A stretch of DNA of 64,000 nt from positions 28,916,253 to 28,980,252 of the forward strand of contig CM040087.1 of assembly GCA_022496805.1 (NCBI GenBank), written 5' to 3'. Made by a program: the position numbers and the translations under genes. Source of the stretch: Pohlia nutans (lineage: Eukaryota > Streptophyta > Bryopsida > Bryales > Mniaceae). Below the pieces are notes generated by a model, which saw only the letters and a program-made list of their open reading frames with translations, made no database searches and was not told where the DNA came from. Within the stretch, counting starts at the first letter, position 1, and the number at the start of each line of letters is the position of its first letter. Below are positions 1 through 64,000 of the stretch, piece by piece.

Positions 1-913
1 AATTCATAGACTGATGTGATGGTCCATTCAGAATGAATTGCAGACCACATACTAGCTGCATGAAGGCAAATTCCACATCTCAGATCACATAGCAGCGTAC
101 TAATCAGAAGTTTGTAAACCACATTCTGTCAAAATCATATAGGCAAGCGCGTTGGTTCCAATGTTGATACTGTACTAAAGCTCCAATAGGGACGCATGTG
201 CGTGGTTTTCTGATTCTAACAATGACCCTGCTTTGCTATTCTCAGTGACTAGCATGAAATTCCTCCACAATAATTATTGGCAGGAGATACACAATGCATA
301 TGATCTAGTGAGTGGACCAGTTTCACCTCATTCCGTAAATTCGCTGCGCCAGTGGAGACTTTCTAAATAATTGCACGCTAGCGGCACCGAACTGAAGAGC
401 ACTACAAACTACGTCGCCGTGGCCATGATCGCTCTCCAACACAAATCCTACACGGTCAGAGCTCAATCAGCAACCACAACTTGGAGCATCAACTTGGAGC
501 ATTGTCCTTGGCTTCTCGTAAACAGGCACAGTAGAAAGGTGACGAAGCACTTTACCGTGCGGTGCAGTGTTGAATTTAATTTTGGGCTGTCTGTGTTTTT
601 GCTGACTCAGTACTGTTTTGCTTTTGTTGGAATACTTATGTGAAACTGTATTATACGTTGTTGCCATATGTTTAAATATAGCCAGTCCTTAAGTGCTTCG
701 TTATTTGCTTTTGCCTCCCTCCGGCTGATCTTTTTGACAGAGATCATTCGTTTCATGCAATGGATTTCAGAAGGAATATATCCAGTCAGCGTAGGATGGA
801 AGGTGACGTGGTCAGGCGGTAAGTACTTTGGTGCATGCTGACAGAGCATGGCCACATGCCCTCCAGAGTCTCACACGTTGAAGAACTGTTGGTGCTTTTA
901 GTAAACCCAAGAC
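1..913. other. Intergenic DNA, no recognised gene
   Basis: I see only short, mutually overlapping open frames here, none with a recognisable domain, splice structure or repeat signature. The segment is moderately AT-rich and ends at the TTAA that flanks the first MITE. Confidence 0.5.
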
Positions 914-1477
914 TTAACCCCTAAACGTCCACGCATCCAGTTTCTGGATGTTTGTTGGTCAAACCCAAATTTGATCTTGAAGATAACTTTTGTTGCTAAT
1001 ACACCCAACTAAGAAAATGAGGTTTATTAAGTCTAGTTTGTACTCCACTTTTCAAATCTTAAAAATTCCAATTATTGAGTATTTTATTGCTTGTGCAAGC
1101 TTTGTAGGTCATGGTTTGAATTACACTACATAGGAATGATAGAATTTTCAGCTTTCGAATTTCAAAATTGAAATAAAAAGTTTCTATGGAAAACATATCA
1201 TGTGATTCTCCATTGTAATTTGTACCTGCTCCCCAAAAAATATTAATTTTTAAAGCTTTTTTGTAATAAAAATTATTTTTTGAAGTATTTGACTTAAAAA
1301 TTTGTTAAAATTGCCGTATTAAATCAAAAAAATCTGAAAATTTCAAGACTGATAGGAAACATTCAATTCCATGCATGAAAAATATTACAAAATATATTTT
1401 GATAAATCTTGAAGGCTAAATTCAGTAAATTGTGTAGTTTGACTTTCCTACAAAGGAGTGGTACGTTTAAGGGTTAA
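914..1477. mobile_element. piggyBac-like MITE, copy 1 (TTAA target site)
   Basis: A 556-bp non-coding element (918-1473) lies between TTAA at 914-917 and TTAA at 1474-1477. Its left end reads CCCCTAAACG and the inverse of its right end reads CCCTTAAACG, a 9/10 terminal inverted repeat. A duplicated TTAA target plus ends starting CCC is the piggyBac superfamily signature. The interior is AT-rich and has no open frame. Its interior around 1030-1080 is recognisably similar to the interior of the second copy around 5035-5085, so the two belong to one family. Confidence 0.75.
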
Positions 1478-1722
1478 TGAATTCTTGGTCCTACCATATC
1501 CTTGCATTGTTTGATAGGTTTGACAAGCCTCGCTTTGCATTAGAATTTTTTATTTAATTAATATATTTAATAAGTTATTTAACAAATTGTTGATAGGTTT
1601 ATAATCATTTATCCTAATTACAAATGTTTTTTTTATCATGATTGTGGCTCTTAACTTCCTTGAGTGCCTGTCACTCCACGCTAGTCGCACTGCAAATGAC
1701 ACATTCTCAACTATAGTTGATG

Positions 1723-2347
1723 GGCAAGTTAGGTATAAAACAATCCGTACAAAAACTTCCTAATAAATTATTTTTGGGTCCAAACATGCCTAATGTTATA
1801 AATTAATATGAAATATGCCTAAAACAAATTAACCGCTATAGTTTTTTTCCTATGCTCACAACAAATGTATGCAAATATTTTATAAACCATTTTGATTTGT
1901 AAGTCACATGATATTCCATTTGGAGTCACAAATTTAAACTAAATCAAATTACCAGTTCATTGGAAAACCAAACCAAATTAAATCCAAAACATTTTAAAAC
2001 CAAATAATATAAGCCAATTATAAAACCAAACCAAGTTGAAATTAGTCACACCATACTATCTACATAATATCTATGTACCCTTAAAATGCTCCATATTCAA
2101 AGCTAACAAATATTCATAATATTCTTTGATGTTCAAATTTGGCAAATCTACGTCTGGCTGACAAGTAGCTACTGTATGGTACAAGGGTATACCACCTTCA
2201 ATAAAGTTTGCAAAGCTTAGGTATAAGATAACGTTTTTATTTTTTATTTTTTTTGAAGATGCCTAATTTAAAAGAAAATATTTCATAAAAGTGCCTAATG
2301 TGAACAATTTTATCTTGATTATTGGGCAAAGCGATGCCTAACTCGCC
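1723..2347. mobile_element. Candidate MITE with GGC(A/G)AGTTAGG(T/C)AT ends
   Basis: The left end at 1723 reads GGCAAGTTAGGTAT and the inverse of the right end at 2347 reads GGCGAGTTAGGCAT, a 12/14 inverted match across 625 bp of AT-rich non-coding DNA. Inside, blocks with TTAGGTATAA and TGCCTAAT occur twice in direct orientation (about 1730-1830 and 2218-2310). I could not identify a target-site duplication, so the superfamily is unassigned. Confidence 0.35.
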
Positions 2348-2372
2348 GGTCATCTACGTCCAGGCTTCCATG

Positions 2373-2764
2373 TAAGGTTGGATGTCCTTAAACCACCACC
2401 TCCCCCAATTATGACATGTAGAGTTTTCTTGGGGCCACCAGAGTTGAGACTCAAAACCACCAACTTCACTATTTAAGTAAACCGATGGCATGCCAAGCAT
2501 TGCGAAGTAGTTAGTGGTTTTAAATATCATTATGAGTGAAAATTAGTACCACATGGTGTGAACATGGGAAAACCTAAAGTTTTAATTTAGGTCACAAAGT
2601 TCTTTTCACTCCGAAAATTTGTATCAATTTGAGTATTGAGAATTAAATTGCAAAAATTTGTGCATTGCGTGAAAAATCTTCTTCCAAAAACATTTATCAT
2701 AAATTACCTTGTTAAAATGAGGCCATATTTCTTAAGTTTGTGGTTTTAGGACATCCAACCTTAT
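2373..2764. mobile_element. Candidate MITE with ~24-bp terminal inverted repeats
   Basis: The left end (2373-2396) begins TAAGGTTGGATGTCC and the right end (2740-2763) is its inverse, with only one mismatch over about 23 bp. The interior is AT-rich and non-coding. Both outer ends abut TA, which would suit a TA-targeting (Tc1/mariner-like) element, but two bases are weak evidence. Confidence 0.5.
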
Positions 2765-4905
2765 AGGTGGTCAGTCCTCCAAAGGTGAAAGCTCCACCAA
2801 AATGGATGAAACCAAGAAAACCCAAGAATATGTTTTTTGATTGTACTGATATGGATGGAGTGTAAATGATTCTTGAAACCTCATTGTTTTGTCTTCTAGT
2901 GCCTTTCACCCAAGTGATCCTCGCATGGAAGCTTGCCCTAATAAGATAATTCCTGACTACAAGTGGTACGGAATTGCAAAATGAGCATAAAGTTGAGTAG
3001 TGTAGTATGTGGACAATGTACAGTACTGTCCTTGCATGCTCATCCATGACGACAACAAAACCCAAACACAAAAGACAGGTTATGAAGAAAGAATACAAAA
3101 GAATTGCGACACGTGAAATGCCTTCATTTCGTGGAAGCAGGAACTGTCGGAGAGGTTAGAATACAGTTTCTCCATGTGGTCCTCAGGAGAGGAAATATTG
3201 GTTCTCTCACACCGGTATAAGGTACATGATGCTTAATCCGTGCGTCTCCTAAAGTCGTGCCCCTGATCTGGGCATTATAACTGGGCATTGTGATACCCAA
3301 ACCCGCGCATGGTTGATGACGGCTAGATATGGGCAGCATGATGGACGGATTTAGATTAACTGAGGCTGCTCTAACGATACCTCCAACATGGTTAATTTGG
3401 CATGTCTGTGGCTATTCGGTAGCATAGTGGGCGACTTTATGCTCAAAATATATCACAAATGCAACCTGTACTGAGCGTGACCAACGGGATTCCCAATTCA
3501 GTTGTGGGTTGTAGTAGTGGTGGCTATACCAGCTCGCAGGAAGTGGTGGAGCTTCCAATCTAAGCAGAATTGCCAATCTTGAACGTGATACTGTGTGCTG
3601 AGTACTGTGGATCATGGGCGGCCTTGGAGTGGACAAATTGATTGACGTGAGCAAGAATGTGGAGGAGCTTGGGCGGTTTTCTGTACAAAATGGGTTGCCT
3701 AATCTCCTTTCCGACTAAGTATATTAAAACGGTTCTTTGAGAATGCATATTGATTGAGCAAGACAGCAGAGGCCGACGAAACAAAAATTTCGATCATGTT
3801 AATGTTGTTCAAGCTTGCCAACAAGTATTACCGATGCCATTTATTAGTATTACTGAAGTTGCACATACAAACTCATGGGCCCTCTTAGTTGAGAATCTGT
3901 ATCGGTATGGCTGTTTCCTGAAAGTACGTAGTTTCTACTCATAACCGAGTCATCTCATCCCTGTGTCGGATTTTGTCAGCATTAGAAATTTGGAATATAT
4001 AAATAAACTGTAGTGCAGCTGTCATGTTCACTCGTTCTCGATCGGTGAATCTAGATCGATAAGTTAACCCATTTGATCAGGTCCAAGGAAGTGGAGATCG
4101 GTAGCATGTTCTGACTCCACCGATTTGGCAATTCACATTTTGAGAGGGTTTCGATCCCACTGCGCGTCCCCGTGCGCCATCGGTGTGTCGTGATTTCTCA
4201 TTTCAACAATGGTTTCATTCTGAACGACAACTAACTTAAGTATTTATGGCTTCTACATTTTGAATTATGGACAGCCTGTGCGCCACCATCACTGTATTTG
4301 ACCGAGGTCCTGGCCTAAGCAGCACTGTAACTTGATCGGGTGGGATTTGCGTTGTCACCTGAGCATCACCGCAACTTGACCGGGGGGATTTGGGTTGTCA
4401 CCTAGACGAATCAATGGTGCGGGATGCATGGTTTTAGACCATGCTCAACTTGGTGGGAGGCACGAATCTGGGCAGTTATGTTGGGCTTTGTGCGTGGCTT
4501 ATCAGTTTGTGTGCAACGGAAATTTCAACCAACGTGTGTGGGTGCAAAGTAGTGGTGCTTCAAGATTAAGCATAGTCAGAGCTAGATATAAGAAACTTCA
4601 TGGGCGGATTTGTACACCACCGTGGTCGGATTTCACCCCGGTATTGGCTGGCAATAGTGGCAGCAGGGCACATATGTAGGGCTTTTTGTTCATGTCACTT
4701 TGCGAATTTCTTATTAATCAAGGCAGATTGATCTACCTGTGCACATGCTGCCCAACGATTCCTCTGATTCTCGCAAGCGTGTGGGATTTTTGCAATCATT
4801 TTTGCCTGCCTCAATCTTGCCGAATCCCTTAAGTGGGCGGTTTAAGCACTGTCTACCTTACTCAAACTTGTAGAATAGGATTTACCTCTTAGTTTACATG
4901 CTATG
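2765..4905. other. Intergenic DNA with a small tandem duplication
   Basis: No gene is recognisable. The only structure found is a degenerate tandem duplication of about 44 bp at roughly 4322-4408, with repeated AACTTGA and GGATTTG(C/G)GTTGTCACCT blocks. Open frames here are short and look like chance. Confidence 0.45.
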
Positions 4906-5482
4906 TTAACCCCTAAACGCCTGAATGACCAATTTTGGCTGATCATTTTTTGTTGCAGCTGAAATGCGATTTCAGCCTTTGAAATGATATTTTTTGAATT
5001 TGAGCTCAACTAATGAAATGTAGCTTACGAAGTCTAGTTTCCACTCCATTTTGAAATTTTGTAAAATTCCTAAAATTGAATGATTTATAGCAATTACAAG
5101 TTCAGGTCTATTACCGTGGCTCCTCCACAATGTTCCACGGTTTTAGGTTTTTCCACTGTATTTTTAATTTAAAAAATATTTTTTGAGCATGGTAAAAAAA
5201 TTAATGTTTTTCTTTGTAATTTACACATTTGGTAAGTTTTTTGTATTTTAAAAATATATTTTTTAATTGAAGTGAAATTTCTTTGCTTTAATCACTTCAA
5301 GAAATCATGATAATTTAAATTTTGCATCAATAATTTTGAAAAAAATCATATATTGTAGTTGACATTTGATCTCATGTAGGAGAAATATGAAATTTAATTT
5401 TTAATTCAATAATAATGGTGAAAGATGGCCTACAATCTAAAGTTTTCCACCACGGCGATAGGGTCAGGCATTTAAGGGTTAA
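4906..5482. mobile_element. piggyBac-like MITE, copy 2 (TTAA target site)
   Basis: A 569-bp non-coding element (4910-5478) is flanked by TTAA at 4906-4909 and 5479-5482. The left end reads CCCCTAAACGCCTGA and the inverse of the right end CCCTTAAATGCCTGA, so the inverted match extends to about 15 bp with two differences. The interior shares blocks with the copy at 914-1477, for example the AGTCTAGTTT...ACTCCA stretch near 5030, while the rest has diverged. Confidence 0.75.
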
Positions 5483-5881
5483 TCCATGTGGATTCCCGCA
5501 AGCCCAGACTTCCTGGAATCGTAAGTATCAACCTCCGGGGTACCTTAGACCGTGAACAGAACCGCTTGGAACCACAACAGACCACAATCACCACATCGTG
5601 AGCTATTTACGTGCAAACAAGTCAACTTACTACAATCATTCATAGGGGAAAAATATTACAGTTACGCACACCCTGTGAAACTCAGCAAGTGAAACTCAGC
5701 AACTTGTAAATACTCAGCATCTCGATAGTGATAAGGGTGTCTTATCAAAGTCGGCATAAATCGGGCCTGGGAAATGTGTTTCGTTTGGAAACGTACTCTA
5801 CCAGCTACAGAAGAGGGGGAAACGAAGAGTGAGGGGAAACTATTTAAGAGGGGACGATGGAGGCTCTGAACCAAAGGGCTG
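5483..5881. other. 3' flank of the MINDY-3 gene
   Basis: About 400 bp lie between the second MITE and the stop codon of the minus-strand deubiquitinase gene. This presumably includes its 3' untranslated region. No other gene was found, and I could not place a poly(A) site with confidence. Confidence 0.4.
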
Positions 5882-8800
5882 TTATACAATACTGGGAGCA
5901 TCACCGGTCCAGTTACAAGTTGCACGTTGCCACCGTGTGCGTATACAATCCACAAGTTGAGCATGCTGTGCAGGTTCTGGGACTGGAGCTGCTGCAGCTG
6001 CGGAGCCTTGGGAGACGTCGCTTTGCATGGTCTTGTACTCCTCCACAAGGGCTGTGTCAGGTGTCCACTTGGGAGGGACCGATACTCGTACCCTTGTCAA
6101 GCGCGGCCGTTGTTGCGTCACATCTCCGCTGGATGCCACCGTCTTGGCAATTCCATTGAAGTGGTACACTTCAAATTGCCGCTTGCCAAGCACCGCCGCG
6201 GAGTCCTTCAGTCCGCCCTTGCTCTTATCCACTTGCAGAAGAGCCTGCCATAATTCATTCCATATTACAATGTCGCTGCTACACAGGTTGTTGAGCATGT
6301 CCTGCGGCATGTCAATGTTGAGATCAAGTAAAATCTGTTGCAGAGCCTCTGGGCTAATGAACCCTCCCCCACCGCTCTCATCTTGGGCATCGAATGCCTG
6401 CCGAATTCTTGTTTCGTGATCCTCGATGTCCGTCTCATCTTGCACCGAGGTATCAAGAGCAAACAGAATGCTATAGTGAGAATCACTACCAATTACCCAA
6501 ATAGGCCACTTCGGACATTTTAAGTTCCGTCCAACATGGCAGAGGTTAAGCGATTCAAAGTATGTGAGAAAGCCGACTTCGACACTCGTGGATATACCCT
6601 TCATACAGACACCGCCCAAATCCATGTTGTTATCAAAGACATTCGGAACTGCTTGCCCGCACAGAAGAAGATTCACAATTTCCTGCACTCAGCCAAACCC
6701 CCAACAACATTAAAACAAGCATAAACCAAAATTACAATAATATCCCCCATCGCAATAGCCCCAGAGAGTATTGATGAGAGTTGCATAAAAGCATTTTTGG
6801 CAAAATACCTGAGAGGCGTGACCAAACGGAGGTGTCACGAGTGGCTGGACAGGATCATCCCTGTCTGAGTGAACCAAATCCTGATATCAAACCCACGGTC
6901 AAACGCAGTGAAAAGCTAGAGAGGACCATTTCAAACAAAGCACTATCAAAACAATGTCCGACACTGTCAACAATCTTTGGTGATCAGATTGAAATCAACA
7001 AACTAATGGGGATAATGTTGCTCAAATTTTAGCACAGCTAGCTCATTTTTAGCCAAAGATTGGTTGGGTATAATATGCCACAAGACAACAATAAATTCTT
7101 CAAAGGAGACACTTACAAGGCCTCTTGACAAGAGCAGCGAGAACAGAAGTAACAATGCCCCCCACGGACTTCTGAATCCGGGCAGCAAAGTATGAAGTTG
7201 TTGGTGAAGGGCAGAGACAGATGTCACTGTAACCACTCTGATGACCCTGTGCAACTCCTTTCCAGAGTCGAGGTAAATCCCTTCCAACGCCTTGGCAATG
7301 GCCTGAAAAAGTAACCAGTTATGTAATTAAAAACACTCTCTTATAAAAATTGATGAATGTCTGTATCCTGAAATCTAGAGATAGAATTATAAAATAAACA
7401 TTTGGATTCTTTAGCTGAATCGCAGTAGAGCAGTTGCAAACAAAAATGAACGAATAAAGATCTACAAACATACCAATTTAGTTGTCAAGCTTCTACTGAA
7501 GGAAAAGAAAACAACATATGCATAATGGCATGAAACCTATTCTAACCTCAGAAGAAACCGTCACACAAATAGACCTGATATACAGCAACTCTCACAGCGA
7601 CCAATATTCTACTGATTTTGCAAAACACTGCAATCAAACATGAGGGCAGGGAAAGGAAGGAAAGAATCCTTGAGGACTAGAAGGTTTAATAGTAAACCTC
7701 ATCATGCTCTTGCTCATTGCTGCCATGTTCGCCATATATTTCAGGAATATCCAGTACAGCCAGGACAGCCTTCCGTTTTCCTCCAGCACGCCAAAGTGTT
7801 TCGCCCATAGCCTGAACAAGAGCTCTGCAGGTCCATCGCATGGAGAACAGAGAAGAATAATCAACAAACTTCACAAGATGAAAAACAAGCTTTGCCCACA
7901 AACTTAAAAAATGGTTCAACCCGTCTTCTGCTAACAGAAAAACAGTGAAAAGGAAGAATGTGCATACAAATATCAACATCAGAGTCTGAATTAAGCTTCC
8001 AAATAGCTAGAGTTAAGAAGGGAGGTAACTGTAAAATTACTCAGAAAGGCTGTCAACTGCTAATACGTTGGAAGAAAAAACATAGTGTTCTATTACTGTG
8101 GAGACGCCTTAGGGCCATAGCCATCGCTGAGAAATGCGTGCACCTGTGACCAAAATTTATCCCTACATATGGGGTGCGTACATTTCAACCAAGCATAGAT
8201 CACTCCTAATCATTTTTTGCAACATGGTTGTCACCCTACCGTGTTCTTTGGGTATCTGAGAATATCAGCTTAACGTCGGCTGCATCACTATTGCCCGTCT
8301 GAAGTGGCTTCAAAGGGGAGGATCGCAAGGCAAGTTTGTTTTTCATACCCGTGTCCTTTTCATCTTCTGTTGTAAATAGGAGGTACTTCAAAACCAAAGC
8401 CTGATATCATCAACCATGGTATCAGTAAAAATCCTCCAATCAACCAACACACATGAATAACAAGTACTCAAATGCTTCTAGACTACATTGCTTCACATTG
8501 ACTGATATCATATCAATCCTTAGAACGATAGTCCAACAATTTCAACATCTGACTATCTTTTTCAAAGACATTTTTGAAAGCTATGACGACCTTCAATGAG
8601 TCTCAGTTACAAATCATTGATAGATTCAGTTTTTAGATTCCTTTGAGAGGACGAATTTTGAAGGAAATGATAGTCAACTAGCAAAGTGCACCTGAATTGG
8701 GGCCAACACTCCACAAGGACCACCTTCCCGTTGCACAAGACCTAACGACGTCTCCGGGTCAGGGCTGAACCTGCAAAATTCCAACCCATGTAAACTTTAA

Positions 8801-9603
8801 AATAACTTTCATAATCATCATGATCCCACATATCGTGTATTCTTCACACAGGAAGAAAGCTTCTCAAATTTCCATGAGCTAGGTTTAGAACTTTAAAAAA
8901 TATTCAAAAGGGATCCAAAGCAGAGATAGAAAAATGCAACGTCAATCAGCTCAGGAACATGACGCACTACATGAGACGTTGATCTTGGTCAGGCTGAGCG
9001 TATGGCCAAAACCCTCGAACAACAAAATACACTTCCAAGACTGAAACCCTTAAACCATATTTTGGCATCGTTAATGGTGATGATTTCATCCCCTAAAATT
9101 GAAACAACACACGGATTGCCTAAAATTTCTCTTTCTCTTCATAAGAGGGGGTAATCAAACCTAAAGCCTTGATGACACCATTGACAGAGGACATCCTTGG
9201 AGACTTTGGTACCGAACACGAGCAAGTACAACTGCTCCGCCAGACGCAACGGCAGCTGCTGTCGCTCGTCCTCCACTCGCCTCTTCCCTCGGTTGGTCTT
9301 TTCAGCAGTAGCATCCCGTAAAGGAGCAAGGCCTTCCGATCGATCCGTCAGCTTGGTGGGAGTCCTGAGCTTGGAATGAGGCGCGTCGACGACCTGCACA
9401 GAGGAAGACGGGTCCAGGGCCCCAAGGGCAGACACTCTCCTGTGCTCCGCGGCAGCAGCTCGAAGCTCCCGCTGTAGTCGCCGGTCCATCGCTTCCGGCG
9501 ACTCCGCAACAACGTCACGCGGCTTGCTCCGCTTCGCATCGGGCGCAGGTTGCAAACTCATCCGGAATGCCAGCTTCAGCTCCTCATCGTCGTGCTCCCC
9601 CAT
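5882..9603 (-). CDS. MINDY3: MINDY-3 (FAM188-type) deubiquitinase, 7 exons
   Basis: Seven minus-strand exons join in frame: 9603-9161, 8770-8692, 8400-8240, 7824-7698, 7302-7117, 6880-6809 and 6682-5882. All introns are GT-AG, and the joined frame has 622 codons plus a stop. Residues 5-19 form a ubiquitin-interacting-motif-like helix (EELKLAFRMSL). Exon 2 carries the catalytic box QREGGPCG, with the nucleophile Cys at about residue 167. Exon 7 carries GSDSH, with the catalytic His at about 425. An EF-hand-like segment follows (about 450-480), and the protein ends with the RWTP-type motif VPPKWTP near 580. The family cleaves Lys48-linked polyubiquitin by a Cys-His mechanism, and plant members share the EF-hand-like insert. 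The start is the ATG at 9603 because the upstream frame has no conserved sequence. Exon 7 is unusually long and uninterrupted. No defects were seen, so this is probably a working host gene. Assignment to MINDY-3 rather than MINDY-4 rests on the domain order. Confidence 0.9.
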
Positions 9604-10590
9604 GGCCAACACGGGGTCCTCCGCGGTATCTATTTTGACAACTAAAAAATAAAGGATAAAATGGCTGAGATCCTGCACCTCTTTTTTCTTTTTTTATGAG
9701 TTCCGCAAAATACAAACCCTGCAATTGAAAAATGTTACAACCCCCATTGACGGTACTCATGCAACTCCTGTTTCCCGAAAAGCGATCCAAACCCTAAGCG
9801 ACAATGCGCGAACTCGAACAATAATGCCACTGGCTCTCCAAACCCTAACGTGGCCCTTGCACAATGGCGTGACCAGTCCCGGCAAGCATTGATCCGGGCG
9901 ATTCAAACGAAATGCAGAATTGGAAACCCTAAATGAAGCTGATTGATCGAAAGAGAAAGAGCGAGACCGAATCCATTAGGCCGTTCTGGAAGGCTCGCAA
10001 CGGACAGTCACTTGCCAGTCTTGTGCGACGAGGGTTTCGGTACAAGAGGAGGCTCTTGTTGCGCAACTTCCAAGGGCGCTGACTCGGCACTCCACGTCAG
10101 GGGGTTCACGGGTTCCGCCAATCGCTGAGCTCCGATGGTACGCCAGCTCGGCGAATTCGACACGCCAGCTGGAACTAGTGACCGTCAGCTTGAAAATAGT
10201 CAGAACAAGAGGGGCGTGTGAGTGTGTCAGTAGTTGCTCAGACAAGATGCCAGCTGGCGGTCCTTTGGTCGAGCTTTTCTCTATCCAAACCAGAGGGCGT
10301 ACTCAGAGCCAAAATACGGCGTATTCAGGACTACTATACGGTATTTTCATGTCTAAAATACGGTGTGTTCAGATAAATAAGAACTCCGGTCCCAATTATG
10401 AGCCGGCGTGAATAAAGTGTCTGTTCGTTTAGCCACTAATCCAGTGCCCACAGGACAAAGGGTTAATGGTGCTAAACTACTCTCCCCTTTCAAAAATAGA
10501 CACTCTAAAGGAAACCGTAAAACTTAGACTAAACTAACTAGACATGAGAAAACCAGGCTTTGTTAAGGGTATAAGTGTAGTTGGTGTAAG
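9604..10590. other. Upstream region of MINDY-3, likely promoter and 5' UTR
   Basis: This is the 5' flank of the minus-strand gene. No core promoter element can be assigned safely. A small direct repeat with AAAATACGG(C/T)GT occurs near 10312 and 10354, 42 bp apart, with a related TACGGTATTT between them. Short open frames on both strands look like chance. Confidence 0.4.
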
Positions 10591-10599
10591 AGTGTGATC

Positions 10600-10690
10600 A
10601 CCAAGTCACTACTTCAGTGGTTGGTTGTTTGTGAAGTGATATGTTGCAGTGAAGTGGTCCGGGTTCGATTCCCGTGGTGTCCATGTGAGC
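10600..10690 (+). mobile_element. tRNA-derived SINE-like head
   Basis: TACTTCAGTGG near 10610 matches the tRNA A-box pattern. About 45 bp later GGGTTCGATTCCC (10661-10673) matches the B box and forms the T-arm stem CGGG/CCCG. The preceding 7 bp do not pair with the 3' strand TGGTGTC, so it is not a functional tRNA. An internal pol III promoter of this kind followed by unrelated sequence is typical of a SINE. The 3' end and any target duplication are not resolved. Confidence 0.4.
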
Positions 10691-11193
10691 ATTTCTGTGA
10701 TATGAGTGACTTGGTGCTGCTGGTGAGTTATCATAGGCAGGAAAGTTGTAGAAACCAACCGGCCCCATCCTATAATCTGAGACAAGTGTGGAGTGGTTAT
10801 TACCACTACCTGTTAAGGGGGTTTTCTAGGAACCGACCTTAAAAGAATGAGACTACTCCTCGCAAGACTACTCTACTCTAGACTAGCTACTAGAGATTGA
10901 GAGGAGTAGTAAGGGGTTTCTAACGAAGGAGAACGTACTGTCGACTAGGAGAAGGCACCAGTATGCTAGTAAGTCGGCTCCTGTATACCCACCGACTACT
11001 GCAACTAACCAAGATGCAACCACAAAGAGCGATACAAGAGTAGGAAATGATACTACTACAGCAGTTGTCTAACATACTAGTGCGCACACAAAGGTCTACA
11101 ACAACAATGAAGTACAACTGAGGCTGCCAAAAAGATGTACAAAATGTATAGCAACAACTCTCTCAAAGAGAGTGAAGGTACATATAGGAGACT

Positions 11194-11244
11194 GGTCTGA
11201 CAATGTGTCAGACTGGTCGACCGGAAAAGTCAGGTCGACCAGTC
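11194..11244. repeat. Double hairpin
   Basis: GTCTGACA and TGTCAGAC pair around a 3-base gap. Immediately after, GACTGGTCGACC (11211-11222) pairs perfectly with GGTCGACCAGTC (11233-11244) around a 10-base loop. The 12-bp perfect stem is unlikely by chance. It may be an element end or a structured RNA, but nothing nearby decides which. Confidence 0.5.
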
Positions 11245-11444
11245 TGTACTAGCCTGTATTACCACGTATCGCCTGCCGGGTCTATTCCTGCCGGGTATAG
11301 ACTAGCCTACTTTTAGCCCAAGGGAATATCCAACGAATATTCGGTTAACACTACCACACACCCTCCTCCCACTTTTTGTTTTGTTTTTGTGAATATATAT
11401 ACATAATATTTTCCAGCCGAAAGTTATTGTGTCGTTTAGTGAGA

Positions 11445-11486
11445 AAACTTCAAGGTGACGCTTCTGCGAGCTTCACCTTGAAGTTT
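11445..11486. repeat. 14-bp perfect hairpin
   Basis: AAACTTCAAGGTGA (11445-11458) is the exact inverse of TCACCTTGAAGTTT (11473-11486), separated by a 14-base loop. It lies about 65 bp upstream of the unrecognised plus-strand ORF. Confidence 0.5.
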
Positions 11487-11550
11487 CTTGGTTCCATAGT
11501 TGTAGTATAAGGAGTTTTTGATTTGGCTCTACCAGTGGAGAGTGTTCTGT

Positions 11551-12054
11551 ATGGTATGTGTCGAGTTCGAATTTTGCTTTGAGTTTGGTTTTAGAATGTC
11601 GAAGTGGAGGGTTCTTATGGAGACGATGGATTTAGAAGTTCCGGCAGAGGCAGAGTTAGAGCTTTCGTTGGCGCAGCTTCCAGATCAACCTTCTGAACCA
11701 GCTGTTTCTATGCCAATGGCGGTACAACGGCCGGATGGAGCTAGATCTTCTCGTCCGCCAAAGCAACCTCGTTTCGAGCAGCGATTTCATGGTGATCTTC
11801 AAAAAGATGCACGGGCGTTGGTGATTCTGCTTCAAGTGGGGTGTGTTGAGCCGGGTACCAGAGAGGTTATTTTCGAAGCAAGCTACGAGGGTTTAAATAA
11901 AGATCAGTATTTTTGCTGTATGTATGATCCAATCAGGGATAGTCCAGGGCACCATCGTTGGTTGAAGGGGCCGATAAATTCTTTAGCAAGATCTGATCGT
12001 GCAAATTACGTTGCTAATACTATCAAGCGCATCTTGAATTTTTTGCAGATGTGA
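11551..12054 (+). CDS. Unrecognised ORF, possible exon or element protein
   Basis: I do not recognise this product. The frame is open for about 168 codons from the ATG at 11551; a second ATG at 11596 is equally possible. The N-terminal half is acidic with a proline-rich linker (about residues 40-70). The C-terminal half is mixed and ends with a short helix-like tail. It reads toward the LINE remnant, which lies on the other strand, with only about 50 bp between them. It may be an exon of a larger gene or a protein of a decayed element. Nothing in the sequence fixes a function. Confidence 0.3.
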   Translation: MVCVEFEFCFEFGFRMSKWRVLMETMDLEVPAEAELELSLAQLPDQPSEPAVSMPMAVQRPDGARSSRPPKQPRFEQRFHGDLQKDARALVILLQVGCVEPGTREVIFEASYEGLNKDQYFCCMYDPIRDSPGHHRWLKGPINSLARSDRANYVANTIKRILNFLQM

Positions 12055-12106
12055 TAAATGAAGCTTGAGGCAAACATGTAATGGATATTATCATATACCC
12101 CTCCTT

Positions 12107-14913
12107 TTATGTTTCAAGTGGTAGGGGTTGGTTATTTTCGATTTTTCTTTTGAGTAAAAGAATTGATCCGGCGTGATGTATTGCAATGGTGTTAATTTCT
12201 TTAAATGTTTTGTGTATGAGAGTTTTTGGAATTTTAAATTTGTCTTCTAGGGTTTTAATGGAAGGGGCGTGAGTGGTTCCTTGTGCCCCTGCAGTGATGA
12301 TAATGATAGGGTCTACTTTCCAGCCTAAGGTTGTTATGTCGTTAAGTAGTGGTTAGTATTTTGCAATTTTAGTATTTATAGTGTCTTGAGAGAATCTATC
12401 ATTAGTGTATGTGAATTCAATAAATTAAATTGTGAGGTGATCTTGTGGAAGTAGTGGTGGGGTATTTTTTGTATGGCAGGCCTTTAATGCAAAGGATATT
12501 TGGTTTTAATCGGACATTGCATTGACACCTGTCATTGAGACATGTACATGGAAGGAGCCATATGGGTACTGTGTTATCTGGTGGGTTGCTATTGAACGTG
12601 CCTGCATTCATGAGGATGTAGCATCTAGATTTGTATGTAGACATTATTAATTTGCGGAGTTATGTCTTTTAACTCTGAGTGCATGTATACGGTGATAATT
12701 GCATTTGAGAAGAACGTGGAGCCAAGTGTCAAAATTTTGTGAGTTATAGATGGGGCAAGTAATGGAGGGGAATCGTTCAATGCCAAAGAAGAGTTGTTTC
12801 CTAGCATTACCCATGTATTGGCCTGTTCTAAATTTTAATATTGCGGTTTTTTGTGAGTCTGTAATAGTTAGATTAATCCAAAAATCATTCAAAAGATCAT
12901 TGTATATATTTGGGTTTGTGGTCCATTTGTTAATGTTGGAGAATTCTCGGGCCATATTTTCTACATTTTTCCTGTGGTCTCTTTGTGAGATGTATGTATC
13001 AAGGCACCGTACAGGTCATTTTTCAGGTCTTCTAGCGGGCCCTGGCCATGAATCTTCTTGGTAGCAGAATGGAATGGTGTGTGCAAAATCGTTTGGTTTG
13101 GAAGCAAATTTATATTCTTTGCTTGTACCGGCTTTGGCAAGTTTGTCTGCCTGTTCGTTTCCATCAATATTAACATTGGCTATTATTTTGTTTAAGGTTG
13201 TGGGTTGTGTTCGATTTTGAAGCATGTTGACTGTAGAGGTTAGGATGGTTATATCTGGATGATTGCGGTGGAGGGTTGGGTGTTTAATTTGGGTGATGAT
13301 TAGGTATAGGCAGTTAAGGCAGTCAGTGAATATGTGAGCAGGTTGATGTAGGAATTCTTGTGTTATTATTTTGAGAGTTTTGTGAATAGCGATAAGTTTT
13401 GCACGAAAGCAAGTTTGTAATCCAGGCAGCCGTTTTGAAATTTTGCATGTTGGATTTAGTTGAATGGTAGATCCCATATCCCGCTTTTTCACGGATCCAG
13501 TATCCATCTTCATGTCTTTTGGGTGGTATGAATGAGCCATCTGTGTAGTAGTTGTATATTGGTGGGTATCTGAGTGGTTTGTTTGTTGGGTAAATGGGTA
13601 TTGAAGGTGCATTTGTGTTTGCTGTGTTGTAATTCAGAGGGTAAATGAGCTTATTTCATTGTGTGCTATTATTTACTGTAGTATTGGGTGGGGAGTGTGG
13701 TATTGTTTGAATGTAATGATTTGGAATATGAAGATTATTAATTGTTTCTTTGAGGGTGTTGATTTGTTTGTTGTTACAGACATGTTTGTTTTGGTGGTGT
13801 ATACAGAGTATTTGGATTGCAAGAGTTTCTATATGTGGTTTGGGTTTATATGCTGGAGCGATGGGTTCCTCATAAGTAATGGTATCTGCTTCAAAGTGCA
13901 TGAGTATGTGTGTGTCAAGGTATGGACTTTGATATGGAGATGGGTTTTTGTACCAGTTTGTGTCTGGAATGGTTAGTATGGTTATGGAGTTTGGGTCATT
14001 TTTTGCTGCCAATCTGCCCAGTGTATGGCATTTTGGGTAGTTACTCCGTTATGTGGGTGTGCATAGCCGTTTCCTTGCCATTTATATTGGAATGTCGTTC
14101 CTAATGATCCAAATATTTTGTCACGTAGGAAAGGGGACGAGAAAGGGGAGTAGAATTGTGTGAGTTTTGTAGAGCATGTGGTCGGTGATGAGAAGTATGA
14201 ATGAGTAATATTGAGTGTGGTTAGAATGGAGTCTAGTAATGTATGTGGGAGTGTGTGTTGAGGGGATTGTGTTGGGTGTTTTTTGGATGTGGTTTGTTTA
14301 TATCTTTGGTAGAGCCATACAATTTCTGTTTCAAAGGATTGTGGTGTTGGCATTAGGCCATGTGTACTATATATTGAGTTGTTAAATTGTTGCCATAGCC
14401 ATCGTACTCGGGCATAGGGGATTGTGATAATATGTTTACCGTTGTTGTCATATATGGAAGAGAGACCATTTTGGGTTTGTATTGTGTTTTGATTTGTCAA
14501 TATGTCTTTGTCTGGGTTGCATTCGCGGATAGAAATTTGTTTGTGGGATAGTATAGTTGGAGGTGGTATAAAACGTGTGTCTTTGGGTTGGACGGGATTG
14601 AACGATTGGTTTATGATGTTTGTGTAATGTTTGTGTTGTAGTTGTTGATAATAATTTGTAAGTAGGGAGATGTTGTGGGTAATTGTGGATGGGTAATTGT
14701 GTGGGAAGAGATCACGTTGGAGCATCCATTTGGTATATGTATCATGATTTCGGGTGTTCCATTGACATAAATATGTGTTATAGGTTTTGGGAATGTTGTT
14801 TGAATCTTTTGTTTTGATTGTTTTATGATCGATTAGGGTATGGATAGGGAATTGTAGGGGATTGTTTTTGATGAGAGGAGGTGGGTGTATAGCTGGTGGT
14901 TGGATGGGGTTGG
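12107..14913 (-). mobile_element. 5'-truncated LINE remnant with RNase H domain
   Basis: The minus strand carries the 3' part of a non-LTR retrotransposon ORF2, read in several frames. The part upstream of RNase H is at 14913-13980. An RNase H domain lies at about 13550-13110, with TDCLNCLYLI and the C-terminal GNEQADKLAK motif. Then come a Cys/His-containing tail (about 12955-12647) and a C-terminal segment ending at a TAA at 12107-12109. The RNase H opening motif TDGSF is present but in a different frame from the rest, so there is a frameshift. The usual catalytic Glu in the A-E-L-x-A-I segment is Lys (AKLIAI). The reverse transcriptase itself is missing: the remnant stops abruptly at 14913, where the TGTCGTAGC repeat begins. 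It is inactive. An RNase H-bearing LINE of this type fits a streptophyte alga. Confidence 0.7.
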
Positions 14914-15268
14914 TGTCGTAGCACGTGATACCGGATACTCCCCTAGAGTGCACTTTTCGTATTAAGAATGCTCGTACAGGTGATTTCCGGGTTATCGTTC
15001 CGCGGAGACTCTGTGAAGTGGGAGGTTTCCGGAGATTGGTCCGGGCTAAGGATTTCTCTCTTGCTCTCACCAGCTAACTTCTTCTTTCCGTACGGAACCG
15101 GATCTTCATCTACTGACTGATCTAGTTGCGCCTAGATCCGGTTTCTGTCCGGATTGGAGGTTTATCCAACCCTACTCTGCCCGGTCTATCCAAACAACTC
15201 AACTTGGTTTATTTTAACCTCTGTTTTTCCTCAGAGGGTTCTCCATTTGCATTTAGTGGTGCTGAAGA
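14914..15268 (+). repeat. Left copy of inverted ~355-bp CCGG-rich repeat (LTR-like)
   Basis: The segment starts TGTCGTAGCACGTGATACCG and matches, in inverse orientation, 32570 down to about 32215. Long identical blocks include CGTATTAAGAA, GGAGACTCTGTGAAGTGGGA and CTCAGAGGGTTCTCCATT. I judge it roughly 80-85 percent similar by eye. It ends beside TGGTGCTG, a possible primer-binding site, and then a gag frame that lacks its N-terminus. It may be a 5' LTR plus leader of a gypsy element. No matching target duplication was found at the outer edges (left flank GTTGG, right flank GCCAT). Confidence 0.6.
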
Positions 15269-16690
15269 GGACGGAGTCTGTCCGGAAGTATGGCCAGCGA
15301 GAGAAGGGGCTCATTCAGAAACTCACCACGGAGATCGCCCACAGTGTACAAGTGGAGTGGTATGTGGCCGGATTTCCCAAGGAAATGGGATTCCATATCC
15401 GGCAGAGCAGACCGGCTAGCCTCACAGAAGCTATGGAGGCTGCTCAGAACTATGAGAACTCCGCCCAGTCACTCCGGAAGTCGCTGAAGAGGAGTGACCA
15501 GAAGGAAGGAAAGAGCAAGAAGCACCGCCATAGAGACCGGAAGAAGAAAAAGAAGTACTCCGAGTCCGAGAGCTCAGACAGCTCGAGTAGTGCGGACAGC
15601 AATACGGAAGAATCCGGAAGCTCGGAGAGTGAACCAGAGTCGAAGTACGGGAAGACCACGAGTTTGAAGGTAGTGAAGTCCGAACGGGACAAGGGTACAG
15701 TACGAGTCAAGGTAGAGCAAGATGATGTGATGAAGAGTATCAAGGAATCCCTAGACGCAATCCGGGTGAACTTGGCAGAGAACCGGATGCCTAGGAAGAT
15801 CGTTCCTACCAGCCGGTCCAATGTCTGGTGTCCACGCTGCAAGGAGCACGGCCACTTTGCCAGCGAGTGTACGCAACCGGTTTTCCGGAGATCAGTCCAA
15901 TCTGTAGACCCGGAAACCGGAGTGTATTATACTATTCCGGAAGAGGAAGACGATGAGGAAATGCAGCCGGTGTATCAGATCCAGCCAAGATACGGAAGGG
16001 GAAGGGGCCAAGCTCCTCGACCCAGATCGCACCACCTAGGAGCTTCCCCGGGGTCGGATCGAGCGCGAATCCGGGGAATCAGCTAACCGGATACGCAGAG
16101 CGCGTAATCTACTGCTACAAATACGGAGGACCAGGACATTACGCCAACAGCTGCCTACTGCCGTCTTCACAACAGGACGGGATGTTACAGCTACCTTGCC
16201 AGAACTGTGGGATGCACAGGCACACTGCGACTCAGTGTCCGGAACCCCCTCAACCGCGAGTGCTGTTCAAAACTGTGGAAGTTCCACCCCGAGAACAGCC
16301 CGGACTCAACTACGGCCACACGTCCGGAGTGGAAAATCCGGAAAAATGACATGCTGAGGTGGGGCTACCGGGAAGGGAGGACATTGCGGTGAATAAAGTG
16401 GCGACCCGTAGTTCCACCAAAGAAAAGGTCAGTGCTAACTCTAGACGTAGGAAGAAGAATAGCCGGAGTAGCCGGAAATCTAGAAAGGAACCGGATTTGG
16501 AGAGTGACTCACTTGTCACTGTTCGAGTTCCTGTAGATGCTGTACCCACAGTAGAGTTAGAAAAAGGGATAGAACCAAGTAGAATAGATAGAGATATTAG
16601 CCAAGAAGTCAGGCAGCAATTAGTGGACCCGGGTGACACCCCGAGTCTGCGGAAAGTTCGGTTTGATGATCAACCGGTTACTTTCTAATC
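15262..16690 (+). pseudogene. gypsy family A gag fragment with zinc knuckles
   Basis: The frame contains the C-terminal part of a retrotransposon gag domain (EWYVAGFPKEMGFHIRQSRP). A very basic stretch and an acidic serine-rich stretch follow. Next is a canonical CCHC knuckle, CPRCKEHGHFASEC (15829-15870). After a stop at about 16084 the same style of sequence continues with CYKYGGPGHYANSC, which has lost one Cys to Tyr, and CQNCGMHRHTATQC. Gag forms the particle, and the knuckles bind RNA. The capsid N-terminal half is absent because the frame starts at the junction with the inverted repeat. Confidence 0.7.
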
Positions 16691-16724
16691 GGATCCCAAA
16701 ATCCGGGTAGATGAGTACGATATT

Positions 16725-17182
16725 TTGCAGGACATTAAGGACCAGAAAGCCAACGTGACCATTGGTCAACTTTTGCACGATAATGTCAACTACCAGAAGG
16801 TGATCCGGGAAGCCTGGATCCAGCGACGGAAGAAGAGGTACAAGCTTCCGGGGGTAGCGGTGAATTTCGCAAAGGTGGAAGACTATGGTGCCCCGGAAAT
16901 TACGGTGGAGGTAGACGGTTGTAGCATTCACCGTATTCCGGTTGATGGAGGATCCGGGGTGAACCTCATGCTGGAAGATACGGCTTTTGATTTAGGATAC
17001 ACCTCCCTGGAAGACACAAAAATGGTACTCCGGATGGCAGACCAATCTCGAGTAGTTCCAGTGGGACTGTTATCCCAAGTCCCTTCTCGGACTGGCATTC
17101 ACACGTACTTATTTAACTACGTGATCATCCGGGTAGAGTCAGGGCGACCCTTCCGGATGCTGCTTGGTCGACCTTGGCTATA
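16725..17182 (+). pseudogene. gypsy family A aspartic protease, split by CACTA insertion
   Basis: The frame is open and carries the retropepsin active-site motif PVDGGSGVNLM (Asp-Gly-Gly instead of the usual Asp-Ser/Thr-Gly). The family's C-terminal motif LLGRPWLY follows directly before the insertion point. The remaining C-terminal sequence resumes at 25986. Protease processes the Gag-Pol polyprotein. The Gly in place of Ser/Thr in the active-site triad might impair it, though some plant gypsy lineages also vary here. Confidence 0.65.
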
Positions 17183-17989
17183 CACTATAAGAAACCCGTG
17201 TTTTTTGTGATGTTCTGAAAAACTGCGTCGTGTTTTTCTCCTGTCATCATGTTAGTCGCTTGTGTCTCGGCGAACGTAAGGATGTCCACGCGGTACTTTG
17301 CTACAGTGGCCAATATGGTCTGTCGGTCCACCCGTGTGTACCTCAAAACGCGAAGATGTTGGCAGAAACGTGCCCGTTCCGTAGGACGTCTCGCAAGAAA
17401 TCCTAGGAGACGCAAAACTGCCACGTCGGCAAGGCAATTCCATTTCACCGAGGGTAAGTTTGGAAAAGTTACTGGTGTGCGAGGTAGAATGCAGCCCGGC
17501 TGTAAAAAAAATCAGCACAATGGGCAGCGGTTTGCAAGAGCAACAGAAAAAATGCATCCTCTTATTAAGTACTCTTTATTTTGTTCCCGTTTTAATGTAA
17601 TTTTATAATACCACTACATTTAGAATATTCATTTTATTTTCATTATTTTCAACTCTCATAGTTTTTCATTTGTCAATTTATTATAATAGTCGTACATAAT
17701 AATAGTTTAATGATATTATTATAATATATTAATAATACTGAATATTTTAATAGTAAAATATTATATTAGATTATAAAAATATATTATTTTATATATTAAA
17801 TTCGTTTATGTGTATTAAAATATTAAATAGTATTAATTTAATATTTAAATATTATTAAAAAGTCTTTGTTGCCAAAAATAGACTTTTATAAAATACTTTG
17901 CATTTCTGAAATTTATGGTACCACATACACGTGGACATATTATTCATATTAGAGTTTACAGCTCTTCATCTACATGGCAACCAAAATTC

Positions 17990-18640
17990 CACGTCGGACG
18001 AACTCACACGTCATGCTATTGACGATGACAACGGTAACGTCCAGATGTTTCTAGCAACATCCTCTGCTATGTTTGCGATGACATCCAGATGAACATAGCG
18101 ATGTCCTTAGCAGAAACTTCCGCGATGTGTCTGCAGACGTCTCAAACGGTGTCTCTGTAGACATCCGTCAAGACATCCAAAGCGACATCAGAGACAACGT
18201 CCATAAGCATTCGTGTCTCACTTGATGTGCGAGGTGTCTCAGATGTCATCCGTGATGGCGTCCTCCGAACGTGTGCTCTGACATCCCGGAAGTCATTTGT
18301 ATGTTGTTGGTGACATGTCCGCGATGACATCCGAAGTAGCGGGCCCGCGTTTCCAACATTGTCTTCATGGATGTGCAGAGGGATGTCCCATCAAGCATCT
18401 GCAACAGCTTTCCTAACAATGCAAGCCATGTTGGTACAGACGTCCACTGTGACACGGCAGAGAAAAGACGCGGACGTCCGGGATGACAGCACACGATCAC
18501 ATACGGACGTCTTTGGACCAAATCGCGTCTACTATATTTGTGTCACTTCGGACGTCTTTGGACCAAATCGCGTCCGATTTGACAACCCTCGTTCTGGGAG
18601 ATGTCACCATGGACATCCTTCGTGACGTGCAGCCGTCTCC
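17990..18640. repeat. CACTA subterminal repeats, left side
   Basis: Short degenerate units around GACATCC, GATGTC and GGACGTC recur on both strands. They include one clear 47-bp tandem pair containing GGACGTCTTTGGACCAAATC near 18504 and 18551. Subterminal arrays of this kind are the transposase-binding regions in En/Spm elements (known for the family). Binding here is inferred. Confidence 0.6.
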
Positions 18641-18741
18641 TCATTTCACTGAATCATTGATATGAACATGGCCGGCTGCTCCTGCGGAAATTTGAAAGGG
18701 CGGCTTTAGATGTTCGAATGTAGCCATGTAGGGACAAGGAC

Positions 18742-20992
18742 TCACTCCCGCAACGGTTCCAAGCACGGGGCGTTGTCGATGACGAATGCATGTGCGTAGC
18801 CGCGTACTTCATCGGACATTCGGCGCTTTGTGTGTTCATTCAGCCGCAAGATCTCGTCATTCATGGTGGCATCTTCGTTGGGGTCCCATACACAGTGGGT
18901 TGTTGATCTATGTCGTTTCATGTACTCTGTGCAAAACCCAAGCGTGTCCTCCAGACGATACCCTTCCGCTATGCTCCCTTCTGGATGTGCGTACGTCCTT
19001 ACATAATCTTTGAGCATTACGTAATCTTTAAGCCCTAAACCCTTACGTAATCTTTGAGCATCTTTATGTATCTCTCGATCGGATACATCCACCTGCAATG
19101 GACCGGTCCACAGATGAACAGTTGTTCCACAAGATGCAGTGGAAGATGCGCCATTACGTTCAAAAACGTTGGCGGAAACTCCTTCTCCAGCACGCACGTT
19201 GCCATTATCACGTCTCGCTTGAGAGCATCGCTGGAGTCTTCTCGTACCTCTTTCTCACATATACGCTGGAAAACTCTGCACATTTTGATGATGGCTACGC
19301 GCACCTCTTTATCCAGTAAGTTCCGAACGGCCACCGGGAGTATCTACAGTCGGCAGTACAAACATCATGTTCACATGTCAAACAAAAGAACCCCTGACGA
19401 TGGAACACTCATGCTTGCAAGAGTGGCTCATCTGTAGCATCCAGCTCTGTCGATGTCTCCAAGAACATCAGCAGTGTTTGGCCAAACATGAGGATGTCCT
19501 CCCGTACATCATTGTCTGGCCAGACATGAGGACGTTTGAAAGGATGTCCTGAACTGAACGTCCTCATGTTTCGGAAAACGTATGATGCAAGAAGTGGTCC
19601 ACGGATGTGGATTTTACAAAACTGCTGTTGCCAAGTTCTACGCAATGCACTTTTGTTGTTTACAACAACTGTTCCTGCTACTTCTGTTAATTTATAATTT
19701 GTCGGCAAATCTACGGCATACATATTGTATGAGGACATGATAGTCGTGGGTCTTCATGTATTGCAGTTTCCCGTCCTTCAGCCGCTTGTGAATTGCCCCC
19801 ACGTAGTTGGAGTGCGGATACTTGAGACTATGTGAACAAACTCTCGCTTCTCCTCTAGCTTCAATATGTACGGGGCCTGCGGCATGTAGTATTCGTCACC
19901 TCGGCGTCGTGGGGGCCATCACAAACTTAAGAAGCTATGTTTTTGCAATGTTTTACGTATGTTGTTGAGATGAACATGGGTGATTACGTTTGACATATGT
20001 TTTATTTATGTTTATTGTATAAAGAACGTACGAGCGACATATTACAAACATGTAAATTTTATCATGATGTGTTTTTTCATGTTTGTAATATGTCGTTCGT
20101 ACGTTTTTTATACGATAAACATATGTAAAACGTATGTCGAACGTAATCACCCCTATTCTTCTCAATAACATACGTAAAACATTACAAAAACATGACTTGC
20201 CAAGTTTGTGATGGCTGCAACCAGATCTCCTCACGTATGTTCAAGTCCTGCACATCTTTACGGCTTCTTGGACAGTCGTTCATTCCAAATAAAGTCCTCA
20301 AAATGTTCTCGCATAGATTCTTCTCGCAGTGCATGACGTCCAAAACATGTCGAACCTTCAGATGCTGTTACAAAGTACCACGTCTTTTGATTAGAGCCGT
20401 ATTCTTTGTGTTGAGTTTGACGCGATGCTGGCATGCGCTACCGTGAACGTCTCTCTGTTGTCATTGATGTCTACATGGACATCTTCAGGGACATGGATAT
20501 GTCTCTACAGACATCCACACGTACTGCTATAACGTGTACAATGTTTGCAACAGTGATCCTGTGCCCTTGAGATCTGTCAAAACAGCACAGTGAGGATCTG
20601 TTTACCTGCCAATACGGGAGTTCAAAGAATGTGCTCAGACGCTTGACGCCCGTGCTGTGAACATGGTCAACTGGAGCTCTTTCCTTGCCACCAAGGTCCA
20701 GGTATAATTGCCGCCACGTAGCGTACCTGATGACGTCTAGCCCTGCAACGGTTGGAGGCGCCGTCCGTGTCACACGCTTGCCATAAAACCGAGTGTTTCG
20801 ACGATATGGATGGTGACGAGCGAGATACCGACGTATTCCCCCAAACATAATCTTCGAACCTCTCGTTGTACGGTGAGGACGTAGATCCCCTGTCTTTGCC
20901 GATCGAGCATCCGTCTCTAGGCCACTACAAGGAAATACTCCCACTTGAAATTTTTTGTTATGAAGGAAACAAAAATAAATAAAATCCATCAA
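18742..20992 (-). pseudogene. TNP2/DUF4218 CACTA transposase, broken
   Basis: Reading down the minus strand, 20940-20590 encodes the end of the TNP2 domain (GGIRRYLARHHPYRRNTRF, then STFFELPYWQ). About 20360-20215 encodes HVLDVMHCEKNLCENILRTL. After the inserted MITE, 19915-19690 continues with GDEYYMPQAPYILKLEEKRE and MKTHDYHVLIQ. Then 19334-18742 encodes DUF4218: CVLEKEFPPTFLNVMAHLPL, GPVHCRWMYPIERYIKMLKD and PEGSIAEGY. A small duplication around the LKDYV codons (about 19000-19060) breaks DUF4218. The domain upstream of 20940 gives way to AT-rich DNA, so the N-terminal catalytic part is deleted. The enzyme normally binds the element ends and performs cut-and-paste transposition. Confidence 0.85.
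19916..20214. mobile_element. 299-bp palindromic MITE inside the CACTA transposase
   Basis: The segment is almost one long hairpin. Both ends read CCATCACAAACTT inward, and the two ~145-bp arms pair nearly throughout, including GTTTTACGTATGTT near the ends and ACATATTACAAACATG near the centre. Transposase coding sequence flanks it on both sides (IWLQP upstream, PRRRGDEYYMP downstream), so it inserted into the gene. The exact target duplication is ambiguous because the edge bases are C/G runs. Confidence 0.8.
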
Positions 20993-21660
20993 AAAATTAT
21001 TTTAGAAATAGTCAGAGAACAATTTTTGGCAACATATATTTTAAAATTAAAAATTCAATATTTTGGAAAAACTTGGAAAAATGTGGAACATATTTCTCTT
21101 CACATATTTGTAAATTGGAAAAATTTATAGCTGAAAATTCCATGCACAACCTTCTTTTCTCTTCCATAATTTTTGTGTGCACTTTTGCACTACAACAAGT
21201 CACTAATGTTTCACATAAACATTAATTTGGATTGCATGTTTGTTATTTTTAACTTCTTTTGTTGGCATTGGTAGAAGACATCACTTAGTTCTAGTAGTGC
21301 AATTTTTCTTAAACCTCTACTACCAATTTCTATTTATGATGTTCTAAAAGATTAAAAAGAAGAGCAAAATTTTGCATTGTAACAAAAAAATTGGTGAACC
21401 TTACCATGCAAAACCCATACTCATCATTGAACTTTCATCATGTTCATTATAATGTTTTTTTTTTTTTTTGTTTTAAACTTAGGTACTTTCAAAAACTTCA
21501 TATTTGTTAATATACTTAAAAGCATTTAGACGTAAGTGTAAGATGTTTTATTTGTCTAAAAATAAAATTGTGCTTGTATCAAAGTTTATTTGATTAGAAA
21601 TTTGTAAAAATTTCTTTTAACACATTTTTAGCCAAGTAAAACGTTTTTAGAAAAGCAAGA
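20993..21660. other. AT-rich non-coding part of the CACTA element
   Basis: About 670 bp of AT-rich DNA with homopolymer runs (a T-run near 21451-21470) replaces the expected N-terminal transposase exon. No domain or splice structure was found. It may be an intron or filler left by an internal deletion. Confidence 0.45.
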
Positions 21661-21772
21661 CGTCTCAGTAATATGAAGTCTTTAAGTTTATGTGAGTGCA
21701 AGATGAATTCAAAAATTACAGTCAATAGCCGACATTGGAACATTTGGAACGACATCAATGATGACATCCCGC

Positions 21773-21856
21773 TGTCTATGAAGATGTCTAAGATGATGTC
21801 CATGAAGATGTCTAAGATGACGTCCATGAAGATGTCTAAGATGACATCCATGCGTC
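21773..21856. repeat. 27-bp tandem repeat in the CACTA element
   Basis: Three units of the form ATGAAGATGTCTAAGATGAC plus GTCC follow each other, and the same GATGTC word occurs in the subterminal arrays. The run reads as MKMSKMTS repeats in one frame, but it is repeat DNA rather than a likely protein. Confidence 0.6.
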
Positions 21857-22099
21857 GTTGCAAACATCCGTGCGTCCCTGCAAACATCTCTTGGGATGAC
21901 TTTCATCGAGTTCACTGGATGAACAGAGGAGGCTAGGGTTAGCTGCCGCAGCCATAGTTAGGTCAAGAGACCTTTAAGTAGAATTCAAGGTTGCACAAAG
22001 CTCATTTTTGCCTTCATTTTTCCAAGAAGTTAGGGTTTAGAGTGTAGAGGTTCTCAAAAGTGTTGCCATTCATTTTTAGAATTATTGTACACTATAATA

Positions 22100-23360
22100 A
22101 GAGAATAGTAGTTGTAGAGAGAGCCATGGAACATGCACTATTTGAGAGATGGGTGTGCAACACTAAAAGGTCTCTCTGTTTCTCTCTCAGCAGACACAAT
22201 TGAAGATGCTACGCCGCCTTGGAAGCGTGGCGGCAAGGTCAAAGTCGGGGGAGGGGGAGGGGACAATTTGATGAAGAAACCGGTGTTAGTGGATTTCAAA
22301 GGCATCCTGTATGACACTATGAAGAAGGTGTTGTTGTGGATGAAACCCTAAAACTTGTAGTATTTGATTTGTTGTGGATGAAACCCTAGAACTTGCAGTA
22401 TTTTATTTGTTGTGAATGAAACCCTAAAACTTGTAGTATTTGATTTGTTGTGGATGAAACCCTAGAACTTGCACTATTTGATTTGTTGTGAAAGAAACCC
22501 TAAAACGTGCAATATTTGATTTGTTGTGGATGAAACCCTAAAACCTGCAGTATTGTTGCATCATCTTACTTTTAGGTATTGAGGCGGACATTACAAGGTT
22601 GCAAGTGTCGTGGAACCCGTCTATCTGTGAGACTGTGCTTTGTTTATCATTGAGTAAGGTGACTATGTCGCAGACGTCACACACGACATGGGCATGTTGC
22701 AAGTAACATGAAGACGTCTCAGCGGACATCAGAGATGCATTGGGCGAGTGAATGTCCTGTATCACCGCTCATGGCAGGGTTGTAGGATGCAACTGCAAGA
22801 TTTGAGCTATGGGTTGCTATGCTGTGCTATGATCTGGGTTGTTATGGTATGCGTTGCTATGGTCTGTTGTACTCTGCGGTGCACTGCTATGGTTTGTGCT
22901 ATTAACATTTAATCAGGCAAGGTTTTTTGTTGTACAGCCGAGGGTATGAGACCCCATCTCAGCAGGAGGACGAGGACGAAGAGGCCGAAGAGGATGAAGA
23001 GGCCGAAGAGGAGGACACGTCTGCGGATGCAACATCGCCTCCGCCTCGCGGGCGGCGCGGAACGATGGAGCGCGACCCGGACCATGATAAGAAGCCTCTA
23101 ACTGTGGATGAAAAGGGCATCCCTTACGGGCCATTGGTAATGGCGTTCGAGGATGACTTGCGACTGCTGGTGAGGGACTTGGATCCCTGTTAGAACTTTC
23201 CAAGTCAGAAGGAGCCAACGAAGGAAAGATTTTTCAAGCGGGTCTGGGCAGGTACAACCTTCTTGTTTGCAACACAAACTCTCCATCCTTAGTGCACGAA
23301 GGAAACGGATCGCATTCTGCTATGTAGGACTTGGTGCCTCTCAAATTGGAAGGAACTGAT
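22100..23360 (+). pseudogene. Possible second CACTA gene (acidic, TNPA-like), fragmented
   Basis: Two plus-strand frames (22133-22351 and 22927-23193) share a short motif, KKP-x2-VD-x-KGI-x-Y. The second has a long acidic run of Glu/Asp residues before it and continues after a stop with WAGTTFLF-like sequence. En/Spm elements usually encode a second DNA-binding protein besides TNP2, and its N-terminal KG(I/Q)P pattern looks similar, so this is a candidate. I see no defining domain. Stops and the minisatellite between the frames indicate decay. Confidence 0.3.
22332..22556. repeat. 38-bp minisatellite, about six copies
   Basis: The unit GTTGTGGATGAAACCCTAAA continues with ACTTGTAGTATTTGATTT and repeats every 38 bp from about 22333 to 22555 with a few substitutions per unit. 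It lies between the two frames of the putative second CACTA gene. Confidence 0.85.
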
Positions 23361-23429
23361 TTGACATTCCAGGCACATGATTCTTCATGCCTGTATAGTG
23401 ATGTGCAGGTCTACTCTTCGACGTTCACT

Positions 23430-25900
23430 TGTTTTCTAGGACATCCAAGGATGTCTAGGGAGACGTCCAGGATGTCCAAGGAGACGTCCAGGATGTCCAG
23501 GGAGACGTCCAAGGATGTCCATTCTGACAAGGGGACGTCATCCGTCACAGCATGCCTGTTGCAAATGTCGTGGAGCATAATTGACACAGATGAGCTGTAT
23601 GCATGATTTGTACAAGTGATTGACGAAGGTGCATACCTGTTGTACGTGTTTGCAGGGTGGTAGGTGAGGGGGGACGGCCAGCGGAAGACCATGGACCAGG
23701 CATGGATCAACAAAAAGACCAACAAGGCGTTGATCAACAGACGATTTCGTGGTGCTGACTTAGTGCAAGAGGGATTAACGGTGGCGCACGACACTGATGT
23801 TTTGGAAGACGTTGTCGAAGACGTCCGCTAAATCACGTCGACGTGTGCAGAAGCGTTGAGGACGTCTCTTCCAACATCTCTAGAAACTTGTTGCCACATG
23901 TCGTAGCGTGTATAGTACAATGTCAAGCATCCATGTTGTTTGTCATAGATTCGGAGTAGGGGTACGCTGATATGAACGAGGGGACCGAAAGTGATGGCAA
24001 ATACATCTTCATCCTCTCAAATTAATGCAATTGAATTTGGTCATGTATCACTTGTTTAACCGCATGCTATGTTGGCTTGTCGAACAGGTGCAACGATGGA
24101 CAAGTGAGGAGAGGTGTGAAGGTCATAGGGGAGCACTGACATGAAGCGATGACAGGGACAGGACCTAAAGACGTGTGTGGATACTACAGGGATGTTGTCG
24201 TTTGTCGTATCAGTAGAGGTGCATTTTGCGCTATTTGAGGTCACAAACAATATTGTTATCACTTTGTAACATTGATCTTACAATGTGTTATAGATATGCA
24301 ATGCGAAAATGTATACATGACTCGCAATCGTGAATCCCGCATTCAATTGGAACACTCTGCAGTGACACGAGTGCGTGCTCAGGGAGACAAGTGAACGTTT
24401 TGAGCGATGTATTGTAGAACGTGTGGAATATGACATGGGGATGTGTAGATGGTACACCGCAATGTCTCCTCGAATGTTCTTATGTTGACGTGAGCATGCG
24501 ACGTGAGACTTCTACGTGTAACAGAGGGTGTCTTCTGAGGTACGTCCTCCATGGCACAGGGATGCTCTGTAGAACTACTGTGTGATCATAATGATGTAAT
24601 CAAAAACAATTGTTGAGTGACATGGGGATGTTTTATCGAAGCACTATGTGATGACGATGATGTCATTGTAAGACGTGGTGCATGACGTGGGGACGTTTTC
24701 TCGGACGACTGGGTGATCAAGATGATGTCTTTTATAATAATTGTGCAGTGAATAAGCGATATTCTCTGGGACGTTTGTGTGATGAGGCTCGTGTCCTTGT
24801 AAGATTTGTTACATGACGTGGGGATGTCTTCTCGGACGTCTGGGTTATCATAATGACGTCATTCATAAAGCTAGATACGTGACATGCGGATGTTTTGTGG
24901 GATGCCTACGTGTCGAGGTTTATGTCTAAGTTGTGACATATACAAGACGTAGGGATGTTCTCTCGGACGTCTGGGCCACCTTTATGATGTCTTTCAGAAC
25001 ACGTATCACCAGACTTGCGGATGTTTTATGGGACGACTACGTCTCATCGATGACGTCTCGGTTGCACGTCGCACGAGATGCGGAGATGTTTCATGAGACG
25101 ACTTCAGAAGACGTGACGATGTCTCGCTAAACATTCAGAATTTCTCAGCAGATGTTCATGACGACGTCCTGGAGAACCGTCGGACGTCTACGTAGAAACG
25201 TCCGCACGGCGACTTTCGTCATCACATACTACGCACTGATGTTTCTTATAGCGTGGTCACATCCTCAAAAACACCGTGAATTACACCATGTGAGCAAGTC
25301 CATGTCTCAGACGATGTGACGTTAGACGCGCTGACATCCCTGGAGACATGTGCGATGACACACGCACTCCCCAGGTGCAGGGGACAAAGACGTACTTTAG
25401 GACATGCCCATGTCAACTGTAACGTCGTTTTCCACATGGCGATGTCCAACAATACAAACATGAAGACACAGTACGCGACGAGCCGTGACATCAGGGCGGA
25501 CATCTCGCCGTCAGCGCGTGATGTCTTGCAAAACACAGCCGTGTCCCCAGGGACGTCCTAGCGAACGTGACGGAAGAATGAAAACCACACAGACCTCTGT
25601 TGACGTGGCACGCCACGTCAGCATTTCCCTCCTCCACGTCAGATTTTCCCGGGTCCACGTCAGATGTTCCCGCCTCCCCGTCATCAATTGGCGGGCCCGC
25701 GTCCCATTCCACGTCCCCACACATTTGGATGAAGCTCATCGCCATGTGGCACTGCCCGAAATTGTGCCGCTTATGTGGCGTCGACGTGGCACTGACGTGG
25801 CACTACTTTCTGCCGCTCAAAATGGCCAAAAACATTTGGATGTCCACGCGTTCTCCGAGACGTCACTGGACGTTTTTTCGTGTTACACATGTTACTACGT
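23430..25900. repeat. CACTA subterminal repeat region, right side
   Basis: About 2.5 kb is dominated by degenerate units with GACGTC, GATGTC and GGATGTTxTxT(C/G)GGACG. Tight tandem blocks occur at 23450-23518 (AGGATGTCCA and GGAGACGTCC alternating). A looser array of roughly 100-bp spacing at about 24600-25080 has the shared phrase TCTCGGACGTCTGGG. This is much longer than the array at the other end. Confidence 0.6.
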
Positions 25901-25985
25901 CCGGCCAATGTAAACGAATATGTCTTCATGACACCGAAGACATCTTTTTGAACATCACAGAAAACACGGGTTTCTTATAGTGATA

Positions 25986-27427
25986 TCTGGCTAAGGTCGT
26001 GGTAGATTGGGGAGAGAAGGAATTTCGGGTGGGGAAACCCCCATTCCGGATTCCTTGGCGTCATCTCGCACATGAAGGAGAGACTAGCGAGACAGACGGA
26101 TACACCACGGATTGGTCAGATCTAGAAGATTCCGATGCCCAGACTAGCTACCTGGTGGAGGAGTTTGCTAGTCTGATAGAGAAGGATTTCGAGTTTCCGG
26201 CTGGCGTAGAAGAGGAAGGCAAAATCCTTGCACCGGAAATCCCCAAGACGGAGAGTCCGCAAGCGGAGGATCGCTCCTTAGGAGAATCCTCCGTGTCACT
26301 TTCGGAAAAGTGGGTGCCACGGCTGATCACCGATCCAGTCGGACATCCATGATTTCCGGAAACTCAACGCAGCCACGAAGAATGACTACTTTCGGCTGCC
26401 ATTTACGGATATCATCTTAGACCATGTGGCGGGACAAGAATTGTACAGTTTCTTGGACGGCTTTTCCGGATACAACCAAGTGTCTATCCGAGAGAACGAC
26501 CAACTGAAGACAACGTTCACAACCGAGTGGGGAACGTTCGCCTTCAACCGTATGCCCTTCGGGTTATGCAATGCCCCGGGAACTTTCCAGCGGCTAATGA
26601 TGGACATCTTCAAAGATTTCCTTCGACATTTCTGGAAATCTTTATTGATGACTTTGCCGTATTTGGAAACCGGAGAGAGCATCTGGAGCATCTCCGGAAG
26701 ACCTTCCAAAGATGCCGGGAGACGAATTTGACGCTGCATCCCGGAAAATGCTTCTTTGGAATGGAATCCGGATTGCTGCTGGGACACGTGGTCAGTGGGA
26801 AGGGCCTGCAGGTCGACATTGACAAGGTAATCGTGATCCTGGCTCTGCTAGCCCCCCGGAATGTCCGGGAGGTCACGGGTTTTCTGGGATGTGTAGGGTA
26901 CTACCGGAGGTTCATCGAGAACTACGCCCGGAGGGCCATGCTGCTGACGGAGCTACTGAAGAAAGCAGAAAATTCCGGTGGACAGCCGAGCGACAGGCGG
27001 CGTTTGAAGATTTGAAGAAGCAGTTACTTTGTGCTCCGGTTCTGTCGCCCCCGGTTTGGACAAAGGAATTTCATGTGACCATCGATGCATCCGGATGGTG
27101 CCTCGGAGCGATTCTGTGGCAATTCGATGATCAGCAGAGAGAGAACCCAGTTTACTACGCGAGCCGGCAGATGAGATCTGCGGAGCGAAATTACACGACC
27201 ACTGAGCGAGAGGCGTTGGCAGTGGTTTATTCTTGCAAGAAGTTCCGGCATTATTTACTGGGGTACAAGGTGATTTTTCATACGAATCACGATTCACTGA
27301 AATACCTTGTAAATAAACCGGATCTGTCCGGAAGGATTGCCCGATGGGTATTGCTGCTGCAGGAGTTCAACTACGAAGTCGTAGTGAAACCGGGAAAATC
27401 AAACTCCAACGTGGACTACCTTTCCTA
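25986..27427 (+). pseudogene. gypsy family A protease end, reverse transcriptase and RNase H
   Basis: After the CACTA insertion the frame resumes with DWGEKEF, then an acidic linker. RT begins near 26342 (DFRKLNAAT-like), with SFLDGFSGYNQVSI, FNRMPFGLCNAPGTFQRLM and the catalytic FIDDF box in the +1 frame. RNase H follows (TIDASGWCLGAIL, TTTEREALAVVY). Its third Asp lies in NHDSLKYL, whereas HTDHDSL or HVDH is usual. At least two frameshifts are needed to read it through, and a TAG ends the frame just before integrase. RT-RNase H converts the element RNA to DNA. Confidence 0.8.
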
Positions 27428-27428
27428 G

Positions 27429-28853
27429 ATGGGAAGTTTAGCAGCAGTGGAGGACATCTCCTCTCAGTTTCCGGACGAGTTTCCGGAAGAGGAGACGCCC
27501 TTGAAAGTAGGGGTATTCCAGGTGGGAAATCCACAGTCATCAGAGTTCAGGGACATCATCGAGTACCTGATGACGAGGAGATACCCGGAAAGGATGACCA
27601 GGGAAGAGAAGAGCGTGTTCCAGTACAAGGCGGCTCCTTACAGGCTGGTGTCCGGAGTTTTATACCGGATGGGCGCGGACGATAGGATCAGGCGCTGTCT
27701 GGAACCCGGAGAGCGGAAAGGGGTGATGGAGGCCATTCATGCGGGGGATTCCGGGGGACATTTGGCTACCATGAGTACGGTGAACCGGATTAATAGCGCG
27801 GGGTACGGGTGGCCATTTATCATTCGGGATGTGAGGAAGTTCATCCGGAGTTGTGACCAGTGCCAAAGAACCGGAGCACCCAGATTCAAGAATCATTGGC
27901 CACTAACTTCGATAGTACCATTGGCCCCTTTTGTGAAATGGGGTATTGATTTTGTAAAACCGATAACACCAATCAGTTCCTGAAGGAAGAGATACATCAT
28001 CCTGGCTACAGATTATGCCACCAAGAGGGTGGAAGCCCGGGCGACCCGGAAAAATGTCACCCGGACATTAGCTGGATTCCTGTTTGAGGAAATTATGATG
28101 AGGTTTGGGTACCCCTTGGAACTGGTGTGTGACCGGGGTAAGCACTTTCTCAATGATTGCGGACATCACGACCAAGTACGCCATCAAGCACCGGAAAATC
28201 ACGCCCTACAACCCGAAGGCCAATGGGCTGACGGAAAGAACCAACGAGATTGCGGGAAAAATCTTAAACAAGATGGTTTCGGCTCACAAGACGGACTGGG
28301 ACCGGAAACTTGCGTCAGCTATACATGCATACGACACATCGGAGAAGCCGACGACCGGAAAGACGCCGTATTTTATGGTTTTCGATCAGGAGGCAGTACA
28401 CGGGATTGAGCTAACAGTGGAGACCTACCGGATTATGGCAGCCCGGTTGGGGTCCGAGTAGAGGACCCTACGCTCCGGTTGCTGGCCATTCAGGATTTAG
28501 AGAAAGGTCGAGTTGAAGCACTCAAGAGAAACTGGTGGATCCAAGTCAACCGGAAGGAGGCTTTCGATGATCGACTACCGGCAGACCATGGAATCTAGGA
28601 AGGAGGATTGGTGTTGTTGTATGATAGCCGCCACCAGAATTTCCCGGGTAAGTTGCACACCCGGTGGCTGGGACCCTACAGAGTTACGGAAACATTTCCC
28701 AACGGATCACTCGAGCTTGAGGATCTAGAAGGAAAATGGATGGACACCCGGGTAAATGGATCTCGGGTGAAGAAGTACTATCCAGAATCAGTATCTGAAG
28801 AAGATTCCGGGTCAGAAAGAGGAGATTCCGGGGAAAGCTCCTCGGAAGAATGA
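27429..28853 (+). pseudogene. gypsy family A integrase
   Basis: The zinc-binding HHCC module (IHAGDSGGH...CDQCQ) is at about 27730-27870. The core begins with KWGIDFVKP (first Asp), interrupted by a stop at 27983. CDRGKHFL (second Asp, near 28125) and NPKANGLTERTNEI (Glu, near 28225) follow in other frames. The C-terminal part has the GPY/F-type motif RWLGPYRV, then an acidic tail. No chromodomain was seen. Integrase joins the DNA copy to the genome. Frameshifts and the stop disable this copy, though all three DDE residues survive. Confidence 0.8.
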
Positions 28854-28903
28854 GTTTGAAATATGAGTGTTTGCGGGGACGCTCACATTTGAAAAAGGGG
28901 TAA

Positions 28904-29300
28904 TGTCAAACCTCGTTCGACCTAGAAGTAGAGAGTTACTGTTTTAGAGTAGCTAGGAGTAGTCCGAATCTCCATAAATGAGTGTGGAAGTGACCATAAT
29001 CGCACATTTAGTTATTTATGTAGAGGAGGCACTCGCGCGCGCTGTAGAGATATTGCTAGGGTCCGGTTTTGACAATAGGTGTCCGAGTTGGTCACGGGAT
29101 CCGGATTGGAAACCGAGTAGGGGATGGACGGGTCAGGAATGGACCCGGCCACGTTTCGCGCCTTGAAATGGGCGGCTTTAATTAGGGCGGTTCACTGTTC
29201 ATTTTCGCATACTGTTTCCATTCCACCCCTGCACCAGAGTTTTGTGTTTCCGGATACTGTGAGAGAGCAGGGACAACGACCGGGTGGCGAGCAAGTATTC
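28904..29300 (+). repeat. gypsy family A LTR (start defined, end not resolved)
   Basis: TGTCAAACCTCGTT begins directly after the polypurine tract. The same start (TGTCGAACCTCGTT) is found on the minus strand at 54599, and both share downstream blocks, including ATGGACGGGTC and TGTTCATTT about 220-310 bp later. The other copy has a TATA-like TTTATATATTTT near 54490. I could not place the terminal CA, so the right edge is approximate. Confidence 0.6.
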
Positions 29301-31340
29301 CGGGAGCTTAGGCGGAGCGCGCGCAATCGAGGGAAGGAAGTTTTGGAGCCAGCAGCGATGGGACGGAAGGACGATTGGAGGCTCGGACTGCCGGTTCCGG
29401 ATAAGTTGGTGCGTCTAGTTGCACCGGCCGATGCGGGCCATAGGGAACAGCTGCAGAAGGATTTGCGCAAAATGGGTTTTGAAGAATTTCTTTACCTACC
29501 ATGGGATCTCCACAGTGATATTATGTTGCAGTAGTTAGGTGGAAAACCTGTACCGGCGGAATTCCGGGACAGCAAAATCCGAGGACAGTGGAAGAAGTGG
29601 ACCTCGGAGCACTGGCGCGTGACGTACAACTTCCCCGACAGCCCGTTTGGATACGACAGGACCAAGCAGGATTACGGATGGGTGAAGGCAAGGTTTTCTC
29701 AACTGGTCTCAGAGAAACACGGATTCCGGGCACAGGACTGGATAGACGGCCGGGAGAGGCGCCTGCTGCGGTTTCTGGTGCCTATTTTGAGCCCGGACAA
29801 ACCCACCACCTGCACAATCAAGCTGACGAAGACCATTTACGAGGCCTACTTCAACACCCGGAAGACCGGATGGGGACTCATTGTGGAAGAGTTGGTGGTT
29901 CGTGAAGCGCGCAAACCCGGAAACAGGAAGGGATATCCTCGAACCCCTTTTCTGTTTCATTTGTATGACAAGCACGGATGTCTGATGGCCAAGGAGAGAG
30001 AGCAATGGGAGAACTGCCGGAGGATCATGGACCGGGGGCCGCCAAGGGCCCGGGAGGGGAATCCGGATGAGAGCGAGGACGAGGACAGCCCGGACGAGGA
30101 AGAACGGGAAGAGCAGGAAGAAAGAAGAGCGGACGAAGCAGCGGTCAATCCGGATATAGAGGAAGGGCAACCGGAGCTCTCGGAGACCCGAGCAGAAGGG
30201 GGGGAACCGGATCAGAAGACACCGGTGAGGGCGGGCCACTTCAGGGCGCGTCCCTGAGGTCAACTCAAGAAACTCCAGGAGACTCCAGACGAATCGGAAC
30301 CCGAGGAGGAACCGGACCACGAGACACCACCCCGAGGGCAGGTAAAGAGGCATCGGAAGAGGATTCCGGAAGAAGAGGAGGAGGAAGAGGAAGAGGACAA
30401 GGACCAGGACACGATTGTTAGAGTTCCTCCGAGGAAGAGACACAGGAAGAGGACACCGGTGGATAGCCGGAGAAAGAGGGGACAGGCACCGGAGTCGAGC
30501 GGACGTTAAAATAAGGTCAAGGGGAAAACCAAGAGGGCGAGAAAATCGAAACCGGTGCGGGACGAAGAGGAGTATCCGGAGGAGATCCGGACTTATGAGC
30601 AAGCTCCCCGGAATGCAGGACCAGAACTGGAGGACATCCCCTTACAAGAATCGGAGGAGGACTTCCTCAAACCAGTCAGGGAGGCATTAGAGACGATGGA
30701 AGGTAAGTACCGCACCACCTGTACTTCGATGAAGGAAGTTGGGCTTGTCATCTAGAGTACACAGGTGGAGAGGTACGCGGAGATTGTCTGGAGAATGAGG
30801 AAGGAAGTAGACAAACTCCGGAGGGAAGCTTTACAAAGGAGCTTGGCACTGATAAGGCAACAGGATGAGAACCGGGCTCTGATGGAGCAGAAGTCGCCCA
30901 CTTACCGGCTCCACGCATCGCTGTTCAAACCGGATGGGGAGGCCCAGACGGAGGCCCGGTTGTACCGGGAGAGGATGGTCGAAGCTGGATTGGACAGTGC
31001 CGCCCGAGTGACGAATGTGGCAAAGAAGTACGCTGCAAGGGTCGAGGCAGGATTGGTGGAATTCCGGAAACTGTTGGCGGAGCATCAAGCAAGATTCTCA
31101 TTCGGGTCCGAACCGGATGAGAGGGTAGCAAATCAGAGAGGTATGAATGCACCCTTAGCTTGTAGTGAATTGTTGGCCGCATTCCATGTATCGCAAGATG
31201 CACCTAGAATGGGAGAGATGGATAGGATGATGGCCGGAGGCCAATCCACTTCAAAACAGACTTCAAGACCAGCTGCGAGTCCGGGGGTGAGTATGCCGCG
31301 GAGAAAGCCGGATGCCTGTATCGGAGGGGTAAGACGATGA
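29124..31340 (+). pseudogene. Family A unrecognised protein (ORF-X), downstream of the LTR
   Basis: Two or three plus-strand frames separated by single stops or shifts encode a protein I do not recognise. A globular part lies around 29340-30020 (RLGLPVPDKLVRL, then YNFPDSPFGYDRTK, LLRFLVPILSPDKPTTCTIK and TPFLFHLYDKHGCL). A very acidic and then basic linker follows (30060-30560), and a long charged coiled coil (about 30765-31110). A homologue sits on the minus strand at 52699-54150, also just after a family A LTR start, so it is a regular component of this family. It could be an N-terminal gag-like protein or an additional ORF. The arrangement pol, LTR, ORF-X suggests tandem elements sharing an LTR. 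Confidence 0.5.
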
Positions 31341-32214
31341 GTAGGATCCGGATTGCGGTGTGAACCGGATCAGGTAGGGAGTAGCCTTTAGGCTAGGTAG
31401 ACTAACCTGCTTGTGAATAGGGCCTTTTCGTGGTAGGTCAGGCGTTTTTGCCAGTAGGATAGGATTGGGATCTTTTGGATGTGATTTCCCTTGATTTTCG
31501 GATCACGGGTTTGTAGGATCTGGGTGGGAAATCCGGTCCGATGGTTGAGGGCCACTACTTGCCCAGGAATGCTTGACATTCTCGGGGTCTTCTTGTATTA
31601 CTGTTTCCTTGAAAGCAAACTGCTCTAGAGCATTACCGAAAATTTGTGTATGTGCTGTGCGGTTGTTTGTGGAAGGGTACAGCAGTCAAGAATCCCTTGG
31701 TAACCGGGTAGGCAATCCGGGTTCTCGAGTGATTCGGGAGTGACGTCTGAATATGGATTTTGGATGATTTGAGGAGTGTTTGTAAGAGTGGTTTCTAAGT
31801 CCCGTACGCTAGGTAGTGTAATGGTTTCTAATCCGGGTTAGTGGCTGGGCAGGTAGGAGGGAGTACTCCGGGTTGCTCAGAACTCCTGGACAGGTAGTCC
31901 GGTTGAGGTGCCAACACTCGGAAGGTCCAGGCGAGGGGAAATACGGGATCACTAGAGTAAAACAGGGCGCTAAAATTCCTGAATACTAGTTTCGGATTCC
32001 CCGGATAATGTCTATTCCGGTTATCAAGTCGTTGTAGTAATTTTTAGATGGGGGGGAAACCCGGGTTGCGCTTAAGTGACCGGCTGTGGGTTTGGGATGA
32101 ATCTGCAGCTGAAGTGCAGTACGGGAATTACCCGGATTGAGTAGCGGAGTTAGGATAACCGGAAGGTAGTGAATTTCCCATCACTTGAATCAACAGGGAG
32201 GGGTGTGTCTTTTA
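31341..32214. other. CCGG-rich non-coding leader or UTR of family A
   Basis: No open frame of note occurs. CCGG/CCGGA words and runs such as TGGGGGGGAAACCCGGG fill the segment. Read on the minus strand it follows the inverted repeat and looks like a long retrotransposon leader. Read on the plus strand it follows ORF-X. Confidence 0.4.
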
Positions 32215-32570
32215 ATCCAGCACCACTTATGTGAATGGAGAACCCTCTGAGGGGAAACAGAGGTTAAACGAAACCGGATCTGGTCATAACGGTGGACCGG
32301 GGGAGAGGAAGATTAGTAAGAAGTCTTCCCCGGAAAGAAACCGGATCTAGTCGTAACCGGGTCAGTCAGTAGGAGAAGGCCCGGTTCAGTAGGAAAGAGG
32401 GATTCAGCTGGTGACAGAGAGAGAGAGTAGTCACCAATCCGGGACCATCTCCGGTAACTTCCCACTTCACAGAGTCTCCGCTGAACAATAACCCGGAAAT
32501 CACCTCTCTGAGCGTTCTTAATACGAAAAAATGTGTTCTAGGAGAATATCCGGTATCACGTGCTACGACA
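32215..32570 (-). repeat. Right copy of inverted ~355-bp CCGG-rich repeat (LTR-like)
   Basis: Read on the minus strand from 32570 it starts TGTCGTAGCACGTGATACCG and follows the copy at 14914-15268 to its end, including the shared AGTGGTGCTG. It contains an internal near-duplicate of ACCGGATCTxGTC (near 32275 and 32340). It directly abuts the truncated pol of gypsy family B at 32571. Confidence 0.6.
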
Positions 32571-32606
32571 GCCATCGACTAACTGAAATGGAAGGGCTCG
32601 GTAGGC

Positions 32607-34444
32607 TTACCTTTTCTTGCGCTCGGTACTCCAGTCGGCAGAGAAGGTGCCGGTTTTGAGGTAGTCGTGCACTATCGTGAGCCACTCTGGTTGTATGCTA
32701 AATAGTTGGGCGTCGGATGTGGTATCGGTAATACCGGTGGCCGGTTCGGCTACCGTGTTCCGAGAAAATGCGTCTGCAATACCATGTATCTTGCCTGGTT
32801 TGTAAACAACTGTGAAGTCAAATTCCAGAAACAAGAGTAACCATCGAACAATACGGCCAAAAACCTGAGTTTTGTTGACCTAATAGATCAATGCCATATG
32901 GTCGACGTAAAACACGAACCGGTTACTGAGGAGGTAGTGTCGAAATTTGTTGATGGCGTAAACCATGGCTAAAGCTTCACACTCGGTAGTCGTATAATTC
33001 TTCTCTGCGCGGCTCGGTAGTCTAGAGGCATAGACGATGGGCTGGTCGATTTTACCGGTAGGGTTCTGCGCAAGCATAGCTCCTACTACAATGTCCGAGG
33101 CATCCGAGGCATCCGTATGCAATGTGAAGTTTCAGCTTTCCAATTGACTGCGATCAGGATAGGAGCGTTAACATATGCTTTTTTATCTCGGTAAATGCTT
33201 GGTTGTTTTCGGTAGTCCAAGCAAATGGTTTGTCTTTTCTTGTAAGTAAAGTGATGGGTGCCATGAACCGGGCGTAATCGCGGATATAACATCTAATGAA
33301 TTGGGCAAGGCCGTTGAAAACATAGATGTCTTTGATGTTATGAGGGCGCGGCATAGTGACGAGAGCTTCGATTTTCTTTGGATTGGGGAATTTTCCTTCT
33401 GCGAAGACGACATACCCAAGAATCATACCGGATCGAACTAAAAAATAGCATTTTTCTGGGTTTAGACTAATACCAAACTCACAGCGTTTGGTGAAACACT
33501 TGCGGAGTTTGTCGAGGTGTGTCTCGGTAGTACTATACACGCCGAAGTCGTCAAGGAAGAACTTCATGAAATCACCAAGGTATTCCTTGAAGGCTTCGTT
33601 GACTGCCCGCTGGTACGTTGGCGGAGCGTTCTTCAAACCAAACGACATGACTACCCAGACGAAGACTCCCCAGTCGGTAATGAACGCCGTCTTGTGGCGG
33701 TCCTCGGGTGCAATATTGATCTAGTGATAACCGGAAAAGCCATCGAGAAATGAGTACATCTCGTTGCCTGCTACCGAGTCGAGAACCTCATTGGTAAACG
33801 GTAGAGGATACGGATCCTTCTTTGTTGCCTTGTTGAGACGCCTGAAATCAACGCAAATTTGAAGTTTGTCGTTCTTCTTTGGTACCACGACTATTGGCGA
33901 TAATCAGGTAGCATGGTCCACAGGTTCAATAAATCCTGCCTGCAAAAGTTTATCAAGATCGGTTTTTTACCGCTGCCGCATAATTAGGATTCATTCGGTA
34001 GCGTACCTGATGGGTCGGGGGAATGCTGGTGTCGAGTTCAATCTTGTGTTGAGCGATGTCTTCCGGGATGCCACGTAGATCATGGTAGAACCATGCAAAC
34101 ACATCATTGAAAGTGCGAGAGAGATCTTCAGCCTCTGGTAGTAGGGAGTCCGGGACGGAAGTACCAATACGGATAATGTTGGAGTCGGTATCGGTTCCGA
34201 GGTTGAGGTCTCGTAGTTGCTCTTCCTCTGTCCGCGACCACTTTGCTACCGATATTGCTTTTACCTTTTCCCAAATCGATATTTCATCAACTGGCGTGCT
34301 ACCTTCCGTATGGGATATGGCTGGTAAGGTAAGCTCGGTAGTGCTTACCTGGCACAAGTCGTCAATACCCAATGTTCCAATAGGGAGGAGGAACTCTTTT
34401 GCCTCGAGTAGAATTAGTTCTTCTTCATCGGTAAGGCCTTCCAT
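32607..34444 (-). pseudogene. gypsy family B reverse transcriptase-RNase H
   Basis: The minus-strand frames give the pre-RT segment (FAWFYHDLRGIPEDIAQHKI, YRMNPNYAAAVK). RT follows with PPTYQRAVNEAF and the catalytic FFLDDFGVYS. RNase H has TDASDASDIVVGAMLAQNP, YTTTECEALAMVY and YVDHMALIY. The frame ends with the ADAFSRN linker and a tether toward integrase, then stops at 32607. At least three interruptions break it (near 33953, 33720 and 33120). Integrase is absent because the element is cut off. Confidence 0.8.
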
Positions 34445-34507
34445 GTAGTTGTAGCAGACGAGAGCATCGGGAGTTGTGGCTTTGAAACCTACTTCCCGGT
34501 TAATCCG

Positions 34508-35158
34508 TACTCTTCAGATGGTACCATTACCCATAATCAATATGTAGTCGTTAGCCCAATCGTGAATGACTCGGGCATCTCTAATCCATGGTCTTCCGAG
34601 CAACAGCGTATAAGCCGAATTGACATCCTTAGAAGAAATAACGGTGAGAATAATGATATAGGGAATACTGTGAATAAAGATCTTGATGTCCCTGAGCAAG
34701 CCCAGACGTTGGACGAGGGAACTATCTGCCATTCTTAATTTAAAAGGTGCCGGTGTTGGGGACAGTAGTCCAAGCCTGCGTCGCTCGGTTTCGGTAATGA
34801 CATATACTCCCGATGCTCCATCCAACAGGACATCATGTAATAGATGACTCCCAATTTTGGCTGAGATGATTGGCATGTGACGGTCGATCGCTACTACCGA
34901 ATGGACTGCCACTGTGGGTGGCTCTCTAACCGGGATGGTTGACGGGGTTATCTCACCTAGACGGCGATGGATATGTTCGATAATACTAGGTGCAATAGCC
35001 ATAAGGTTTTTTAGACTGACCTGGACTGTTTGTGATTCAATTTGTTGGAGAATGGTCTGGCAGATATCCACGGTGCTGTCCGGAGCGGTTGAAGTGACGC
35101 AGGGTGATGGTGGCTCCAATGGCGAGAGGTCTTGTAGTTCACGGGCCGTCTTTATCAT
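34508..35158 (-). pseudogene. gypsy family B protease
   Basis: The frame is open for about 214 codons. The active-site motif reads LLDGASGVYVI, the flap region follows, and the C-terminal LLGRPWIRDA motif closes the fold, with the DWANDYILIM tail that leads into pol. It processes Gag-Pol. Asp-Gly-Ala replaces Asp-Ser/Thr-Gly, comparable to the Asp-Gly-Gly in family A, which suggests a lineage feature rather than random damage. Confidence 0.7.
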
Positions 35159-35338
35159 TTCTTTGCGCAGCTGCTCTTCAGCTTGCCAATCGAACGCCTC
35201 AGTTGGGCGAGGTGCTTCAGTAGTTGGTGTGGGACTGTTCGGAACTACCGAGTCTGGATGTTGTGTCTGACTCCGAGTGCGAGGGCCGATATGAGGGACA
35301 TCTACGGTATGGACATCGGTAATGACTACCGAGGATCC

Positions 35339-36608
35339 TCAGTGTGCGGGTAGTTTGTTTTGCAAGGGTTTTTTAACATCCTCATCCAGTAGAAGTGGAC
35401 AACGATGTCCCGGATGTTCAAGTGATCCACATACATTGCATGGGTACCGTTGTACCGGGGTTATACTACGAGAAGTACGGCGGTTTTCAGTACTTACCGG
35501 AGTTGGTGTTGTCTGAGTTTGAATCTGATGGACGGAAGCCATATCGGTTTTCTTCCCGTAGTCGCTGGCCGGATTGCGGTAACATGTCCCCCATTCATGA
35601 CCCATACGACCGCAGCTGGCACACTTTAGGTTACGTCGGGGGTTGTCTCCGATACTAGTCGAGGGAAGGGTCGGTTGCTGTGATTTCGGTAGGCCTTCCT
35701 CTGCGGTGCGTGCCGAGTCCACTGCTTCGGAAAATGTTTGTCGTTGAAGTCCTACCGTGGCAACCTGCAGATATTCCAATAAGCCAACGCGAAAATTGCT
35801 CAACATGAACATATCATCCGGAGGTACTGTTAGATTTTCCGCTAGTTGCTGGAGACGTTCGGCGTAATCATCGACAAATTCCTTTGCTTGCTAATTGATT
35901 GTACGAAATTGGATGTACGTTTGGTCGTCTGTTTTTAAGATTCGGTAGCGTCTTTTGAATGCGGTAAATACCTCCTGCAATGTATTAGTAGGATGTATCC
36001 GTCTATGATCTGCAAACCAATTCGACTCTTTCTCGGTGAAAGAATTACTGAATAATTCCAATTGGAGCATGGTTTCCGTTTCGCCATTTAATCTAATAGC
36101 AGATTCAAACTTACGGCAATGTGTCTCGGGGCACTTATCGATTTTGTACTCAGGATTCAGTACCGCTATCCGAGCGGTCGAGGTAGGGGGTCGACCCGCG
36201 GGTTGAACGCTTGAGTCGCCGGCATGTCGGTAGGTTGGGGTCGGTACTCTGGTAGCCATAACGCGGCGCGGTTGGGGATAGTTTTATGGACAGGAAATAG
36301 AAGGGTGGTCGGTATGGCCATAGAACGTGCAAAACCGAATAGAAGGTCTAGGACGAACCTGGTGGTAGTGATGCGGAGGAGGATATCCAAAACATTGCTC
36401 TTGAAACGGGTATTGGTGTCCTGGAATCGGCTGTGGGTGCACCGTGTGATGCATTGATGGGGCACGTCCTTGATCTTGTCGAAACTAGCATAAACATAAA
36501 TTGGGCGGTTTTAACCGAGACGCAGCTAGATCGAGGTCCAATTGAGGACTCGGTTCTAGGGCTGCGAGAGGTTCTTGATCCGTTGTGTCTTCTGGCGGTA
36601 GTTGTTGG
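35339..36608 (-). pseudogene. gypsy family B gag, C-terminal part
   Basis: The frame from about 36259 encodes a retrotransposon gag domain (NGETETMLQLELFSNSF, FTAFKRRYRI), continuing through one in-frame TAG near 35893 into ERLQQLAENLTV and VGLLEYLQ. Two CCHC knuckles follow: CASCGRMGHEWGTC and CNVCGSLEHPGHRC. The N-terminal part lies beyond the copia insertion at 51743-52115. The segment between 36260 and 36608 also needs stop suppression to read through. Confidence 0.7.
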
Positions 36609-36865
36609 TATTGAAGGTAAGAGATGAGAGCACAAGGCACACACACACACAAGGAATGCGTAGAAAGACATGATCTTTACTCAAAGGCCTTCCACCTTAA
36701 GTAGTGTACACTAGGGGGTCACCATGGACAAACCATATGGGATAACCCATCACAAGGACACTCTAGAGATCAACCCATGCCTAACCCCTCTTCCCACACA
36801 CCATTATTTAGCACCCGAACCTCTTTGGCTCCTAGCAATACTACCGTACATCAATTACCTCAATA
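36609..36865 (-). repeat. copia 3' LTR
   Basis: This is the downstream LTR of the minus-strand copia element. Its plus-strand ends are TATTGAAGGTAAG and TTACCTCAATA. It contains a short CA microsatellite near 36640. A purine-rich AAAGTGGAAG precedes it on the minus strand as the likely polypurine tract. Confidence 0.85.
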
Positions 36866-37103
36866 CTTCCACTTTGCGTAGAGCCAAAGCCTCTAAGTCC
36901 AAATGCTATTACTAATCGTTGGTGTTGGTCTCTACAAAGACCCTTTGTGCGCACATCCGCGACCATGTGCTCCGTTGGACAATACTCCAACCGTATAACT
37001 CCCAATTCCAACTTCTCCCGAATGAAGTGGTATTGCACATCAATAAGCTTCGTGCGTGAATGATGTGTAGGATCCTTTGCAAGTGAAATGCACCCTTGGT
37101 TGT
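36866..37103 (-). pseudogene. copia RNase H C-terminal tail
   Basis: The minus strand reads QGCISLAKDPTHHSRTKLID, then QYHFIREKLELGVIRLEYCP, HMVADVRTKGL and an end near 36841-36870. This is the normal end of copia RNase H. Its upstream part is at 46821 and above, with the Mutator-like element in between. The 11 bp CCCTTGGTTGT is duplicated at both junctions. Confidence 0.85.
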
Positions 37104-37419
37104 GGGAAAAGCTATTACGTGAACAGTGAGCAGTGAGCAGTGAGCAGTGAGCAGAGATTTTTGGAAAAATTTCGAGGTGTTGGATTTTAAAGGACCTCCT
37201 ATTACCGCGGATTTAGGTGTAATTGGTGAGTATTTATGAAACATTGATTTGTGAAAAGTACCTATAGCCGTGGAATTTAGGGTGTATTTTTAGGGTTATT
37301 AGTGGAATTTAGTAGCTTCTAACAACAATTGCTTGTTCCTAAATCTAACAGAAATGCATTCAAACTCGTTATAGAATCAAGAAATGATGTGGAAATAAAT
37401 AAATACTCAAACCGTACAA

Positions 37420-39262
37420 TCAAAGTGAATCTGTATCAGATTTGATAGCACTCACATCGACATATGAAAGCACACGAGGATCATAATGTCGACGCGGTGT
37501 AGAATAGCATGAAGAACCACTAGGGCTAGGACTAGCATTGGCAAATGCTGTTGCCAATGCTTCTACGTACACTGGAAGTCCTTGAGGGGAACTATCAGGG
37601 CTGACCAAACTCTGCAAGGACTTTCTAAGGTTAAAACGGCGCCGCTGTAGTGGTCTAGTCCTTGTCAAACTGCAAACAAGAGAAGTGTAAAAGTATTAGA
37701 AAACGTATTTAGATGAAGATGTACTAACTAGTATTTGCAAGGTTCTTTAAATAAACATTGAAACTTACTCACATGGACAGTCAAGGGGCTCGTCAGGAAC
37801 GGTCACATAATCGGAATCAAGAACCTTCATTATAGGATCCATAACGCTGGTGCCAAGCATCCAAAGCTTCTCAAGCTTCATCTCTAGATCTTCATCATGA
37901 GACTCATAGTGATACTTCACTTCCTCAAGAAAAGGTATGGTGTTGCTGGGATCAGCAACAGGCAGCATCTTCTTCAACTTACCCTTGTAATGAACTTTGG
38001 TTTTCTTCACAGCCCTGTGCACCAGTTCCTCAAGTCTCTTAGCAGTCTAATCTTCTGGATTAGGATATCTCTCATAAAATCTCCTCTGAGCAACGGCGGT
38101 TGCTTCTCCAATCTCTTGTTGCAATAGGAAGACAAAACAATTAAACAGACATTAGGAAAGAACTAATTGCCAACATTATACACAAACTTCAGCAGTTAAG
38201 TGACGGTTATACCTGATTGAGAAAAGCACTGAGAGAATCAACAGTCAATGAAAACCACGTCTGGCTTTTGTCACCCTTCTGTTTCTGATCAGAGAGTCGA
38301 AGGTCCTTAGGTGGCACAAATGATTTATAATATGAGAGAAGTTGAGCCCCAATGGTTTTAACTCGATAGAGTTTATGGACAAGGTTGGAAGTCACATGAG
38401 ACTTTTCATTTCTCTTGATAAATCAAATACATTTGAATTAGTCTAGTTATGAAATGATACACAAAAACTGCATAAAAGCAAAGTTAATCAGTAATAGAAA
38501 TCGTACCAATTCACTTTGTGTAGAGCAGTGAGCATCTTGGGTACATCTCCTTTCACCTCCAGGATGATGCTATCAACTGAGTAATGCCATCCAAGATCAT
38601 TTGGATGGTCCTGATTTATGATTGGCATCCAAGCCTGGACTCTATGGTTTCCATCCCAAATATGAAACATCTTCCCACAGAACACATTGAGGATGGGATC
38701 TGCAGCAAGCATGGATTCGAACTCATCGTTGACACAAACCCAATGGTGACTCCAAGATGATTTAATTTCAGGAGTGACATCTTTAGTCTTACCGTCGTTG
38801 TCCTCAGAGGCCACATAGAATACACCGTTACCTTCCATGTATCCATTTTTGATAAAATGGGATGTCAGCTTCATGACATCGTTTTTGAGAAAAGGTCTCA
38901 CAACAGGAAGACATACCATTCTACACAGAGGAATTAGCAAGCGGGACTTGTGACGAGGTTGGAACCGCAGTCGTTCAATTTGAGATTGTGTATTAGGGGT
39001 CTCACTCAAGAGAAAAGAGTTTAGCTGTGAATGAACGTCCCTCTCACTCAACCGCCCACCTTCCGTACGTTCACCAAGGTCAACAAGATCACCAAGGTCA
39101 CTAGAATCACCTTCAAAATAATGAAATTCTAAAATTTAGTATCTCAAAGGTAAATAATAAACATGCAATGTGATTTATCATAATGATAGATTAGCACCTT
39201 CAAGGTCTTCTCCTTCATTTTCTTATATTTCACCCTCTGTATCCAATGGAAATTGATCTATC
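37420..39262 (-). pseudogene. ParB-like accessory protein of Mutator-like element 1
   Basis: Minus-strand blocks at about 39262-39198, 39110-38507, 38410-38216, 38140-38030 and 38030-37765, plus a last block at 37668-37420, match in order the exons of the gene at 62441-64000. The conserved core is PLCRMVCLPVVRPFLKNDV ... WVCVNDEFE ... HIWDGNHRVQAW. Both copies have the second-block donor at the same codon phase. The VRP...DGNHR layout resembles the ParB/sulfiredoxin-like fold, but this is inference. Stops occur in the first block (near 39228) and the fourth (near 38048), so this copy is probably dead. It reads toward the left end of the element, divergent from the transposase. Confidence 0.55.
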
Positions 39263-39411
39263 GGGACACCCAAACGATGTAAGCATCTGAGCACTGACTA
39301 CATATTAACCCAATACCACGTGTAATCTATGGTACACGATATCCACATTGAATTAATAAAACGTGTGATCTCCAGTACACAACGTCCCCATTGAATTTAA
39401 ACAACGTGTGA

Positions 39412-42400
39412 ATTATGAGCTCACACAAAGCCAGCATTTTAGAGTTAAAGAAAAAATAAAATTGACCTCCCAATAGAGAAGCCGGCACCAGTTGGGTCAA
39501 GCCCTGCCATCCACAGGTGTTTAGAAAACGTGATGAGCTCACACAAAGCCTGCATTTAAGTGTTCAAAAAAAATTAAACTAACCTCCAAAAGGGAGGCCA
39601 ACACCGGCTGGGTCAAGCCCTGCCTTCCACTAGAGTTTAGAAAACGTGATGACCTCACACAAACCCAGACTTTAGTGTTATAAAAACAATTAAAATTGAC
39701 CTCTACAAGGAAGGCCCGCACAGGCTGGGCAAGCCCTGCCTTCCACTGGTGTTTAGAAAACGTTATGAGCTCACACAAAGCTAGACTTTCATGTTCAAAA
39801 AAATTTTAAATTGACCTCCCAAATGAGAAGCGAGCACCAGCTGGATCAAGCCCTGCCTTCCACTGGTCTTTAGAAAACGTGATGAGCTCACACAAAGCCA
39901 GCATTTCAGTGTTCAAAACAAATTAAAACTCACCTGCAAAAGGCAGGCTGGCACCGCCTGGGTCAAGCCCTGCCTTCCAGTGGTGTTTAGAAAACCTGAT
40001 GAGCTCACACAAAGTTAGACTTTAATGTTCAAAAAAAACTTAAAATTGACCTCGAAAAGGGAGGCCGGCACAGGCGGGGTCAAGCCCTGACTTCCACTCG
40101 TTCTCAAAAAACGTGATGAGCTCACACAAAGCCAGCATTTTAGTGGTTAAAAAAATTAAAAGTGACCTCGAAAAGGGGGGCCGGCACCGGCTGGGTCAAG
40201 CCCTGCCTTCCACTGGTGTTTAGAAAACGTGATGAGCTCACACAAAGCCTGCATTTAAGTGTTCAAAAAAAATTAAAATTGACCTCCTAAAGGGAGGCCG
40301 GCACCGGCTAGGTCAAGCCCTGCTTTCCACTGATGTTTATAAAACGTGATGAGCTCACACAAAGCCAACGTTTTAGTGTTCAAAAAGAATTAAAATTGAC
40401 GTCCAAAGTGAGGCCGGCACCGGCTGGGTCAAGCCCGGCCTTCCTGTGGTGTTTAGAAAACGTGATGAGCTCACACAAAGCCAACATTTAAGTGTTACAG
40501 AAAAATTAAAATTGACCTCCAAAAGAGAGGCCGGCACCGGCTGGGTCAAGCCCGGCCTTCCACTGGTGTTTAGAAAACGTGATGAGCTCACACAAAGCCA
40601 ACATTTTAGTGTTACAGAAAAATTAAAATTTACCTCCAAAAGAGAGGCCGGCACCGGCTGGGTCAAGCCCTGCCTTCCACTAGTGTTTAGAAAACGTGAT
40701 GAGCTCACACAAAGCCAACATTTAAGTGTTACAGAAAAATTAAAATTGACCTTGAAAAGGGAGGCCGGCACCGGCTGGGTCAAGCCCTGCCTTCCACAGG
40801 TGTTTATGAAACGTGATGAGCTCACACAAAGCCAACATTTTAGTGTTCAAAAAAAGTTAAAATTGACCTTCAAAAGGGAGGCCGGCACCGGCTGGGTCAA
40901 GCCCTGCCTTCCACAGGTGTTTATGAAACGTGATGAGCTCACACAAAGCCAGCATTTTAGTATTCAAGAAAAATTAAAATTGACCTTGAAAAGGGAGGCC
41001 GGCACCGGCTGGGTCAAGCCCTGCCTTCCACTGGTGTTTAGAAAACGTGATGAGCTCACACAAAGCGTGCATTTAAGTGTTCAAAAAAAATTAAAATTGA
41101 CCTCCTAAAGGGAGGCCGGCACCGGCTAGGTCAAGCCCTGCCTTCCACTGATGTTTATAAAACGTGATGAGCTCACACAAAGCCAGCGTTTTAGTGTTCA
41201 AAAAGAATTAAAATTGTCCTCCAAAGTGAGGCCGGCACCGCCTGGGTCAAGCCTGGCCTTACACTAGTGTTTAGAAAACGTGATGAGCTCACACAAAGCC
41301 TGCATTTAAGTGTTCAATAAAAATTAAAATTGACCTTGAAAAGGGAGGCCGGCACCGGCTGGGGCAAGCCCGGCCTTCCACTGGTGTTTAGAAAACGTGA
41401 TGAGCTCAAACAAAGCCAACATTTTAGTGTTACAGAAAAATTAAAATTTACCTCCAAAAGAGAGGCCGGCACCGGCTGGGTCAAGCCCTGCCTTCCACTA
41501 GTGTTTAGAAAACGTGATGAGCTCACACAAAGCCAACATTTAAGTGTTACAGAAAAATTAAAATTGACCTTGAAAAGGGAGGCCGGCACCGGCTGGGTCA
41601 AGCCCTGCCTTCCACAGGTGTTTATGAAACGTGATGAGCTCACACAAAGCCAACATTTTAGTGTTCAAAAAAAGTTAAAATTGACCTTCAAAAGGGAGGC
41701 CGGCACCGGCTGGGTCAAGCCCTGCCTTCCACAGGTGTTTATGAAACGTGATGAGCTCACACAAAGCCAGCATTTTAGTATTCAAGAAAAATTAAAATTG
41801 ACCTTGAAAAGGGAGGCCGGCACCGGCTGGGTCAAGCCCTGCCTTCCACTGGTGTTTAGAAAACGTGATGAGCTCACACAAAGCGTGCATTTAAGTGTTC
41901 AAAAAAAATTAAAATTGACCTCCTAAAGGGAGGCCGGCACCGGCTAGGTCAAGCCCTGCCTTCCACTGATGTTTATAAAACGTGATGAGCTCACACAAAG
42001 CCAGCGTTTTAGTGTTCAAAAAGAATTAAAATTGTCCTCCAAAGTGAGGCCGGCACCGCCTGGGTCAAGCCTGGCCTTACACTAGTGTTTAGAAAACGTG
42101 ATGAGCTCACACAAAGCCTGCATTTAAGTGTTCAATAAAAATTAAAATTGACCTTGAAAAGGGAGGCCGGCACCGGCTGGGGCAAGCCCGGCCTTCCACT
42201 GGTGTTTAGAAAACGTGATGAGCTCAAACAAAGCCAACATTTTAGTGTTACAGAAAAATTAAAATTTACCTCCAAAAGAGAGGCCGGCACCGGCTGGGTC
42301 AAGCCCTGCCTTCCACTAGTGTTTAGAAAACGTGATGAGCTCACACAAAGCCAACATTTAAGTGTTAAAGAAAAATTAAAATTGACCTCCAAAAGGGAGG

Positions 42401-43460
42401 CCGGCACCGGCTGGGTCAAGCCCTGCCTTCCACTAGTGTTTAGAAAACGTGATGAGCTCACAAAGCTAGACTTTAGTGTTAAAAAAAATCAAAATTGACC
42501 TCTAAAAGAGAGGCCGGCACCGGCTGGGCGAGCCCTGCCTTTCACTAGTGTTTAAAAAACGTCATGAGCTTACACAAAGCCAACATTTTAGTATTCAAGA
42601 AAAATTAAAATTGACCTTGAAAAGGGAGGCCGGCACCGGCTGGGTCAAGCCCTGCCTTCCACTAGTGTTTAGAAAACGTGATGAGCTCACACAAAGCCAA
42701 CATTTTAGTGTTCAAAAAGAGTTAAAATTGACCTTCAAAAGGGAGGCCGGCACCGGCTAGGTCAAGCCGTGCCTTCCACTAGTGTTTAGAAAACGTGATG
42801 AGCTCACACAAAGCCAGCATTTTAGTATTCAAAAGAAGTGAAAATTGACCTTCAAAAGGGAGGCCGGCACCGGCTGGGTCAAGCCCTGCCTTCCACTGAT
42901 GTTTATAAAATGCGATGAGCTCACACAAAGCCAGCATTATAGTGTTCAATATAAATTAAAATTGACCTCCAAAAGAAAGGCGGGCACCGGCTGGGTCAAG
43001 CCCCGCCTTCCACACTTGTTTAGAAAACGTGATGAGCTCACACACAGTCAACATTTTAGTGTTAAAAAAAAATTAAAAATGACCTCCAAATGAGAGGCCG
43101 GCACCGGCTGGGTCAAGCCATGCCTTCCACTGGTGTTTAGAAAACGTGATGGGCTCACACAAAGCCTGACTTTAGTGTTAAAAAGAAAATTAAAATTGAC
43201 CTCTAAAAGGGAGGCCGGCACCGGCTGGGCAAGCCCTGCCTTTCACTGGTGTTTAGAAAACGTGATGAGCTCACATAAAGCCAGCATTTTAGTGTTAAAA
43301 AAAAATTAAAATTGACCTTAAAAATGGAGGCCGGCATCGGTTGGGTCAAGCCCTGCCTTCCTTTAGTGATTTGAAAACGTGATAAGCTCACACAAAGCCA
43401 GACTTTAGAGTTCAAGAGAAATTAAAATTGACCTCCAAAAGGGAGGCCGGCACCGGCTGG
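39412..43460. repeat. 117-bp satellite array, about 35 copies
   Basis: Units repeat every 117 bp, for example the CGTGATGAGCTCAC words at 40461, 40578, 40695 and 40812. Each unit holds the palindrome TGAGCTCA and the near-palindrome GCCGGCACCGGC, joined by an A-rich stretch. Since 117 is a multiple of three, both strands show long repetitive open frames (39-residue periods), which are by-products. From about 40560 to 42360 the pattern also repeats every 818 bp (seven units), as with the TAAAATTTACCTCC variant at 40624, 41442 and 42260. Confidence 0.95.
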
Positions 43461-43827
43461 GGTCCTGAAGCTGCTATGACAAGTTTTTGAGTTTTCAAGT
43501 TTGACGCTGCTGGAGCTTCATCGAGGTGTAACATTTGTAATTTTTGGAATCTCGGAGCGTGTAATATACCGTTGGAAAGGTCTCAAAATTACCTTTCCAA
43601 TGGTATATTATGAGCCCTTAAAATTGATGTGGGGTCGGCCGGCACCGGCTGGGTCCTGAAGCTGCCATGACAAGTTTGAGAATTTTAAAGTTTGACGCTG
43701 TTGGAGTTTCATTAAGGTGTAACAACTGCAATTTTTGGAATCTCGGAGCGTGTAATATACCGTTGGAAAGGTCTCAAAATTACCTTTCCAATGGTATATT
43801 ATGAGCCCTTAAAATTGTTGTGGGGTC
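43445..43827. repeat. 191-bp tandem duplication with a strong hairpin in each copy
   Basis: Two copies start at GGCCGGCACCGG (43445 and 43637) and a third start is seen at 43828. Each has TAATATACCGTTGGAAAGGT pairing with ACCTTTCCAATGGTATATTA around a 9-base loop (43562-43610 and again near 43753-43801), 19 of 20 bp matched. The GCCGGCACCGGC word links it to the adjacent satellite. Confidence 0.8.
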
Positions 43828-43849
43828 GGCCGGCACCGGCTGGGGTCCT

Positions 43850-45040
43850 GAAGCTAGTCTTGGGAGAGGGTGGCCGGTGCAAGGGAGAGGGTGGCCGGTA
43901 GCGGACAGGGCCATGACGAGAGCCACGACCATCACAACGAAGAGGATAATCACCACAAGGACATGGAGAGGGTGGTTGGCACCGGCTGTGGTACGATGAA
44001 CCTCGACTTTTATTAGGGCCACGACCATCACGTCAACGAGGATGATCATGACAAGGGGCATGGGGAGGGTGGTTTGTGCCGACCATGGTGCCAAGTGCTA
44101 GGGCGACGACGACAACCCCGGCCATAATGACCTTCAGGGTGATCACTACACAAGGACTAGGAATACCAGGTCCAGGGCCATCAGGAGGGCCAAGGCGAAC
44201 ACGATGACGAGGATGATTACGATGGGGTCAAGGACCAAGGGCACAATGACGAGGGAGATTTCCAAGACCACGAAGTAGGTGGCCGGCACAACAAATATTT
44301 CAAAATTTCTTGTGCATGAGTTAGTGCGCAAGAATTTTAGGATTGTACCTTGTTGCACATTGTCCTCTACCTACACCACGACGTTGAGCACCACCACAAA
44401 ATCCAACGTCGTCTCATTCTCTACTTGCACGCTTTGTGCCTCCTCTACTCTTCCCTCCTTATTTGCCTCAATGTCCAGGACCTCTTTGTCTGATGAAATC
44501 TCTATTTGGGACATTCAAGGCACAACCTAGTAATACCTTAGTTCATGCATCTGCACAATCAAGATCTCATTCGATAGCAAGAAATTGCTCTAGAGCATGC
44601 AATTAAAAATGCAAACCCTAAACCCTGATAATATCACGAGATTAGAATCTAGGAATGACTATACGGAAAGAGCACAGTCAAGGCAATGAAGAAGACGAGG
44701 GCTACTACAAAGACAACAAGAGCGAAGGTGACGGTCAGAGCATGGCGAAGACGATGGTTAGGGCCACGGCGAAGACGACAGTAAGGACCACGGCGAACAA
44801 GACGTTTAGGCGACGGCAAGGACAAGGACGGCCAAGGCAAAAACGGCAAGGGCGAAGACAACCAGGCCGATGAGGTCGGACACAACCAGGACAAAGACGG
44901 TTTAGGGTTTAGGCGACATTGCCTGACAGGGTCACCTCAAACACTACAACCATGGTGAGGACAACGAGGACATGAGGGAGAGGGCCAAGACGATGGCCTG
45001 AACAAGGGCTTGGATTTAGATTAGGGTTGAGGTATGAGTG
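43850..45040. other. Low-complexity GAC/AAGGAC-rich DNA in Mutator-like element 1
   Basis: Imperfect repeats of GACGA, AAGGACA and GGCGAAGACGA words fill most of this stretch. Open frames are repetitive by-products. A short minus-strand acidic frame at 45282-45064 just beyond could be a first exon of the ParB-like gene, but no splice link is visible. Confidence 0.4.
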
Positions 45041-45527
45041 ATACGAGAACTTAAAAATGATACTCAGGATAGAGAAATAAGGTTGACAGAATTCACCTCG
45101 ACATCTTGCTTCTCTTCCTCGAAATCGCTTTCCCCGTCTTCACTAATAGAGGGTCGATTGCTTTGTTGTGAAGTCTTGTATGACGGCGTCTCCTCCACGG
45201 TCTCTGGAATCGACTGCAATCCTTGCTCAGTGACAACGTTGCCATACTCCAAGACCCTTGCAGTGTACATAGACCCTTCCAATTGTGGTCTATCTCTGAA
45301 GACAACAAAGGCACTATAATATTATCCATTTCTACATACCCTACATCTAAGAGTACTAAAACACGGGTTCTTCCAGAAAGGCAGATCTAGATTTTAGCGC
45401 TCTTCTCTGAATATAGTTGAAGTGGGCACTACCTCTCAATTTGCATTTAAACAAATTTTCTCAAGTGCTCGATCTCAATCGATATTGCATAGAATGTTTT
45501 GAGTTTGTATTGCTTCGGGAATAGATC

Positions 45528-46420
45528 ATGGCATTCATTCGAGTCGAAGGTGCAGGCATTCCTACATCCTTCCCAAGAGGGGACGATGGATTTGCATATG
45601 TCTCTGCGTTTTGTTTAAGTTTGACATTTCAGTTTCTCGCAACAACGGTGCACGTAGATGAGGACGTCTTTGATTCTGAGTCTGATCAACTTACGCACAC
45701 CGTTAGGCAGCTCTCAACAGTTACAGAAGATGGAAAAGTCTTCTTGCTTAGGCCGGGTAGATATAGAGCTTACAGTCTCATGGATTGCTTTATGGGCACA
45801 TCTACCAAACTTTTGACTCCAAGAGAGTCATCCACTTGCACTATACAAACAACAGTCCTAGCTTGCGTGAAAATTGAGCCAGGCTTAGAGACAATTTATA
45901 AACTCAATGACGATGAAGTCCCACAGAATGTAGATCATGATCTTATTCTTCCTCCTCAGCCTAATCCTCAATCTTGAATCTTCTGCACGCAGCTGTCCGT
46001 CCACCAGTAAGCTGCCCACCCCGCTTTGTCTGCCTGCAAATCATAATGTCTTGGAGTGCCTGAAATTGCTATTGGATAGAAAGGGCTCTAGGAATATGTT
46101 CAAGAAGTTTGACTACAACTTTACATCTATCAAGCGAGTTGTGTTCTTCCCGCCCCAGTACAATGGAGATGTCATCTTCAAGTTCCCTTTGTCAACTTCC
46201 ACAGCGCGAGGCCATATCGCCGCGAAGGCTCTTCCAAGACCACTGTCTCTCCGTCGACTTGTCAACATATGTAACCCCAATTTTCCCAGCTAAAGTTCCC
46301 AAACGACGTCATGGCAAGAATGTCCGCCGCAACAAGAAGAGCCCATCCATCAAGCCCACAATTGTGCCAACGCTGCAGCATTCAAAGGTTGCATATTATT
46401 TACGAAACCCTAAACCCTAA
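45528..46420 (+). pseudogene. N-terminal part of Mutator-like transposase, element 1
   Basis: The first 149 codons from the ATG at 45528 match the first exon of the transposase at 55734-59526: HTVRQLSTVTEDGK, LLRPGRYRAYSLMD and TKLLTPRESSTCTIQTT, then VKIEPGLE. After a stop, 46000-46300 continues in other frames with CLKLLLDRKGSRNMFKKFDY and YNGDVIFKFP. The rest, including the catalytic and SWIM parts, is missing, and the element end follows within 400 bp. This copy can therefore move only if a complete enzyme is supplied. The function of this N-terminal region is unknown. Confidence 0.65.
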
Positions 46421-46820
46421 ACTCTAGTATTTTTTCTATCTTGTACCCAAACTGGTCTAAATGCTAAACTTGCTATGCATTTCAAATAATTATGCCCAAA
46501 CAAGTGGATGGGCCCCTAATAAGACACTGAAATAACAATCTCCTTTTACCTAAAACCGCGAACTTGGGTCTAATTACCACGGATATAGAGACAGAGTGTG
46601 CCTTTAATGTGCCTTTACCCCTGAACCACTGACTCAAAACACAGTAATAGGTACCAAATATTCCACGGTCATAGGTCCAAAAATTTACTAAAAATATCAA
46701 AATATTCGAATATTCACTAATTATAGTGTTGTTGACCACGGTTGACCTGAAATTCTTGCTCGTAATCCCACATTTCTCCGCTCACCGCTCCCCGCTCCCC
46801 GCGCGCATACTATCCTCGTC
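46421..46820. other. Right terminal region of Mutator-like element 1
   Basis: This is non-coding and AT-rich with AATATTCGAATATTC-type words, then the inverse of CCTATGACCGTGG near 46645. GAGCGG microrepeats (as CCGCTC) run at 46785-46805 and the end CATACTATCCTCGTC at 46806-46820. The same features in the same order follow the end at 55203. Confidence 0.65.
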
Positions 46821-49800
46821 CCCTTGGTTGTCACACATGATCGTTGTAACCTCACCTTGTGTGCAACCCACATCGACCATTAGTTGCCTCAACCAAATGG
46901 CTTCCTTCGTGGCATGGCTCGTAGCCATGTACTCGGCCTCCACCGTTGATGTCGCCGTCGTTTGTTGCCGCTTGCTATTCCACGACACCGCTCCCGATCC
47001 GACCTTGAACATGTAGCCCGTTGTCGATCTTCGATTGCTCGTGTCTCCCGCGTAGTCCGCTTCGCAATAGCCGCTCAACACAATGTCTTTGCCGCCAAGA
47101 CACAACTTGACATCGCTTGTGCCCTTCAAGTAGCGCATGATCCTCTTGACCGCCATCCAATGCATTGAGCCCGGTCTCGCCATGTGTTGACTCACCACGC
47201 TAATTGGATACGCGAGGTCGGCCCGTGTCGCAATCATTGCATACATCAACGACCCCACCGCTTGCTTGTATGGCACCTCCGCCATGGATTTGGCCTCCGC
47301 CGCATACTCCTCCTCCGAAAGCTTGACGAGCTTGGAGTTTGCATCCAATGGTGTTGCCACGGGCTTACAATCCTCCATCCCGAATCTCTTGAGCACGTCC
47401 ATCACATACTTGCTTTGACTCATGGTGATAGTACGTATAGCCCTGTCTCGCACAAACTCAACACCAAGACAAAAGTGCAATTCTCCAAGATCACTCATCT
47501 CGTACTCTCTCTCAAGCATGCCTTTTAATGCATTCATTGAACTCATGAGGCTTGCAAGAATGATCAAATCATCAACATATATGATCACAATCACCACATG
47601 TTGTCCCTCTTGCATGAAGTAGAGACTATGATCCGCAATACTCCTAGTAAACCCGTTTGCAAGCAAGAACGTGTCAATCTTTTGGTACCATGCTCTTGGA
47701 GATTGTTTCAACCCATACAATGATTTTTGCAACTTACAAACAATGTGCTCATTACCTTGTTGCACAAAGCACTCGGGTTGAACCATGTAGATGTCCTCCT
47801 CCAAATCGCCATTCAAAAATGCGGTTTTCACATCCATTTGATGCATTTCCAAGTCCATGGCCGCTTCAATCGCAAGAATGCATCGAATGGTGGTGAACTT
47901 GGCCACAGGAGCAAACGTCTCCTGAAAGTCTACCCCATGCACTTGCGCAAACCTCTTGGCTACTAGTCTTGCTTTGTGACGCACCACATTACCCGAAACA
48001 TCCCTCTTTGTCCGAAACACCCATTTGCAACCAATGGGGTTGCGATCCTTTGGAATGGGAGTTAATTGCCACGTACCATTAGCAATTAGAGAGTCGTACC
48101 CCTCTTGCATGGCGCGCTCCCACTTGACCGCATCCTCACCTTGCATGGCTTCACGAATGGTCAATGGACCATCCGATAATGCCACATTTGCATGCTCGTC
48201 ATCCTCTTGAGAGAAGATGTGATTCTTCCACCATCCTCCAGGTGGCTTGAGCAATCTCTCGGGGTACCGCCGCTCACTTGAAGAAATTTGCTCCTCTTGC
48301 GCGTCCTTTGCGCCATTCTTGGCCTTTGAGCTCGATGGCGCTTCAACAACCTCCGTGTCACCATCTTCGTCATCACCGTCCTCATCACCTACATCAACAA
48401 CACTAGGGGACTTGGTGGGTGTGTCCACCAACACGTCTCCACTACTCCCACTTGGACCAACCTCCAAAGGAGCCTCCATCGTAGACTCCTCACAAAACGT
48501 CACATCACGTGACCAAATGATCTTCTTCGTGTCCACCGACATGAGTCTATACGCCTTGGTACCTTCACAATACCCAAGAAACACACACTTTAAGGCCTTA
48601 GCCTCGAGTTTAGTCCTCCGTTCGTCGGGAACCTTTGCGTATGCAATGCATCCAAAGATGCGCATGTGTGCAACACATGGTTGCCTCCCACTCCACGCTT
48701 GCTCCGGTGTCATGCCTTCAACCGCGCTTGTTCGACACCGATTGCGAGTGTACACCGCATTCACCACCGCTTCCGCCCAAAGGTCCAACTTCAAGTTTTG
48801 AGCGTGCAACATGCTCCTCGCCATCTCTACAATGGTGCGATTTGGGCGCTTCGCAACTCCATTTTGTTGAGGTGTATACGGGGCCGAAGTTTGGCGTGCG
48901 ATGCCTTCTTTCTTCAATAGCTCGTCAAACTTCGTGGACATGTACTCGCCGCCATTGTCCGATCGAAACACCTTGATCTTCATCTCGGATTGGTTCTCCA
49001 CCAATGTCTTGAACTCCTTGAACTTGTCGAAGCACTCACTTTTGGCCTTGATTAGGTAGAGCCAAATCTTCCTTGAAAAGTCATCGATGAAGGTCACAAA
49101 GTACTTGCAACCTCCTATCGACGTGGTCTTCATTGGGCCACACACAACCGAATGCACGACCTCCAAAACTTTTGTGGCCCGTGTCGCCCCTTCACCCGCA
49201 AATGGCAACCGTTGTTGCTTGCCTTCAATGCAACCTTCACAAGTGAATGAAGAAGCATCCACTTTCAATTAATGAAGGTCCATACCACTTACCATGCCGC
49301 GTAGTGTCTTCACACTCTTGATGTTCATATAGCCGAGTCGACGATGCCACAACGCCAGCTTGTCGTCCTTCAAGTTTGAATGCGCCAACGCCGCCGATTC
49401 CTTGGAATGCACCTTCGAGAACTTGATGTAGTACAAGCCCTCGTGTTCTTCAATGATGGCCACCTCATCTCGACTCGGTGACAACACATAACAGCCCTTA
49501 TCACTAAACTCAACCCTCAAGTGCTTTGCCACTAATTGCCGCACCGATAGTAAATTTGCCGTTAATTTGAGAACGTGGAGGACATATTGGATAGTGATTG
49601 TCTTCACACGACCCCTCACCTCGGTGTCTACAACAAGTTGGCCTTTGCCAATGGCCTCAAGCACCGTATCATCTCCCAAAATCACCCTCCTTGGGTTAAT
49701 GAGAGCATACGAATGAAAACAAGTTTTATGCGGTGACATGTGGCTTGTAGCCCCCGAATCAACAATCCAATCACTCGTAATACCATTGCACGATACATTG

Positions 49801-50657
49801 CTTGCCATCATTGCATACTTGTCTTTGCCATCACTCATGCTTGCATCCCAAGAGACATACCGCGTAGTAAACGCATACTCATCATCATCATCACGAGTTT
49901 TAGTGTTGTTTGCACTCTCCCCCTTCTCATCCCTCTTGCGTTTGTAACAAAACTTGGCAATATGGCCCTTCTTACCGCAATAGAAGCACGCCTTATCGCT
50001 AGAGCTCCCACCGCCTCCATTCTTGGATTGCTTTGCCATGAGAGCCGCACTATCTCCACGAGACTCATTCTCCTTTCACCGCGAGAGCTCGTGCAACAAC
50101 CGCGAGGTCACATAGTCCAATGTGAGCTCCGAAATGGGCCTTGACTCCATGGCCACGATGAGATACTCGTATGAGGGTGGCAGGCTTTCCAAAAGGGTCA
50201 TCACAACATCCCCATCGGAAATGGTCACGTCCGCACCGTTGAGTTGATCCGCGAGTGCCTTGACTTTGTTGATGTGCGCCAACATGTCGTCTTCTTCCTC
50301 CATCTTGATGGTGAAGAACTTGCGCCGCAAAAACAATATGTTGGCCAAACTCTTTGCTTCGTGAACGTTGCAAAGCTTGGCCCATGCCTCGCGGGGTGTC
50401 TTGCACGAACGAATGTGCGCGAGTTGGGAATCCGAAAGATTGAGAGCCAAGATGGCAAATGCCTTCTTCTCGCGCCTCAAATATGCTTGCATCACGCCCG
50501 GGTCGGTAGTAGATTGAGGGGGCTCCTCACTACCATCGACAATGTCCCACAACTCCTTCTCCGCCATGACCATCTCCATTTTGAACTTCCACAAGTGGAA
50601 ATTCACGCCATCGAACTTGTCCACCACTTTGGGACCCTCACCCTCATAAGATGCCAT
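46821..50657 (-). pseudogene. copia gag-pol polyprotein, 5' and central part
   Basis: From the ATG at 50657: gag, the knuckle CFYCGKKGHIAKFC, protease WIVDSGATSHMS, and the GAG-pre-integrase LALWHRRLGYMNIKS. Integrase follows with CEGCIEGKQQRLPF, FIDDFSRKIW, FRSDNGGEY and PQQNGVAKRPNRT, then RT (IIYVDDLIIL) and RNase H up to MCDNQG, where the Mutator-like element cuts in. There is an in-frame TGA at about 50074 and a TAA near 49268. The integrase Glu of the usual NGVAER motif is Lys, so the DDE triad is incomplete. Otherwise the frame is well kept, which fits a fairly recent insertion. A possible primer-binding site GGTTATGGGCCCA follows the 5' LTR. Confidence 0.9.
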
Positions 50658-51485
50658 GATCCTCACTCACAAATGCCTCCTCACTCAATTAAACCCTCAA
50701 AACTCAATAACCACACTCGTTTTTATGATTTTTTTGATAGTAAGTAGCACCTTTGTGCTTCCGATGCCTCTAGTTCAACCCTAAACAACAAATCAGCACC
50801 TTTGTGCTCCACACACACCTTCCAACACTCAAATGCGAAGGTAGCTCACCCAAATTGCAAAGATATTAACCAAAACACCTCAAATCACTCAGTGGAGCTC
50901 CCACTACTCCGATTGACCCAAATCAACTCCTTAGTGTTCCCAATCACTCAATGCACGTAATCAACACCTTTGTGTCCCTCAATAGCACTATATCAATGCT
51001 CATGAAGTCACATAAGCCCCTTGAAACCCTAAATGCATTAAAATTGCTCAAAACCGCACCTTTGTGCGCCCAAGTGCAGAAAGTAACCCCAAATGAAAAT
51101 TTGAGCACTCCAAGGCTATGAAACACATGTAACACCTCAATGCAAGTGCCCAATCACTTAGATCAGACCATAGACCCTCCCTTAGAGCCTCAACACCTCA
51201 CAAATCACTTGTATGACCACAAGTGCATCAAATTGAACGAAACGACGTTCCACTTACAAAAGAGGCTTGGAATGAAGAACTTGGAGATCCAAAGGAAGAG
51301 ATCGACCAAGAAGAGTGCTCCCACGTGTAAATTCAGCCCGTGCACACCTCCAAGAGAGAAGACTCCTCCAAAATGCTCCAAAATGCTCCCAAAAGCTCTA
51401 AATCAACCCCTTCCGCAACGACCTCGAACTAATTGCCTCAATACAATCAAAGACTCATGCAACACACATGAGTGGGCCCATAACC
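50658..51485 (-). other. copia 5' leader
   Basis: About 830 bp lie between the 5' LTR and the gag ATG. The word CACCTTTGTG recurs several times (for example near 50746, 50790, 50966 and 51056), giving a loose direct-repeat pattern. No conserved open frame was found. Confidence 0.5.
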
Positions 51486-51742
51486 TATTGAAGGTAAGAG
51501 ATGAGAGCACAAGGCACACACACACACAAGGAATGCGTAGAAAGAGATGATCTTTACTCAAAGGCCTTCCACCTTAAGTAGTGTACACTAGGGGGTCACC
51601 ATGGACAAACCATATGGGATAACTCATCACAAGGACACTCTAGAGATCAGCCCATGCCTAACCCCTCTTCCCACACACCATTATTTAGGACCCGAACCTC
51701 TTTGGCTCCTAGCAATACTACCGTACATCAATTACCTCAATA
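51486..51742 (-). repeat. copia 5' LTR
   Basis: This is the upstream LTR of the minus-strand copia element, 257 bp, differing from the 3' LTR at four positions by my count (about 98.4 percent identical). Its outer edge is followed by GTTGG, the target duplication. Confidence 0.85.
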
Positions 51743-52115
51743 GTTGGAGACGGTCTTGGATGGCCGAGGACTGCAGTAATGCGTGGGCACGAAACCATTC
51801 GCGTTCTTCGTCGGTGACCTGTAAGTCCTCTTCGGTAGCTGCTAGATTGTGGAGTACCAAGTCGAAAGATGGCCTCTGCCAAGTGGATGAGTGTGGATGT
51901 CGTGCAGTTTGGAGTTCTCGCGGGGTCGATAATTCGTCCTGCGTGAGTAAAGGTTGAGGCCGTCGTGTCGGATGAGTGGCTCTTGAGGGAGCTTGGAACA
52001 TTGGTGACGGTAGCAAATCATGTACGCTCCGGTGCATGCGACCGTTAAAAATCGTGAGAGCCTCGAGGTCGAACTCGGGCGGTGGTCCTGCAGATCTAGT
52101 GTGGCGCCGGGCCAT
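51743..52115 (-). pseudogene. gypsy family B gag, N-terminal part
   Basis: From the ATG at 52115 the frame reads MARRHTRSAGPPPEFDLEAL and continues through a charged region (TDEEREWFRAHALLQSSAIQ) to the copia insertion point. It rejoins 36603 and below after removal of the insertion. This is the disordered N-terminal region of gag. An alternative upstream in-frame start near 52208 is a TTG and less likely. Confidence 0.65.
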
Positions 52116-52286
52116 GGGAAATTCTGGTCTATTGAAGTTTTGGACAACCGGACTGAATGATTTCGGTACGACAGAAAAAAGGCGCGGTGTCACACAGATG
52201 CTAGGCAATAATAGAGTACTGGGATCCGTAACTCTGTGTTTTTAAGCAATGGAGTTCTAGAATTCGAACACTAGATGGTCGCCAAA

Positions 52287-52698
52287 TGGTAGCTCCTCCT
52301 GGTAAGGACCTACTAGGTAATCAGTACCGGAAGGATTGCTAGCTACCGAGGAAAAGGAGTATAACGAAATAGGTAACAAAACACTCAAAACAAGGTCGGT
52401 TGTCACAAAACCGAAGGAAGACAAACTGATCAGAGCATACATATACAAACAGAAACTACTCGGTACGCATTAGATCAAGAAAGAGTGTTTCAACCAAGAA
52501 CTCAGTTATCTGGGAAAATGTGGAGTGCCTATGAGGTTGGCTCTATTGCTTTTATACCACACTACAACCAGATGTGACTGTTAGGTCAGATCGGTAAAAA
52601 AATGTTTCCTAGTACTACCTACTGGGGTAACCTGGAAAATTACCCAGGTAAAACTCAGATTGGTAGACCTACCGATAACTCCTAATTTACGGTTAACA
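52287..52698 (-). repeat. gypsy family B 5' LTR
   Basis: Read on the minus strand it begins TGTTAACCG at 52698, exactly where the family A ORF-X frame is broken. It ends GGAGCTACCA at 52287. Two bases later TGGCGACCATCTAGTG looks like a primer-binding site. At 412 bp with TG...CA ends it has the expected form, but no second copy is present for comparison. Confidence 0.6.
52549..52556 (-). promoter_or_regulatory. TATA box in family B LTR
   Basis: TATAAAAG on the minus strand within GTGGTATAAAAGCAATAG, about 140 bp into the LTR, is well placed to start transcription of the element. Confidence 0.55.
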
Positions 52699-54599
52699 AT
52701 CTCCTTCTTTTGGTCCAACACAAAGACTGCCAGCTTATCGCCTTCCTTCCGGCATCGCTCCACTTCCTTCCGGTTCTGGGCCATCTCCTTCTTCAGTTTC
52801 CCGACTAGATCCGGATACTGGCCCACCTTTGTGCTCTTCAGGGCGCTCCCAACTCCCTACATCGCCACGTGGAGCAAACGGTACCGCCTCGCAACTGCAT
52901 CAATGGCCTCCCTCACCGAGTGGAGGAAAGCTTTCTTTGGTTCAGCGAGGACCGACACTTCCTCTACTGCCTCCCGGATTGGCTCCTCCGCCCGGTCCTC
53001 CACCTCTTTCGGGCCATCCTCCTCCGGTCTCAACCCCCTCCACCTCTTCACCATCACCTTCACGTTCTTCTGGCAGCGGCAGGTCCCTGGTCTCGAGTCA
53101 TCCCAGGAGCCACGACCATTTACCCAGGTCGTCTTCATTCGGGTCTGTCTTTTTTTGAGGAGGGCTGAGGATCTGCGTGTCATCCTCGTCATCCTCATCA
53201 TTGCTCCGGATGATGGCTTTCCTCTTCTTCTTCAGCCCCCGGGTGCACTCTCTGGAGGGGCCCCTCTCATCCCGTTCCTCCCTATCATGTTCCCCCTGCC
53301 CCTTTCGCTGCTCAACCGGATTACCTCTTTCTTCCTTGTCCTGCTGGGACGCTTCCTAACCGTCCGGCGCGCTCCGGTCGCCCTGCTCGTCCACGCTGCC
53401 TCACCCATCCGCGCTTGCGTCCTCGTCCGGGTTCTCCTCGCCTCCTGGATTCTCCGCTCGCTTCTTCGCTGGGTTTCGGTCCACATGTGCCGAGCGCTTC
53501 TCCATCGGCACCCTCTCCCTGCCCGTGAGGCATCCAAGGTGGGAGTACAAATGGTAAACAAAAGGGGTCGGGGGACACCCTTTTGCGCCCCCAATTTTGA
53601 GCGCCTCCTTCTCTACGAGCTCGTGGACGATAATCCCCCACCCGACCTTCTTTTCGTGCAGGTAAGCCGAGTAGATACACTTCGCCAACTTGATCACAAT
53701 GGTGGTGGGCTTATCCGAGCTGAGGATGGGCACCAAACATTTGAGAAGGGGCCTCTCCCAGTTGATCCGGCGGTTGATCACCCGGAATCTCTCCTTATCC
53801 GAGAGCTTGGTGAACCGGTCCTTCACCCAATCCGAGTCCCCCTTCTTCTTGTCGAAGCTAAATGGGTTAGTTGGGAACCGGTATGTGGTGCGCCTGTGCG
53901 CCACTGTCCTGTTCTTATGCTTCCCCCAGATTTCACTATCCCGAAATTCCTCCTTCACACGTCCTCCGGCCAGCTCCTCCAATAATCCCGTATCCTAGAT
54001 GTCCCAGGGCATGTACAACAGCTCCTCGCACTCAATTTTGATCACGTCTTGGCGCAGCTAGTCCAAATGCTTCGGGTCCTCCAGAATGGTCGGGGCACCT
54101 GATTCTCCGGGATCTCGATCCCGAACGCCCACTCACTCTTCTACACCATCGTTACTCACTCCGGACGCGCTACTCTACTGACCCGCACGATCCGCCTTAG
54201 TCTCCGGCTGCCACGCTGCTCTCTCTCCGGTCGCGCACTAACTACACTAACGCAAACCGGAAAGACAAAAACCTGTCGCTTAGCAGGCTAGGAGAACTGC
54301 GCTGAAATGAACAATGGGTCGCCCAATTTAAGGCTGCCGATTTCAATGCGCGGATCGCGGCCGGGTCTGTCAGAGACCCGTCCATTTCTACCCGGTTCCC
54401 AATCCGGTCGCTAGGCCTAGCGAAAACCCGCCACCAACCCGGATCCTAAAAATCGCTCTAAGTCGCACGCCAGCGCCACTTCTCTCAAAATATATAAATG
54501 AGCCATTATGGCCATTCCTCCTATTTATGGCGGTTCTGGCTATTCCTAGCTACCCTAGAGACCCTCACTGCCTACCTTTGAAAAAAACGAGGTTCGACA
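52699..54599 (-). mobile_element. gypsy family A fragment: LTR start plus ORF-X
   Basis: The minus strand starts with the LTR word TGTCGAACCTCG at 54599, and a TATA-like stretch follows near 54490. ORF-X is homologous to 29340-31000: WGKHKNRTVAH, then YRFPTNPFSFDKKK, LVPILSSDKPTTIVIKLAK and TPFVYHLYSHLGCL (53982-53570). An acidic linker and a coiled-coil part (VGKLKKEMAQNRKEVER, near 52800) follow. The frame is cut at 52698 by the family B LTR. The upstream part, before 53990, has several stops. The product is unrecognised. Confidence 0.65.
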
Positions 54600-54905
54600 G
54601 CTCACTAATTTCTCTTCTTCCGGGTAGCTGTTACTTCTTCTGGTAGTGACTACCAAGCAGTCATTTACAACGAGGAGCTACCAGTAATCCGATCTCTTTT
54701 TGTATGAAATTTTTGTTTCCTGTGCTAAACTGTAGATCTTGTGTACTTCTGTTGTAGATTAGGGTTTCAGACATTTGGGGTTTGTAGGGACAGTTGCGGG
54801 AACAATGCAGGGACAAGACATGGAATGTACTGAGGTAGAGGGTTTTCGGGGCAAAAGTAGTGATTCTTTCCTTTAAGGAAAATTCTCCTTCACGACTCTA
54901 TCTTT
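54600..54905. other. Short non-coding spacer
   Basis: I see nothing recognisable in these ~300 bp between the family A LTR and the SWIM fragment. Confidence 0.4.
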
Positions 54906-55202
54906 CAAAAGTCGCCTGCTCAAGTTGTACATGCTTCTTGCACCTGCCCTAGGATGCATTGTTACCTTTGATTGCAACATACCTCCCAAAATTCAGCAAC
55001 ACCACTTGACAATTTCTCAGCTACCTGTTTGCACATGCCTCAACTTCAGGAGAATGGTGACCAAAGTACTTGGGAAGCGTGGACAGTGGGTCAATTGTAA
55101 GCATCTGTATTACTCATTCAGTCATTTGTGGTTTACACTCTAAAACCGATACATTCATGCACGCTTCAAGTTTTAGTTTCAATGAAGTGAAGCGTGTTTT
55201 AG
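54906..55202 (+). pseudogene. SWIM zinc-finger fragment of a Mutator-like transposase
   Basis: The frame gives MLLAPALGCIVTFDCNIPP, then CTCLNFRRMVTKVLGKRG and VNCKHLYY. This is a complete SWIM pattern (C-x-C-x17-C-x-H). After a frameshift it continues DTFMHASSFSFNEVKRVL. It matches the C-terminus of the minus-strand transposase at 55734-56060. It is cut off exactly where the element end at 55203 begins, so the second element probably inserted into an older relative. Confidence 0.65.
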
Positions 55203-55733
55203 GACGTGTCTACTATGCGAGCGGTGAGCGGAGAGCGGAGAGCATAGAGCAGAAATAAAGCGAGCCAAGAGCACAAATTTGGGAACATAATTTATAAATA
55301 GAAGTTTTTTTTACTAATTTTAGGAGAATTTTTCAGAATATTTGAATATTTCGAGGAATAATCTTTTATTAATAGAATATTTGAATATTCGTATATTTAT
55401 AGAAAATAAAATTGACCTATGACCGTGGGCTGAAACGTGGTAAAATGGCATTTGATTTACACTTTTCTTTCAACCGCATGATTTTTTTTTTTCGGGGTTT
55501 ATTGCATATTCCATCAATTTTCGGTTTAGGGTGTCCTCAAAGCTGTGAGTGACCACATACACTTTTTTGGAAGTTGATGCAGTATACAAAACTTTAACAT
55601 GTGACAAAGAATTTTCATATAATAATAGATAGAAAAAACCTTATATTGCTGAAATCGTCAGATAAGCCTGGAACAGAAATGGTAGGTCATTGGATTCCAT
55701 TGAATGTACTATGGGATACTTTTATAGTGACTC

Positions 55734-58700
55734 CTACTTTTCAGCGAAAGGGTGAGTCAAGATCCCAGTTTCAAGGACCAGTTTGACTTCGTTGAAGCTG
55801 AACGTTGGCGCGTGGATGAACATGTCAACCCAGGGATCGAAATGGCAGACCTTCAAGAAGATGAAGTACACATGCTTGCAATATCGAATTGGCGATTCCC
55901 ACGGAACTTTGTCATTGTCTTCTTGAATGCAGGGCAGCTGCAGCCTGGTAGGGAGCTTATTGTGATCTGATACTGCTTCACATTTGGTGGCGTTCCCGAG
56001 TCTAGAGCGATGATGCAGCCATAGCCAGGGTGAGGAATCATTGTCACAGCATAGAGTCGAGCTTTCAGGGACTCAGAAGAGCCCAATGCCAGCCTCTCCT
56101 GCGGATTTGGGCGGCCAGTAATTCGCTTGACGATCTTCCCTTCTCTTTTTCCTGGATACCTATCCGCGTCTGCAGATACGGGCACCGTGTCCAGATTTGC
56201 GGGAGGCTTCTCTGTGGAAAACAACCTTCTTGGAGAGACAGGGGCTTTCTGCGGTAATTGGAACCCAGCAGCTTCGAGGGCAAGGATCTCACTTTGCTTG
56301 AGGTTTGTTCCAAGCTTCACTGGCCAGACATTAGGGATGGTGGGCCTCTCTTGCTGCCTAGAGTACGGAACTACCCACTTCCGCCTTGAACCTTTGACAC
56401 ACCTCTCGATATCATCCGAGCAGAAGTAGAACTCCTCCGACACTTGTAAGTTCTTCCTAGTGTTGTGCCATAGACCGGTGTACGTAGGCGCAGGGGTGGG
56501 TTTAGCACCCCTTACGATTCTCTCCGAACACTTCTTCTTAGTAACAGCTCTTTGGGCCCAACAACACTTACCTGAATTCTTTGCCAATCGAGCAATGTGC
56601 CACTCCTTCACGTTAACTCTGGTCTCCTGAACACAAGAGACGTGACGAATCTGTCTTTGACTACGTGGAGAAGGAACTCCGTCGTCGCCTTGCGATAAAG
56701 AAGGTGCAACTTCGAGGACGTTGGTTTCATCCTCCTCAGCTATCACTGACATGTGAGCGGTGCGCACTTTGGTTTTTCGGCCACAGCCACGAGGATGCGA
56801 GAAATTTACCTTATCCGGCCTGTGTGACTCATCGTCAGCTCCAACTGGCAAATCCGGCCTGCGCTTCATGGAGCCAAACACTTCCTCTCCAGCCATGTGA
56901 GGATCACGTGTACAGAACTTGTCCGCCCCAGGCACGTCGAGCATGGGGTCCTTCAGGACCTTGGGGTCACCTGTTTTTTGAGCCCTACGCTCAGCCATGC
57001 GAAGTTTGAGCTCTTGTTTGCTTGGTCCAGTTCCCTCTATATCGCCCTTCAAATACTGGTAGTAATTGACGACTTGCAGAAAAGCGCGGATGTAGTCATC
57101 CACTGTAGCAACATAGAGATCACCACCGTTGTTGCCGGACGCTTGAAGCCACTTGTTATGGATAGACTTTGCAAGATTGCACGACGCCATTTCCGCGAGT
57201 TCTTCCTCTGAAAACATCTGAAGAAGTCATGTGATGAGAAGTTAGCCAAAATTGGTGGTCGGGTCCGACTCATGAGTAGACTGTAAGGGCATGGACCTAA
57301 AGAAGTCATGTGATGAGAAGTTAGCCAAAATTGGTGGTCGGATCCGACACATGAGTAGACTGTAAGGGCATGGAACATGCAACAAAGGACATGGGTACTC
57401 ACCCCGACCATAAATCCTCCCCAATGGCGATAACGGAAGTGCCAAAATGCTAGCCACAGCTCAAGTTTGCTCAAGGCTGACTCGGTCAAAGCCTCGGCGG
57501 ATACCCACCATGCTTTAAGTCCTTGATACAATCTGTCAGCCTCGGCCATTGTTTGAGCCTTCCTGTATTGGTGACACATTTGTTTGTGTTGGTCCCACAG
57601 ATCTTCAGCGATGTATTTCTCAGTATGCTTCACCATGGACTGGGTCCAGTGAAATTGACAAGTCCGCTCACGGTCGTCCATACGTTCCTCCTTGTTGCCG
57701 CACCCATAGACAACCCGGACAGCGTTCCAGTTGGCTTGGGCACTGTCTGCCATGAAGCCTTTGAAGTTAGGCATGTCAACACCGTGTCGCTTCATCACAG
57801 CGTTGAGATTCTTCCAGAAGACCATTTGGGCATCAACGTCCTCCGATTGCATGTCGCAGCAAGCAATAGTCATGACACGGCAGTAAGTGGAGTCATAGAC
57901 ATGGCAAGCCATGGTTGTCCACTGCTTGACTCGTTTCACATGATCAAACATCAACAAGGCGTGCTCAAGATCACCATTGGGTTGCATTCGCTTCACTAGG
58001 TCCACCCCACTGCCAGGGCCTACTTCAGACATCTTGAAGACGTACACCTTGTCTAGCTTGGAACCTAGGCCAGGGAACATGTTCATTTGAACAAAAGCCC
58101 AGTTGCTAAGGCCTCGCAATCTAGTGATATTGTCCATGACGCCGTACCTCCTCAAGTACCTGAAGGTGACAACCTTATTTCGAATATTTGGTGAAGCCAT
58201 GTCTTTGCATCGATCCAGCACCGGAACTAGTTCCTCAAAGCTCAACGTCTTGGGCGGATCGTCCTCGGACCTCAACAAGTAGCCTCCGATGAGAGTCTTG
58301 CTTGCCTCTAATACCACTGCACTCTTTGTCGCTTGCGGAGTCTTCTCAACCTGATCTCCAATTAGACTGCTGATTTCGACTTTGGTGTCCCTATAGTCAC
58401 CAACCTTAACAGGATGCTCGTGAGATCCAAGGTGGATACAAGCACGAGTTCTGTTATGCTTGCCGGACACATAGTAGATCTTTGCTTCACAAGTGGCAAG
58501 ACAGGAGGGCGGTTCCTTACACACTTTGCACACCACGGTGGAGCCTCTAGGAGGACCGTGGCCCACAACAAACGCTTGCAGTGTGCATCCATCAAACTCA
58601 GTCTCGTTCACTTCATAGATGCGATGTTCTCGTCTGAAGTAGTCGCACTCTTTATTCTCACATCGCAGGTGCCCTACACAGCTGGAGAATCGTAATGAGA

Positions 58701-59526
58701 GACCCATAGTATTAGTAATGTTAGATGTGATGGTCTTGGTCCAAACATGGCCATCGTAGCGCTTATCCATTCCTTGCATAGCCTTTGCCTGTGATCAAGA
58801 GGCGGATGCTTCAGCAGGAGGCAACTCAAACATGACATCACCGTTGAACGTCGAGGGCAAGTACGTGACTCTCTCATGTCTAATGGAGCTATAATCAATC
58901 TTCTTTAGGACGTTCTTCTTCCCTGGCATATGGGCAAGTTTCTTTAGACATGCAACGACACTATCGCACTCATTAGAACCCGGTGATGGAGAAGTACGAG
59001 GGCTAGACGAGGCACAGACAAGCCGAGTTGTATTTGGAGGACTAGTGTCTTCATCTGACGAGAGGGTAATGATGGGATTAATTGATCGCGGCTCGACTTC
59101 AATATTTTCAAGATGAGGATTCTCTAACCCAGGCTCGACCTTGACCACTACATTGGAAGGAAGGGGGTTCTGAACGGTGCAAGTGGAGGAACGACGAGGT
59201 GTTAGGATTTCTGTAGATGCAGCCATTTGGGAATCCGTCAATCCATAGACTCTATACCTTCCAGGGGCAATCCTCCAACTTCTACAATTATTGTCGTCAG
59301 AAATTGATAGCTGACCAACTGTGTGACAAAGCTCAGACGTGAGGTCATCAAATATCTCTTCCTCAACACTAATACTGTCTTCCTGGAAATTGAAACGAAG
59401 ACTCAAACGTTGACACGACACTAAAGCATATCCTTCCCAGTCCACAAGAAACGTGAGTGGGAGACCTACGCCATGAGCTCGGAGCACGACCATATCTGGC
59501 GCATCAAGCACGGAGGGATGAGGCAT
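55734..59526 (-). pseudogene. Mutator-like transposase with SWIM finger (one TGA, one frameshift)
   Basis: The first exon runs from the ATG at 59526 to 57403. An in-frame TGA at 58797-58795 splits it, and the relative in element 1 lacks a stop there. A GT-AG intron (57402-57218) follows, then an exon from 57217. Domains in order: a unique N-terminus (PGRYRVYGL, STCTVQN, VKVEPGLE), a Cys/His-rich part (LRCENKECDYF, CKVCKEPPSC, IHLGSHEHPV), and a MULE-like core with GFMADSAQANWNAVRVVYG and CQFHWTQSM. A helical part and a basic linker precede the C-terminal SWIM finger, CSCPAFKKTM ... YCKHVYF. A one-base shift near 55890-55910 separates the two SWIM halves, and the frame then ends with a TAG at 55734. 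The protein would cut and paste the element. The damage is slight, so the loss of function is recent or doubtful. Confidence 0.65.
57221..57380. repeat. 80-bp tandem duplication in the transposase intron
   Basis: AAGAAGTCATGTGATGAGAA begins at 57221 and again at 57301, and the copies stay nearly identical for about 75 bp. The duplication spans the 3' end of the minus-strand intron, so the CTTCTT-type acceptor region exists twice. Confidence 0.85.
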
Positions 59527-59899
59527 GATGAGAGTAGATTATGCGCAACTAGACGAGGCTGATGGTTGTCTGATAGTATTGATGAGACAAAGGGTAAAGG
59601 GATCTTCTTACTGAATCCAAGTTGTGACGAATGGGAGCGTGGTCAGCAAAGAATCGGCGGCATTCCAGAATTATTGGAGCAGTCGTAAAATTAAGGGGCA
59701 ACTATCTCTGTTGAACTGGCATGGCAGGAGTTGATAGGTATCAGCCAAAATGTGAAGGACAAGATTAACAATATCCCTAGATTAGAATTCAATAGTTACA
59801 TAGCGCCAAGTTGTGCGACCGTTGAAGGATTGGGAGAGGGATGCATAAGAAGATGGAAAGAAATCAGAATTCTCAAAATGTGAGTGGAAGTGGTAGGTA

Positions 59900-60259
59900 G
59901 TGAAAGAGATTGCATTTCAGATGCATGACGTCTCACCTTGTGAAGGTGCGACACCTTCAATTGTGAGAACAAGGAAAAGGGGAAAGCTCTTATTCTCTAG
60001 TGCAAAGGCGCTCAAGCGTTCTAGGATGAGACATGCAAAGAGTAGGAATAGACATTATACTAACTTGAGGGGCACCATCAAGACTTTGACAGCCGAATTT
60101 CCCAAACTTCTAGTGGAGATCGTGCCTCGCTCATCAGTAGAGCAAGAAGACAATATACCATCCCAGTCAAGTTGTGAGTTAAAGGTGCACTTATCAGTGG
60201 ACTTCCGTGGTCATCACGACAATCAGGTATCACTTCTATCAAACACTTATTTCCACTAG
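59900..60259 (+). CDS. Unrecognised basic ORF, possible first exon of the ParB-like gene
   Basis: The frame is open for about 119 codons. It is basic in the middle (RKRGKLLFSSAKALKRSRMR) and acidic/serine-rich later (SSVEQEDNIPSQSS). It diverges from the transposase, about 370 bp away, and points toward the ParB-like gene. A donor-like CAG/GTATCA occurs near 60226. It may be a 5' exon of that gene or of nothing. I do not recognise the sequence. Confidence 0.25.
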   Translation: MKEIAFQMHDVSPCEGATPSIVRTRKRGKLLFSSAKALKRSRMRHAKSRNRHYTNLRGTIKTLTAEFPKLLVEIVPRSSVEQEDNIPSQSSCELKVHLSVDFRGHHDNQVSLLSNTYFH

Positions 60260-60279
60260 AATATCAAAACTCACACGTT

Positions 60280-60600
60280 GTGTTTGGGCAATTCTCAAGG
60301 GACATGTGTTTGGGCAATGGGGCAGCTTGTTGGGCAAGGGGCCGGAGTGACATATATTTTGGACAAGGGGCAGCTTCCTTGGCATGGATCAGCTCTAGTG
60401 GGCATAGGGCTGCATTTTGGGGTTTATCGTTGTATTTTTGGGCATGGCTGCATTATTGGCTTGGGGCAGCACTCGCTTGGGTCAGAGATTTTGGATTGGG
60501 GCAGCAACGGCAACCTCAGGCACGGGGCAGGAAAGGCGGGCAAGGGGCAGCGGCCGCCCGGAACCCTAAGTAGAGAGCACGACCACCTCAAACCCCAGCT
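60280..60600. repeat. GGGGCAGC-rich low-complexity stretch
   Basis: GGGGCAGC, TTGGGCA and GGGCAAGGGG words recur irregularly. No unit length is stable. Open frames here are by-products. Confidence 0.5.
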
Positions 60601-61400
60601 GACGAGCTTCATTTACGTTCTTGCAGGCTAGCGTCAGCCCACAGCGGAGCTCGTTTTGGCAGCAGGTATCACTCTTGTGCATTTGCTCCCATCTCCTGCT
60701 GCATTCTCGTGACTTTCACTCCTTTCTCTTGCTGCATTCTCGTGACTTAGGAGCTCCCTTCTCGTGAGTGCTGTGCGCTCCATTGTGTGACTTACGTGCT
60801 CGCCGATCTCGTGAATTTTTTGCTGCCCAATTGCCTGCAAGGTGCGCGCATCCCAAAGTGATTGTGTTGAATTACAATCTGATGAATCTCGCATCCCCAA
60901 GTGAATCAGACCTTGCCGAAACCTCCGATGTTGTGCAACTTCCGTTCTTATGGAACTAACACTAAACCTTCGTCGTTGTGCAGGAGCTGCTTGCATCTCC
61001 AAGCTCATCTGACCAGGTTCTGATTTCCATCTTTTTGGAAATTCACGGGATTCCGATCTTGATGACTATGTATTGGCCTTAAGCATGCTTGGAAACCCTT
61101 AACAACCAGGGTTTATGGTTTAGGGTCTACGGTTTTTTTTCTCACCCTATTTTTTTCTCAATTAAAGCTCCTAACTTCAAGTGCTAGATGTTCCAAATTG
61201 ATTCCATCCCAGGTGCCTGAAGTGCTGGCTTGTACTCAACCTCTCATTGCTGTGTAGGATGCAGTCGTTGTCCAAGAACCAGTAGCTCAGGTGCAGGCGG
61301 TGGGCTCTCCCTCGATCGACATCAAGCCTAGTTGTGAGGTAAGCTAAAATCTTAAACCCTCCTTTTAATTTAAATGCGAGTGTGTAAATTGCGAGGTTAA
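60601..61400. other. Non-coding spacer with short repeats
   Basis: TTGCTGCATTCTCGTGACTT-like phrases occur two or three times near 60690-60760. Otherwise I see no gene in this stretch. Confidence 0.4.
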
Positions 61401-61409
61401 GTGTTCTAC

Positions 61410-61600
61410 GAGACACACGATGGCAAGTGTCGGGTCCGACGCATGGCAGCGCCAGTGACGTGAGTGCGAGACACACGATGGCAAGTGTCGGGTCTGACGC
61501 ATGGCAGCGCGAGTGACATGGGTGCGAGACACACGATGGCAAGTCTTGGGTCCGACGCATGGCAGCGCGAGTGACGTGGGTGCGAGACACACCCAGCGCG
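61410..61600. repeat. 58-bp tandem repeat, three full copies plus a partial
   Basis: GAGACACACGATGGCAAGT begins at 61410, 61468 and 61526, and a truncated unit at 61584, giving a 58-bp period. Each unit includes GTCGGGTC(C/T)GACGCATGG. Confidence 0.9.
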
Positions 61601-62200
61601 AGTGACGAGGGCAGGGAGTGTATGAAATGCGAGGCAGGGAGTGGTTGAAATGCGAGGCCATGGACTGCGTGTAATGGGAGGCAGGGAGTGCGTGAAATAC
61701 GAGGGCAGGGAGTGCGTGAAATGGGAGGCCAGGAAGTGCGTGTAATGGGAGGCAGGGAGTGTATGAAATGCGAGGACAGGGAGTGCGTGAAATGCGAGGG
61801 CAGGGAGTGTATGAAATGCGAGGCCATGGAGTGCGTGAAATGGGAGGCAGGGAGTGGTTGAAATGCGAGGCCATGGACTGCGTGTAATGGGAGGCAGGGA
61901 GAGCGTGAAATACGAGGGCAGGGAGTGTATGAAATGCGAGGCCAGAGAGTGCGTGAAATGGGAGGCAGGAAGTGGCTGAAATGCGAGGCCAGGGAGTGCG
62001 TGTAATGGGAGGCAGGGAGTGTATGAAATGCGAGGACAGGGAGTGCGTGAAATGCGAGGGCAGGGAGTGTATGAAATGCAACGACAGGGAGTGCGTGAAA
62101 TGCGAGGGCAGGGAGTGTATGAAATGCGAGGGCAGGGAGTGCGTGAAATGCGAGGCAGGGAGTATGTGAAATGGGAGGCAGGGAGTGCGTGAAATGGAGG
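61600..62200. repeat. ~24-bp minisatellite, about 25 copies
   Basis: Units of GCAGGGAGTG plus (C/T)(G/A)TGAAAT(G/A)CGAG recur every 23-25 bp across about 600 bp, with variants at fixed positions. The minus strand reads as repeating SHFTHSLP-like peptides through more than 350 codons, a by-product of the repeat. Confidence 0.9.
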
Positions 62201-62440
62201 CAGTGCGGCGTCACGAGTGAAGAGAGTACGAGGGCAGGGAGTAACGAGAGTGCAATAGGGCAGGGAGTGATGCCAGACAAGGGGTGAGTGACGCTGGGTG
62301 AGGGCTAGGGCATGTGGGCCATGGATTTAAAGAGGTGTGTGTGACCAAGTATTGATTGGGTCATACCGTGTGATTGGTGCTTTTGATGTTTACTTCTTAG
62401 TGATGTCAAAGTTTGTCAGAATCTATTCCAGGTTCCAAAG

Positions 62441-64000
62441 ATGAGGAAGGAATCTAGAATTTCCTCATCCAGCACCACAGTTGGGGACTCCCAGAGCCAA
62501 GGGACCAGTGTCGAGGACGCGATGGACTTGGACGTAGTGCAAGCAACGCAAAATGTTGGTGAAAACGCAGCGCGTGTCAATGAACGAAGCCAAATCGTTT
62601 TAGACTCCCAGTCGTGTGAGAGTGGGGACTCTGAGTCGGAGGATGGAAGGAGGGGCTCTGGAGATGGTGACGGAGGCCGCTCTGAAACTCGTGATCGAGG
62701 CAGTCCTCAAGCTGGTGATGGAGGCAGTTCTGCATTGCCTGCTGGAGGGCACTCGCAAGCTCAAGATGGTGACGGTATGGCTGCTGCTGACGGTGCATCT
62801 TCGAACGATGTTTTGGCAGTCTCGAGTGTTGAAGGGGCATGTGAAGTCGTCACTGACAGTATCGAGAATGGATGTGGTGGAGCTGACAATGGTTTAGAGT
62901 CACTGCCCCCTTTGGAGCGAGCCCGTAGACAATTCATAGGCCTCACAAAGGCAGGGGATAACGTGCACGCGGGCTTTATTCATGGAGACTTGTACAAGCT
63001 CATAGAGAAAATGAGGAAAAAACCGCATTCTAAGGGCGTTCTCAAAACTCCCCTATGTCGTATGATTCACATGCCAATGGTAAGACCAACGCTACGTTGT
63101 GATGTAGTGAAACTCATGGGTGCATTTCGCTATGGCTACAAGCCAAATTCAGCTGCCATGTATGTTTCTGTTACCAATGACCAGGGCGAGAATCGACTGG
63201 TAACTCAAGCAGATATGGATGAATGGAACCCATGTTGGGTTCAAGAGAACGAAGCATTTGAGGAGAGGCTTCAATCTGATCCTGACCTCCAATGCTTGAG
63301 TGGCTCAATGTTCTTTGTGTATGACGGGAACCATAGACTTCTGGCATGGAAAGAGGTGATCGAGACTCTGCATGGCGATGATCAGCAATGGTACACAAAG
63401 AACGGAAATCCAGAGTGTGTTGTGCTTGATACCGCTGGAGGCCGTGGAGACATTCTGAGTGCCATGCACAACATAAACTCGTAAGAATCAAAACCCCATA
63501 TGTAGCTATTGTAAGTTGCTTGAAAATGTTGACTATTAAAATCTGGATTGAGCTCACTTGATGTTGTTCTTCTACAGCTCTAACCAAACCGCTCACGTGA
63601 AGACAACTTTGGTGCACATTCTTCACCGAATCCAAAAGTATGGGTCATATGACTTAGAGTACTATAGGCCCATACTTACAGCAGAGCAATTCAAGGCCTG
63701 CCAGACGAAATCAGTGAAGACTTGGTACCCACTTACACGAGATCTAATGGTGTACTTCATCTTCAGCGTAAGTCATTACATTTTCAATACCTTATTTCAA
63801 TAGGACTTTCTAGTTTGATGGACTACATACAAGTCAGGATAAGTTTTGACAATTGGAATGATTGTACAGGACGAAATTGTCCAGGTTGCTAATGAGGCAA
63901 GGCAGATGTACTGGGAAGAGGTGAAAGTGAGCATTCAAAGTGATGGTGGCCTGCAAGAATATGTTGACAAGGCCATCTCCAAAAAGAAAGAAGAGCTCTA
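62441..64000 (+). CDS. ParB-like accessory protein of Mutator-like element 2 (3' end outside window)
   Basis: Exons at 62441-63480 (donor TC/GTAAG), 63578-63767 (acceptor CTACAG, donor GC/GTAAGT) and 63870 onward join in frame. The first ~155 residues are disordered, rich in Ser, Asp and Gly. The conserved core has LCRMIHMPMVRPTLRCDVVK, then WVQENEAFEERLQSDPDL and VYDGNHRLLAWKEV near residue 300. The C-terminal exons are helical and charged. About 30 percent of residues are shared with the homologue in element 1 by eye. The VRP...DGNHR layout resembles the ParB/sulfiredoxin-like domain, which in relatives binds nucleotides or DNA. That function is inferred here. No stop or frameshift is seen, so it is probably intact to the window edge. 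The exact start may lie upstream, since TTCCAG/GTTCC just before the ATG looks like an acceptor. Confidence 0.6.

Follow-up and report, generated by a model that had tools for sequence, protein, structure and literature searches.

The window, by which we mean the whole 64,000-nucleotide stretch analysed, holds two copies of an element with a putative transposase gene (gene A) and a second, divergently oriented gene (gene B). Copy 1 (37104..46820) is internally decayed and nested in the RNase H region of a copia element, in which 255/260 LTR bases are identical. It is flanked by an 11-bp direct duplication, CCCTTGGTTGT, which forms the left (37093..37103) and right (46821..46831) target site duplications. 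The left terminus of this copy (37104..37165, + strand) carries GTGAGCA heptamer repeats, and its right terminus (46760..46820, − strand) is the counterpart of the left terminus of copy 2 (55203..55260, + strand), which begins GACGTGTCTACTATGCGAGCGGTGAGCGG; copy 2 runs from 55203 past the end of the window at 64000. The score of the match between these counterpart ends is reached by none of 500 base shuffles, over 60 bp and 320 bp alike. The two ends of copy 1 match each other more weakly (0/500 base shuffles over 60 bp, 9/500 over 320 bp) and are alike over 23 bp only. As the copies C3_446 and C18_1057 show, the element has terminal inverted repeats, with ATGCGAGC[AG]GTGAGCGG at both ends in inverse orientation. 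The target duplication is 11 bp in C3_446, 10–11 bp by eye in C15_1085 and ambiguous in C18_1057. A full unit bounded by target duplications measures 18,488 bp, with genes A and B both between its ends; stops are present in this copy and in both window copies.

Gene A of copy 2 lies on the − strand. Its N-terminal part (58795..59526) ends at an in-frame stop that is missing in C3_446 and in protein relatives, and is followed by an exon with a Cys-His cluster and a DDE-like core, the core being named by eye (57403..58794), and by exon 2 with a SWIM-like CxCx(n)CxH end and a frameshift near 55900 (55734..57217). C3_446 is open at the place of this stop and C18_1057 at that of the frameshift, and C3_446 has an early stop of its own in exon 2. 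In copy 1 the gene is a remnant (45528..46392, + strand) composed of a frame-shifted N-terminal part and a short exon 2 fragment at 46193–46348 (38%, E 3e-5). An earlier note on this DNA had read both copies as sharing one plan, a SWIM-type transposase and a divergent gene with a DGNHR core. The extents, the matching ends and the divergent DGNHR gene bear this out, whereas in gene A of copy 1 neither the DDE core nor the SWIM end was matched.

The same note called the family Mutator-like. The 11-bp duplications of copy 1 and C3_446 fall within the 8–11 bp of the Mutator superfamily and outside the 7–8 bp of KDZ-type elements, and in an open copy of gene A the SWIM match reaches E 0.0078 and 16.2 bits, below the cut-off of 19.6. 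PF10551, by contrast, finds none of 31 transposases of the gene A type at E<=1. The Transposase_mut profile finds one of the 31 (E 0.034), and none of 40 gene A places coincides, by eye, with the 150 scored PF10551 places in the genome. Comparison by hhalign of gene A with three resident MULE frames, using very shallow profiles with almost no depth, gave no similarity. Because PF10551 misses the transposase, the label is carried by the ends, the duplication length and the sub-threshold SWIM match, and it describes anatomy rather than proven membership.

Gene B of copy 2 occupies the + strand, with exon 1 at 62441..63480 (ParB/Srx-like core at 62981–63480, donor phase 2), exon 2 at 63578..63767 (donor phase 0) and exon 3 from 63870 to 64000 and on beyond the window. 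In copy 1 it lies on the − strand and contains at least one in-frame stop. Exon 1 (38509..39135) encodes the ParB-like core with IWDGNHR, exon 2 (38213..38412) has an approximate start placed by eye, a further part (37846..38061) matches residues 306–372 of the gene B product of the outside homologue L001, and the last exon (37447..37635) is a weak match at E 1.8e-4, to be compared with E 9e-4 for what looks like noise in another part of the window. Tandem arrays separate the two genes in both copies, one of 117 bp in 34.7 copies in copy 1 (39415..43461) and one of 24/47 bp in copy 2 (61606..62203). The B proteins of the two copies are 36% identical over 160 residues (E 2e-29, search of the window); the earlier note had put the match at about 30 percent. 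The conserved phase of the first donor, claimed in that note, is borne out: copy 2 and L001 share phase 2 at the first donor and phase 0 at the second, and copy 1, read by eye, agrees. Splicing in the gene models was assigned by eye, and the L001 model is uncertain at its 3' end. In C3_446, two gene B exons contain a stop each.

Structure prediction supports the suggested ParB/Srx fold for the N-terminal domain of gene B. The usable model came from a 97-sequence alignment, a 22-sequence model (pLDDT 42) being discarded, and its best structural match is a nucleotide-binding ParB, although Foldseek with this model gave no match at E<=0.001 (best PDB match 0.093). Among the 120 gene B homologues listed, the GxxR motif after the core strand is DGNHR in 113 and DGNRR in one, and six have none. 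Sulfiredoxin carries its catalytic Cys in a GGCHR-type motif; this Cys is absent here, with Asn at that place in DGNHR. Searches of gene B against Pfam, NCBIfam and PHROGs gave weak or chance matches only (DndB in 4/97, best 0.0059).

Gene B extends past the window. Of 10 copies sampled, 8 have a C-terminal half that is N6/N4-DNA-methyltransferase-like, a part that was not matched anywhere within the 64-kb window. With PF01555, a fragment of L001 gene B scores 27.5 bits and a longer piece 24.8 bits (cut-off 26.7), while G000 scores 20.8 and 21.2 bits, below the cut-off. Against solved methylases, L001 alone gives E 0.05 and a two-sequence profile 4e-4. The region resembles an adenine methylase of Helicobacter (E 2e-5), with weak similarity also to CcrM and an N4C methylase. 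Motif IV of N6/N4 DNA methylases is [D/N/S]PP[Y/F/W]; here D-x-P-[D/E/H] stands instead of DPPY in 13/13 sequences from about five lineages (12 sequences, 8 of them from one family, plus L001). Motif I, canonically DPFxGSG, is D..[AT][AS]TG where visible, with DWHAATG in one additional piece. Phage sequences searched with the methylase domain gave weak matches only (best E 0.05), and scans of viral contigs with gene A, gene B and the methylase part of B, in a set possibly without records near the source genome, returned no relative. The partner described as ParB-like keeps that character at its N-terminus, and the sequence evidence amends the reading to a probable ParB-like plus DNA-methylase-like protein. 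Prokaryotic and phage ParB-domain DNA methylases have a ParB-like N-terminus and an N6/N4 methylase C-terminus with canonical DPPY, and one phage protein among the fold matches of gene B is named 'DNA methylase'. Gene B has the same domain order and probably derives from such a gene, but it is spliced, eukaryotic, transposon-borne and without DPPY.

We asked how regularly the two genes occur together in the genome. A scored B lies within 25 kb of 15 of 40 scored A copies, and a scored A within 25 kb of 13 of 17 B copies at >=97% identity. All 15 pairs are divergent, against 0.11 expected. When six of the 25 unpaired A copies were inspected over 8.6 kb upstream, three proved to have B after all, divergently oriented and in the usual position; one is internally deleted and lacks B, and the other two showed no B. 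A or an A fragment lies upstream at nine of the ten best B loci (C11 included), and lower-identity B copies have A in 4/5 (a 3-kb piece each). On the whole these samples support the earlier reading against two of its refuting cases, transposase copies that routinely lack gene B and a B mostly outside the elements. That A and B are two independent repeats lying side by side by chance is extremely improbable. The four of 17 close B copies with no scored A within 25 kb, and the locus C2_5030 with none within 6 kb, are what such an arrangement would leave, yet both genes sit inside the 18,488-bp unit and their pairing is uniformly divergent, and on these grounds we reject it. Database homologues of A and B fall on same-sized records in two cases (120 x 120 listed; 0.30 expected, with as many in 2% of 400 shifts), a suggestive coincidence that we set aside as linkage evidence, superseded by the genome data.

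In three families of the genome (the window's, A_C6 and A_C15_482/A_C2_210), gene B occupies the same position and points the same way. Between families dN/dS is 0.11–0.12 (ParB cores, at dS 0.59–0.86 from the window's) and 0.19–0.21, and the methylase-like domain is likewise under purifying selection; within a family the dN/dS of the ParB core is not low, on few changes. Database searches return 728 gene B homologues at E<=5, with 36–98% identity among the 120 listed, which suggests that gene B is not a single-family oddity. We weighed these data against the possibility that a single element picked up B as a piece of a host gene and has since copied it along, as a Pack-MULE-like passenger. 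Gene capture is common in Mutator-like elements according to the excerpts of PMC6446971, and the core drifts with little constraint among within-family copies. The constancy of B across three families, the low between-family dN/dS, the shared intron phases and the 728 homologues make capture very unlikely, and we reject it; the view that B was kept as part of the element rather than captured once is upheld.

These observations support, at a probability of roughly 70%, a many-copy two-gene DNA transposon in which A is the transposase and B an accessory ParB/methylase-like protein acting on element DNA. The element would span about 18.5 kb with both ends and carry two divergent genes. Gene A would encode a DDE-like, SWIM-ended transposase that works by cut-and-paste and leaves 10–11 bp duplications. 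The gene B product, of about 1000 residues, would comprise a ParB/Srx-fold domain with DGNHR (the part whose fold is predicted), a middle part and a C-terminal N6/N4-methyltransferase-like domain whose motif IV is conserved but non-canonical. Most likely it would bind element DNA by means of this first domain, perhaps clamping the repeat-rich ends, and protect or reactivate the element against host silencing, or assist transposition. The most likely function is DNA recognition with anti-silencing. Since DPPY has lost its aromatic residue, B may be a reader or scaffold rather than an ordinary base methylase.

Were B instead an active DNA methyltransferase writing N4mC or N6mA on element DNA, the similarity to the Helicobacter enzyme, and weakly to CcrM and the N4C methylase, would be explained, as would purifying selection on the domain; the altered motif IV in all 13 sequences and the departure of motif I from its canonical form make this unlikely. 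N6/N4 methylases of DNA are seldom met in the nuclei of eukaryotes. A nuclease or nickase role in excision or end processing is brought to mind by the fold-match list, in which several phage ParB-fold proteins are named ParB-like nuclease. The best structural match, a nucleotide-binding ParB, argues against it, and no separate nuclease motif was noticed, without a dedicated search; we regard this role as quite unlikely. The accessory-protein reading has a bolder extension, in which a bacterial-type ParB-clamp/DNA-methylase fusion belongs to the transposon's regular equipment. B would then act as a nucleotide-switched clamp that loads on the termini, rich in tandem repeats, spreads over the element, and holds off silencing or writes an unusual DNA mark. 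ParB clamps are bacterial segregation machines; this extension, which we hold to be unlikely, would place ParB-like spreading at work in a eukaryotic nucleus.

Transposons with a second gene are known. Maize MuDR (mudrA + mudrB), Mutyl with mutB and Hiun with vanB/vanC likewise combine a transposase and a second gene with 9–11 bp duplications, terminal repeats and SWIM (here a sub-threshold match), and the excerpts of PMC6446971 name no ParB-like or DNA-methylase-like extra ORF in MuDR or other extra-ORF MULEs. The present element differs from MuDR-type MULEs in that PF10551 misses its transposase. No ParB-like or methylase-like partner of such a transposase is named in the titles and abstract openings of the papers that searches of open-licence PMC listed. 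VANC of VANDAL/Hiun is element-encoded and counters silencing (excerpts of PMC6446971, PMC12730594), and B may by analogy play the same role. Fungal TET/JBP transposons (Kyakuja-Dileera-Zisupton and others) also pair a DNA transposon with a DNA-modification-type gene (PMC12730594, in excerpt), there a dioxygenase and here a ParB-methylase-like protein, and the same excerpts give duplications of 8 bp for Zisupton and 7 bp for Kyakuja, against 10–11 bp here. Oomycete MULE/Harbinger elements with a SET histone methyltransferase are a further case of a transposon-borne epigenetic enzyme, though one that acts on histones rather than DNA, and no ParB domain is mentioned for them in the excerpts of PMC6446971 and PMC12730594. 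The B-bearing transposon thus parallels VANC and the fungal TET/JBP transposons, and its second gene may reveal the way in which such an element reads or marks itself. As that gene, a ParB-methylase-like fusion, is under purifying selection when families are compared, the transposon offers a natural, testable system for self-recognition and host silencing.

Gene A (the DDE-like transposase gene with a SWIM-like end) and gene B (the divergent gene with a ParB/Srx-like N-terminus) were compared across the Pohlia nutans assembly (697.8 Mb, 332 contigs; the window sequence, at C3:28916253–28980252, is eukaryotic) by scoring 40 of 1,024 candidate A copies and 40 of 120 candidate B copies. A scored A lies within 25 kb of 15 of the 40 B copies, always in divergent orientation, where random placement would give 0.11 such pairs. 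Pairing reaches 13 of 17 among B copies of at least 97% identity, and the 3-kb pieces read upstream of five lower-identity copies contain a divergent A in four. The 25 unpaired A copies were sampled by reading 8.6 kb upstream of six: three had a divergent B, one had an internal deletion, and in two no B was seen. Both genes also reside within one unit bounded by a target site duplication, and the suggestion in the earlier note that the ParB-like gene belongs to the element is thereby upheld.

Both ends were located in three of the ten loci read. At C3_446 they are 18,488 bp apart, with the duplication CATTGCTTGGG; C15_1085 has a 10–11 bp duplication by eye, and that of C18_1057 is ambiguous because its flanks form a short tandem repeat. 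AGCGGTG-like units are abundant at the termini. The right end of copy 1 aligns with the left end of copy 2 over 41 bp (equalled by none of 500 shuffles), as does a subterminal stretch of ∼62 columns. The two ends of copy 1 itself match over 23 bp only; of 500 shuffles, none does as well over 60 bp and 9 do over 320 bp.

The core exon of gene A has 304 homologues at E ≤ 0.001, among which a Cys-His cluster is conserved, and by eye its D...E...D...CxFHW order is MULE-transposase-like. Pfam finds no MULE domain at E ≤ 1 in 31 gene A members; Transposase_mut appears in one of these (E 0.034), and the SWIM match in an open copy (E 0.0078) falls short of the cut-off. Visual comparison shows no overlap between the 40 scored A places and the 150 scored places of the Pfam MULE transposase model, PF10551, found beside this family. 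The description of the family as Mutator-like therefore holds for its anatomy, and the name implies no superfamily membership.

Structure prediction supports the ParB fold proposed for the N-terminus of gene B. By ParB-core identity, B forms three families (the window's; A_C6, whose core has one stop; and A_C15_482 with A_C2_210), at 80–86% between and 96–98% within families. Core dN/dS values against the window are 0.115, 0.109, and 0.121 (dS 0.59–0.86); for the methylase exon, comparison with C3_446 gives 0.189 and 0.213, the third, remote pair being saturated. The second gene is thus under constraint between families; within a family changes are few and ParB dN/dS is not low. Between families, DNA identity to C3_446 (L021 and L022) is 91–93% in the methylase exon (L035, L036) versus 78–82% in the ParB exons (L032, L035, L036), a pattern that would fit separate histories for the two halves.

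The C-terminus of gene B, which resembles a methylase, is new in this analysis. The methylase-like part follows B in eight of the ten best B loci in the genome and is partial in C2_927; the window copy ends before reaching it. The Pohlia sequence matches a Helicobacter adenine methylase at E 2e-5, the relative in the outside contig L001 does so at E 0.05, and a two-sequence profile at 4e-4. L001 (4,691 bp) encodes a B relative with 31% identity over 269 residues in three exons (intron phases 2 and 0, the model of the last exons being uncertain), continuing into an N6/N4-methylase-like part that scores 27.5 bits as a short fragment and 24.8 as a longer piece (cut-off 26.7). The contig is filed under a Synechococcales (cyanobacterial) MAG, yet the gene is apparently intron-bearing; it is probably eukaryotic contamination. 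All 13 sequences carry D-[LMIV]-P-[DEH]-x-LPVP as motif IV, and they represent about five lineages since eight come from one family; motif I is D..[AT][AS]TG in most pieces spanning it and DWHAATG in one. Of eight family copies that cover the long methylase exon in full, five keep it open; the preceding exon is open in six of seven. Stops in these exons mostly differ among copies, with two recurrent sites (C3_446 and A_C6; C18_1057 and A_C2_210). In L013, a second B homologue (2–3983) lies upstream of another B copy, with 42% identity in the ParB part and its own methylase-like part (motif DMPEGLPVP).

In the mechanism that we propose, the gene A product would transpose the element and the gene B product would bind its DNA. 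Repeated sites are where ParB clamps load, and the element ends are repeat-rich. For these reasons, and because partners that counter silencing or modify DNA occur in other transposons according to PMC6446971 and PMC12730594, our first choice for B would be self-recognition of the element combined with anti-silencing. B is possibly an active methylase, as its C-terminal likeness might suggest, but motif IV is missing its aromatic residue, which argues against ordinary amino-methyl transfer; B could also nick the element ends or assist integration. Second genes in Mutator-like elements are already known, as PMC6446971 documents, and among the papers listed by searches of open-licence PMC no ParB-like or ParB-methylase transposon partner was found.

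Copy 1 (37104–46820), bounded by an 11-bp duplication, splits a copia element (36609–51745, 260-bp LTRs). Since the LTRs are still identical at 255 of 260 bases (98%), copy 1 inserted later than a fairly young copia insertion. Of gene A, copy 1 keeps an N-terminal remnant with a short exon 2 piece; its gene B carries a stop, and no match to the methylase-like part of this B was found within the window, so copy 1 was probably mobilised in trans. Between its B and A lies a 117-bp tandem array (39415–43461, 34.7 copies). Copy 2 starts at 55203 and runs beyond the window; its right end was not found within 10 kb past it. Gene A (minus strand, 59526 to 55734) is interrupted by an in-frame stop and a frameshift; gene B (plus strand, from 62441) exits the window within exon 3. 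The shared plan of divergent genes reported earlier is seen in both copies; in copy 1 a remnant of A and a stopped B are left. Inside the gene A intron a 79-bp unit is duplicated in tandem (57221–57374), and a 24/47-bp array (61606–62203) occupies the same intergenic position as the different 117-bp array of copy 1. A plus-strand piece (54901–55201) with 42–54% identity to the SWIM-like end of gene A (E 2e-17) directly abuts the left end of copy 2, suggesting that an older relative was the insertion site of this copy. Two ORFs outside the elements, 29535–30257 (plus) and 53401–53994 (minus), look similar by eye (EFRDS[KE]I..., VPILS.DKPTT...KL) and are perhaps part of another repeat.
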